Of a stretch of DNA of 44,500 nucleotides, positions 1 to 44,500 are shown one piece after another (within the stretch, counting starts at the first letter, position 1; every line of letters starts with the position of its first letter). The notes under the pieces are model-generated. The model saw only the letters and a program-made list of their open reading frames with translations. It was not told the origin of the DNA and made no database searches. The translations under genes and the position numbers were made by a program. This DNA comes from Vitreoscilla sp. (lineage in GTDB: Bacteria; Pseudomonadota; Gammaproteobacteria; Burkholderiales; Burkholderiaceae_C). The stretch lies in NCBI GenBank assembly GCA_018780145.1, contig JADMKA010000030.1, positions 1 to 44,500 on the forward strand, given 5' to 3'.

Positions 1-213
1 CTGCAGTACGGCGCGCCGCCGCACGGTGGCCTGGCCTTCGGCCTGGACCGCATCGTCACGATGATGACCAAGGCCGATTCGATCCGTGACGTGATCGCCT
101 TCCCGAAGACCCAGCGCGCCCAGTGCCTGCTGACCGGCGCGCCGAGCATGGTCGAGGACAAGCAGCTGCGCGAACTGCACATCCGCCTGCGCAACGCGGT
201 GGCGGCGGGCTGA
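1..213 (+). CDS. aspS: Aspartyl-tRNA synthetase, C-terminal end (partial)
   Basis: Only the last 70 codons are present; the gene enters from the left edge in frame 1 and stops with TGA at 211-213. The translation contains the class II synthetase motif 3 segment ([14 protein letters not shown]), with the ATP-binding arginine, followed by the typical AspS ending [20 protein letters not shown]. The enzyme charges tRNA(Asp), or tRNA(Asp/Asn) in organisms that use the indirect asparagine route. The PKT..AQ..LTGAPS tail is characteristic of bacterial-type AspS, so the family call is firm. In many Burkholderiales aspS is followed directly by nudB; here nudB is about 18 kb away, beyond the haem operon. 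Confidence 0.95.
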
Positions 214-239
214 GCGCGGCCCATCTGGCCGGCAACCAA

Positions 240-263
240 GAAGGGCCCCTCACGGGGCCCTTC
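240..263. terminator. Bidirectional hairpin between aspS and the DUF1566 gene
   Basis: A perfect 10-bp stem (GAAGGGCCCC at 240-249 against GGGGCCCTTC at 254-263) closes a TCAC loop. It lies 26 bases after the aspS stop and 20 bases before the end of the convergent gene. There is no long T run, so it is a GC-strong hairpin rather than a textbook intrinsic terminator, but its position between two converging genes supports the role. Confidence 0.7.
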
Positions 264-283
264 GCCTGTGGATCAGGCGTCGA

Positions 284-1438
284 TCACCTGGCGTTGCGCA
301 CCAGTCGCATCCAGCGAGGATTCGAGCCGTCGTCCTCGAAGCCGGCCGCAGACAGACGACCCTCGTTGAACGCCACGCAGCGCACGAACATCGGCATTGC
401 GTCATCGGGTTGCGACGACTCGGATGTCGAGGTCCAGTAGCAGTAGTCGCTGCTGGTGTTCGGGAACACAGGGTCGATGGCCGGCATGGAGCGAGCGACG
501 TCGACGATGCTGAACTGCTCCTTTGCATTCGGCATGCGCCAGCCGACGCCGGTGCTCTGGGCGGTGGCCTTGGCGTGGGCCAGCGCGCTGTGCCAGGCGT
601 AGAAGGCCGTCAGATCACCCGCGCAGGCCGTGCCGTCCCAGGTTTGCCCTTCGCCGCAACGCCTCCAGATCAAACCCGTGAGGTTGTCGGTCACCTCGTC
701 GCCGATGGCGGTGAAGCGGCCCGCGGTGATGCCAGCCGCCTTGCTGACCAGGCGCACGCCGAGTTGGAAGTAACGCTGGGCCGTGCCGACGCTGCCCGAG
801 GCGAAACTCACGTCCCAGGCTTGTTCGGGAATGCCCACCTGATCGGCCCCGGTCCAGACGCCGTTCGCAGAGGTATTGGGAAACCAGTTCGAGTCGATCA
901 TCGGCGCGGGCCAGATGACGCCCTGGTCGACGATGCTCAGCAACTCGGCCGGAGCGGGGAAACGCCAGTTGGTACGCCCGCAGAGCCCCGCCCTGTTGAC
1001 GCCCTTGGGGTAGCGCGAGGCATCACCGGCCCGCTTGTCGCCGTAGTTGGTATAGACCTTCGTGTGGTCACGCGGGCCGCCGTCGGCAGTCTTCAGTTCC
1101 CACAGCAGGCCGGTCACCTTGTCCAGGGTGCAACCCCACTGGTCGGGCAGCGCACCAAAGATCGGCTGCCCGGGGCAGTTGCCTTGGCCGGCCATTTCGC
1201 CGCTGTTGCACACCCGCACGAACGCGAAACCGGCCTTCCCGTCGCCCGGCGAGGCTGTGGTCACGTCGCGCCCGAACTCGCCATCCTGGCCGGTGTTGGC
1301 GCAGTTGTTCGTGAGGGTGCCACTCGAATCCAGGCACTTCAGCATGCCGGTATCGTTCAAGGTGTTTTTCGCGAAGGCGCTCGCCGTGCCGACCGCCAGG
1401 GTGGTGGCGATCACGAATCGGACCAAGTTTCTCGACAT
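284..1438 (-). CDS. Secreted DUF1566 (Lcl C-terminal-like) domain protein
   Basis: A 384-residue exported protein. The start at 1438 gives a clean signal peptide (MSRNLVRFVIATTLAVGTASAFA); an upstream in-frame start would add 18 residues in front of it and looks spurious. The mature part holds two copies of the DUF1566/Lcl-type fold signature, around residues 105-200 (VTGLLWELKT, then WRFPAPAELLSIVD) and 245-380 (LTGLIWRRC, then WRMPNAKEQFSIVD). The paired W-R-x-P/xEL(L/F)SIVD segments are diagnostic of this domain, which is found in surface or periplasmic proteins of unclear function, often in adhesion-like or cell-envelope settings. Several cysteines (C35, C46, C77, C88, C103) may form disulfides. 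The gene stands alone, convergent with aspS. Confidence 0.8.
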   Translation of the reverse strand: MSRNLVRFVIATTLAVGTASAFAKNTLNDTGMLKCLDSSGTLTNNCANTGQDGEFGRDVTTASPGDGKAGFAFVRVCNSGEMAGQGNCPGQPIFGALPDQWGCTLDKVTGLLWELKTADGGPRDHTKVYTNYGDKRAGDASRYPKGVNRAGLCGRTNWRFPAPAELLSIVDQGVIWPAPMIDSNWFPNTSANGVWTGADQVGIPEQAWDVSFASGSVGTAQRYFQLGVRLVSKAAGITAGRFTAIGDEVTDNLTGLIWRRCGEGQTWDGTACAGDLTAFYAWHSALAHAKATAQSTGVGWRMPNAKEQFSIVDVARSMPAIDPVFPNTSSDYCYWTSTSESSQPDDAMPMFVRCVAFNEGRLSAAGFEDDGSNPRWMRLVRNAR

Positions 1439-1597
1439 CACGGCCTCTCCGCCTGCCCAGGCGATTGAAAGCGCGCACTGTAGCCACGGCAAAGGGGCGG
1501 CTCAACCACAAAACGTTGAGCGGGCCAGCAGGCGTCGTTGGGTGGTACGGCGAGCAGCCCCTCACGGTCGCAGGCCGGGGCCCGAGGAATCTTTTCT

Positions 1598-2902
1598 TCA
1601 GGCCGAACCGTGCTTGGTCTCGAAGCGGATGCCGATGTCCTTCAGCAGCGGGGTCGGCAACACGCCGCCGGCACAGACGATGAGCTCGTCGTTGGGCAGT
1701 TCGCGGGCCGAGCCGTCGGCCAATTGCAGGAACACCGAGCGCTCGGTGATGCGCCGCACCTGCGAGCTGAGCAGCACCTCCACCCGGCCCTCGGCCTGCA
1801 GGCGGGCCAGGGCGTCGCGGTTCTTGCCCTTCACGCGCGAGAAGGCCTCGCTGCGGTAGCTCAGGCTGACCCGCGTGCCTGCCGTGCCGGCCAGGGCGAT
1901 GGCGGCCTCCAGCGCGCTGTCGCCGCCGCCGACCACCAGCACGGCCTGGCCCGCGTACTGTTCGGGGTCGACGAGGCGGTAGGCGACCTTGGGCAGTTCC
2001 TCGCCCGGCACGTCCAGCGTGCGCGGCGTGCCGCGCCGCCCGATGGCCAGCAGCACCGAGCGGGCCCGGTGCTGGCTGCGCGTGGTGGTGACGACGAAGC
2101 CATCTCCTTCGGCGACGATGCTTTCCATGCGCTCGCCGAACTGGATCACCAGCTTGAACTTCAGCATCACGCCATGCCAGAACTCCAGCAGGCTCTCCTT
2201 GCTGATCTCGTGCATCTTCACCTGGCCGACCAGCGCCAGCTGCACCGGCGCCGTCATGGCCACCTTCTGGCGCGGGTAGTGGAAGATCGAGCCACCGAGC
2301 GAGCTCTCCTGCTCGACGATGCGGTAGCGCAGCCCCTTCTCGATCGCCGACAAGCCCGCAGACAAGCCCGCCGGCCCCGCGCCGACGATCACCACGTCCA
2401 GCGCGTCGTTTCCATCGGCCCTGCCCCTCAGCGCCACCGCCTCCATCGCCTGGCGGCCCTGCTCGGCGGCCTTGCGGATCAGGCCCATGCCGCCCAGCTC
2501 GCCGGCGATGAAGATGCCGGGGATGTTGGTCTCGAAGTTGGGCCGCACCAGCGGGATGTCGACCCCGCGCTTCTCGGTGCCGAAGACCAGCGAGATCGCG
2601 TCGAAGGGGCAGGCCGCATGGCAGGCGCCATGCCCGATGCAGGCCGAGGCGTTGATCAACGTGGCCTTGCCGTTCACCATGCCCAGGGCATGCTCGGGGC
2701 AGACCTTCACGCAGGATCCCGAGCCGATGCAGCGCGCCGGGTCGACCACCGGGTGCAGGGAGGGGGGCTCGTTCAGGCCGGCGGCCACCGCCTCGCCCAG
2801 CTGGTGGGCATGCGCCCGTTCCTTGCGCCCGCGCTGCCAGAGGTGCCAGACCACAGCCACCACCGGCAACGCCAGGTAGGGCCAGGCCATCTCCAGGTTC
2901 AT
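1598..2902 (-). CDS. Membrane-anchored ferredoxin-FAD/NAD(P) oxidoreductase
   Basis: A 434-residue fusion and the last gene of the haem/ccm operon, 26 bases after ccmI. The start at 2902 has GGAGGG just upstream; the longer reading frame before it is the antiparallel shadow of ccmI. Order: membrane helix (about residues 6-22), two ferredoxin-like cysteine motifs (C58, C64, C68 and C88, C94, C98), a linker resembling the C-terminal segment of thioredoxin reductases (TNIPGIFIAGELGG), an FAD Rossmann fold (VIVGAGPAG, 171-179) and an NAD(P) fold (VLVVGGGDSA, 321-330). It probably moves electrons between a pyridine nucleotide and a membrane partner; given the operon, the multihaem cytochromes are the likely far end of that chain (inference). 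Both iron-sulfur motifs lack the second cysteine of CxxCxxCxxxCP: serine 61 and histidine 91 sit there instead. There is no thioredoxin-reductase CxxC. Confidence 0.85.
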   Translation of the reverse strand: MNLEMAWPYLALPVVAVVWHLWQRGRKERAHAHQLGEAVAAGLNEPPSLHPVVDPARCIGSGSCVKVCPEHALGMVNGKATLINASACIGHGACHAACPFDAISLVFGTEKRGVDIPLVRPNFETNIPGIFIAGELGGMGLIRKAAEQGRQAMEAVALRGRADGNDALDVVIVGAGPAGLSAGLSAIEKGLRYRIVEQESSLGGSIFHYPRQKVAMTAPVQLALVGQVKMHEISKESLLEFWHGVMLKFKLVIQFGERMESIVAEGDGFVVTTTRSQHRARSVLLAIGRRGTPRTLDVPGEELPKVAYRLVDPEQYAGQAVLVVGGGDSALEAAIALAGTAGTRVSLSYRSEAFSRVKGKNRDALARLQAEGRVEVLLSSQVRRITERSVFLQLADGSARELPNDELIVCAGGVLPTPLLKDIGIRFETKHGSA

Positions 2903-2928
2903 GAGCCCTCCCATCGCGTTAACAGGCC

Positions 2929-4176
2929 CTACTTGACGACCTCGGCGATCACGATCTTCAGGCCCTGCTGGCCCGGCGCCACGGCGGCGGACAGGCCCTC
3001 CAGGTCGCCCGGTTGCGGCATTGCCTGGCCCGACTTGGAGACCCGGGCGCCCACGACCACCTGGCTGGCGCCGGACAGCCTGGCCGCCGGGCTCATGGCC
3101 ATCGAATCGTCGAGCGTGAAATCCACCGGCAGGTCGCGCACCCGCTTCTTCAGGATGGCCAGCGGCATGCGGGCGCCAGCGGCGGGGCGGGCGAAGATGA
3201 AGACGGTGTCGTCCGGCGCGGCGCGCGCGGCCAGGGCAGGCGCCAACTCGACCCGGCCGGCGACGCTCTCGCGGCCGGCGGTCAGCGGGTTGGCGGCGGG
3301 CGTGGCGGCCGTGGGTGCCGTGTTGGCCGTGGGCGTGGCGGGCGGCGCCAGAGGCGGCAGGCCTGCGAGTTGGCGTGCTTCGTCCAGGTTGGCGCGGGCC
3401 TGCTTGGCCAGGTCGCTGTCGGCCATGTCGCCGCGCGAACCGGCCACCTTCACGACGCGCTCCCAATGGGCGGCAGCGGCGGCGTAGTCCTTCTTGTCGA
3501 AGGCGATGGTGCCGGCGATCGACAGCGCCTTGAGATTGTCCGGCTCGGCGGCCAGGGCCTGGGTGACCAGCTTCGCCGGTTCACCGTCGAAGCGCTGGCC
3601 CTGGGTCATGGCCAGGGCGTCGGCCAGGTCAGCCAGCGCCTGCGCGTTCTTCGGCTGCAGCGCCAGCACCTTGCGGTAGGCGGGGATGGCCAGGTCGAAC
3701 TTGCCCAGCACGGCCTGAGAGCGGCCCAGCATCAGCCAGCCCTCGGCGTCGTCCGGCCGGCTCTTCAGGCGCTCGGCCAGGCTGGCCACCATGCTCTCGA
3801 TCTGGCCCATGGTCATGGCGTGGGCCGAGGATGCGGCGTCGTCGGGCGCCACAGCGGCGGCCACGGGGCCGGTTGCCGGGGCGGTCTTGATGCCCTCCGG
3901 ATTGCCCAGCCAGGCATAGCCGCCGATGGCGAAGAGCACCGCGAAGCCCGCCAGGCCGGCGATCAGGCGGGGCGAGTGTTTCACGGCAGGAGCCGATGCG
4001 GCAGCGGGTGCAGGCGCTGCGGCGGCGGCATCGGGTGCCGCCAGCACGGCAGCGACCAAGCGCCGTTGCAGGTCGTCGCGGGCCGTGCGGGCGGCGTCCT
4101 CGGGCAGCGCGCCGCTGGCGGCCAGCGCCTCCAGGTGGCGCAGCTGTTGTTTCAGGTCGGCGATCGTGTCGGTCAT
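2929..4176 (-). CDS. ccmI: Cytochrome c biogenesis TPR protein CcmI
   Basis: A 415-residue TPR protein that acts as apocytochrome chaperone in the periplasm, presenting CXXCH sites to CcmH and CcmF. The N-terminus is a charged helical segment (LKQQLRHLEALAASGALP..) followed by one membrane helix (about 72-92), then TPR repeats around residues 120-260, an Ala/Thr/Pro-rich linker, and a C-terminal CcmI-type domain (SVAGRVELAPALAA...VFIFARPAAGARMPLAILKKRV). The start overlaps the ccmH stop by ATGA (4173-4176). Canonical CcmI has two membrane helices flanking a cytoplasmic loop; the first helix appears absent, so the protein starts in what would be the cytoplasmic loop. This is either a short lineage-specific form or a wrong start, but no suitable upstream hydrophobic frame is visible. 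Confidence 0.88.
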   Translation of the reverse strand: MTDTIADLKQQLRHLEALAASGALPEDAARTARDDLQRRLVAAVLAAPDAAAAAPAPAAASAPAVKHSPRLIAGLAGFAVLFAIGGYAWLGNPEGIKTAPATGPVAAAVAPDDAASSAHAMTMGQIESMVASLAERLKSRPDDAEGWLMLGRSQAVLGKFDLAIPAYRKVLALQPKNAQALADLADALAMTQGQRFDGEPAKLVTQALAAEPDNLKALSIAGTIAFDKKDYAAAAAHWERVVKVAGSRGDMADSDLAKQARANLDEARQLAGLPPLAPPATPTANTAPTAATPAANPLTAGRESVAGRVELAPALAARAAPDDTVFIFARPAAGARMPLAILKKRVRDLPVDFTLDDSMAMSPAARLSGASQVVVGARVSKSGQAMPQPGDLEGLSAAVAPGQQGLKIVIAEVVK

Positions 4177-4616
4177 GGGGTGCGGGCGGGGTCGTCCGCC
4201 TCGTCGGGGTCGAAGGCCTCCGCGCCGAGGCGGCTGCGGCGTCGCAGGATCAAGATCAGGCTGGCCAGGCCCAGCACCAGCAGCACGCCGGGGCCGAACC
4301 AGAGCAGGGCGGTGCGCTCGCTCACCGGCGGGCGGTACAGCACGAAGTCGCCGTAACGGTCCGTCATGAAGGCGCGGATCTGGGTTTCATCGCGGCCCTG
4401 GCGCAGCTGATCGCGGATCTGCTGGCGCAGGTCGATGGCCAGCTCGGCGTGCGAGTCGGCGATGGTCTGGTTCTGGCAGACCAGGCAGCGCAGTTCGGTG
4501 GCCAGCGCCATCATGCGGGCCTCCAGCACCGGGTCTTCGGCGACCGGCCGGGCAGTCTGGGCCAGGCTCCAGCCGGACAGCAGGCACAGGAGGGCAGAGA
4601 TCAGCCAGCGTCGCAT
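4173..4616 (-). CDS. ccmH: Cytochrome c maturation thiol reductase CcmH (CcmL)
   Basis: A 147-residue periplasmic, membrane-anchored protein with a signal sequence (MRRWLISALLCLLSGWSLAQ), the diagnostic LRCLVCQN motif with redox cysteines C44 and C47, a three-helix segment after it, and a C-terminal membrane helix (about 103-124). It reduces the apocytochrome CXXCH cysteines so that haem can be attached. It ends in an ATGA overlap with ccmI and starts 7 bases after ccmG. Length and motif match the single-function bacterial CcmH; the TPR part is encoded separately as ccmI. Confidence 0.95.
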   Translation of the reverse strand: MRRWLISALLCLLSGWSLAQTARPVAEDPVLEARMMALATELRCLVCQNQTIADSHAELAIDLRQQIRDQLRQGRDETQIRAFMTDRYGDFVLYRPPVSERTALLWFGPGVLLVLGLASLILILRRRSRLGAEAFDPDEADDPARTP

Positions 4617-4623
4617 CGGCGCC

Positions 4624-5148
4624 TCATTTCGAGAGTTGAGCCAGCAAGGGCTCGACCTTGGTCTTCAGCGCCTCGGGCGTGAGGGCGCCGATGTGCTTGT
4701 AGCGCACCACGCCTTGCCGGTCGATCACGAAAGTTTCCGGCACCCCGTAGACACCGTAGTCCAGGCCGATCCGGCCCTGCGGGTCGAAGAGCGAATCGGT
4801 GTAGGGGTTGCCGAAGCGCGCCAGCCAGGCCGCGCCGGCGCTGCGCTCGTCCTTGTAGTTCAGGCCGATCAGCGTCAGCGCGCGGCCGCGCGCAAACTCC
4901 ACCAGCAGCGGGTGTTCGTCGCGGCAGGCGCCGCACCACGAGGCCCAGACGTTGAGGATCCAGACCTTGCCGCGCAGGTCGTCGCGCTGGATCACCCGGG
5001 TGGGGTCGGCCAGCGTCTCGGTCTTGAAATCCGGCGCCGGCTTGCCGATCAGCGGCGAGGGCACCTCGCGCGGGTCGAGCTTCAGGCCCAGGGCCAGGAA
5101 CACCGCCAGCGCGATGAACAGCACCAAAGGGATCAGGGCGCGCTTCAT
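4624..5148 (-). CDS. ccmG: Thiol:disulfide interchange protein CcmG (DsbE)
   Basis: A 174-residue thioredoxin-fold protein tethered by an N-terminal helix (residues 4-22). The active site is WASWCGACRDEHP with C72 and C75, and a downstream cis-proline region VYGVPETFVIDRQG is typical of the DsbE subfamily. It passes reductant received from CcdA/DsbD to CcmH or apocytochrome in the periplasm. The start overlaps the ccmF stop by ATGA (5145-5148). The reductant donor (CcdA or DsbD) is not encoded in the window and must lie elsewhere. Confidence 0.95.
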   Translation of the reverse strand: MKRALIPLVLFIALAVFLALGLKLDPREVPSPLIGKPAPDFKTETLADPTRVIQRDDLRGKVWILNVWASWCGACRDEHPLLVEFARGRALTLIGLNYKDERSAGAAWLARFGNPYTDSLFDPQGRIGLDYGVYGVPETFVIDRQGVVRYKHIGALTPEALKTKVEPLLAQLSK

Positions 5149-7100
5149 GCCTTCACCGTGGCGTCGAGGTGGGACATGCCCTGCGCGGCGGCAGACTTCG
5201 CGCGCCGGTAGCGCCGGTCGGTGATCGCCAGCAGGCCGCCCAAGCCCATGATCACGCAGCCCAGCCAGATCCAGATCACGAAGGGCTTGTGCTGCACCCG
5301 CAGCGTCCAGGCGCCGTTGGGCAGCGGCTCGCCGAGCGAGACATAGAGGTCGCGCAGGCCGTTGGTGTCGATGGCGGCCTCGGTCATCGGGTTCTGCTGC
5401 ACGCGGTAGATGCGCTTCTCGGGCGACATCGTGGTCAGCAACTGGCCGTTACGCGTGACCTCGACGGTGCCGCGCGCCGCCATGTAGTTCGGCCCGGTGA
5501 CGTTGCTCACGCCGCGCAGGGTGAACAGGTAGCCGCCGACCTCGACCGACTCGCCGGTCCGCATCTGCACATCGCGTTCGCTCTCGTGGGTGCGCACCGC
5601 GGTGACGCCGACGATGAACGCCGCCACGCCCAGGTGCGCCAGCCACATGCCCCACTGCGCGCGGGTCACCGACGGCAGGTTCTTCAACCAGCCCGCCAGG
5701 TCGGTGGCCACACCAGCCACCACCCAGGTGGCCATCGCGTAGCCAGCGATGGACCAGGCCGAGACGTGCCCCGCCCACCAGGCGGTGACCGTGGCCACCA
5801 GCACCGTCACCAGGGCCGACCACTTCACGCGGCTGGCCAGCGAGGGCAGGCTGTCGCCCTTCCAGCGTGCCATCGGGCCGACACCGAGCAGGAACACCAG
5901 CGGCGCCATCAGCCAGCGGAACACGGTGTCGAAGTAGGGCGGGCCGACCGAGATCTTGCCCAGGCCCAACGCGTCGAGGAACAGCGGGTACAACGTGCCG
6001 AGCAGCACCGTGCCGGTGGCCACCACCAGCAGCACGTTGTTGGCCAGCAGGGCGGATTCCTTCGAGACCGTGCCGAAGCGCTGCCCCAGGCCGACCTGCG
6101 CAGCGCGCCAGGCATACAGCGTCAGCGAGCCCCCGACCACCACCACCAGGAAGGCCAGGATGAACAGGCCGCGACGCGGATCGGTGGCGAACGCGTGAAC
6201 CGAAGACAGCACGCCCGAGCGGACCAGGAAGGTGCCCAGCAGCGACAGCGAGAAGGCGACGATCGCCAGCAGCACCGTCCAGGCCTTGAAGCCGCCGCGC
6301 TTCTCGGTCACCGCCAGCGAGTGCATCAGCGCGGTGCCGATCAGCCACGGCATGAAGGAGGCGTTCTCCACCGGATCCCAGAACCACCAGCCGCCCCAGC
6401 CCAGCTCGTAGTAGGCCCAGGCGCTGCCCAGCGCGATGCCCAGCGTCAGGAAGATCCAGGCGGCAATCGTCCAGGGGCGGGACCAGCGCGCCCAGGTGGC
6501 GTCGAGCTGGCCGCCGAGAAGAGCGGCGATGGCAAAGGAAAACGCCACCGAGAAGCCCACATAGCCCATGTACAGCATGGGCGGGTGGAAGACCATGCCC
6601 GGGTCCTGCAGCAGCGGGTTCAGGTCACGCCCGTCCGGCGCCGCCGGCAGCAGCCGCTCGAAGGGGTTCGAGGTGGTCAGCATGAACAGCAGGAACCCGG
6701 CACTGACCAGGGCCATGACGCCCAGCACCCGCGACACGAACGCCGCGGGCAGGCTGCGGCTGAAGCTGGCCACGGCCTGCATCCAGACCATCAGCATCAT
6801 CACCCACAGCAGCAGCGAGCCCTCGTGGCCGCCCCAGACGCCCGCCACGCGGTACTCCAGCGGCAGGTGCGAGTTGGAGTTGGAGGCGACGTAGAGCACC
6901 GAGAAGTCGTTGCGCACGAAGCTGACCACCAGGGCCGCGAAGGCCCCCGCAACCAGCAGGGTCTGCACCAGCGTCAGCGGCCGGACCAGGGCCATCCAGT
7001 CCGCGCGGTCGCGGTGCGCCCCCACCGTGCCGAGCACCGCCTGGGCCAGCGAAAGGGCCAGCGCCAGCAGCAGCGCCAGGTTGCCGAGTTCGGGGATCAT
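5145..7100 (-). CDS. ccmF: Haem lyase subunit CcmF
   Basis: A 651-residue polytopic membrane protein, normal length for CcmF. It carries the WWD domain [20 protein letters not shown] at about 234-253, where holo-CcmE haem docks, with conserved histidines on periplasmic loops (H79 in SNSHLPL, H172 in FHPPMLY) and a large C-terminal periplasmic region before the last helix. With CcmH and CcmI it forms the synthetase that ligates haem to CXXCH. It overlaps ccmE by ATGA (7097-7100) and ccmG by ATGA. The long plus-strand frames over this region are antisense shadows. Confidence 0.96.
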
Positions 7101-7558
7101 CGCTTGGCCTCCAGCAGCGTCGGTGCCGACTGGGGCTGGTTCGCCTGCGCCCGCTTCAGGGCTTCGGCGGCTTCGGGCGGCATGTAGTTCTCGTCGTGCT
7201 TGGCGAGCACCTCGCGGGCGGCGAAGACGCCATCGGCGCCCAGCGTGCCTTGCGCCACCACGCCCTTGCCCTCCTTGAACAGATCCGGCAGCGGGCCCTG
7301 GTAGGTCACCGGCACGTCGCGCTGGGTGTCGGTGACGACGAAGCGCACCTGCACGCCGTCACGCTGCACCGAGCCTTCGCGCACCAGGCCACCGAGGCGG
7401 AACGCACGCTGGGTCGGGGCTTCGCCCGAGGCCACCTGGGCTGGCGTGAAGAAGAACACCAGGTTGCTCTGGAAGGCGTTCAGCACCAGCGCGGTGGCGG
7501 CGGCCAGCGCCAGCAGCACGCCCCCGACCAGGGCGGCGCGTTTCGCGCGCGGGGTCAT
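7097..7558 (-). CDS. ccmE: Periplasmic haem chaperone CcmE
   Basis: A 153-residue protein with an N-terminal membrane anchor (residues 8-26) and an OB-fold periplasmic domain. The haem-binding HxxxY motif is present (H121 and Y125 in KHDENY); the histidine forms the covalent bond to haem in the proteobacterial family. It receives haem from CcmC and hands it to CcmF/H. The start overlaps ccmD and the end overlaps ccmF, each by ATGA. The C-terminal tail (LKRAQANQ...) is flexible, as is usual. Confidence 0.95.
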
Positions 7559-7704
7559 TGGCCGGCCCCCGCCTGCGCACGGGCGCGCTTCAGCCGCGCG
7601 AGCACCAGCCAGGCCTCGGCGACCAGCGCGATCAGGACCGGCGCGTAGGCGCCCCAGACGAAGACGCCGTGGCCCTGCAAGTTGAAGAAGTTGTCCATGT
7701 TCAT
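7555..7704 (-). CDS. ccmD: Haem exporter small subunit CcmD
   Basis: A 49-residue protein. The [31 protein letters not shown] segment has the typical CcmD plan: short N-terminus with HG and a W-x-AY motif, one membrane helix (about 13-36), then a basic tail. The start at 7704 overlaps the ccmC stop as ATGA, matching the coupling seen through the whole cluster; ATG at 7698 would give 47 residues and is also possible. CcmD stabilises CcmE with CcmC and helps release holo-CcmE from CcmABC. Confidence 0.9.
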
Positions 7705-8441
7705 TCTTTCCATTCCTGTTCGTAGCTCAGGGCCCGCGCGCGCGTCAGCGTGGCGGCGATGGCGTGGGCCCAGAAGGCCACCGTCATCAGACCCAGGGCC
7801 AGCAGCATCGTCTTGGCCATGGTGGGCGCCGCGGTCATGCTGATGGAGGCGCCTTGGTGCAAAGTGTTCCACCAACGCACGGAAAAATAGATGATGGGCA
7901 CGTTCAGCGCGCCCACCAGGGCCAGCAGGGCGCCGGCCTGGGCGGCGCGGCGGTCGTCGTCGATCGATTCCACCAGCGCGATGTAGCCCAGGTAGAGCAG
8001 CAGCAGGATCAGCTCGGAGGTGAGCCGCGCGTCCCAGACCCACCAGGTGCCCCAGGTCGGCTGGCCCCACAGCGCGCCGGTCCACAGGGCCATGGCGGTG
8101 TAGAGCGCGCCGGAGGGCGCCAGGGCCCTTGCCAGCCGCGAGGCCATGCGAGCCTTCAGCACCCAGCCGATCACCGCCCAGAAGGCGATGGCCAGGTAGC
8201 AGATCATCGACAACCAGGCGGCCGGCACGTGGATGAAGAGGATGCGGTAGGCCTCGCCCTGGGTGGCGTCGGTCGGCGCGACGATGAAGCCCACATACAG
8301 GCCGGCGAGCCCGGCCAGCACGGCGACGGCCCAGCACCAGGGCGCGAGGCGCGAGGCCAGCGCCTCGAAGCGCACCGGCGAGGCAAAGCGCGTCCAGCGC
8401 GCGCGCGGCTCGGTGGTGGGGGGGAGGGAGGCGTCCGTCAT
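7701..8441 (-). CDS. ccmC: Haem-handling membrane protein CcmC
   Basis: A 246-residue, six-helix protein with the WWD domain ([14 protein letters not shown], about 130-143) and the two external haem-ligand histidines expected of the family (H71 in FIHVPAAW and H195 in NTLHQGAS). It loads haem onto CcmE in the periplasm. The N-terminal 25 residues before the first helix are longer than in E. coli and rich in Pro/Arg. It lies 4 bases after ccmB and overlaps ccmD by ATGA. Confidence 0.96.
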
Positions 8442-8445
8442 CGGG

Positions 8446-9183
8446 TCATTCCACGGAAATGCGCAAGGCCGCGGCGGTGGCCGGCGGGGCGACGAGCGCG
8501 GTGAGGATCAGCAGGGCACCGAGCAGCGACAGCGCGGCGCCGGCCGGCTCGCCGTTCAAGGCGGCCACCACGGCCCCGCTGCCGAACACCAGCGCCGGCA
8601 TGGCCAGCGGCAGCACCAGCAGGAAGACCAGCGCCGCGCCGTTGCGCAGGCCCAGCGCGAGGGCGGCCCCCAGGGCGCCCAGCATCGCCATCACCGGCGT
8701 GCCCAGCAGCAGGCTGGCCACCAGCACGCCCACCGCATGGCCGCTCAGGCCGAAGGCGAGCCCGGCGAGCGGCGCCACCAGCACCAGCGGCCCGCCGCTG
8801 AGCAGCCACTGGGCCAGGACCCGGCCGGCCACCAGGCCCACCAACGAGCGGCGGCCGATCAGCATCTGCTCCAGCGAGCCGTCGGCCAGGTCGGCGCTGA
8901 ACATCTGGTTCACCGACAGCATCATCGACAACAGCGCGCAGACCCACACGACACCGGGCGCCACTCGCCGTAGCAGCGTCGGGTCGGCGCCCAGCCCGAG
9001 CGGGAACAGGCTCAGCGCCGCGACGAAGAAGGCCAGCGGCAGCAGCCAGGCCGTGCGTTGACGGCCGGCCACGCGCAGGTCGCGGGCGATCACGCCCAGG
9101 CGCCGGGCTGGCAGCGTGGCCAGCGCAGGCACGACAGGGTCCGCTCGGCCCTCGGCCAGCGATGCCGGAACGCGAGCGGTCAT
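8446..9183 (-). CDS. ccmB: Haem exporter permease CcmB
   Basis: A 245-residue, six-helix ABC permease of the CcmB family. Recognisable segments are the GVIARDLRVAGRQRTAWLLPLAFF start, VWVCALLSMMLSVNQMFSADLADGSLEQMLI and the GTPVMAMLGALGAALALGLRNGAAL region. The start at 9183 overlaps ccmA as ATGA; a longer frame running to 9369 is a shadow over ccmA. The N-terminus is about 20 residues longer than typical (MTARVPASLAEG...). It works with CcmA in ATP-driven release of holo-CcmE. Confidence 0.93.
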   Translation of the reverse strand: MTARVPASLAEGRADPVVPALATLPARRLGVIARDLRVAGRQRTAWLLPLAFFVAALSLFPLGLGADPTLLRRVAPGVVWVCALLSMMLSVNQMFSADLADGSLEQMLIGRRSLVGLVAGRVLAQWLLSGGPLVLVAPLAGLAFGLSGHAVGVLVASLLLGTPVMAMLGALGAALALGLRNGAALVFLLVLPLAMPALVFGSGAVVAALNGEPAGAALSLLGALLILTALVAPPATAAALRISVE

Positions 9184-9854
9184 GGGCGCGACCCGGCTCC
9201 GGTCAATGCGGCGAGGTCGACGACCCGCACCGGGGCCGAGCGCAGCGGGATGTGGCTGGTCAGCAGCACCGCGCCCCCGCGTGCCGCATGCTCGATCAAC
9301 CAGCCGTCGAACAGCGCCAGGCCCTCGGCGTCGAGCGCCTCCTGGGGCTCGTCGAGCAGCCAGGTGCAAGCCTCGTCGTCCAGCATCAGCCGGGCCAGCG
9401 CGGCCTTGCGGCGTTGGCCCTGGGACAGCGAGCCGACCAGCGCGTCGATCTTGCCGGCCAGGCCCCAGCGCGCCAGCGCGCTCTGCGCGCGCGCCCGCGG
9501 CACGGGCTCGCCCGCCAGGCCGGACAGGAAGGCGAGTGCCTCGCCGACCCGCAGCTCGCTCTTCAGGGCGTTGGTGTGGCCCAGGTAGCGCAGCCGGCCG
9601 CGCTGCACCGGCGACAGCGCATGCACCGGTGCGCCCTGGTAGTGAACCTCGCCGTCGTCGGGCCGGGCCAGGCCTGCCAGCACACGCAGCAGGCTGGTCT
9701 TGCCGCTGCCATTGGGGCCCCGCAGCCAGACGGCGCCGCCGGCCTCCAGGGTCAGGTCGAATCCGCTGAACAGGCGCCGCCCGCCACGCCGGCAGGCCAG
9801 GCGCGTGGCCTGCAGCAGGGCGGTGGGGGCAGGGCGGGCCGGTTCAGAAGTCAA
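9180..9854 (-). CDS. ccmA: Haem exporter ATPase CcmA
   Basis: A 224-residue ABC ATPase with Walker A GPNGSGKT (46-53), signature LSQGQ (about 143-147), Walker B TWLLDEP (164-170) and a switch histidine in LLTSHIPL. The WLLDEP..ALD.EG pattern is typical of CcmA. The best start is TTG at 9854, inside the last codons of the upstream beta-barrel gene (an 11-base overlap), which fits translational coupling; no in-frame ATG precedes the nucleotide-binding fold in a sensible place. ATP hydrolysis drives release of holo-CcmE. Confidence 0.93.
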   Translation of the reverse strand: MTSEPARPAPTALLQATRLACRRGGRRLFSGFDLTLEAGGAVWLRGPNGSGKTSLLRVLAGLARPDDGEVHYQGAPVHALSPVQRGRLRYLGHTNALKSELRVGEALAFLSGLAGEPVPRARAQSALARWGLAGKIDALVGSLSQGQRRKAALARLMLDDEACTWLLDEPQEALDAEGLALFDGWLIEHAARGGAVLLTSHIPLRSAPVRVVDLAALTGAGSRP

Positions 9855-12042
9855 GTCGATACCCCAGCGAGTAGTACAGGCGGACCGAATTCTCGTTCTG
9901 CGTCGGGCTGCGGCTGTGGCTGGCTTCGAGGTTGAAATCCGACTCCAGAACCCACTTCTCGCCGCCCCGCCAAGTCAGGCGCAGGCCGGGCGCCCAACGC
10001 GAGGTCTGCAAGCCGCTGGGCCCGTTCTGCTGGTAGAAGCGCAACGAGGGCTCGACCTGCCAGCGCTCGGCCAGCACCGACAGGTTGTTGTACGAGGCCA
10101 GCCAGCCAGTGTACGTCGGGCCCCGCACGGCGGTCACGTTGAAGACGTGGGTATCGCGCTCGGAGTAGAGGTTGCTGCCGATGGCCTGCACGCCGGCCGA
10201 CCACAGGTTGCCGGTGGCCGGGATGCCATCGGGCAGGATGCCCGGCACCGGCGCGATGGCACCGATGTTGGTCAGGCGCAGGTCGGCGCCGACCTGCCAC
10301 TGGGTGTTCAGCGGCGTGGTCACGCCCAGCAGGCCCTGGGTGGCATAGGCCGTGGTGTCGGCGACCTGCTGGCGCAGCAGGTCGATGGGCTTGAGGGCCA
10401 GCAGGTCGGTCAGCTTGCGCGGCAGCACGGTCAGCAGCGGGTCCGGGAAGAACAGCGCGTTGCCCAGCATCAGCATGGGCGTGGCGCGGCGGTCCAGCAG
10501 CAGGTTGACGGTGGTGTTGTCGGCCGAGGTCCAGGTGCCCTGCACCGAGCCGATGTTGACCCCCTGCAGCGTCAGGTCGTACTCGAACTGCGTGAACACC
10601 GAGATGCCGGGCTCGACGTAGCGGACATCGCCGCCCAGCGCGCGGCGATCCACCTCGCCGTCGATCATCTGCTGGATCAGGTAGGTGTTGGCGCCCAGGC
10701 CGGGCGCCAGCGACTCGGCGTCGAGCGAGAAGCCGTAGAAATGCCGCTTCGTGTCGAGCAGCTTGTCGGTCGGCAGGCCCGCCACGGCGCTGAGCTTCCA
10801 CTTGGGCTGGAAGGCCCAGCCGAGCTGCACGCCGTCGAAGCGGCCCAGCACGCCGCCACCCAGGCCGGACTGGCGGCCAACGCGCGCCGACAGGCCGGGC
10901 CGGGTTTCCTTCCAGTCCACATAGAGCGCCGAGAGCTTGTTCTCCTCGGCCTGGCCGGGCATCTGGTTGACGGTGAAGCTGTCGCGGAAGACGAAGCGCA
11001 GGTCACGCTCCGCGTCCTTCGAGCGCCAGTTCAGGTCGACGCTGGACAGCAGCTGCTTCTGGTCGATGCCGGCCAGGGTCTGGTCGGAGATGACCACCGG
11101 CAGCTGGCCTTCCAGCGGCGTGTCCTTCAGCTGCGTCTGGACCTTGGAGTTGCCGCCGTAGTAGTACTGCGAGATGCCGCCGACCAGCATCGTGGTGCCC
11201 TGGCGCGCGGGCTCGGCGGAGGGCGCTGCCGAGCCGGCGGCCGCGCCCTCCGCCCGTGGCAGGCCGGCCAGCGTGACGCGGGCTTGGTCGGCGTCCGGGC
11301 CCTCGGGATAGAGCTTCAGGAACAGCTCGAACTCGCTGCGGGCGCCCGCCACGTCGCCTTGCGCCATCCGGGCCTGGCCCACCAGCGCCTGGGCCTCGCG
11401 GGTGTGTGGGTTGGGCGGCAGGTTCAGCGCCTCGTTGAGCGTCTCGACGGCCAGTGCGGCCTGGCCCTTGTCCAGCGCCGCACGCGCCTGGGCCAGCAAC
11501 TCGGCGCCGCGAGCATCCACCTGCGCGTCGCCACCGGCCGGGGCAGTGGGTGGCGGCGCCGGGGCACGCGGCGCCGTCTTCGCGGCGGGCGCCGAGAACA
11601 TCTTCGGCCCCTGGCCCTCCAGCACGATCTCGATGCTGCGCCGGTCGCCGCCGCTGCGCACCTTGAAGCGCGTCGGCGGGTCCAGGCGCACGATCAGGCG
11701 GCGGTCGTTCTCGCCGCTGCCGCCGCCCTCTTCGCTGATGCTGACGCGGGGGATGCCGTCGCCGCCGACCTGGCGGCGCTCACCGTCGATGAAGTTCGGC
11801 TTGTCGCGGCTGGGTACCACGTCGTAGACGATCTGCACCAGGTCGTTGGAGCTCGCCGCCACCGAGCGCCGGTACTGCACCGGCACGGTGAAGCGCACCT
11901 GGACGATGGCGTTGTCGCCCTCGCGGCGCAGCTCCACCTCCTCGATCACCTGCGCCTGCGCGAGGCCGGCGGCACACAGCAGCGCCAGCGGCGCGAGTCG
12001 GACATGGGGCGCGACGGGCCGCCCGAACAGCTGGTTCTTCAA
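9844..12042 (-). CDS. AMIN/TPR outer-membrane beta-barrel protein
   Basis: A 732-residue exported protein of no recognised named family. Order: signal peptide (about 1-30, LLCAAGLAQA), an AMIN-like beta domain (about 32-145, with VEEVEL..EGDNAIVQVRF and DRRLIVRLDPPTRF), a Pro/Ala linker, TPR-type helices (about 180-260), then about 450 residues of alternating amphipathic strands ending YYSLGYRLDF. The terminal phenylalanine is the usual BAM recognition signature of outer-membrane barrels. The start is TTG at 12042 with GAGAGGG about 8 bases upstream. It lies between the 41-haem cytochrome gene and ccmA. By position it may be the porin or docking partner that carries the cytochromes to or across the outer membrane, like MtrB/PioB, but it lacks the N-terminal CXXC of MtrB and I see no clear relationship to it. 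Confidence 0.75.
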   Translation of the reverse strand: MKNQLFGRPVAPHVRLAPLALLCAAGLAQAQVIEEVELRREGDNAIVQVRFTVPVQYRRSVAASSNDLVQIVYDVVPSRDKPNFIDGERRQVGGDGIPRVSISEEGGGSGENDRRLIVRLDPPTRFKVRSGGDRRSIEIVLEGQGPKMFSAPAAKTAPRAPAPPPTAPAGGDAQVDARGAELLAQARAALDKGQAALAVETLNEALNLPPNPHTREAQALVGQARMAQGDVAGARSEFELFLKLYPEGPDADQARVTLAGLPRAEGAAAGSAAPSAEPARQGTTMLVGGISQYYYGGNSKVQTQLKDTPLEGQLPVVISDQTLAGIDQKQLLSSVDLNWRSKDAERDLRFVFRDSFTVNQMPGQAEENKLSALYVDWKETRPGLSARVGRQSGLGGGVLGRFDGVQLGWAFQPKWKLSAVAGLPTDKLLDTKRHFYGFSLDAESLAPGLGANTYLIQQMIDGEVDRRALGGDVRYVEPGISVFTQFEYDLTLQGVNIGSVQGTWTSADNTTVNLLLDRRATPMLMLGNALFFPDPLLTVLPRKLTDLLALKPIDLLRQQVADTTAYATQGLLGVTTPLNTQWQVGADLRLTNIGAIAPVPGILPDGIPATGNLWSAGVQAIGSNLYSERDTHVFNVTAVRGPTYTGWLASYNNLSVLAERWQVEPSLRFYQQNGPSGLQTSRWAPGLRLTWRGGEKWVLESDFNLEASHSRSPTQNENSVRLYYSLGYRLDF

Positions 12043-12054
12043 AGTGGGTCCCTC

Positions 12055-15000
12055 TCAATCCCATTCCACATACGTCTGGCCCTTGTTGCCCAGCGGCCGG
12101 TGGCAACCGGATTCCGAGCAATCCAGGGGCGTCTTGCCTTTGGCCTCGTGGGTCAGCGACTCTCGTTCCATGTCACCCAGGTAGCGGGTGCCTGTGGCAT
12201 GGCAGCCCTTGCACCAGCCGGCCCCGCCGCCCAGGCTGCCGTTGTGGTTCATCCGCATCGAGGACCAGCTGGTGGTCGTCGTGTGGCAGGCCTTGCAGTC
12301 CATCGCCGAGCCGTTGAGCAGCTGGGTGTTCTCGGGGATGTGGTTGGTGGGCTTGGCGTCCAGCCCCTGGCTGGTGTAGGTCGGGATGTGGCAGGTCTTG
12401 CAGGCCTGCGAAGTCAATGCCGCGTGGTTGGTCGTCACCGCCGTGTCCCAGCCTGCCTGCGACTTGTGGCAGCCGTCGCACTTCAGCGTGGCCACCTGGA
12501 TCGGGATGTGGTTGGCCGGCTTGCCCTTGGCCGTCACGTTGTTGTGGCAGGTGTCGCAGGTGCCCGAGCCGACCTGGTTGTTCGGCGCGTGCTTGTAGAC
12601 CACGTTGCTCCAGTCGCTGGTCGACTTGTGGCAAGACTCACAGGTGGTGGCCCCGGTGTGGATGGGGTCCGCGGGCTTGCCGCGTGCGGCCAGGTAGCTG
12701 CCGGTGTGGCAGGTGGCGCACTGCGTGCTGATGCTGAAGTAGGCGTGCACGCGCCCCGGGTTCCAGCTGGTGTAGCCGCTCTTGTGGCAGGCGTCGCAGT
12801 TGGCGGTGGCGGTGACCGCCACCAGCGCATACGGGACATGGTTGCCCGGCTTGCCATCGGCAGGCGGGTAGGTGCCGGTGTGGCACGACGCGCACTGCGC
12901 GGTGACCACCACCTGGGTGTGGTTCCACTTGGTCGGCTTCCAGGCCGTCACGCTGTGGCAGGCATAGCAGTTCGTCGTGCCCACCGGGATGTGGTTGGTG
13001 GGCTTGCCAGGTGCGGTGCTGCCGTTGTGGCAGCTGGCGCAGTTGGTGCTCTGGTTGAACTTGCTGTGGTCGACCTTGTTGGTGTCCCAGCTGGCCGTGT
13101 TGTGGCAGCTCTCGCAGGTGGTGGCGCCCACGTGGATCGCGTCGGCCGGCTTGCCGCGGGCGGCCAGGTAGCTGCCGGTGTGGCAGGTGGCGCACAGCGA
13201 GCTGACGCTGAAGTAGGCGTGGTAGCGGCCCGGGTTCCAGGAGGCGTAGCCGGCCTTGTGGCAGGCGTCGCAGTTGGCACTGGCCGACGGCGGGATCAAG
13301 GCATACGGAATGTGGTTGGCGGGTTTGCCATCCGCCGGCGGGTAGGTGCCGGTGTGGCAGGACGCGCACTTCGCGGTGACCACCACCTGGGTGTGGTTCC
13401 ACTTGGTCGGCTTCCAGGCTGTCACGCCATGGCAGGCGTAGCAATTGGTCAGGCCCACCGGGATGTGGGTGGCGGGCTTGCCGGGCGCGCTGCTGCCGTT
13501 GTGGCAGCTGGCGCAGTTGGTGGTCTGGTTGAACTTGCTGTGGTCCACGTTGTTGGTGTTCCACGAGCCGGTGGTGTGGCAGTTCTCGCAGGTGGTCACG
13601 CCGGCATGGGTGCTGTCGGCCGGCTTGCCGCGCGCGCCCAGGTAGCTGCCGGTGTGGCAGGTGGCGCACTGCGAACTGACCGTGTAGTTGGCGTGGTAGG
13701 TGCCCGCGTCCCAGCTGTTGAACCCGGCCTTGTGGCAGGCGTCGCAGTTGGCGTTCGACGAGCCCCCGATCAAGGTGTAGGGGATGTGGTTGGCGGGTTT
13801 GCCATCGGCGGGCGGGTAGGTGCCGGTGTGGCACGAGGCGCACTGTGCGGTGACCACCACCTGGGTGTGGTTCCACTTGGTCGGCTTCCAGGACGCCACG
13901 CCATGGCAGGCGTAGCAATTGGTGGTGCCCACCGGCATGTGGGTGGCGGGCTTGCCGGGTGCGCTGCTGCCGTTGTGGCAGCTGGCGCAGTTGGTGGTCT
14001 GGTTGTATTTGCTGTGGTCCACGTTGCTGGTGTTCCACGAGCCGGTGGTGTGGCAGTTCTCGCAGGTGGTCACACCGGCATGGGTGCTGTCGGCTGGTTT
14101 GCCGCGCGCGCCCAGGTAGCTGCCGGTGTGGCAGGTGGCGCATTGGGTGCTGGTCGAGAAGTTGGCGTGGTACCTGCCCGGGTCCCAGTTGCTGAAACCC
14201 GCCTTGTGGCAGGCGTCGCAGTTGGCATTGGCGGAGTTGGCCAGCTGCGCGTAGGGGATGTGGTTGCCCGGCTTGCCGTCGGCCGGCGGGTAGCTGCCGG
14301 TGTGGCATGCCGAGCACTGCGCGGTGACGCGCACCTGGGTGTGGTTCCACTTGCTCGGTTTCCACGCGTTCACGCCGTGGCAGGCGTAGCAGTTGGTCGC
14401 GCCGACGGGCATGTGGGTGGCGGGTTTGCCGGGTGCGGCGTTGCCGTTGTGGCAACTGGCGCAGTTGGTCGTCTGGTTGAAGCTCGCATGGTCCACCTGC
14501 GCGCCACCCCAACCGCCGGTGTTGTGGCAGTTCTCGCAGGCGGTGACGCCAGCGTGGGTGCTGTCGGCCGGTTTGCCGCGCGCGGCCAGGTAGCTGCCGG
14601 TGTGGCAGGTGGCGCACTGCGTGCTGGTGTTGAAGTTGCCGTGGAAGCGGCCGGTCGTCCAGGTCGAGTAGCCACCCCGGTGGCAGGCATCGCAGTTGGC
14701 ACCGGAGCTGACCGCCACCTGGGCGTAGGGGATGTGGTTGCCGGGCTTGCCGTCGGCGGGCGGGTAGGTGCCGGTGTGGCAGGCTGCGCACTGCGCGGTG
14801 ACCACCACCTGCGTGTGGTTCCAGCGTGTCGATTTCCAGGTGAACGTGCTGTGGCAAGCCGCGCAGTTGGTGGCAGCCACGGGCATGTGGGTGGCCGGCT
14901 TGCCGGTGGCCTGGCTGCCGTTGTGGCAGGTGCCGCAGGTGGTGTTCTGGTCGAAGCCGCTGTGGTCGAAGCCGATGGCCGGCGTCCAGCCGTTCGCGGT

Positions 15001-15468
15001 GTGGCAGGTGTCGCAACTGGCGGTGGTGGCCAGGTGGTCGCGCGTCTTGCCGGCGGCGATGCTGCCGTTGTGGCAGCTCTGGCAGGTGCCTGGCGAGACG
15101 GTGGCGTGGCTGAAGCGCGCCCCGGCGAAGCGGCGGGTGTCGTGGCAGGAATCGCAGCTGGCCTGCGTGGGCACGTGCTGGGCCGGCATCACCGTGTTGT
15201 TGCGGGCCAGCCGGGCGCCAGCGCTGTGGCAACTGGCGCAATCCTTCGGCGTGCCCTTGAAGACGCCGTTCACGTGGCAGGACTCGCAGCGCTCGTTGCT
15301 GTGGGCACCGGTCAAGGCGTAGCCGGTGGAGACGTGGTCGAAGGCCTTCGGCGCCGCCGCGCCCGAGGTTGCCTGGGCGAAGGCCGGCAGCGAGATCAAC
15401 AGGGTGAGCAACAGGCCCAGGGCCAGGCCCCACAGCACCGAGCCGGTGACGACGAGCGAGCGCTTCAT
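12055..15468 (-). CDS. Giant multihaem c-type cytochrome (41 haem motifs)
   Basis: A 1137-residue secreted cytochrome. The start at 15468 overlaps the upstream cytochrome stop by ATGA and begins a signal peptide (residues 1-32, ending PAFAQA). By direct count it has 40 CXXCH motifs plus one CX4CH near the C-terminus (CSESGCH), so up to 41 haems, about one per 28 residues. Residues about 202-996 consist of tandem blocks of 158 residues with six haems each, in the order CYACH, CASCH (TGTYPPADGKP), CDACH, CATCH (TGSYLAARGKPAD), CENCH, CASCH (NGSSAPGKPATH). Extra His residues after conserved GKP.(N/T)H turns may be distal ligands. It belongs to the broad cytochrome c3/c7-like multihaem group; the arrangement suggests a long linear haem wire. 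There is no lipobox and no obvious membrane anchor after the signal. Confidence 0.93.
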   Translation of the reverse strand: MKRSLVVTGSVLWGLALGLLLTLLISLPAFAQATSGAAAPKAFDHVSTGYALTGAHSNERCESCHVNGVFKGTPKDCASCHSAGARLARNNTVMPAQHVPTQASCDSCHDTRRFAGARFSHATVSPGTCQSCHNGSIAAGKTRDHLATTASCDTCHTANGWTPAIGFDHSGFDQNTTCGTCHNGSQATGKPATHMPVAATNCAACHSTFTWKSTRWNHTQVVVTAQCAACHTGTYPPADGKPGNHIPYAQVAVSSGANCDACHRGGYSTWTTGRFHGNFNTSTQCATCHTGSYLAARGKPADSTHAGVTACENCHNTGGWGGAQVDHASFNQTTNCASCHNGNAAPGKPATHMPVGATNCYACHGVNAWKPSKWNHTQVRVTAQCSACHTGSYPPADGKPGNHIPYAQLANSANANCDACHKAGFSNWDPGRYHANFSTSTQCATCHTGSYLGARGKPADSTHAGVTTCENCHTTGSWNTSNVDHSKYNQTTNCASCHNGSSAPGKPATHMPVGTTNCYACHGVASWKPTKWNHTQVVVTAQCASCHTGTYPPADGKPANHIPYTLIGGSSNANCDACHKAGFNSWDAGTYHANYTVSSQCATCHTGSYLGARGKPADSTHAGVTTCENCHTTGSWNTNNVDHSKFNQTTNCASCHNGSSAPGKPATHIPVGLTNCYACHGVTAWKPTKWNHTQVVVTAKCASCHTGTYPPADGKPANHIPYALIPPSASANCDACHKAGYASWNPGRYHAYFSVSSLCATCHTGSYLAARGKPADAIHVGATTCESCHNTASWDTNKVDHSKFNQSTNCASCHNGSTAPGKPTNHIPVGTTNCYACHSVTAWKPTKWNHTQVVVTAQCASCHTGTYPPADGKPGNHVPYALVAVTATANCDACHKSGYTSWNPGRVHAYFSISTQCATCHTGSYLAARGKPADPIHTGATTCESCHKSTSDWSNVVYKHAPNNQVGSGTCDTCHNNVTAKGKPANHIPIQVATLKCDGCHKSQAGWDTAVTTNHAALTSQACKTCHIPTYTSQGLDAKPTNHIPENTQLLNGSAMDCKACHTTTTSWSSMRMNHNGSLGGGAGWCKGCHATGTRYLGDMERESLTHEAKGKTPLDCSESGCHRPLGNKGQTYVEWD
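12481..14865 (-). repeat. Five 474-bp tandem repeats inside the giant cytochrome gene
   Basis: The first cysteine codon of equivalent haem motifs falls at 14865, 14391, 13917, 13443 and 12969: four successive intervals of exactly 474 bp (158 codons). The next equivalent motif is at 12480 (489 bp), so the fifth unit has diverged. Third-base identity is high between the central units, which points to recent duplication or gene conversion. Each unit encodes six haem sites. Confidence 0.95.
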
Positions 15469-17285
15469 GGCGTGCCTCCAGGGGTGGCCGTGCCGCCCGT
15501 GCCGGGGCGGCGCGCGCGCAGTGATTTCCAATCGGTGACGACATGGCAGGTGTCGCAGCGTGAGCCGAACCCGCCGTCGTGGGCGTCGTCGCTGCGGTGG
15601 CAGGCGATGCACTCGCGGCCGACCGGGGCGATGGCCTTGCCGGCGGGCGCGGGCTGCCGGTGGCAGGCGGCGCAGGAGGCCCGAGCGTGCCCGCCCTCCA
15701 GCGGGTAGCGGGCCTGCCTGGCGTGGTCGTAGCGCACCAGGGCCCAGGCGCGCTGGTTGTGGCAGCTCTCGCAGGCGGTGCCGAGTGCGTCCTTGTGCTT
15801 GTCGTCCTTGCGGTGGCAGCCCACGCAGTCACGAGCCGCGTCGCGGTAGCGCGGCGTGGCATGGCAGGCGCTGCATTTCAGCGGGAGGTGCGCGCCGACG
15901 AGCGGGAACCGCGCCCGGGCGTGGTCGAAGCGTGGCGTGTCGCGCCAGCGCACATCGGTGTGGCAGGACTCGCAACGCTCGCCGAGTTGCGCCTCGTGCT
16001 TGTCGTCCTTCTTGTGGCAGCCGATGCAGTCGCGCGGCGTGTCGCGGTAGTGCTTCAGGTCGGCGTGGCAGGATTTGCACGTGACCGCCTGCACCGCATG
16101 CCCGCCGCGCAGCGCGAAGCGGGTCACTTCGTGGTCGAAGCGAGGGATCTTCCAGGTTCTTTCACCATGGCAGGCACCGCAACCCTCGCCCAGGTTGCGC
16201 TCATGCTTGTCGTCGGCGCGGTGGCACCCAATGCACGTGCTGGGCGCGTCCCGGTAGCTGGTGGTCTTGTGGCAGGCCTTGCAGTCGGCATCGGCATGCT
16301 TGCCCAGCAGCGGGAAGCGGCTGCGGTCGTGGTCGAAGCGTGCGGTTTCCTTCCAGCTCGATTCCTGGTGGCAAGCCTGGCACTCGGTGCCCAGGCTGCC
16401 CTTGTGCTTGTCGTCCTTCTTGTGGCAAGACAGGCAATCGTTGCCCAGCTTGTCGCGGTAGAGCGCATTCGGCACGGTGCCGGTGTGGCAGTTGTCGCAC
16501 TTCACCGCCCGGTGCTTGCCGCGCAACAGGTAGCGCGTATCGGTGTCGTGGTTGAAGCTGATGCCGCGCCAGGATTTGGCGTCGTGGCAGCTCTCGCACT
16601 TGTCGCCATAGCGGCCCTTGTGGCCCTTGTCGCGGTCGTCGGTGCGGTGGCAGCCGACGCAGGTGCCCGGGGCATCCGCATAGGCCTGGCCGTCGCGGTG
16701 GCAGTCGCGGCATTTGACGTCGACATGCTTGCCCTTGAGCGCGAATTTCGTGGTGTCGTGGTCGAACTTCGCCTCGGCCCAGCGGTTCTCGGTGTGGCAG
16801 TCGGCGCACTTGGGGCCGAGCGAGCCCTTGTGCACGTCGTCCTTGCGGTGGCAGGCGTTGCAGTCTTGCGGCGCCTCGGCCCAGCGCTTGCCGCTGGTGT
16901 GGCACTTGGCACAGTCCACCGGGGCGTGCGCGCCCTGCAGCGCCCAGTCGGTCTGCTTGTGGTCGAAGCTCTTCTTGTCCAGCGGGGCGATCTGCATCTC
17001 ACGCCCCTTGTGGTCGGTGTGGCAAGTCCTGCAGGCCTGCGGCTTCTGCCGGCCATGAAAGCCCGCCCGCGACTTGATGTCCTGGCCCACTTCCTTGTGG
17101 CACTCGGTGCAGCGGCCGTCCTGCGCGGCGCGGTCGAAGCGCACGTGACAGCTCGCGCACTGGTCCTCCACCTTCACGTGCCCTCGGATCACGGGGCCCG
17201 GCGAGAGGGCGGATTCCAGCCCCTGGGCGTGCAGGTGCGGTGCCACGAGCAGCAGCAGGCCGAGCAGGAGGAGCCGCCATGCCAT
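15465..17285 (-). CDS. Multihaem c-type cytochrome (24 haem motifs)
   Basis: A 606-residue secreted cytochrome. The start at 17285 yields a signal peptide (MAWRLLLLGLLLLVAPHLHAQ); it lies 4 bases after the membrane-protein stop. I count 24 CXXCH motifs. From about residue 110 the protein is built of 66-72-residue units with three haems each, recognisable by the pattern FDHD..(R/K)F.L.GKH..(V/A).C..CH, then Y.DAP..C.GCHR.DD.HKG.LG..C..CH....W. The DD.HK element after the second haem of each unit adds a His likely to serve as distal ligand. Spacing and style differ from the 41-haem partner, so the two are not recent duplicates. It is probably a periplasmic or surface electron conduit. The tail (last 20 residues) is Arg/Gly/Thr/Pro-rich and haem-free. 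Confidence 0.92.
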   Translation of the reverse strand: MAWRLLLLGLLLLVAPHLHAQGLESALSPGPVIRGHVKVEDQCASCHVRFDRAAQDGRCTECHKEVGQDIKSRAGFHGRQKPQACRTCHTDHKGREMQIAPLDKKSFDHKQTDWALQGAHAPVDCAKCHTSGKRWAEAPQDCNACHRKDDVHKGSLGPKCADCHTENRWAEAKFDHDTTKFALKGKHVDVKCRDCHRDGQAYADAPGTCVGCHRTDDRDKGHKGRYGDKCESCHDAKSWRGISFNHDTDTRYLLRGKHRAVKCDNCHTGTVPNALYRDKLGNDCLSCHKKDDKHKGSLGTECQACHQESSWKETARFDHDRSRFPLLGKHADADCKACHKTTSYRDAPSTCIGCHRADDKHERNLGEGCGACHGERTWKIPRFDHEVTRFALRGGHAVQAVTCKSCHADLKHYRDTPRDCIGCHKKDDKHEAQLGERCESCHTDVRWRDTPRFDHARARFPLVGAHLPLKCSACHATPRYRDAARDCVGCHRKDDKHKDALGTACESCHNQRAWALVRYDHARQARYPLEGGHARASCAACHRQPAPAGKAIAPVGRECIACHRSDDAHDGGFGSRCDTCHVVTDWKSLRARRPGTGGTATPGGTP

Positions 17286-17289
17286 TGCG

Positions 17290-18195
17290 TCAGTAGGCGT
17301 GCACCGCCACCACATGGGCGATCGCGCACAGGACCATCACGTAGACGAAGGGCAGGTGCAGCACATGCCACAACGCGAACAGCCGCTCCCAGGCGGCCAG
17401 CTGTGTCACCTTCAGGGTCTGGCGCAGGTGCTCGTCGACCTGCGCGCGCCATTTGCTGCGGATCTTGTGGCGCTGCGATCGGCCGAGCTTTTTCGGCGAG
17501 GCCGCGAGCGCCTGGTCGATCAGGCGCCGCAGATCGCGCCGGGCCACGATTGCCGCCATGCCGCTGCGCACGGCCCGCCGCCAGACAGTGGCGCTGCCGG
17601 TGGCTGGTGCCAGCGCAGTCTGCTCAAACTCGAACAGGCGTTGGCGCACGTGCGGGGCCAGGGCGAAGGCCATCGCGAGGCGCTCGTGGGTGTCGTCCAG
17701 CGCGGCGCGCAGTTCGCCCAGATCGGCACGCTGGCCGTCCAGGCCGCGGTGCACGTGCACGTAAAGGTAGCGCCCGATCAGCCCGCTGCCGGCCACCACG
17801 CCCATCGAGATCAGCGCCACCGCCGCATTCAGCGAGCCGAAGCTGAAGTTGCAGTGCACCAGGATCAGCCAGGGGCCGGCCACGCCCAAGGTCATGTGGA
17901 AGACGAACCAATGGCGTGTGGCGCCCATCGATCGCATCCAGCGCACCCGCTTGCGCAAGGGGTAGAGAAACAAGGCCACCATGATCACGCCGCCCGCCAC
18001 GCCCAGCCAGTAGCCGGTGTCGGAGCCCGCTTCGACCTGCGCCGTGCGGCCCACCCACCAGGCGGAAGCCACTGCCAACAGAGCCGCGAGCCAGGGCCAC
18101 CAGGCCCGCCAGGACGCCGCCGGGCGCGGCTGGGTGGCGGTGCGTTGCCGTGGCGGGCTGTGCGAAGGCATGGTGGCCGGGGCGGGGGATGGCAC
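17290..18195 (-). CDS. His-rich membrane protein, putative b-type cytochrome electron entry subunit
   Basis: A 301-residue protein, first gene of the haem operon. Five probable membrane helices: about 32-48, 62-80, 97-114, 123-146 and 274-298, with a basic cytoplasmic stretch between helices 4 and 5. Histidines occur in the helices with the 14-residue spacing seen in bis-His b-haem helices: H100 and H114 in helix 3, H280 and H294 in helix 5, plus H277 and H299. This suggests a b-type di-haem membrane subunit that passes electrons to the 24-haem cytochrome; the family is not one I can name, and the haem assignment is inference. The first ATG (18195) is used; ATG at 18171 is an alternative. A perfect inverted repeat lies 26 bases upstream of the start. 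Confidence 0.65.
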   Translation of the reverse strand: MPSPAPATMPSHSPPRQRTATQPRPAASWRAWWPWLAALLAVASAWWVGRTAQVEAGSDTGYWLGVAGGVIMVALFLYPLRKRVRWMRSMGATRHWFVFHMTLGVAGPWLILVHCNFSFGSLNAAVALISMGVVAGSGLIGRYLYVHVHRGLDGQRADLGELRAALDDTHERLAMAFALAPHVRQRLFEFEQTALAPATGSATVWRRAVRSGMAAIVARRDLRRLIDQALAASPKKLGRSQRHKIRSKWRAQVDEHLRQTLKVTQLAAWERLFALWHVLHLPFVYVMVLCAIAHVVAVHAY

Positions 18196-18220
18196 GGTTG
18201 GATGGCTCGATGGTGTTTAA

Positions 18221-18237
18221 ATGTGCAATATGCACAT
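18221..18237. promoter_or_regulatory. Palindromic operator upstream of the haem operon
   Basis: ATGTGCA-ATA-TGCACAT is a perfect inverted repeat with 7-base arms around 3 bases, located 26 bases before the start of the first gene of the minus-strand haem operon. The surroundings are AT-rich for this genome (TTTAAA just inside). A near-copy with core TGTGC-N5-GCACA occurs at 21451-21465. The distance to the start codon places it in the promoter or leader, so it is a probable operator. The binding protein is unknown; the N5 spacing and GC step differ from the Crp and Fnr consensus. Confidence 0.6.
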
Positions 18238-18356
18238 AAGAGCCGAGTCTACCGAAACTCGCTTGGCGGTTTCTTAAGAGACGCCACGCAGAAGTGACGA
18301 CCTGTATCGGGCGGCCCGCCAGCAGCGGGTTCGCGCCGCTGAACTACCATCAGCCC

Positions 18357-18830
18357 ATGCCCGAGCAGCACTTCAAGATTCCCGAGTCGGTGCTGGTGGT
18401 GATCCACACGCCGGGTTGGGAGGTTCTATTGATCGAGCGCGCGGACGCGCCGGGGTTCTGGCAAAGCGTCACCGGCTCCAAGGACTCGCCCGACGAATCC
18501 CTGGAAACCACCTGCCGGCGCGAGGTGGCCGAGGAGACCGGCATGCTGATCGGCAGCGGCGGCCTGCCGTTGAGCGCGCTGCGGGACTGGAACCTGGCCA
18601 ATCGTTACGAGATCTACCCGCGCTGGCGGCACCGCTACGCCCCCGGGGTGACGCACAACACCGAGCATGTGTTCGGCCTCACCGTGCCCGCCGGCACCCC
18701 CGTCGTGCTGGCGCCACGCGAGCACCTGGCACATGCCTGGCTGCCCTGGCGCGAGGCCGCCGACCGCTGCTTTTCACCCTCCAACGCCGAGGCCATCCTG
18801 ATGCTCCCGCGCTTCCTGCCTTCACCATGA
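18357..18830 (+). CDS. nudB: Dihydroneopterin triphosphate diphosphatase (Nudix), NudB
   Basis: A 157-residue Nudix hydrolase that removes pyrophosphate from dihydroneopterin triphosphate in folate synthesis. The Nudix box is the segment VTGSKDSPDESLETTCRREV plus AEETG, with one extra residue before the first glutamate compared with the consensus Gx5Ex7REUxEExGU. Flanking landmarks FKIPESVLVVIHT and the WRHRYAPGVTHNTEHVFGL region are typical of NudB. The start at 18357 is preferred; an upstream in-frame ATG at 18294 adds 21 unconserved residues. The stop overlaps the next gene as ATGA, so the three plus-strand genes form one unit. Confidence 0.92.
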   Translation: MPEQHFKIPESVLVVIHTPGWEVLLIERADAPGFWQSVTGSKDSPDESLETTCRREVAEETGMLIGSGGLPLSALRDWNLANRYEIYPRWRHRYAPGVTHNTEHVFGLTVPAGTPVVLAPREHLAHAWLPWREAADRCFSPSNAEAILMLPRFLPSP

Positions 18831-19639
18831 AGACCCGCGGTCCCCGGCCCTCGGCCTTCGCGCCCTCGACCGCCTACACCAGCAGCGTGCTGCGGGTGGC
18901 CACCTACAACATCCACAAGGGCGTTCGCGGCCTGGGCCTGCGCAAGCGGCTGGAGATCCACAACCTGGGCCTGGGCATCGAGGCACTGGACGCCGACCTG
19001 GTGTTCCTGCAGGAGGTGCTGCTGTTCCACGCCCGCGACGCGCGCCGGTTCGACCGCACCTGGCTGGGCTGGCCCGAGGAAGGCCAGGCCGAGTTCCTGG
19101 CGCCGCCCGGCTACGAATCGGCCTACCGCACCAACGCCGTCACCCGCCACGGCGAGCATGGCAACGCGCTGCTGTCGCGCTGGCCGATCGGCGACATCGG
19201 CCACCACGACGTGTCGGACCACCGCTTCGAGCAGCGTGGCCTGCTGCACGTGCCGGTGGTCTGGCAGAGCCTGAAGCTGCACGCGGTGGTGGCGCACTTC
19301 GGCCTCATCCACTCCAGCCGGGTGCGGCAGGTGCAGCGCCTGGCCGAGTTCATCGCAGCCGAGGTGCCGGCCGGCGAGCCGCTGCTCGTCGCCGGCGATT
19401 TCAACGATTGGGGCGAGCGCCTGGACGCACCGATGCAGGCGCTCGGCCTCAAACGCGCCGTCGCACCGGTGGGGCAGCCTGGTGCGCGCGTCACCTTCCC
19501 GTCGCGCGTGCCGGTGTTCGCGCTGGACCGGGTCTACATGCGCGGCTTCAAGTGCCGCTCGACCATGGTGCCGCGCGGCAACGCCTGGGCCCGGATGTCC
19601 GACCACCTGCCCCTGGTGGTGGAGCTGGAGCCTGAGTGA
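18827..19639 (+). CDS. Endonuclease/exonuclease/phosphatase family protein
   Basis: A 270-residue member of the EEP (DNase I-like) fold. Landmarks in order: RVATYNIHKGVRG (metal/substrate strand), VFLQEV (catalytic Glu), ALLSRWPI, VVAHFGL, LVAGDFNDW (Asp/Asn pair) and MSDHLPLVVELE (terminal Asp-His). The set is complete, so it should be an active phosphodiesterase; the substrate is unknown. It overlaps nudB (ATGA) and clsB (GTGA). In Burkholderiales this gene commonly lies between nudB and clsB. Confidence 0.9.
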   Translation: MKTRGPRPSAFAPSTAYTSSVLRVATYNIHKGVRGLGLRKRLEIHNLGLGIEALDADLVFLQEVLLFHARDARRFDRTWLGWPEEGQAEFLAPPGYESAYRTNAVTRHGEHGNALLSRWPIGDIGHHDVSDHRFEQRGLLHVPVVWQSLKLHAVVAHFGLIHSSRVRQVQRLAEFIAAEVPAGEPLLVAGDFNDWGERLDAPMQALGLKRAVAPVGQPGARVTFPSRVPVFALDRVYMRGFKCRSTMVPRGNAWARMSDHLPLVVELEPE

Positions 19640-20913
19640 TTCCCATCGGCTCGAACGCCCACCCGGCGGCCTGGTACGCCCAGCCGCAGCCCAGTTTCCT
19701 CGGCGGCAACGAGGCCAGGCTGCTGCGGGGGGGCGACGAGCTGTTCCCGGCCTTGATCGCCGCCATCGACGCCGCGTTGCACGAGGTCTGGCTGGCCACC
19801 TACATCTTTCATGACGACGACGCGTCGCAGCGCGTCGCGCAGTGCCTGGTGCGCGCGGCGCGCCGGGGCGTCAGGGTCCGCCTGGTGATCGACGGCTTCG
19901 GTTCGCACAAGGCGATGCCGCACCTGCAGCGCTGGCTGGCCGGCAGCGGGGTCTCGATGGCGGTGTTCCGCCCGCTGGAGCGTTGGTGGAACTGGCTGCA
20001 ACCCGGGCAGTTGCGGCGCCTGCATCAAAAGCTCTGCGTGGTCGACGGCACGCAGGGCTTCGTCGGTGGCATCAACATCATCGACGACCGCAACGACCTG
20101 AACCACGGCTTCGGTGACGCGCCGCGCCTGGACTACGCGGTGGCGCTGCGCGGCCCGGTGGTCGCACCCATCGAGCAGACCGTTCGCGCGATGTGGACCC
20201 GCGCCGCCTTCGGCCACGACTGGCGGGCCGAGGTGATGGCACTGGCCCGCAGCACCGAACCGCTGGCCAACGCCCGCCGCCTGCTGGGGCGCCTGCGCAT
20301 CCTGCCGGCGACCCTGCCACCGGATGACGACATCCTCCCCGTGCGCGCCGCTTTCCTGGTGCGCGACAACCTGCGCCAGCGCCGCGCCATCGAGCGGGCC
20401 TACATCGAGGCCATCCGCGCGTCGACCGATCGCGTCGACCTGGTCTGCCCCTACTTCTACCCGGGCCGCTCGTTCCGCCGCGCACTGGTCAAGGCGGCGC
20501 GGCGTGGCGTGCGCGTGCGCCTGCTGCTGCAGGGCAAGGTGGACTACCGCTTCGCCGGCCTGGCCGCACGCGTGCTGTACGACGAGTTGCTGGCCGAGGG
20601 CGTGCGCATCTACGAGTACCAGGCGGCCTTCCTGCACGCCAAGGCGGCGGTGGTGGATGCCGATTGGGCCACCTTGGGCAGCTCGAACATCGACCCGCTG
20701 TCGCTGCTGCTGAACCTGGAGGCCAACATCGTGATCCGCGACGAGGCCTTCGCCAACGAGTTCGCCCGCGCCTTCGAGCAGGCCCTGGTCGATTCGCGCC
20801 AGATCACGGTGGCGCCCTACCAGAAGGGCGCGTGGGCCGTGCTGGGCCGCGGCTTCGTCGCCTGGGCCGCGCACTGGTACCTGAAGATGGCCGGCCTCAG
20901 CGGCCGCTATTGA
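19636..20913 (+). CDS. clsB: Cardiolipin synthase B-type phospholipase D
   Basis: A 425-residue phospholipase D superfamily protein with two HKD motifs: H130/K132/D137 (LHQKLCVVDGTQGFVGGIN) and H334/K336/D341 (LHAKAAVVDADWATLGSSN). There is no N-terminal membrane hairpin, which favours ClsB over ClsA. It joins phosphatidyl groups to make cardiolipin (or, for E. coli ClsB, can also use other headgroup donors) at the inner membrane. The start is GTG at 19636, overlapping the previous stop. The 3' end overlaps the convergent DUF805 gene by 7 bases. Confidence 0.9.
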   Translation: MIPIGSNAHPAAWYAQPQPSFLGGNEARLLRGGDELFPALIAAIDAALHEVWLATYIFHDDDASQRVAQCLVRAARRGVRVRLVIDGFGSHKAMPHLQRWLAGSGVSMAVFRPLERWWNWLQPGQLRRLHQKLCVVDGTQGFVGGINIIDDRNDLNHGFGDAPRLDYAVALRGPVVAPIEQTVRAMWTRAAFGHDWRAEVMALARSTEPLANARRLLGRLRILPATLPPDDDILPVRAAFLVRDNLRQRRAIERAYIEAIRASTDRVDLVCPYFYPGRSFRRALVKAARRGVRVRLLLQGKVDYRFAGLAARVLYDELLAEGVRIYEYQAAFLHAKAAVVDADWATLGSSNIDPLSLLLNLEANIVIRDEAFANEFARAFEQALVDSRQITVAPYQKGAWAVLGRGFVAWAAHWYLKMAGLSGRY

Positions 20914-21290
20914 ACGGGTTCGTCGCCGAAGCGGTTCGGCCCGCGCGTGCCGCGCAGGAAGCCGTTGTCGATCAGCAGCCAGAACTGGCCGATCAGTGGG
21001 ATCAGGCCGACCAGCACCCACCAGGCACTGCGGTTGCGGTCGTGCCAGCGTTTCACCGAGATGGCGATCGCCGGCCACGCCACCAGCAGGTTGGCCAGCC
21101 GCTCGGCCCGTTCTGGGGCCAGGCCGGCGATCTCCAGCAGGGCCATCGCCACCAGGCCGGCGGCCGTCAGCGTCAGCACCCCGTACAACCAGAAGCTGCG
21201 TCGGCCGATGCGGCCATCCAGGCTCGCAAACAACTGCCAGGGCGTCATGGCCTCGTGGGCCAGTGGCAGGGTGGGCAAGGGAGACGACAT
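20907..21290 (-). CDS. DUF805 family small membrane protein
   Basis: A 127-residue inner-membrane protein. It shows the DUF805 hallmarks: an N-terminal FASLDGRIGRRSFWLYG motif, membrane helices (about 38-58, 65-80 and 88-106), VKRWHDRNRSAWWVL, and IGQFWLLIDNGFLRGTRGPNRFGDEP at the end. The function of the family is not established. ATG at 21290 is chosen; ATG at 21248 (113 residues) sits closer to the domain and has CACGAGG just before it, so it may be the real start. A frame extending to 21431 is not supported. Confidence 0.8.
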   Translation of the reverse strand: MSSPLPTLPLAHEAMTPWQLFASLDGRIGRRSFWLYGVLTLTAAGLVAMALLEIAGLAPERAERLANLLVAWPAIAISVKRWHDRNRSAWWVLVGLIPLIGQFWLLIDNGFLRGTRGPNRFGDEPVQ

Positions 21291-21340
21291 GCCCGTCAGT
21301 ATTCCACGGGCGGCTGGCGCCGCCCTGACGTGGCCCCTGG

Positions 21341-21376
21341 TGGGGGACATCACCCGGTATCGGGTGAACTCCCGCG
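21341..21376. promoter_or_regulatory. Dyad operator upstream of the first small secreted protein
   Basis: The half-site TGGGGGACATCACCCG (21341-21356) faces an imperfect inverted copy CGGGTGAACTCCCGCG (21361-21376) across GTAT. The core TCACCCG-GTAT-CGGGTGA is perfect. The same 16-base half-site, with one base changed, occurs at 27702-27717 in front of the paralogous gene and the sigma-factor operon, also followed by an inverted copy. This indicates a dimeric regulator shared by both loci. Confidence 0.6.
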
Positions 21377-21450
21377 GTTGCCGGCCCTCTGTGGCGGCGG
21401 GCGCCGCGCTCTCAAAAAAATCCCCATACAAATCAACGAGTTATAAGAAC

Positions 21451-21465
21451 TGTGCGATTTGCACA
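21451..21465. promoter_or_regulatory. Second TGTGC-N5-GCACA palindrome
   Basis: TGTGCGATTTGCACA lies 99 bases before the start of the small secreted protein gene at 21565. It agrees with the haem-operon palindrome at 18222-18236 at all but two positions, and the match continues one base further (TGCACAT). An AT-rich tract with TATAAG (21442-21447) overlaps its left side and could be a -10 element. It may place this gene under the same regulator as the haem operon. Confidence 0.5.
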
Positions 21466-21564
21466 TGGCAGGCATGGTGATTGCGATCTTCTGGGTGCCA
21501 CGGGCGGTGTCCCACCCGGGCACCGACCGAGACCCCACCCTCACCCTACTTTCTGGAGAACACC

Positions 21565-21951
21565 ATGTCCAAGACCCTGACCCGTACGCTGGCCCTGCTG
21601 GGCACCCTGGTCGCGTTGAGCGCCGCCACCCTGGACGCCAGTGCGGCCACCATCCGCGTCAAGTGCGAGACCCGCACCGGCCGCTCGTCCGCCTCCATCG
21701 ATGGCGCCGCGCTGGCCGCAGGCACCTACAGCGCCGTGCTGACCTCGGGCACGCACACCGCGCGCAGCCTGGTGGCGAACTCGGTGGCCGGCGAAGTCGG
21801 TTTCGACTTCGACAGCAACCCGAAGGACATCCGCCAGGGTGCCACGCCGATCGCCACGAACTTCATCGTCGGCGGCCGCGCCACCGGCAAGTTGCTGAAC
21901 TCGCGTGGCACCGTGGTCGCCCAGCAGACCGTGGCTTGCCGCGCGAATTGA
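21565..21951 (+). CDS. Small secreted protein, copy 1 of a paralogous pair
   Basis: A 128-residue exported protein with a signal peptide (about 1-30, ending SAATLDASA, then ATIRVKCETR). CTGGAGAA precedes the ATG. The mature part has two cysteines (in VKCETR and near the end in ACRAN) that could form one disulfide joining the ends of a small beta-rich domain; the conserved core is DFDSN..DIRQGATPIA.NFIVG. About 60 of 100 mature positions are identical by eye to the protein at 27888-28268. I do not recognise the family. It is separated from the sigma/CHAT module only by the terminator and the subtilase gene. Confidence 0.8.
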   Translation: MSKTLTRTLALLGTLVALSAATLDASAATIRVKCETRTGRSSASIDGAALAAGTYSAVLTSGTHTARSLVANSVAGEVGFDFDSNPKDIRQGATPIATNFIVGGRATGKLLNSRGTVVAQQTVACRAN

Positions 21952-21994
21952 ACCCACCTGCTGCCCGGCGCCGCCCGGCCCCAACCCCAAAGCG

Positions 21995-22020
21995 AAGCGG
22001 GCCGAGAGATCGGCCCGCTT
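21995..22020. terminator. Bidirectional terminator hairpin
   Basis: A perfect 11-bp stem (AAGCGGGCCGA with TCGGCCCGCTT) closes a GAGA loop between the converging secreted-protein and subtilase genes. A short A/T flank exists on both sides (AAAG before, TTTG after), so it can serve both strands. Confidence 0.8.
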
Positions 22021-22054
22021 TGTCATGGGTGGCCGCTGACCGGCCTGTGGCGCT

Positions 22055-23359
22055 TCAGAGGCAGCTGCGGTCCTTGGCGGGCTTGTTGGTCAATGCCGCC
22101 ATCGCGTCGAGTTCGCGCAGGTCGGTGGCGCCGCACAGGTTGACCGTGGTGCGGTCGATGCGCCGTGCCAGATCCTTGGTCGGCATGGCCGGGTAGCGGC
22201 TGCGCAGCAGGGCCGCCGTGCCAGACACCAGCGGGGCGGCCATCGAGGTGCCGCTCCAGGTAGCGTAGGTGCCGCCGGCAAAGGTGCTGGTGATGGCCTC
22301 GCCTGGTGCGGCGAAATCGACCCAGGAGCCGAAGTTGCTGAAGTCGGCACGCCGGTGCGCTGCGTTGCTGGCGCCGATGGACAACTGGCCGTAGGCCGAT
22401 TCGGCAGCCGGGTACTCGCGCAGGCGGTCCGAGCCGTTGTTGCCCGAGGCCACCACCATCACCGCGCCGCGAGAGGCCGCACAGCGCTGCTTGTCGCCGT
22501 CGTAGCCGGGGTCGGTGAAATCGACACCGGGCTTCACCTTGGCGGGGATGTTGCAGGTCAGCAGTTGCGAGACCGCCTCGAACAGGCGGGTCTCGCTCAG
22601 GCTGCCCAGGCTCAGGTTGACCACATGGGCCCCGTCGTCGGTGGCGGGGTTGCCGTCCGGGTCGGCGGCGTAGAGCAGGGCCTCGGACAGCACCCAGGCG
22701 TTGCCCACGCCGTCCGGGTCCAGCACGCGCACCGGCATGATCGTCGCACCGGGTGCGGTCAGTGCCACCAGGCCGGCCACGTGGGTGCCGTGCCCGTAGC
22801 CCAGCCGGCCCGACGGGCCCTCCGAGGGGTCGCTGTCGAAGTCGACGAAATCGAAACCGGGCAGCAGCTTGCCGGCGAAGGCCGGGTGGCTGCGGTCGAT
22901 GCCGGAATCCAGCACCGCGACGCGCGTGCCCACACCGGTGGACAAGGTGTGCGCCTCCGGCAGGCGGATCGCCGCCGGTGCCCATTGGTCCACGTACTCC
23001 ACTTCGGTGCCGAAGGCCCAGGGGCTGTTCTTGCGCGCCTCCGGGCTCTCGTTCTGGTGGTTCGGCTCGACGATCAACACCTCCGGCTCGAGGGCCATGG
23101 CCTTGATCAGGTCGTTCAGCTTGTCCGTGCCCAGCACCTTCAGGCGGTAGATCGGGCGCGTGCCGAAGCGGTCGGTCTCGCTCAGGTTGTACTTGGCCAG
23201 CAGCGGGGCCAGCGCGCTGCTGGTGCGCAGCTTGAGCAGCAGCTCGCCGTTCAGGGCCGGGTCGCCGCCCCCCCGGGCCTGGGCGGCTGCCATGCCGACG
23301 AGGAGGGCGGCCGCCAGCGCGAGCTGGTGCCATGTCGACAGGCGGGCGGGCAGTTTCAT
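22055..23359 (-). CDS. Secreted subtilisin-like serine protease (S8), last gene of the sigma/CHAT operon
   Basis: A 434-residue S8 peptidase with a signal peptide (about 1-28). The start at 23359 is preceded by CAGGAG at good distance. The catalytic set is complete: D151 (AVLDSGID), H190 (YGHGTHVAG), N307 (ASGNNGS) and S372 (SGTSMAAPLVSG). A prodomain-like region occupies about 30-110 (KLRTSSALAPLLAKYNLSE...), of inhibitor-I9 type in position if not in sequence. It lies 38 bases after the CHAT-protease gene on the same strand and is probably in its operon, which is unusual because CHAT proteins are cytoplasmic and this one is exported. Cysteines near 269, 293, 423 and 433 may pair. Confidence 0.92.
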   Translation of the reverse strand: MKLPARLSTWHQLALAAALLVGMAAAQARGGGDPALNGELLLKLRTSSALAPLLAKYNLSETDRFGTRPIYRLKVLGTDKLNDLIKAMALEPEVLIVEPNHQNESPEARKNSPWAFGTEVEYVDQWAPAAIRLPEAHTLSTGVGTRVAVLDSGIDRSHPAFAGKLLPGFDFVDFDSDPSEGPSGRLGYGHGTHVAGLVALTAPGATIMPVRVLDPDGVGNAWVLSEALLYAADPDGNPATDDGAHVVNLSLGSLSETRLFEAVSQLLTCNIPAKVKPGVDFTDPGYDGDKQRCAASRGAVMVVASGNNGSDRLREYPAAESAYGQLSIGASNAAHRRADFSNFGSWVDFAAPGEAITSTFAGGTYATWSGTSMAAPLVSGTAALLRSRYPAMPTKDLARRIDRTTVNLCGATDLRELDAMAALTNKPAKDRSCL

Positions 23360-23397
23360 CGTCGGGCTCCTGGTGCGAGACATCGCGGGAAAAGGGT

Positions 23398-26262
23398 TCA
23401 CCAACCGCCGTGCAGCGCGAACGCGGCCCAGTAGGCGGGGTGGGGGTGGGTCAGGCGGGTCTGTTGCTGTGCCACCTGCAGCGCCTCGGCCGGGCTCTGC
23501 CCGGCGCGCAAGGCGCTGTAGAAGGCGGCCATGAAGGTGGCGGTCACCGCGTCGTCCACGGGCCAGAGGCTGGCCACCACGCGCGCGGCACCCGCCACCA
23601 GGAAAGCACGCACCAGGCCGAACGCCTCGTCGCCCTGGCCCGTGTCCGCCAGGCCGGTCTCGCAGGCGCTGAGCACCACCATCGCGGGCTTCAGCCGCAG
23701 CCCCTCGACCTGCTCGACTGTCAACGCCGCGTCGGCCAGGTGCAGGGCCGAGAACATCGGGTTGTCGGCGCGGAACAGCGCGTGGCAGGCGAGGTGGATC
23801 AGGTCCGCCTGCGGGGCCAGCGCCACCAGCCGGGACAGGCTGGCCTGCTCGCCGACACAGGCCTGCCCTTCGCTGAACAGGCCGGCCACACGGCGAGCCT
23901 CGTCGGCCGCATGGGGCAGGCGGCTCGATTCGCCGAGTGCCAGCACGCGGTGCGGCACGACCGGCGCTTGCATCAGGCCCTGCAGCGCCATGCGGGCGCT
24001 CGCCGCCACCGCCAGCGCATGACGCTCGCCCAAGGCGAACCGGCCATCGTGCAGCGCGGCGAAGGGCAGGCCGCCGAGTTGCGCATGCGGCACGACCATC
24101 ACCCGCCGGGCCGACGCCAGGGCACCCGCCAAGGGCGCCCAGACCAGCTCGTGCAGTTGCCGCAGGCGCTGCCCGGCCCGGCGCGCCAGGGTGTCCAGGT
24201 GCTGGCGAACCGGGGCCGCGCCGTGGCGCAGGGTCTCGATCTGGAAGTGCATCGAGCGCAGGGCGTCCAGCACCTCCGGCCAGGAGGCGATGCTCCGGTG
24301 CACCTGCACCCCGCGTGCCGTCACCACACAGGCGAACAACTCGTCGTCGAGCACGCCGTATTCGACCAGGGCCTCGGCATCACCGAGCCGGCCGGCCAAG
24401 GCCGCCACCGAGAAGCCTCCTTCCGCGGCAGCGGGCTGCTGCCCACCGGGCGCGGCCAGCCGCTGGCGGCGGGCCTCCTCGAGCAACGCGTCCTCGACCT
24501 GCCGCTGCTCCAGCAGCATCTGCGCCGAGACCTGCGGCGGTTCGTCCAGGCGCTGGGTGCGCCGGTAGAGCCAGTGCAGCCGTGCCCGCAGCGTGGCGAC
24601 CACGCTCGCCTCAGAACCGGCCGGGGCGGCAGCGGCGTGGTCCCCCAGGCTGCGCGCGCGGACCTGGTCCAGGCGCTCCAGCACGCGCGCCGCCTGGCCG
24701 GGGGTGGCTTGCAGGGCGTGGTCCTGCAGGGCCAGGCGCAGCAGCTCGCGGTAGGGCTGCAGGTGGTCGCTCAGGAACGCGCTGCGCAGGTCATCGCCCG
24801 GGAGGATCCGGCGCTGCGTCTCCAGCAGCTCGATGGCCGACTCGAACTTTTGCGTGGCACGCTGCGGGTCCCCGTGTTCCACCGCCACCAGCCCCTGGCC
24901 GTTCAGGCAGCGAACCTGCACCGTGAGCAGCTGGCGTTCGCGGGCCTGTTCGAGCGTGCTGTCGAACAGCCGGCCGGCCTCCTCCGGCAGGCGCAGGCTC
25001 AGCAGGCTGTGCGCCCGCACGACGTTGGCCCGCGCCAGGCCATCCGGCATGTCGGCGGCCCGGAAGGCCTCCGCCGCCCCGGCCGCCAGCGCGTGGGCCG
25101 ACGCCGCGTCGCCGTCGGCCAGCATGAACTCGGCGCGGGCCAGCTTGACAGCCGCCTCTCCGACGCCGTTGCACTGCTCGCCGAACAACTGCATGGCCTG
25201 CGACAGGCAGGCGTCGGCGCGGGGCCCGTCGCCCTGCCGGGCCAGGATGCGGCCGGTCTGGGCCAGCGCCCAGGCCTGTTCGGAGCGCATGTCGAGCGCC
25301 TCGAACTTGCCCTGCGCCTGCTGCAGCAACGCCAGCGCCTCGGGCAGCAGGTGCAGCTCGAGGTAGGCGTCGGCGAGCTGCTTCTCGGCGATGGCCAGGT
25401 TCTGCGGCATCGCCAGCTGCTCGTAGCGCCGGCGCGAGGATTCGAAACCGGCCAGGGCCTCGCGGTAGTGGCCGCGGGCCAGGTCCAGCAGGGCCACCGA
25501 TTCGTCCAGCAACGCCTGGGGCACTTCCAGGCCATGCTGGCCGGCCCGCATGCGGGCCCGGGCGTAGATGCGCAAGGCCTCCGCGAAATCGCCGGTGGCC
25601 GTCAAGGCGTCGGCCAGGCCGATGTCGGCCATCACCGAATGCTCATGGTCGCGCACCCGCGCAAACAGCACGGTGGCCTCGCGGTAGTGGCGCACGGCCT
25701 CGGCATAGGCATCCCGCCGCATGTTCAGGTTGCCCAGGTTCAGGCTGACGCGGCCGGCGGCCTGCCGGTCACCCTGGGCCACCAGCTCGCGCTGCACCCG
25801 CTCGGCGCAGGCGGCCGCGTCGGCGTGCCGGCCCTGCATGCTGAGCGCGATGATCTTGGGCACCTGGGCTTGTGCGGCGTGGCGGTCCAGGCCCAGCTGT
25901 CGGAAGGCGGCTTCGGCAGCATCCAGGCTTCGCAGGGCTTCGGCCATCTGGCCGCGGGTGACCAGGGCCGCGCCTTCCGTCCACAGCGTGACGGCCAGGA
26001 TCTCCCGGCCCGCCGCCGAGGCATCGTCGTGCGCCCCGGGGCAGAGGCGGCGCAAGGCCGCCGCGGCCGCCACCGCCTGCTGCGGCTCGGTGTTGAGCGC
26101 CGCGTAGCAGAGATCCTTCAGCGCCCAGGCCACGGCCAGGCGGTCGGCCTCGCTGGAGGGCAAGGGCAGGGGCAACGGTTGCAGGCTGCCGGACGTGACC
26201 AGCCGCTGCGCCCAGTCGGCGGGTGCAGCCTCGCGCAGGGGCAAGGGGGCCGTGTCCGTCAC
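23398..26262 (-). CDS. TPR-CHAT caspase-like protease
   Basis: A 954-residue cytoplasmic protein (no signal, no membrane helix). About residues 60-520 are helical TPR-type repeats (AALRRLCPGA, LGLDRHAAQAQVPKIIALSMQGRHADAAA and similar, typical A-x(7)-Y/F and G patterns). The C-terminal 300 residues form a CHAT domain with the clan CD catalytic dyad H827 (LIHLACHALF) and C867 (VVLSACETG), followed by GDEAFGLVRAFLVAGAARVVASLWPVDD, the standard CHAT signature. CHAT proteases cleave specific protein partners after activation, as in separase relatives, bacterial gasdermin activators and Craspase. The start is GTG at 26262 with AGGTG just upstream. It lies 12 bases after the 186-residue gene, in one operon with an ECF sigma factor. 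Confidence 0.9.
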   Translation of the reverse strand: MTDTAPLPLREAAPADWAQRLVTSGSLQPLPLPLPSSEADRLAVAWALKDLCYAALNTEPQQAVAAAAALRRLCPGAHDDASAAGREILAVTLWTEGAALVTRGQMAEALRSLDAAEAAFRQLGLDRHAAQAQVPKIIALSMQGRHADAAACAERVQRELVAQGDRQAAGRVSLNLGNLNMRRDAYAEAVRHYREATVLFARVRDHEHSVMADIGLADALTATGDFAEALRIYARARMRAGQHGLEVPQALLDESVALLDLARGHYREALAGFESSRRRYEQLAMPQNLAIAEKQLADAYLELHLLPEALALLQQAQGKFEALDMRSEQAWALAQTGRILARQGDGPRADACLSQAMQLFGEQCNGVGEAAVKLARAEFMLADGDAASAHALAAGAAEAFRAADMPDGLARANVVRAHSLLSLRLPEEAGRLFDSTLEQARERQLLTVQVRCLNGQGLVAVEHGDPQRATQKFESAIELLETQRRILPGDDLRSAFLSDHLQPYRELLRLALQDHALQATPGQAARVLERLDQVRARSLGDHAAAAPAGSEASVVATLRARLHWLYRRTQRLDEPPQVSAQMLLEQRQVEDALLEEARRQRLAAPGGQQPAAAEGGFSVAALAGRLGDAEALVEYGVLDDELFACVVTARGVQVHRSIASWPEVLDALRSMHFQIETLRHGAAPVRQHLDTLARRAGQRLRQLHELVWAPLAGALASARRVMVVPHAQLGGLPFAALHDGRFALGERHALAVAASARMALQGLMQAPVVPHRVLALGESSRLPHAADEARRVAGLFSEGQACVGEQASLSRLVALAPQADLIHLACHALFRADNPMFSALHLADAALTVEQVEGLRLKPAMVVLSACETGLADTGQGDEAFGLVRAFLVAGAARVVASLWPVDDAVTATFMAAFYSALRAGQSPAEALQVAQQQTRLTHPHPAYWAAFALHGGW

Positions 26263-26274
26263 CGCATCACCTGT

Positions 26275-26835
26275 TCAGGGTGTCCGTGAACCCACGTCGA
26301 TGGGCGGCAGCACGATGACGTCGCCGCCCAGGCGCAGGGTCACCACGTAGCAACCGCTGTCGACCCCGGGGATGCGGAACTCGCCCATCGCATCCAGCCG
26401 CGCCAGGTGCAGCGGCACGCTGCCGGCGCTGCGGGCGTCGACCAGCTCGACCACGCCGGTCTCGTCCGGGCCCAGGATCTGGCCGGTCAGCGCGAAGCGC
26501 TGCGCGTCCTGCCCGATCCGCAGGTCGATGTCGCGGCCCTGGCTGCTGTAGAGCAGGTGGCGCGCGTCGGCGGTGGCCGAGCGCATGCCCATGGCCAGCG
26601 GCGCCGTGCCCCAGCTGTCGAAAGTGAGCACGGCCTTCAGCTGGCGCACCAGCGCATCGGCGGCGGCCCGCCACGGGGCGCGCGGTGCCGCAGCGGCCGG
26701 CACGGCCACCCGGGCGGGTGCCGGAAAGGCCCGCAGGGCGTTCTGGATGAGCAGGGCCGGGGCGTCCGGCAAGGCCACGGCCAGTCGCAGCAGATCTGCA
26801 AACTCGTCGTCGGTGAGGTCCTGGATCGGCTTCAT
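26275..26835 (-). CDS. Protein of unknown function between sigma factor and CHAT protease
   Basis: A 186-residue soluble protein, no signal or membrane helix. Residues 1-30 (MKPIQDLTDDEFADLLRLAV..) form a short acidic helical region that could bind a partner, and about 45-75 is an Ala/Pro/Arg linker. From about 65 the motif AVLTFDSWGT, then RHLLYSSQGRDIDLRIG and FALTGQILGPDE leads to a beta-sandwich-like C-terminal half ending FRIPGVDSGCYVVTLRLGGDVIVLPPIDVG. This layout resembles soluble C-terminal domains seen in putative anti-sigma or sigma-linked proteins (from memory of the LLYRAG...VDLRIE type; not verified). It is a candidate sigma partner and CHAT substrate (inference only). Confidence 0.7.
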   Translation of the reverse strand: MKPIQDLTDDEFADLLRLAVALPDAPALLIQNALRAFPAPARVAVPAAAAPRAPWRAAADALVRQLKAVLTFDSWGTAPLAMGMRSATADARHLLYSSQGRDIDLRIGQDAQRFALTGQILGPDETGVVELVDARSAGSVPLHLARLDAMGEFRIPGVDSGCYVVTLRLGGDVIVLPPIDVGSRTP

Positions 26836-26908
26836 GGGTGGCCTGCAAGGTTGGCGTCTGATGCACGACAGAGCACCGACGTGACATTCAAATACATCGG
26901 CTCGGCCT

Positions 26909-27610
26909 TCAGACGGCAGGTTGCGTGACCAGGCCGCGCAGCTTGCCCAGGCAGCGCGCCCGGGTGGGCCCGATGCTGCCGGTGGGCGTGCCCAGGCGCT
27001 GGGAAATCTCGTCGTAGCCGGGCTGCAGGTCGTCGTCGCTGAACAGCAGCTTCAGCAGCGCCTGGCAACGCGCGTCCAGCTGCTCCAGCGCGCGCCGCAC
27101 CTGCTCGGCCTGTTGCAGCGCGGCCAGGCTCTCGTCGGGCTGGGCAGCGTCGTCGGCCAGGTCCCAGGCGGCGGCGCCCTCGTGCCCGTCGTCGTCGTCC
27201 AGTGTCATCGACACATAGCGGTGGCTGCGGGTGCGCTGCAGCAAGGCCTCGCGCTTGGCGGTGGTGACGATCCAGGCCTGCAGGCGCGACGGATCGGCGA
27301 TCCGCGGCAGGTGCGTCACGAGGCGGCTGAACACCGCCTGGAAGACATCGGCGGCGGTGTGATCGTCATGGCCGATGCGGCGGACGATGGCATAGACCAG
27401 CCGCTGGTAGCGCTTGACCAGGGCCTCCCAGGCCTTGGCGTCGCCCTGGCGGCAGCGGGCCACCAGCACGGCGTCGCTGTCCTCCACTCGCCATGCGGGC
27501 CTGCTGCCGGCCGCGGCGTGGTCGCCGTCGTCGTGCTCGCATCCGCAAGAGGGCAAGGGGGCGGGCGCTGGCACGGCCGCCCGGGTGGCCAGGGTGGGTT
27601 CGCTGATCAT
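26909..27610 (-). CDS. ECF-type RNA polymerase sigma factor
   Basis: A 233-residue sigma-70 family protein with only regions 2 and 4. Region 2 spans about 44-125 (SDAVLVARCRQGDAKAWEALVKRYQRLVYAIVRRI, then HTAADVFQAVFSRLV and LQAWIVTTAKREAL); region 4 is the C-terminal 60 residues (ALEQLDARCQALLKLL...YDEISQRLGTPTGSIGPTRARCLGKLRGL), a clear helix-turn-helix. An N-terminal extension of about 40 residues has a Cys/His group (C22, C24, H26, H31) not usual in ECF factors. ATG at 27610 is chosen; ATG at 27646 adds 12 residues. It is the first gene of an operon with the 186-residue protein, the CHAT protease and the subtilase, and diverges from the second small secreted protein across a dyad operator. 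No membrane anti-sigma gene is adjacent. Confidence 0.88.
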   Translation of the reverse strand: MISEPTLATRAAVPAPAPLPSCGCEHDDGDHAAAGSRPAWRVEDSDAVLVARCRQGDAKAWEALVKRYQRLVYAIVRRIGHDDHTAADVFQAVFSRLVTHLPRIADPSRLQAWIVTTAKREALLQRTRSHRYVSMTLDDDDGHEGAAAWDLADDAAQPDESLAALQQAEQVRRALEQLDARCQALLKLLFSDDDLQPGYDEISQRLGTPTGSIGPTRARCLGKLRGLVTQPAV

Positions 27611-27701
27611 GCTGTCTACACCGCACGCGCCGTGCCAGGCCACCATGCCAGCGCCAACCCGCTCTTGCCCGGGTGCGGCCGAGAGGTAGGGCTGCCTGCC
27701 C

Positions 27702-27736
27702 TGGGGGAAATCACCCGGGGTGCGAGATATCCCCCA
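27702..27736. promoter_or_regulatory. Dyad operator between the sigma operon and the second small secreted protein
   Basis: The half-site TGGGGGAAATCACCCG (27702-27717) matches 15 of 16 bases of the site at 21341-21356. It faces an inverted copy ending ATATCCCCCA (27727-27736), so the outer arms TGGGGGAWAT are nearly perfect. It stands 91 bases from the sigma start and 151 bases from the secreted-protein start, in a divergent intergenic region, and could control either or both. Confidence 0.6.
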
Positions 27737-27887
27737 CCGGCCCACTCCCACAAGATTTTTTGGAGATGGCTGTATTTCCGGCGGATCTGGCTGTTCTGTC
27801 CGAGGGCCTGACACGGACTTCTCCTCCTCGATTGCCCACCCTCACCGCGTCAGCTTCCTCTCCAACCAACATCCGCAGGAAACCATC

Positions 27888-28268
27888 ATGAACATGACCA
27901 AGTCTTTCGCCACCGCCGTCGCCCTCGTCGCCCTGTCCACCCTGAGCGTGTCGGCCATGGCCGCCTCGGTCCGCGTGAAGTGCGAGACCCGTTCGGACCG
28001 CTCGAAGGCGTCGGTCGACGGCAGCAACCTGTCGTCGGGCATGTACACCGCCGTGCTGACCTCCGGCGCCAACAGCGCCACCAGCCCGGCCGCCCAGACC
28101 GTCGGCGACGAAGTCGAGTTCGACTTCGACAGCAACCGCCGGGACATCCGCCAAGGCGCGACGCCCATCGCCAAGAACTTCATCGTCGGCAACTCGGTCA
28201 CCGGCTCGATCGTCGACGCCGGCGGCAACGTGGTCGCCACCAAGACCGCCAGCTGCCGCGCCCGCTGA
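27888..28268 (+). CDS. Small secreted protein, copy 2 of a paralogous pair
   Basis: A 126-residue exported protein with a signal peptide (MNMTKSFATAVALVALSTLSVSAMA). GCAGGAAA precedes the ATG; ATG at 27894 is a possible second start. The mature domain is colinear with that of 21565-21951, sharing VKCETR, DG, Y.AVLTSG, FDFDSN..DIRQGATPIA.NFIVG and CRA. The two cysteines are conserved. It diverges from the sigma/CHAT operon and ends at a strong terminator. The function is unknown. Two diverged copies flanking the operon suggest a role tied to it, for example as an envelope target or a reporter of stress, but nothing in the sequence proves that. Confidence 0.8.
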   Translation: MNMTKSFATAVALVALSTLSVSAMAASVRVKCETRSDRSKASVDGSNLSSGMYTAVLTSGANSATSPAAQTVGDEVEFDFDSNRRDIRQGATPIAKNFIVGNSVTGSIVDAGGNVVATKTASCRAR

Positions 28269-28290
28269 TCACCTGATCGGTTGACCTTTC

Positions 28291-28331
28291 AAGCCCTGGG
28301 GCAGCGGTGCCGCGCTGCCCTGGGGCTTTTT
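28291..28331 (+). terminator. Intrinsic terminator after the second small secreted protein
   Basis: A long stem (AAGCCCTGGGGCAGCG with CGCTGCCCTGGGGCTT, two G-U pairs at its middle) is followed by a TTTTT run at 28327-28331. It begins 22 bases after the stop codon. Confidence 0.9.
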
Positions 28332-28431
28332 CGTTGGGGGGTGGCGCAGGCGCCATCTGGGAGGCATGCGCACTTGGGCCGCAACGTTGCATTGGAAGTC
28401 GTGGAGATTGCAACCGAAAGAACCTCTGCGC

Positions 28432-28465
28432 TTGAACTACCGTGACATTGGCATAATCTGCCAAT
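28432..28465 (+). promoter_or_regulatory. parDE promoter with overlapping palindromic operator
   Basis: ATTGGCA-TAATC-TGCCAAT (28447-28465) is a perfect 7-base inverted repeat 43 bases before parD. A possible promoter, TTGAAC (28432-28437) and TAATCT (28454-28459) with 16-base spacing, has its -10 inside the palindrome, as expected for ParD autorepression. The region from 28330 to 28510 is clearly less GC-rich than the surroundings. Confidence 0.6.
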
Positions 28466-28508
28466 CGTGGCCGAGCGAGCCAGTTCACCCATTTTCGGAG
28501 CCGACAAC

Positions 28509-28799
28509 ATGCCTACACGCAACGTAGTTCTCAGCGACCATCAACAGGAGCTGGTAGAAGCCCTGGTGCAGTCCGGTCGCTACCAGAACGCCAGCGAGGT
28601 ACTGCGCGATGGACTGCGCCTTATCGAGGAGCGCGAGCGCATTGGGGAAGCCAAGCTCAAGGCCCTTAAGCAAGCGGCCCGCCAGGGCTGGGCGGATGTC
28701 TCTGCGGGGCGGTACACCGATGTTGCCGATGATCAGCTTGAGGACTTCGTTGGGCAGTTGGGTCGCCGTGCCGCAAAGCTGGCCAAGACGGCGAGCTGA
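28509..28799 (+). CDS. parD: Type II antitoxin, ParD family (ribbon-helix-helix)
   Basis: A 96-residue protein. The N-terminal RHH domain (TRNVVLSDHQQELVEALVQS, then GRYQNASEVLRDGLRLIEERE) matches ParD/CopG antitoxins, with the YxNASEVLRxGLRLIEE pattern being diagnostic. The C-terminal half (LKALKQAARQGWADVSAGRY...) is the toxin-wrapping region. ATG at 28509 is used; an in-frame ATG at 28467 lies within the operator side and adds unrelated residues. The stop overlaps parE by one base (TGATG). Confidence 0.9.
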   Translation: MPTRNVVLSDHQQELVEALVQSGRYQNASEVLRDGLRLIEERERIGEAKLKALKQAARQGWADVSAGRYTDVADDQLEDFVGQLGRRAAKLAKTAS

Positions 28800-29161
28800 T
28801 GTTTCGCTATCGCCTGTCGGACGCCGCCCAGGTAGATGTCATCGACATCCTTGCCTGGACGCACGAGCAATTCGGCGAGGCAGCGCGGCTGCGCTATGAG
28901 AACCTGATCGTCGCGGCGCTTCGCGACGTGGCGACACAGCCGGACCGGCCGGGCAGTATCGCGCGGCTTGAACTCGGCACGGGTGTTCGGTCGTGGCACC
29001 TGCAACTGAGCCGGCATCACGTGGGCCCAGGTGCGGCGGTCCGCCGGCCGCGCCACTTCCTTGTTTATCGCATTGAGCCCGCCCTGCTTGTGGTCGGCCG
29101 GGTACTGCACGACGCCATGGAATTGGCGCGGCACCTGGACCCAGACATGCCATGGCAATAG
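28799..29161 (+). CDS. parE: Type II toxin, RelE/ParE family
   Basis: A 120-residue protein with the ParE pattern: YRLSDAAQVDVIDILAWTHEQFGEAARLRYENLI, then LRDVATQPDRPGS, RSWHLQLSR and PRHFLVYRIEPALLVVGRVLHDAMELARHL. Conserved positions of the gyrase-directed ParE fold are present and nothing is truncated. It is coupled to parD by TGATG. As an addiction module, the pair probably stabilises this accessory stretch or is a passenger; its base composition is lower in GC than the genes on both sides. Confidence 0.9.
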   Translation: MFRYRLSDAAQVDVIDILAWTHEQFGEAARLRYENLIVAALRDVATQPDRPGSIARLELGTGVRSWHLQLSRHHVGPGAAVRRPRHFLVYRIEPALLVVGRVLHDAMELARHLDPDMPWQ

Positions 29162-29192
29162 CCGCTGGCGCGCCTTGGCGGATCTTTCGATC

Positions 29193-30581
29193 TCAACCCT
29201 CCGCCGACCAGAGCCTGTGCATTACCGCTTCGAAGCGCGCCAGCCGCTCGGCGGTGCCGTGCTGGTGGTGGTCACGCACGACCCAGTCGCCGGCCACCAT
29301 CACGTCGCGCCAGGGGCGGCCGGGGCTGGAGAACACGAGGGTGTCCAGCAGGCGGGCGGGTGGGATGCCGGCCAGGCTGGCGTCGGCCAGGTCCACCACC
29401 AGCAGGTCGGCGCGGGCGCCCGGGTGCAGGCCCCACAGCGTGTGGCCGGCGGCGCGGCCGCCGCCTTCGAGCGCGCTTTCCCACAGGCGCGCGGCGGTAG
29501 CTGGCTGGCCGAGTTCGGGCGCGGCGGATACGTTGCGGCACTTCAGGCTCAGGCGCTGGCCGTAGTCCATCCAGCGCAGCTCCTCGCGCCAGGCGCGGGT
29601 GACGTGGCTGTCCGAGCCGATGGCCAGCGGCACTCCGGCTTTCAGCCAGGCGGGCAGGTCGGTCAGGCCGTCGCCCAGGTTGGCCTCGGTGCTGGGGCAG
29701 ATCACCGCGGTGCTGCCCGAGTGCGCCACGGCCAGGATCTCGGCCCGGTTCACGTGGGTGGCATGCACCAGCTGCCAGCGCGCATCCAGCAGATCCTGCT
29801 GGGCCAGCCACTCCACCGGCCGCAAGCCGGTGTGGGCCAGGCAATCGCGCACCTCGGCGGGCTGCTCGGCCACGTGGATGTGGATGGGGCCGTCCAGGCC
29901 CTCGGCCAGTTGGCGCAGGCGGTGGATGGATTCGGGCCGTGCCGCGCGCAGCGAGTGGATGGCCACGCCGGCGTTCAGGCGTGCATGGCCCTGGGCCTGC
30001 ACCGCCTGCTGCACCGCCCAGACGCCGTCGGCATCGAGGTGGAAGCGTTGCTGGTCGGGCCGCAGCGCGGGCTGGGCGAAGCCGGCACGCTCGTAGAGCA
30101 CCGGCAACAGCGTCAGGCCGATGCCGGTGTCACTGGCCGCTTCCACCAGCGCCTGGCTCATGGCCAGCCGGTCGGCATAGGGCGTGCCATCGGGCTGGTG
30201 CTGCACGTAGTGGAACTCGCAGACCTGGGTGTAGCCGCCCCGCAGCAGCTCACCGTAGAGCTGGGCGGCGATGGCGCGCAGCATGTCCGGGTCCACCGCG
30301 TTGGCGACGCGGTACATGCGGTCGCGCCAGCTCCAGAAGTCATCATCAGCCGATTCGCGCCGCTCGGCCAGGCCGGCAAAGGCGCGCTGGAAGGCGTGGC
30401 CATGCGCATCCACCAGGCCGGGCAGCACCGGGCCGGCCAGGCGGGTGACGCCATCGGGCGCCGGGGTGTCCGGCTGCACCGCCAGCCAGCGGCCCTGCGC
30501 GCCGACCTGCAGCAGCACGGATTCACGCCAGCCGCCCGGCAGCCAGGCGCGCGGCGCCCAGAGGGTCTGTTCGGGGTTCAT
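29193..30581 (-). CDS. hutF: Formimidoylglutamate deiminase HutF
   Basis: A 462-residue amidohydrolase that converts N-formimidoyl-L-glutamate to N-formyl-L-glutamate and ammonia, the fourth step of the five-step histidine route. The metal site is visible: HGH in LVDAHGHAFQRAF, HIHVAEQ, HATHV and the Asp in IGSDSHVTRAW. The SSPGRPWRDVMVAGDWVV tail is typical. The start at 30581 overlaps hutG by ATGA; the longer frame beyond is a shadow. It is the last gene of hutCDIGF. Confidence 0.94.
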   Translation of the reverse strand: MNPEQTLWAPRAWLPGGWRESVLLQVGAQGRWLAVQPDTPAPDGVTRLAGPVLPGLVDAHGHAFQRAFAGLAERRESADDDFWSWRDRMYRVANAVDPDMLRAIAAQLYGELLRGGYTQVCEFHYVQHQPDGTPYADRLAMSQALVEAASDTGIGLTLLPVLYERAGFAQPALRPDQQRFHLDADGVWAVQQAVQAQGHARLNAGVAIHSLRAARPESIHRLRQLAEGLDGPIHIHVAEQPAEVRDCLAHTGLRPVEWLAQQDLLDARWQLVHATHVNRAEILAVAHSGSTAVICPSTEANLGDGLTDLPAWLKAGVPLAIGSDSHVTRAWREELRWMDYGQRLSLKCRNVSAAPELGQPATAARLWESALEGGGRAAGHTLWGLHPGARADLLVVDLADASLAGIPPARLLDTLVFSSPGRPWRDVMVAGDWVVRDHHQHGTAERLARFEAVMHRLWSAEG

Positions 30582-31399
30582 CGATCCGGCCTCCAGGCGA
30601 GCGCCACGCCGAGCAGGGCCCTCAGCACCGGCGCGAGTCGCTCGGCCCGTGCGGGGTCGATCTCGTAGGGCGCTGCCTCGGCCATGTAGGTGGACCAGCA
30701 CATCTCCAGTTGCACCGCGTGCACGCCCTGGCCCGGTTGGCCGTAGCAGCGGGTGATGTGGCCTCCCTTGAAGCGGCCGTCGACCACCTGGGTGAAGGCC
30801 GATTGGCCCTGCAGCACGGCCGACAGCGCAGTGCGCAGCGACCCCGCGCAACTCGCCCCCTCGGCCGTGCCCAGGTTGAGGTCCGGCAGCTTGCCCTCGA
30901 ACAGCCAGGGCAGTTCGGATTTGATGCTGTGGCCGTCGAACAGCACCGCGTGCCCGTGCTCGGCCTTCAGCCTGCCGAGCTCGCTGTTCAGCGCGTCGTG
31001 GTACGGCTGCCAGTAGGTCGTTCGCCGTTCGTCCACCTGCGCCGGCGTGGGCACGCAGCCCTCGCGGTACAGCGCCTCGCCGGTGAAGAAGCGCGTCGGG
31101 CACAGCTCGGTGTTGTTGGCGCCGGCGTACATCGGTGTGTTCTCGGGTGGCCGGTTCAGGTCGATCACGTAGCGCGAGTGCACGGGGATCAGCAGGCTGG
31201 CGCCCAGGCCCTGCGCGAAGGCGTAGAGCCGGTCGAGGTGCCAGTCGGTGTCTTCCACCGCCAGCGCGCGCTCGGTGTAGAGCGGCCGCAGCGCCTCGGG
31301 GATGTGCCGGCCTACGTGCGGCAGGCTCACCAGCAGCGGCCGCGTGCCGCGCAGCAGGCGGTGGGTGGGGGTGTCAATGATCGTGTGGTTCATGCTCAT
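30578..31399 (-). CDS. hutG: N-formylglutamate deformylase HutG
   Basis: A 273-residue N-formylglutamate amidohydrolase giving glutamate and formate, the final step. Landmarks are [51 protein letters not shown] and LEMCWSTYM. Together with HutF it defines the pathway that passes through N-formylglutamate rather than direct formamide release. The start at 31399 forms ATGA with hutI; an ATG at 31393 is also possible. Confidence 0.94.
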
Positions 31400-32631
31400 C
31401 TCGCCAGCGTCACGGCCTGCCCGCCCGACACCACGCCGTGGCAGGGGTTGTGGCCGAAACGGTAGGCCAGTTCGTTCGGATGGTCCACATCCCAGAGCGC
31501 GAAATCGGCCCGGAAGCCGGCACGCAATTGCCCGTGGCTGGCACCCAGCCCCAGCGCCTGCGCGGCATGCCGCGTGACACCGGCCAACGCCTCCTCGGGC
31601 GCCAGGCGGAACAGCGTGCAGGCCATGTTGAGCATCAGCAGCAGAGAGAGCGTGGGCGAGGTGCCCGGGTTGTGGTCGGTGGCGATGGCCATCGGCACGC
31701 CGGCGGCGCGCAGCGCCGCGATGGGCGGCAGGGTCGTCTCGCGCAGGAAGTAATAGGCCCCCGGCAGCAGCATGGCCACGGTGCCCGAGGCAACCATCGC
31801 GGCGATGCCGTCGGCGCCCAGGAACTCCAGATGATCAGCGCTCAAAGCCTCATGCCGGGCAGCCAGCGCGGCGCCGCCGCTGTCGCTCAGCTGCTCGGCA
31901 TGCAGCTTCACCGGCAGGCCCAGTGCCCGTGCGGCCTGGAACACGCGCTCGATCTGCGCCGGGCTGAAGGCGATGCGCTCGCAGAAGCCGTCCACCGCGT
32001 CGACCAGGCCCTCGGCATGCCACTGCGGCAGCCAGCTGCAGACCGCGTCGATGTAGTCGTCGGCCCGGCCCTCGTACTCCGGCGGCAGCGCGTGGGCGGC
32101 CAGCGAGGTGGTGCGCACCGTCATCGGCAAGGCCTCGCCGACGCGGCGCGCCGCACGCAGGCAGCGCGCCTCATGGTCGAGCGACAGGCCGTAGCCGGAT
32201 TTGATCTCGATGGTGGTCACACCCTCGCCCAGCAAGGCATGGGCGCGGGCGAGGGCGCCGGCGAGCAGGTCGGCATCGCTGGCCGCGCGGGTGGCCGCCA
32301 CCGTGGAGCGGATGCCGCCGCCGGCGCGGGCGATCTCCTCGTAGCTGGCACCCTGCAGGCGCAACTCGAACTCGCGCGCCCGGTGGCCACCGTAGACCAG
32401 GTGGGTGTGGGCATCGATCAGGCCGGGTGTCACCACCTGGCCCTGCAGGTCCTGCTCCTCTGCCGGGGTGCCGAAGCGTGCCAGGGCCGCCGGCAGCTCG
32501 GCCTCGGGGCCCACCCAGGCAAGCGTGTCGCCCCGGCACAGCAGGGCGCCGTCGTCGACCCAGCCCCAGGGGACGCCGCTCGTCATCGTGGCCAGGCGGC
32601 CGTGGCGCCAGAGCTGCAGGCCGGTGCTCAT
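31396..32631 (-). CDS. hutI: Imidazolonepropionase HutI
   Basis: A 411-residue amidohydrolase that opens the imidazolone ring to N-formimidoylglutamate, the third step. Metal and substrate motifs are present: [59 protein letters not shown] and [11 protein letters not shown]. Length is normal. The start at 32631 overlaps hutD by ATGA. Confidence 0.95.
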
Positions 32632-33191
32632 TCGGTGCCCTCCAAGGCCAGCCACCAGTTGCGCCCAGGCTCGGCCGGTACGAACTGCCAGGGCAGGGTG
32701 TCGTCGTCGGACCAGGCCAGCGCGCCGGCCGGCACGGCCACTGGCGTGTCGAGGCAGAGCAGCCGGCCCGCCACTGCCGTGAACACCCCTCGCCAACGGG
32801 CGCCCGCGCCGAGCGGCTCGCCCCCGGCGGCGGCGGTCATCATGGCGCGGCCGGCGGCCTGCCGCGCCATCAGGTTCAGGTCGCGCGTCGGGCCGTCGAG
32901 CAGGTGGCAGCCTGGCGCCTGTGCGCCGTCGAAGGCCAGTGGTGGGCTCGTCGGGGTGAGGGTCTTGCCGCCATCGGCCAGACCGAGCTGCACGCCCGCG
33001 CCGCTGAGCACGGCGAACCAGCGCTGCACGCCGGGGAAGGCGGAGAACGGCCCGTCGCGGTCGATGTCGGCCACGCTGACGCGGAGTTGCCACTCGCCAC
33101 CTGCCGGCCAGGCCAGCAGCTCGCGCGTCTGCCCGCCGCCGTTGCGCCAGGGCTGCGGCGCAACATGGTTGGAATCGACGAGGTGGATCAT
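32628..33191 (-). CDS. hutD: HutD/Ves-type cupin protein
   Basis: A 187-residue HutD family protein, a bicupin proposed from Pseudomonas work to limit the upper level of hut activity. The family opening [20 protein letters not shown], the [26 protein letters not shown] segment and [10 protein letters not shown] are clear. The start at 33191 overlaps hutC by ATGA and the end overlaps hutI by ATGA. A longer frame reaching 33827 is a shadow over hutC. Confidence 0.92.
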
Positions 33192-33907
33192 GGCGTGAAC
33201 TGCCCCTCGATCCCGTAGAGGTTGCCAGGGTGCACCAGGCGCGCCAGCGTGATCGCGCTGTCGGTGGTGAAGGTGCGGCGCACGATGATCAGGCAGGGCT
33301 CGGAGGCGGCGATGCCCAGCAGCTTGGCCTCTTGCTTCGTCGGCCGGGCGGCTTCGATCGAGTACTGGGCGCGCCACAGCGCGGTGGCCTCGAACAGGTA
33401 GTGCGTGGGCGTGGTGGTGGTGAAATCCTGCGACAGGTAATCCGGCGCGCAGGCGGGGTTCACGTAGCGGTCCTCGCACTGCAGCGGCACGCCGTTCTCC
33501 AGGTGCACGATCAGCGTGTGGAACACGGTGGCGCCGCTGGGCAGGCCCAGCTGCCCGGCCAGGCCCTCGGCGGCGGCGGTGGCCTCCTGCACGATCACCC
33601 GGGCATCGTGCCGGTGGCCGCGGTCGGCGATCTCGTCGTGCAGGTCGCGCAGGGTCAGCGTGGAGGAGACCTTGTGCAGTTGCGCGGCGAAGGTGCCCAC
33701 GCCCTGCACGCGGTCGATCAGGCCCTCGGCCTGCAGCTCGCGCAGCGCGCGGTTGACCGTCATCCGGCTGACACTGAACTGGGCCACCAGCTCGGCCTCG
33801 GAGGGCATCAGCACGCCGGGCGCCCAATCCCCGGCGGCCAGGCGGCCCTTGAGGTAGTGCTTGACCTGGGCGTAGGGCGCGAGACGGGGGGAGGCTGGGG
33901 AAACCAT
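33188..33907 (-). CDS. hutC: Histidine utilisation repressor HutC (GntR/HutC family)
   Basis: A 239-residue regulator. The N-terminal winged helix ([62 protein letters not shown]) is followed by the UbiC-type effector domain ([19 protein letters not shown]..., [17 protein letters not shown]). Urocanate is the usual inducer. The start at 33907 sits 9 bases from the dyad operator; earlier in-frame starts run through the operator and are rejected. HutC probably represses both its own operon and hutU. Confidence 0.94.
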
Positions 33908-33915
33908 GGGGCTGG

Positions 33916-33951
33916 ATGCTACTTGCCTAAACTTGTCTAGACAAGTAGCAT
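33916..33951. promoter_or_regulatory. HutC operator with nested dyads
   Basis: A perfect 16-base palindrome ACTTGTCTAGACAAGT (33931-33946) lies in the hutC-hutU divergent promoter region and fits the known HutC core CTTGTNNNNACAAG. A second inverted repeat, ATGCTACTTG (33916-33925) with CAAGTAGCAT (33942-33951), shares the same right arm, so two left half-sites stand 10 bases apart. Confidence 0.85.
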
Positions 33952-33996
33952 TCACCCCCATTCGACGTGCCTGCCCCCTCTTTTGGAGCCCCCGCC

Positions 33997-35700
<1,704 letters not shown>

Positions 35701-35706
35701 AGCGGC

Positions 35707-36891
35707 TCAGGGCAACGGCAGCTTGATGAAGCGGGGGCGGTAGATGTCCACGCCACCCGCGCTGAAGTTCTCCCAGAAGTCGAACGTGTTCACGTGGTAA
35801 CTGATCAGCAACTCGCCAGGCGCCGACAAGTGCGGGTGCGCCTTGGCGCCGTACACGAAGGTGTCGGGCGTCAGGCCGTCCTCCGGGCAGGTCCAGACGA
35901 TGATCGGCGGGCCGAAAGGGCCCACCGGGGTGTCGCCGTAGCGCACCGCCACGCTGGCGCTCAGGGTGTCGAGCTGGTGCACCACCAGGTAGCGGCCATC
36001 GGGCAGGGGCGTCACGCTCAGCTCGGCGCCCATGCGGTTGGCCACTGGGGCCGAGCGGGTGATGTCGGTGCCCCAGCTCGTGCCGTTCCAGTAGCGGTAG
36101 GCCGCGCCGTCGGTCATGGCGTCCGGCTTCACCCGGGCCACAAGCAGCTTCTTGTTGTAGTCGTCCGAGCGCACGCCGTAGACATAGAGGAAGCCATCCG
36201 GGTTCGGCGCGCCGGCCGGTTTGGTCAGCGGCATCGTGGCCACGCCATAGGCGATCTCGCCGCGGCTGCCCACGCGCGGCGAGAACAGCGGCAGGCTGCG
36301 CCGCACATAGCCGCCCAGGAAGGGCGCCGGGTCGCTGGCCCTGGCGCTCACCAGATCCACGCCGTCTTGTGCGAAGTTGAACGGGCCGCCGTTGCCGGTC
36401 TTCATGCGCGACGCGTACAGGTGCAGCTTGCCCTTCCAGACCAGCCCGTCGCCGGGCCAGTACCACTGGCCGGCCTGCGTGGGGGCGACCAGCGACTGCG
36501 CCTGGTCCACGCCGTTGCCGCGCACGTTGAACTGCAAGGCGGCGGCATCCGGCGCGGCGCCGGTCAGCATCGCGCTGGTGTTGTTGACCATCTGCGTTCC
36601 GCCGATGCGGCTGCCGTCGGCGTTGACGCCCCCGACGAAGCTGTCGCTGAAGACGACGAAGGTCTTGGTGGCGGCGCCGCCGCCGAAGCGCTCGTCGCCG
36701 TTCATCGGGAGGGTGTAGACGCCATCGGCGCCGCTCCAGCCGAACCGCGTGCCGTAGGGTGCGGCAAACAGCTGCGTCCACTCCGGTGCCGCCACGGCGC
36801 TGTTCGGCGGCACGTCGGCCGCCAGCGCCAACCCATGTGTCTGCACGGCCAGCCAGCAGGCGGCGGCCGCGACGATTGATTTCCTGTTCAT
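35707..36891 (-). CDS. Exported DUF4185/DUF5005-like beta-propeller protein
   Basis: A 394-residue exported protein with a signal peptide (MNRKSIVAAAACWLAVQTHGLALA). The mature part looks like a five-bladed propeller of glycosidase type: FGWSGADGVYTLPM, FVVFSDSFVGGVNADGSR, WYWPGDGLVWKGKLHLYASRM, GFLYVYGVRSDDYNKKLLVARVKPD and ELLISYHVN. The gadget of an acidic residue near the start of repeats and LYVYG blades resembles DUF4185 or DUF5005 proteins, which bind or act on carbohydrates; which of the two I cannot settle. ATG at 36891 is used. It sits on the opposite strand between hutU and hutH, ending 6 bases from the hutU stop, and has no evident link to histidine use. Confidence 0.65.
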   Translation of the reverse strand: MNRKSIVAAAACWLAVQTHGLALAADVPPNSAVAAPEWTQLFAAPYGTRFGWSGADGVYTLPMNGDERFGGGAATKTFVVFSDSFVGGVNADGSRIGGTQMVNNTSAMLTGAAPDAAALQFNVRGNGVDQAQSLVAPTQAGQWYWPGDGLVWKGKLHLYASRMKTGNGGPFNFAQDGVDLVSARASDPAPFLGGYVRRSLPLFSPRVGSRGEIAYGVATMPLTKPAGAPNPDGFLYVYGVRSDDYNKKLLVARVKPDAMTDGAAYRYWNGTSWGTDITRSAPVANRMGAELSVTPLPDGRYLVVHQLDTLSASVAVRYGDTPVGPFGPPIIVWTCPEDGLTPDTFVYGAKAHPHLSAPGELLISYHVNTFDFWENFSAGGVDIYRPRFIKLPLP

Positions 36892-36922
36892 CAAACCATC
36901 TTAGCTGCGAGGTTCCATCGCC

Positions 36923-38470
36923 ATGACCGTGCTCACCCTCACCCCCGGCCAGTTGACGCTGGATCACCTGCAGGCCATCCACCGTGGCGGCGTCACCATC
37001 GCGCTGGCGGAGAGCTCGCGCGCGGCCATCGCCGCCAGCGCCGCCATCGTGCAGGCCGCGGCCGCGGGCGACGCACCGGTCTACGGCGTCAACACCGGCT
37101 TCGGCAAGCTGGCCAACCAGCGCATCAGCGCGGCCGACCTGGCCACGCTGCAGGTCAACCTGATCCGCTCGCACTCGGTGGGCGTGGGCGAGCCGCTCAG
37201 CCCGCCGGTGCTGCGCCTGATGCTGGCGCTGAAGGCAGCCAGCCTGGCGCGTGGCGCCTCGGGGGTGCGGCAGGTGGTGGTGGACACGCTGCTGGCGGTC
37301 TTCAACGCTGGCCTGGTGCCGTATGTGCCCAGCCAGGGCTCGGTGGGCGCGTCGGGCGACCTGGCCCCGCTGTCGCACATGACCCTGGCGCTGCTGGGCG
37401 AGGGCGAGATGCTGGTCGATGGCAAGCGCGTGCCCGCCGGCCCGGTGCTGGCCGAGGCCGGCATCGCCCCGCTGACGCTGGCGGCCAAGGAGGGCCTGGC
37501 GCTGATCAACGGCACCCAGACCAGTGCCTCGCTGGCGCTGCACGGCTTCCTCAGCTTCGAGCCGGTGCTCGAATCCGCGCTGGTGATCGGCGCCTTGACG
37601 GTGGACGCCGCACGCGGCAGCGACGGCCCGTTCGACCCGCGCATCCACGCCCTGCGCGGCCAACCCGGCCAGATCGACGTGGCGCAGTACTACCGCGCAC
37701 TGCTGGCCGGCAGCGCCATCCGCGCGTCACACGAAGAAGGCGACGACCGCGTGCAAGACCCGTACTGCCTGCGCTGCCAGCCGCAGGTGGTGGGCGCCTG
37801 CCTGGACCAGCTCCGCCATGCCTCGCTGGTGCTGGTGCGCGAAGCCAATGCGGTCACCGACAACCCCCTGGTCTTCGCCGACGATGGCGCCATGATCTCC
37901 GGCGGCAACTTCCACGCCGAGCCGGTGGCGCTGGCGGCCGACGCCATGGCGGTGGCCATCGCCGAGGTGGGTGCGATCGCCGAGCGCCGCATCGCGATGC
38001 TGATCGACACCAGCGTCTCGCGCCTGCCGGCCTTCCTGACCACCAATGCCGGCCTGAACAGCGGCTTCATGATCGCCCACGTCACGGCTGCCGCGCTGGC
38101 CAGCGAGAACAAGAGCCTGGCCCACCCGGCCAGCGTGGACAGCCTGCCCACCTCGGCCAACCAGGAAGACCATGTCTCGATGGCCACCTTCGCCGCCCGC
38201 CGCCTGCAGCCGATGATCGCCAACGTGGCACACATCCTGGGCATCGAACTGCTGGCCTCGGCACAGGGCATCGAGTTCCTGCGCCCGCTCACCAGTTCAC
38301 CCGCGCTGGAGCAGGCCCATGCGCTGCTGCGCGCGCAATGCGCCTCGATCGCCACCGACCGCTACATGGCACCCGAGATCGAGCGCGCCACCGCCCTGGT
38401 GACCGGCGGCGCGCTGTCCGGCGTGTTCCGCTCGATGCAGGGCCTGCCCACGCTGTGGGTGCCGGTTTGA
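36923..38470 (+). CDS. hutH: Histidine ammonia-lyase HutH
   Basis: A 515-residue lyase that deaminates histidine to urocanate, the first step. The MIO cofactor triad Ala-Ser-Gly is at 143-145 in [16 protein letters not shown]54 lies in [13 protein letters not shown], and the [12 protein letters not shown] and [14 protein letters not shown] segments are present. The start is 29 bases outside the divergent propeller gene; GCGAGG precedes it. With hutU, I, F and G the full pathway to glutamate is present; no dedicated histidine transporter is seen in the window. Confidence 0.96.
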
Positions 38471-38491
38471 GGCCTGGCCTCCATCGCCTGC

Positions 38492-38806
38492 TCAGGGTCG
38501 GACGGCAATCTCGTTCTTCACCGACTTCACCCCGTTGACATTGCGGGCGATGCCTTCGGCGGTGGACTTCTCGGTGGCGTTCTTGGCGAAGCCCGAGAGC
38601 ATCACGGTGCCGTTCAGGGTCTCGACACGGATGCTGGCGGCGTCGACGCTCTTGTTCTCGACGAACCGGCTCTTCACCTGGGTGGTGATGGTGGCGTCGT
38701 CGATGTAGGCCCCCACCGTTTCCTGCCCACGGTGGACGGCGCAGCCGGAGGCGCCCAGAAGGACCAGTGCCGAAAGCGAGGCGGCCAGGGTGTGACGAGC
38801 ATTCAT
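38492..38806 (-). CDS. BON-domain lipoprotein
   Basis: A 104-residue protein with a lipoprotein signal (LVLLGASGC, acylated Cys22) and a single BON domain (YIDDATITTQVKSRFVENKSVDAASIRVETLNGTVMLSGFAKNATEKSTAEGIARNVNGVKSVKNEIAV). BON domains occur in OsmY-like envelope proteins and contact phospholipid membranes. The gene converges on hutH, 21 bases apart, with no clear hairpin between. Osmotic or envelope stress control is likely by analogy only. Confidence 0.9.
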   Translation of the reverse strand: MNARHTLAASLSALVLLGASGCAVHRGQETVGAYIDDATITTQVKSRFVENKSVDAASIRVETLNGTVMLSGFAKNATEKSTAEGIARNVNGVKSVKNEIAVRP

Positions 38807-39010
38807 GGTGACTCTCCAGTCGGTGGGAAAAGCGGCGGTGCATCCGCCACATGCGGAAGCCCCATTGCCAATCTAGGCGAGCCGAAGCCGACGTTCTGTG
38901 CGCTATCGAACGCAGGGCAGCCGGCGACTTGTGCTGGGTCAACCCGGCACCAGGTGGCGCCGGCCTCGCCGCTATGCTGCGGCCTGTCCACGGTTCGGCG
39001 GGGGTTTCAC

Positions 39011-40747
39011 ATGGCGGCATCGAAATGGCAGCGTTGGTGTCTGGGTCTGGCCTGGGCCGGCGCCACGGCGGCCACGTCGCTGGCGGCTTCGGTGGCCCCG
39101 GTGGGCGCCGAGCACGGCATGGTGGTCACCGCCCAGCACCTGGCCACGAAAGTGGGCGTGGATGTGCTGCGCCGTGGTGGCAACGCGGTGGATGCGGCGG
39201 TGGCGGTGGGCTACGCGCTGGCGGTGGTCTACCCGGCGGCGGGCAACCTGGGTGGCGGCGGCTTCATGACCCTGCACCTGGCGGATGGCCGCGAGACCTT
39301 TCTCGACTTCCGTGAGAAGGCCCCGCTGGCCGCCACGCCCGACATGTTCCTCGGCACCGACGGCCAGGTGGTGCCCGGCCGCAGCACCCGCGGCCACCTC
39401 GCCGTGGCGGTGCCCGGCACCGTCTCCGGCCTGGAGCTCGCGCGCAGCCGCTTTGGCAGCCTGCCGCGGGCCACGCTGATCGCGCCGGCGCTGGCCTACG
39501 CCGAGAAGGGGTTCGTGCTGGATGCCGGCGACGCGGCCCTGCTGGCCACCGCCACCGACGCCTTCCGCCAGGACCCGGCCAGCGCGGCCATCTTCCTGAA
39601 CCGGGGCCAGCCCTTCGAGGCTGGGCAGACCCTGGTGCAGCGTGACCTGGCCCGGACCCTGCGCGCCATCGCCCAACGCGGCCCCGACGGGTTCTACCAA
39701 GGCCCGGTGGCCACCGCATTGGTGGCCTCCAGCCGGGCCGGCGGCGGCCTGATCCGCCAGGCCGATCTGGCGCAGTACCGCACCCGCGAGATGAAGCCGG
39801 TCACCTGCGACTACCGCGGCCTGCGGGTGGTGTCGGCACCGCCGCCCAGCTCCGGCGGCGTGGTGCTGTGCGAGATGCTGCAGGTGCTGGAGGGCTACCC
39901 GCTGAAGGAGTGGGGTTGGGGCTCGGCGCGTGCCGTGCACCACCAGATCGAGACCATGCGCCACGCCTATCTCGACCGCAACACCTACCTGGGCGACCCG
40001 GATTTCGTCGACAACCCGGTCGAGCGCCTGCTCGACAAGGGCTATGCCGCGCAGATCCGCGCGGCCATCGACCCGGCCAAGGCGGGCGTCTCCAAAGAGC
40101 TGCGGCCCGGCGTGCCGCCGCACGAGCCGCAGGAGGGAAACAACACCACCCACTATTCGGTGGCGGACCGTTGGGGCAACGCGGTCTCGGTGACCTACAC
40201 GCTGAACGACTGGTTCGGCGCCAAGGTCACCGCCGCCGGCACCGGCGTGCTGCTGAACAACGAGATGGACGACTTCACCATCAAGCCGGGCGTGCCCAAC
40301 CTCTACGGCCTGGTGCAGGGCCAGGCCAACGCCATCGCGCCCGGCAAGCGGCCCTTGAGTTCGATGAGCCCGACGCTGCTCACGCGCGGCGGGCAGCCGC
40401 TGATGCTGCTGGGCACGCCGGGCGGCAGCCGCATCATCACCACCTTGCTGCACACCATCGTCAACGTGGTGGACCACGGCATGACGATGCAGGAGGCGGT
40501 GGATGCCCCACGCTTCCACCAGCAGTGGCTGCCCGAGCCCACCAACGTCGAGGCCTTCGCGCTGAGCCCGGACACCCGCGAGCTGCTGCTCGCCATGGGC
40601 CACCGCTTCGCCGGGCCGCAACCGGCCAACCACGTGGCGGCCATCCTGGTGGGCGCGCCCACGCTGGGCAGCAAGCCGGTCGGGGCGAACCGCTTCTACG
40701 GTGCCAACGACCCGCGCCGCGGCACCGGCCTGGCGGCCGGCTACTGA
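39011..40747 (+). CDS. ggt: Gamma-glutamyltransferase (periplasmic)
   Basis: A 578-residue Ntn-hydrolase made as a proenzyme. The start at 39011 gives a signal peptide ending near TSLAAS. The autocleavage site and nucleophile are at NNTTHYSVAD (T379), splitting large and small subunits; the PLSSMSPT and GTPGGSRIITT motifs that bind the gamma-glutamyl group are present. It cleaves gamma-glutamyl bonds of glutathione in the periplasm. A frame opening at 38732 runs through the BON gene on the other strand and is not coding. The 3' end overlaps the convergent regulator gene by 7 bases. Confidence 0.95.
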   Translation: MAASKWQRWCLGLAWAGATAATSLAASVAPVGAEHGMVVTAQHLATKVGVDVLRRGGNAVDAAVAVGYALAVVYPAAGNLGGGGFMTLHLADGRETFLDFREKAPLAATPDMFLGTDGQVVPGRSTRGHLAVAVPGTVSGLELARSRFGSLPRATLIAPALAYAEKGFVLDAGDAALLATATDAFRQDPASAAIFLNRGQPFEAGQTLVQRDLARTLRAIAQRGPDGFYQGPVATALVASSRAGGGLIRQADLAQYRTREMKPVTCDYRGLRVVSAPPPSSGGVVLCEMLQVLEGYPLKEWGWGSARAVHHQIETMRHAYLDRNTYLGDPDFVDNPVERLLDKGYAAQIRAAIDPAKAGVSKELRPGVPPHEPQEGNNTTHYSVADRWGNAVSVTYTLNDWFGAKVTAAGTGVLLNNEMDDFTIKPGVPNLYGLVQGQANAIAPGKRPLSSMSPTLLTRGGQPLMLLGTPGGSRIITTLLHTIVNVVDHGMTMQEAVDAPRFHQQWLPEPTNVEAFALSPDTRELLLAMGHRFAGPQPANHVAAILVGAPTLGSKPVGANRFYGANDPRRGTGLAAGY

Positions 40748-42048
40748 ACGCCCACGCCCCGGCCGAAGACCAGCGGCATCAGGTGGCGCGCGGCGCCGCC
40801 TTCGCCCAGCAGCACCGCGTTCGCCGGATCGCGCAGCACCATCGCCAGCATGCCGCAGCGCTCGTCGTAGGCCCGCTGCAGCAGGGCGGCGGCGCGCGCG
40901 TGTTCGCCCAGCGCTGCCAGTGGCGGCACGTAGAGCGTGGCCTCGCCGGTGCTGGTGCGCGAGCAGATCAATGACGTGTCGATGATGTCCAGCGCCGGTT
41001 CGCGCCGGCCCAGGCGGGCAAAGACCCAGGCCTGCACCGTCCACACGAAGGGCGGCGTGTCCGGCCCCTCGCCCAGGCGCCAGGCGGGGGCCTCCATCTC
41101 GGGCACCGGTGCCACCTGGGCCCGCATGGCCAGCTCGAAGGCCACCAGCAGCAGCTGGCCAGGGTGCTCGGCGACAGCCGCCTGCGCCTCCGCCACGGCC
41201 TCGGCGCCGCGGCCGGCCTGCACCAGCGCACGCGACAGCGTCATGCGCAGCAGGGGCGCGTGGGGCGACAGGCGCCGCGCCGCACGCAATTGCGCCACCG
41301 CCCGCTCGGCCTGGCCGGTGAAGAGCAGGTGGCGGGCGTGCACCAGCAGCGTGTCGGCATCCGGCGTGCCGTGCTGCAGGGCCTCGTCGTGGGCGGCGGC
41401 GGCCTCGTCGAAGCGCCAGGCCATGTCGAGCAGGGTGCCGCGGGCGCCGGCCAGGCCCGGGGTGGCGGGGTCGAGCGTGCGCGCTTCGTCGAGCACGCGC
41501 AGGCCCTCGGCCACCGCGGCGTCGGTGGGCAACTGGCCCCAGCCCACGGCGGCAGCCAGGGCCTCGGCCAGCGCCACCCGGGCCGGTGTGTAGCCGGGTT
41601 CACGGCCGCTCAGTTCACGCAGCAGATCGATGGCGCGGCCGATCGCCGCCGGCGTGCGCTGCTGGGCCAGCTGGCGTGCGTGCAAGTAAGCCTCCACCGT
41701 GGCCGGGCTCGCGTGGGTGGCGCCAGAGAGGCGGGTGTGGCCCGCCGCGGCCGGCTCGCTCTCCAGCCGGTAGCCGGTGCCATAGACCGACTCGATCGCC
41801 AGGCCCCAGGGTGCCAGCGTGCGCCGCAGGCGGCTGATGCTGCGCGCCAGGCTCTCGTCCGACATGCTGCCACCCGGCCAGGCGGCGCCGGCGAACGCCT
41901 CCTTGCTGACCACCGCCGGCCGCCGCTGCAGCAGCAGCGCCAGCACCGCGCGTTCCTTGGGGGGCAGCGGCAGCGGGCGGCCATTGGCGGTGGGGAAACC
42001 GTCGGGGTCGAGCGCCAGGGCGGCAGGCAGGGGTGGGCGGTTCGGCAT
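40741..42048 (-). CDS. Winged-helix (OmpR-type) DNA-binding protein with TPR repeats
   Basis: A 435-residue protein. Residues about 15-100 form a trans_reg_C winged helix (LPLPPKERAVLALLLQRRPAVVSKEAFAGAAWPGGSMSDESLARSISRLRRTLAP, then IESVYGTGYRLE). The rest is TPR-like helices (AIDLLRELSGREPGYTPARVALAEALAA and several following pairs). There is no receiver domain and no membrane helix, so it is a soluble relative of CadC/HilA-type regulators. The start at 42048 is the first that leaves the wing intact. It is divergent from the secreted protein at 42126, a possible target, and tail-to-tail with ggt. Confidence 0.85.
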   Translation of the reverse strand: MPNRPPLPAALALDPDGFPTANGRPLPLPPKERAVLALLLQRRPAVVSKEAFAGAAWPGGSMSDESLARSISRLRRTLAPWGLAIESVYGTGYRLESEPAAAGHTRLSGATHASPATVEAYLHARQLAQQRTPAAIGRAIDLLRELSGREPGYTPARVALAEALAAAVGWGQLPTDAAVAEGLRVLDEARTLDPATPGLAGARGTLLDMAWRFDEAAAAHDEALQHGTPDADTLLVHARHLLFTGQAERAVAQLRAARRLSPHAPLLRMTLSRALVQAGRGAEAVAEAQAAVAEHPGQLLLVAFELAMRAQVAPVPEMEAPAWRLGEGPDTPPFVWTVQAWVFARLGRREPALDIIDTSLICSRTSTGEATLYVPPLAALGEHARAAALLQRAYDERCGMLAMVLRDPANAVLLGEGGAARHLMPLVFGRGVGVQ

Positions 42049-42125
42049 GGTCAGGATTCGGTCAAGCTTGCCACAGCCGGGCTGGCTAGGATCGCGGCTT
42101 GCACATTCCCACGAGGAGCCCTGGC

Positions 42126-42722
42126 ATGTTGATGCGTACCCCCATGAAGGCCGCCCTGGCCGCCGCCCTGTTGTCCGTTGGCCTGGCCGCACAGGCAGGG
42201 ACCAAGACCGTCCCGTTGGTCGACACACCCGGACCCGGCGGCATCTTCGGCTACAACGGTTTCGACGTGTTCGTCGAGCAGAAGGTGGCGGCCCGCTTCA
42301 GCGTGCCGGACACTGGCGACCACCGGCTGGTGCGCGTCGGCATCTGGTTCATGAACAACAGCGACACCGAGCAGCGCACCGTGAACGTCTCGGTGCAGAC
42401 CGACGCGCTGGACGAGGGCGGCTCCGAATCGCTGCCCAGTGGCCGCCGGCTGGAGGCCTGGTCGGCCCCGGTGGCGACGGTGGGCTGGAACCCCGTCGAG
42501 CAGTTCTTCACCACCGTCAAGGGCCCGCGCCTGAAGGCCGGCCAGAACTACTGGGTAGTGGCCGCGTCGAAATCGCCGCCCTTCGTCGACCCGGTGTGGA
42601 CCTTCGCCAAGAACGGCAACATGGTCACCACCACCACCTACCAGGGAGCCTGGCAGACGGCCGGCAGCGGCGCCGCACTGACCCTGCGGGTGGACGCCCA
42701 CCCGGTGGCACCGCTGAACTGA
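42126..42722 (+). CDS. Small exported beta-rich protein (choice-of-anchor-like)
   Basis: A 198-residue exported protein. GAGGAG lies 8-10 bases before ATG 42126; a second start at 42144 (MKAALAAALLSVGLAAQA) gives a tidier signal peptide. The mature region (GIFGYNGFDVFVEQKVAARFSVPDTGDHRLVRVGIWFMNN...LKAGQNYWVVAAS) resembles the beta-sandwich seen in secreted choice-of-anchor proteins: aromatic and Thr rich, no cysteine, and no visible PEP-CTERM tail. The family is not certain. Its promoter region is shared with the divergent winged-helix/TPR regulator 77 bases away. Confidence 0.7.
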   Translation: MLMRTPMKAALAAALLSVGLAAQAGTKTVPLVDTPGPGGIFGYNGFDVFVEQKVAARFSVPDTGDHRLVRVGIWFMNNSDTEQRTVNVSVQTDALDEGGSESLPSGRRLEAWSAPVATVGWNPVEQFFTTVKGPRLKAGQNYWVVAASKSPPFVDPVWTFAKNGNMVTTTTYQGAWQTAGSGAALTLRVDAHPVAPLN

Positions 42723-42735
42723 GGGGCGGCTGCCG

Positions 42736-44256
42736 TCAGGGCTCGCTGGACAGATCCAACGCGCCCGACACCGCGGCCTGGTAGGCCGCGAACACGTCGA
42801 TGCGGCCGTGGCCGATCATGTTGTTGGGCCACTGCGTGCGCGGCGTGCCGCCGCAGGCCTGGTTCACCGGATCGGTGACGCCGCTGGTGGCTGCGGTGGA
42901 GCGCAGCAGGTGCGCCACCACGTTCGGGCGGCCCTTCAGCGCCGGCACCGCCGACATCAGCAGGGCGGCGGCACCGGCCACGTGCGGCGTCGCCATGCTG
43001 GTGCCGCTGAGGTTGGTGTAGGTGTTGGGCGGCCACGCCGAGTTGACGTTGACACCCGGGCCGGAGATATCCGGCTTGACCTGTGCCAGGCCGAAGCGCG
43101 GGCTGACCAGCACCGGGCCGCGGCTCGAGAAGCCCGCCAGCGCGTCGTTGATGTCGGTCGCGCCGATGGTGAGCGAGGCCGAGTAAGTGGCCGGCGGGTT
43201 GGTGATCGAGCTGCAGCCCGGGCCGTTGTTGGCCGCGGCGGCAACGAACAGGATGCCGCCGCTGGTGAGGTTGGCCACCGCGTGCAGGATCTCGTTGCCC
43301 ACCGTGCAGCCTTCGCCCTCGGTGCAGGTCCAGGAGTTGCTGATCACGTCCGGGGCGCGGTCCGGGTCGGGGTTGTTGTTCTGCAGGTCGGTCGGCGCCA
43401 GCATCCACTCCATGCACTCGATGTAGCTGGCCGGCGTGCCGTTGCCGGCGTTCATGTTGCGGCAGCCGATCCACTTGGAGCCGGGCGCAACGCCGATCTG
43501 GTGGGTGGCGTGGTCGTCGCCGGCAAAGGTGCCCGCCGTGTGGGTGCCGTGGCCGTTGTCGTCACAGGGCTGCGGCGAGTTCGCCGGGCAGCTGCCGTTG
43601 GGGCTGTGGATCGCGTCGTGCCAGCTGTAGTTGTGGTCGGCGCTGCTGCCGTTCCAGCCGCGGTACTGCGATTTCAGGGCCGGGTGGTCCCAGCGGTAGC
43701 CGGTGTCCTGCCCGGCGATGACTACGCCCTGGCCGGTGAAGCCAGCGGCCCAGACCAGCGGTGCCTTGATCTTGTCCACGCCCCAGGCGATCGCCTGGGT
43801 GCCCTCCGGTGCCGCCGGCGCACGCGCCGTGCTGGGACGCGGCAGCGGCACCGCGATGGCCGGGTTCGGCTCGACCCGGCGGACGTCGCGGCGCGCGGCC
43901 AGTTCGGCCAGGTCGTCCGCCGAGAGCTTGGCGTAGACGAGGTTCGCGATCCAGAACGGGTGGTAGGCGATGCCACGCGCGTCGAGCCAGGCGCGCAGGT
44001 CACGCTGCTGGGCATCGGCGCGTGCGCGCAGCGCGTCGACCAGCGCACGGCGCCGGGCCTTGTAGTCGGCCCCCGGAGGGAGCGGGGCCAACTCGGGTGC
44101 CGCCTGATCCTTCAGCACGATCAACGCCTCGGCCCGCCCGCCGCGCCGCGCCGCCTCGGCGAGATCGGCATTGATCTGCGCACCCATGGCCGAGCCGCAG
44201 GCCACGGCCAGCGCGGCCAGCGGCCAGCGGTGCAATCGGAGGTGGGACATGCTCAT
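42736..44256 (-). CDS. Secreted subtilisin-like serine protease (S8)
   Basis: A 506-residue subtilase. The signal peptide covers about 1-26 (start at 44256, CAGGAG 10 bases upstream). An I9-like prodomain (ALIVLKDQAAPEL...) occupies about 43-140. The catalytic set is D184 (GQDTGYRWDHP), H236 (NGHGTHTAG), the oxyanion Asn at 343/344 (AANNGPG) and S420 (LSGTSMATPHVAGAAALL). Cysteines at 223, 231, 265, 281, 311, 317 and 348 suggest disulfides. It differs strongly from the S8 protein at 22055-23359 and is not a recent duplicate. It ends 13 bases from the end of the convergent secreted-protein gene. Confidence 0.93.
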   Translation of the reverse strand: MSMSHLRLHRWPLAALAVACGSAMGAQINADLAEAARRGGRAEALIVLKDQAAPELAPLPPGADYKARRRALVDALRARADAQQRDLRAWLDARGIAYHPFWIANLVYAKLSADDLAELAARRDVRRVEPNPAIAVPLPRPSTARAPAAPEGTQAIAWGVDKIKAPLVWAAGFTGQGVVIAGQDTGYRWDHPALKSQYRGWNGSSADHNYSWHDAIHSPNGSCPANSPQPCDDNGHGTHTAGTFAGDDHATHQIGVAPGSKWIGCRNMNAGNGTPASYIECMEWMLAPTDLQNNNPDPDRAPDVISNSWTCTEGEGCTVGNEILHAVANLTSGGILFVAAAANNGPGCSSITNPPATYSASLTIGATDINDALAGFSSRGPVLVSPRFGLAQVKPDISGPGVNVNSAWPPNTYTNLSGTSMATPHVAGAAALLMSAVPALKGRPNVVAHLLRSTAATSGVTDPVNQACGGTPRTQWPNNMIGHGRIDVFAAYQAAVSGALDLSSEP

Positions 44257-44442
44257 GGCGTGGGTGCTCCTGGTGGTTGTGCAAGGCCGGCGCGCGCCTC
44301 TGCGAGAGGCGGCTTGAAGGCTGTCGATTCTGTGCGAAGCGCAGCCGGAAGGCGCCCGACGACATAGGGGGGGCGAGCGGGCCGCGGGGCCGCGCCACCG
44401 GCGCATCAACAGCCGCGCGCTGTCGAGCCCGGGCGCCGCGGT

Positions 44443-44500
44443 TCAGGCCTTCACTTCGACCACCTGTTCGAAGCCGCCGAAGATCATGCGCTTGCCGTCG
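44443..44500 (-). CDS. C-terminal end of a DUF1428 (YbaA-like) protein (partial)
   Basis: Only the last 18 codons are present, entering from the right edge: DGKRMIFGGFEQVVEVKA then stop (44443-44445). The DGKRM(I/V)FGGFE ending is characteristic of DUF1428 proteins, small dimeric alpha/beta-barrel proteins of unknown function. The stretch 44257-44442 between it and the subtilase gene shows only the subtilase ribosome-binding site and no recognisable promoter. Confidence 0.7.
   Translation of the reverse strand, partial: DGKRMIFGGFEQVVEVKA

Follow-up and report, generated by a model that had tools for sequence, protein, structure and literature searches.

Background

The porin-cytochrome cluster PCC3 is, in the available portions of its description (He et al. 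2017, PMC5566968), composed of a porin, a large multihaem cytochrome, a periplasmic cytochrome with 20-odd haems and an inner-membrane protein (IMP) of about 300 aa with an SGXXG motif, two WX3HX13H motifs and five transmembrane helices. Its cytochromes have a low ratio of residues per haem (22–39) and up to 85 haem sites, among the largest haem counts described, and the published model has electrons flowing inwards, from an extracellular donor to quinone. Leptothrix cholodnii SP-6 is one of the strains to which He et al. assign PCC3. The component lists, in the sections accessible, name these four genes, without a FAD/Fe-S protein, a CcmI-like protein or ccm genes, and no demonstrated function or extracellular electron transfer activity of PCC3 was found in the accessible parts of the cited literature.

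Haem-attachment genes beside a conduit have been reported for mtrCAB clusters with adjacent ccmA-I, mostly from Betaproteobacteria, of which six have a complete ccm operon (Baker et al. 2022, PMC8805035). In four such strains, one with a partial ccm set at a contig end, System II is located elsewhere in the genome; as far as the available text goes, mtrCAB is already a described case of a conduit that adjoins ccm genes while System II lies apart.

Results

Gene block and conduit proteins

The window analysed is a stretch of 44,500 nt, and all coordinates are positions in it in forward-strand numbering. The original prediction of 14 tightly packed minus-strand genes between 1598 and about 18195 was borne out by the open reading frames: given the starts chosen here, 4-base overlaps account for 7 of 13 junctions, and the widest intergenic gap, between ccmI and the FAD gene, is 26 bases. 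In order of the genes, the block comprises:

17290..18171, minus: IMP, PCC3 inner-membrane protein, probably di-b-haem; two WX3HX13H + SGXXG; GTG at 18195 an alternative start
15465..17285, minus: MHC24, periplasmic 24-haem cytochrome; 24 CXXCH; Sec-type signal-like start
12055..15468, minus: MHC41, large 41-site cytochrome, presumed extracellular; 40 CXXCH + 1 CX4CH
9844..12042, minus: predicted outer-membrane barrel (porin); TPR segment near the N-terminus
9180..9854, minus: ccmA; TIGR01189, E 1.8e-57, over cut-off
8446..9183, minus: ccmB; PF03379, E 2.6e-58
7701..8441, minus: ccmC; TIGR01191, E 7.8e-64
7555..7704, minus: ccmD; TIGR03141, E 1.5e-7, over cut-off; PF04995
7097..7558, minus: ccmE; NF009729, E 1.3e-62
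5145..7100, minus: ccmF; PF16327, E 5.9e-126; the only ccmF found in the genome
4624..5148, minus: ccmG (DsbE); TIGR00385, E 3.4e-52
4173..4616, minus: ccmH; PF03918, E 1.6e-46
2929..4176, minus: ccmI (CycH), apocytochrome chaperone; Ig_CycH, TPR_CcmH_CycH
1598..2902, minus: FAD/Fe-S protein with a helix at the N-terminus, two Fe-S motifs in altered form and a permuted TrxR-like FAD/NAD(P) domain; alternative start ATG 2914

Between 1300 and 18400, a consensus scan returned no sigma-70-like promoter (0.5 expected by chance) and nine terminator-like sites were counted against 6.3 expected by chance, figures that prove little either way. A Lcl_C gene at 284–1492 had no homologue among 80 fetched FAD loci, and for this reason it was left outside the system.

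Judged from their sequences, the barrel, MHC24, MHC41 and IMP fit the PCC3 porin-cytochrome cluster, supporting the predicted trans-envelope haem conduit. The IMP is 293 aa long and carries W88-H92-H106, S129-G130-G133 and W268-H272-H286, which are the two WX3HX13H motifs and the SGXXG motif of He et al.; its four motif histidines are invariant in 65 of 65 sequences, that of the window included. No Pfam family matched it. Its AF2 model is all-helical (pLDDT 87.5) and compatible with five helices, while a Foldseek search gave no significant PDB fold match, cytochrome b included, which counts against the electron flow proposed below. MHC24 and MHC41 have 25.3 and 27.7 residues per haem, both within the PCC3 range. 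Of the 65 haem motifs originally counted, the 24 CXXCH in MHC24 and 40 in MHC41 stand, the figures of 41 and 65 being reached by including one CX4CH; 1000 shuffled versions of each protein gave means of 0.3 and 0.4 CXXCH, respectively, with a maximum of 4. Family-model searches placed a TPR at about residues 180–255 of the barrel and matched it to no porin family. Of the 20 further genomes of the order with PCC3, 17 have 24 motifs in the gene adjoining IMP and two (G023 and G166) have 27; in the last (G324), a contig end interrupts that gene. The partner gene corresponding to MHC41 varies widely among relatives, reaching 63 sites.

Unlike MtrAB, MtoAB and PioAB, the block shows no decahaem MtrA-type cytochrome with its porin: TIGR03508 scored 147.7 bits for MHC41 and 21.6 for MHC24, against a cut-off of 192.2. 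No OmbB, OmaB or OmcB family was among the family-model matches. The mtrCAB-ccm clusters differ in their conduit proteins, and no permuted FAD/Fe-S protein was found in the accessible part of their description (PMC8805035). As the accessible account of PCC3 has it (PMC5566968), the likeness extends to the porin, the large and periplasmic multihaem cytochromes, the IMP motifs and the low residue-to-haem ratio, and to these four genes the block adds the FAD/Fe-S protein, a CcmI-like protein and the ccm genes. Reading the entire block as a conduit without a name was dropped, since the PCC3 motifs fit. What survives of the original statement that the barrel, membrane and FAD proteins match no nameable conduit concerns the FAD protein, absent from the PCC3 descriptions found, in so far as their text was available.

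Haem-attachment genes

All nine ccm genes are present, as predicted, making up the System I set ccmABCDEFGHI; each matches family models, CcmH and CcmI in Pfam while scoring below the NCBIfam cut-offs. Their linkage to the conduit recurs in relatives, where it is the minority state. In 18 of the 80 best FAD loci, two or more ccm genes were found in addition to ccmI, and among the 21 genomes of the order that carry IMP, ccm linkage was seen in the window's own genome (G000), G323, G166 and G028, several others lying on short contigs. Sphaerotilus mobilis and Ideonella alba share the barrel-ccm-FAD gene order of the block. Homologues of ccmI also adjoin PCC3 barrel or FAD genes at loci with no other ccm genes nearby; in a tree of CcmI-like proteins, the barrel-side and FAD-side copies fall in several places and form no clean PCC3-specific clade.

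The ccm genes could instead serve cytochrome c maturation in the genome at large and merely happen to lie in the PCC3 operon, a reading to which we give slightly less than an even chance. The own genome has a single ccmF and other c-type cytochromes as clients, and in G323, Sphaerotilus mobilis (L053), L059, L066 and L088 the ccmF linked to PCC3 is the only copy and the search for ResB found none. Against this, System II ResB is also encoded in the own genome, where either system could thus serve the other c-type cytochromes, as well as in Ideonella alba, and of nine genomes sampled from the family that lack PCC3, seven encode ResB but no ccmF, so that System II alone suffices there. The original description of the set as "not housekeeping" is therefore possible for the own genome; the notion of a clearly dedicated set was abandoned, as the same ccm genes are the only system found in several relatives.

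A different haem-attachment system accompanies a collinear PCC3-like block on a plasmid of Emticicia (Bacteroidota), which reads CcsBA, IMP, FAD, cytochromes with 23 and 40 motifs and a 538-aa protein. Here, the FAD gene lies between IMP and the cytochromes, and System II CcsBA replaces ccm.

The FAD/Fe-S protein and its co-occurrence with PCC3

By its sequence, the FAD protein is a circularly permuted thioredoxin-reductase-like flavoprotein. The C-terminal FAD segment of the TrxR-like fold is placed ahead of the fold, so the FAD/NAD(P) fold does not occur in its normal order; relocating this segment to the end lengthened the PDB alignments, whereas an unrelated segment moved likewise gave no gain. 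The best PDB matches were TrxR-type ferredoxin-NADP reductases and YpdA/Bdr, which share the FAD/NAD(P) fold and differ in the N-terminal helix, the two altered Fe-S motifs and the permutation. TM-scores from structural comparison of the model with YpdA were low (0.31 at most by query, 0.40 at most by target), which counts against the explanation favoured below. NAD(P) binding is predicted from the fold family. One of the altered motifs is Cys3His and the other Cys3(Ser); they may hold different clusters or none.

As a proposed component of PCC3 this protein is new with respect to the published descriptions found, in the portions accessible. No link of the FAD/Fe-S protein or of ccm genes to PCC3 was found in the accessible literature, and the figures or supplements of He et al. 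may show the FAD gene. A "4Fe-4S ferredoxin" cluster reported in 41 of 87 iron-oxidiser genomes, against 42 for the periplasmic PCC3 subunit (PMC10734462), may correspond to this protein.

No relatives came out of a first scan of genome contigs that used only the barrel. In 399 genomes of the order, profiled at analyst-chosen E-value limits (FAD 1e-60, IMP 1e-15 and barrel 1e-5, that for IMP fixed after a paralogue in the own genome was noticed at 1.3e-6), the FAD protein and IMP occurred in exactly the same 21 genomes, G000 included, and were linked to PCC3 genes in each; Fisher values for such co-occurrence are descriptive only, as kinship among genomes is ignored. The barrel was found in 23 genomes, the same 21 plus G170 (85% complete) and G381 (a weak partial match). 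The barrel, membrane and FAD proteins thus form a block in relatives, with cytochromes adjoining, as the proposed co-occurrence check anticipated. In 18 of the 21 genomes the FAD and IMP genes are adjacent and divergently oriented, the matches lying 187–439 bases apart in 17 and 973 bases apart in G390; in G000 and G264 the FAD gene follows downstream within one run of genes, and the G323 run is divided between two contig ends.

A PCC3 part was present at 67 of the 80 best FAD loci from the genome collection, and at 31 of the 32 among these with long flanks on both sides. One locus with full flanks (L103) has no PCC3 within 10 kb. A Pseudoalteromonas plasmid encodes a partial relative (35% over 70% of the query) in a glycosyltransferase neighbourhood where no cytochrome is annotated within 10 kb. 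Both loci count against the tie between FAD protein and PCC3.

Discussion

We consider it likely that the block encodes a PCC3-type porin-cytochrome conduit together with an NAD(P)H flavo-iron-sulphur reductase and a complete System I set. It appears to specify a giant electron wire between bacterial interior and surface along with the machine that installs its haems, and the FAD enzyme probably couples this wire to the cell's NAD(P)H. The best reading is an NAD(P)H-linked, largely self-equipped PCC3, for which electron direction and cell function are proposals, as are the cofactors, topology, partner contacts and substrate; the gene content and order, motifs, co-occurrence, linkage and permutation are read directly from sequence. 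The FAD protein would be an NAD(P)H reductase anchored in the membrane and facing the cytoplasm, an entry module and overlooked core component of PCC3. Electrons would pass from NAD(P)H to FAD and the two Fe-S clusters, then to the two b haems of IMP, on to MHC24 across the periplasm, and finally through the barrel to MHC41 outside. Outward flow is preferred because it is downhill and no ion pump is seen in the operon.

The inward conduit of He et al. is rather unlikely here. Electrons from an extracellular donor, e.g. Fe(II), would enter through MHC41 and run along the wire to IMP and on to the quinone pool, with the FAD protein as an accessory that perhaps diverts some to NAD(P)+. This is the published model, PCC3 occurs in iron oxidisers and is carried by genomes of the Leptothrix/Sphaerotilus group, and the IMP of PCC3 copy 2 is upregulated with iron-oxidising activity in Sideroxydans CL21. 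However, both ES-1 PCC3 clusters are down on Fe(II), the FAD protein occurs as constantly as IMP, and NAD+ reduction at iron potentials would be uphill with no pump visible. That the FAD protein serves haem attachment, by haem or thiol reduction for Ccm, is very improbable and was dropped: its gene follows ccmI in the window and ccmI-like genes adjoin it at several loci, but it tracks IMP (21 of 21 genomes) and not ccmF (246 of 399), is divergent from IMP in most genomes and, in Emticicia, sits beside the conduit genes near a System II gene.

Returning to the outward, NAD(P)H-linked reading, a constant NAD(P)H-type partner would offer PCC3 a defined point of entry that can be put to the test, and speaks for a conduit that may send electrons out and not solely draw them from iron. 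The repeated linkage with Ccm, and once with CcsBA, makes it testable whether very large multihaem cytochromes need their own or a particular haem-attachment system. More tentatively, and with a little less than even confidence, PCC3 in general could be a five-component, pyridine-nucleotide-driven conduit with the permuted membrane-anchored flavo-iron-sulphur reductase as its constant fifth part, a mobile, self-equipped cassette carrying whatever haem-attachment system is available (System I in Burkholderiales, System II in the Bacteroidota plasmid).

A related pairing, which speaks for the main reading, is seen in IMP-cytochrome c3 triads, where a homologous IMP has a multihaem cytochrome and an NAD(P)H flavo-Fe-S protein beside it. 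An IMP paralogue in the own genome (C202) adjoins a FAD_binding_6/NAD_binding_1/Fer2 reductase and a multihaem cytochrome, and the same combination is found on Bradyrhizobium and Methylophaga plasmids. These triads differ from the block in that the reductase is an FNR-type 2Fe-2S enzyme of unrelated fold and the cytochromes are smaller; in the two plasmid triads, no adjoining porin gene is annotated. In Bradyrhizobium, zwf, gnd and tal flank the plasmid set.

Gene content of the window

The window represents the entire contig C271 (44,500 bases) of the draft genome G000 (5.57 Mb, 280 contigs, 96.5% complete). Gene order, motif counts and family models confirmed the originally predicted fourteen-gene minus-strand run with its overlaps, haem motifs and nine ccm genes, all nine of which fitted their family models. 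With the chosen start codons, 4-base overlaps were present at seven of the 13 gene junctions and the largest gap was 26 bases. Motif counting gave 24 CXXCH in MHC24 and 40 CXXCH plus one CX4CH in MHC41; after shuffling of both sequences the CXXCH maximum was 4.

284-1492, minus: Lcl_C-domain gene, downstream neighbour, 105-159 bases past the FAD gene, which shares its strand
~18195 to 1598, minus: 14-gene run of inner-membrane protein (IMP), predicted periplasmic 24-haem cytochrome (MHC24), large 41-site cytochrome (MHC41), predicted outer-membrane barrel, ccmA-I and FAD/Fe-S protein (1598-2902)
upstream neighbour of the run, plus: NUDIX gene
29196-33288, minus: two neighbouring long open frames (stop to stop), amidohydrolase domains in the C-terminal half of each

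Homologues of the Lcl_C-domain protein were not found in 80 fetched loci carrying the FAD gene.

Identity of the conduit

The run had been interpreted as a self-sufficient conduit matching no named kind, which was partly right; the ccm link proved recurrent, while the second part of this reading fell, since the conduit is the porin-cytochrome cluster PCC3, described by He et al. 2017 (PMC5566968) with hosts given there as Alpha-, Beta- and Gammaproteobacteria. The window IMP carries the motifs W88-H92-H106, S129-G130-G133 and W268-H272-H286, and its four histidines were invariant in 65/65 aligned sequences (window included; a few genomes counted twice, e.g. L078/G236 and L117/G154). Residues per haem were 25.3 in MHC24 and 27.7 in MHC41. 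Among the 20 other PCC3 genomes of the order, the IMP-adjacent cytochrome gene encoded 24 motifs in 17 and 27 motifs in G023 and G166, and was cut in G324, in agreement with the 21, 24 and 27 haem motifs stated for periplasmic PCC3 subunits of Gallionellaceae (PMC10734462). PCC3 is treated as four components in later papers also (PMC10734462, PMC8788666, PMC12442390), and Leptothrix-group genomes are reported to carry it in a passage that leaves the component genes unlisted (PMC13386937). Regarding expression, both PCC3 clusters of ES-1 are reported as down on Fe(II) (PMC8788666), and the IMP of PCC3 copy 2 in CL21 as up with iron-oxidising activity (PMC12442390).

A constant FAD/Fe-S partner of PCC3

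The new and most useful result of this analysis is the constancy with which the FAD/Fe-S protein accompanies PCC3. Profile searches of 399 genomes of the order, G000 included (E ≤ 1e-60 for FAD, 1e-15 for IMP and 1e-5 for barrel), detected the FAD protein in 21 genomes and the IMP in exactly the same 21. The barrel was found in 23, namely those 21 plus G170 (85% complete, barrel on a 4.9-kb contig) and G381 (a weak, partial match containing a stop). Fisher values for co-occurrence were tiny and are descriptive only, related genomes being non-independent.

Stretches around the barrel were fetched for all 22 non-window genomes, with extra stretches around FAD/IMP or IMP, lying apart or on another contig, for G216, G295, G324, G206, G396 and G323. 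FAD and IMP genes were divergent neighbours in 18/21 genomes; the distance between matches was 187-439 bases in 17 of these and 973 in G390. In G000 and G264, both genes belong to one run, with the FAD gene following ccmI at its far end. The run of G323 is split over two contigs, one stopping within the IMP-MHC part and the other starting with a haem-motif frame, followed by barrel, ccm and FAD genes.

When GTDB genomes were scanned with an alignment of FAD proteins, at least 550 stretches encoded a relative (E ≤ 1e-3); the best 80 loci were analysed. One or more PCC3 parts (IMP, barrel or cytochrome with at least 10 motifs) were present at 67 of these 80, and at 31 of the 32 whose flanks reached 10 kb ahead of the gene and at least 9 kb behind it, these 32 including 26 with IMP, 25 with barrel and 29 with such a cytochrome. 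Of the 13 best-80 loci lacking a PCC3 part, 12 had one flank, or both, truncated within 5.3 kb; the true exception was L103, a Methylotenera MAG locus with full flanks, where PCC3 parts were not found within 10 kb.

Architecture of the FAD protein

The protein comprises an N-terminal helix (residues 3-40 in the AF2 model), an Fe-S domain with two motifs and an FAD/NAD(P) domain resembling TrxR and YpdA. Across 96 sequences, C58, C64, C68, C88, H91, C94 and C98 of the Fe-S domain were invariant; the second-cysteine position of motif 1 was Ser in 79, Ala in 10, Cys in 5 and Gly in 2, and that of motif 2 was His in all 96. From these motifs we infer one cluster of Cys3His type and a first cluster that is unusual, perhaps with a higher potential than ferredoxins normally have.

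The FAD segment that is normally C-terminal precedes the domain here (~113-160), and in the native order it gave a separate weak match to the C-terminus of the YpdA chain in two alignments. When this segment was placed after the C-terminal part and PDB sequences were re-scored, the score rose for 13/14 (7a7b, 90.5 to 100.5 bits; 6gas, 45.6 to 55.6), 4zn0 falling from 45.9 to 44.9, and matches at E ≤ 1e-10 increased from 14 to 23. Appending an equal-length N-terminal segment as control gave no gain above 0.4 bits and 13 such matches. Because the moved segment raises PDB scores and the control segment does not, we conclude on sequence grounds that the protein is circularly permuted. The AF2 model was moderate (pLDDT 75, pTM 0.69); its structure search matched YpdA at E 3.5e-18 with low TM-scores.

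Haem-attachment genes

Linkage of ccm (System I) to PCC3 is recurrent. Two or more ccm genes in addition to ccmI were present at 18 of the best 80 of at least 550 FAD loci, including L068 and L091, where a PCC3 part was not found on the stretch. The barrel-ccm-FAD order of the window recurred in G323, Ideonella alba (L051), Sphaerotilus mobilis (L053), L059, L066, L079 and L088, as well as in Rubrivivax albus (L093), where ccmF, H and I were the only ccm genes called. As a general idea, a conduit beside a ccm set is already known from a different conduit, mtrCAB, six clusters of which are reported to adjoin complete ccmA-I, System II lying elsewhere in the genomes of four strains (Baker et al. 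2022, PMC8805035).

Across the order, ccmF was found in 246/399 genomes and in 20/21 PCC3 genomes, the one in which it was not found being G216 (90% complete); ResB (System II) was found in 4/21 PCC3 genomes. In 12 sampled genomes of the family, ccmF was present in 3/3 PCC3 versus 2/9 other genomes, and ResB in 10/12; the two in which ResB was not found, G264 and G323, both have PCC3. The 47 genomes behind the best 80 of at least 550 FAD loci, picked toward Burkholderiales-like and ccm-linked loci, gave 44 with ccmF and seven with ResB; in L091, one of the three without ccmF, ccmG, H and I adjoin the FAD gene on a short contig.

In L053, L059, L066, L088 and G323, ccmF was single and ResB was not found, so the PCC3-linked ccm genes presumably also serve housekeeping. 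G000, Ideonella alba and L079 combine System I and System II with a single ccmF; in G000 the one ResB lies on another contig, and other c-type clients are cytochrome c1 and FixO.

IMP-family triads and direction of electron flow

G000 encodes an IMP paralogue on contig C202 (33% over 116 aa, H-X13-H twice), in one of three triads:

G000 C202, ~66925-70979 (L011, L143): FNR-type FAD_binding_6/NAD_binding_1/Fer2 protein, IMP paralogue, 8-CXXCH open frame
Bradyrhizobium BTAi1 plasmid pBBta01, 4236-12882 (L132): IMP, 2Fe-2S protein, cytochrome c3, flanked by zwf, gnd and tal
Methylophaga pinxianii plasmid, 10073-23884 (L133): triad; ~3 kb away, a full ccm operon with CcdA gene

A further open frame with 4 CXXCH lies near the C202 triad, and metal-transport genes near that of Methylophaga. 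The zwf, gnd and tal genes suggest NADPH supply. Mainly because IMP-family proteins adjoin NAD(P)H-type reductases of two unrelated folds, the FAD protein would sit at the cytoplasmic mouth of the conduit. With FAD midpoints of TrxR-type FNRs given as near -0.24 and -0.285 V (PMC11121358, PMC9137726), electron flow from NAD(P)H outward would be downhill, which supports the outward direction, short of proof.

A System II version on an Emticicia plasmid

A tblastn search with the FAD protein as query (E ≤ 1e-60), covering 72,556 plasmids, matched a single record, pEMTOL02 of Emticicia oligotrophica DSM 17448 (Bacteroidota), with the following run:

pEMTOL02, plus: CcsBA fusion (ResB + Cytochrom_C_asm), IMP, FAD protein, 23-motif cytochrome, 40-motif cytochrome, 538-aa protein

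The IMP is 28% identical to that of the window (E 4e-25), with two HX13H at matching places and SGXXG, and the FAD protein 46% to its counterpart. The 538-aa protein, for which similarity to the window barrel was not found, is a candidate porin by position. Repeating the search with the Emticicia protein as query (E ≤ 1e-40) yielded, in addition, just a partial FAD relative on a Pseudoalteromonas plasmid, near which an annotated cytochrome was not found.

CcmI-like genes

Several loci, some truncated at contig ends, have CcmI/CycH-like genes adjoining the barrel or FAD gene without nearby ccmF, G or H. Six such proteins examined had the CycH TPR domain in 6/6 and the Ig_CycH domain in 5/6. G264, with two ccmF matches in the 399-genome search, holds a ccmI-like gene in its PCC3 run, and ccmI was not seen in its ccmA-H run at 1.76 Mb. 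The CcmI-like proteins may act as chaperones for the giant apocytochromes. Two CcmI-like genes occur near one PCC3 in G028 (L042/L043; one by the barrel, one in the ccm run) and in L062 (one by the barrel, one by the FAD gene).
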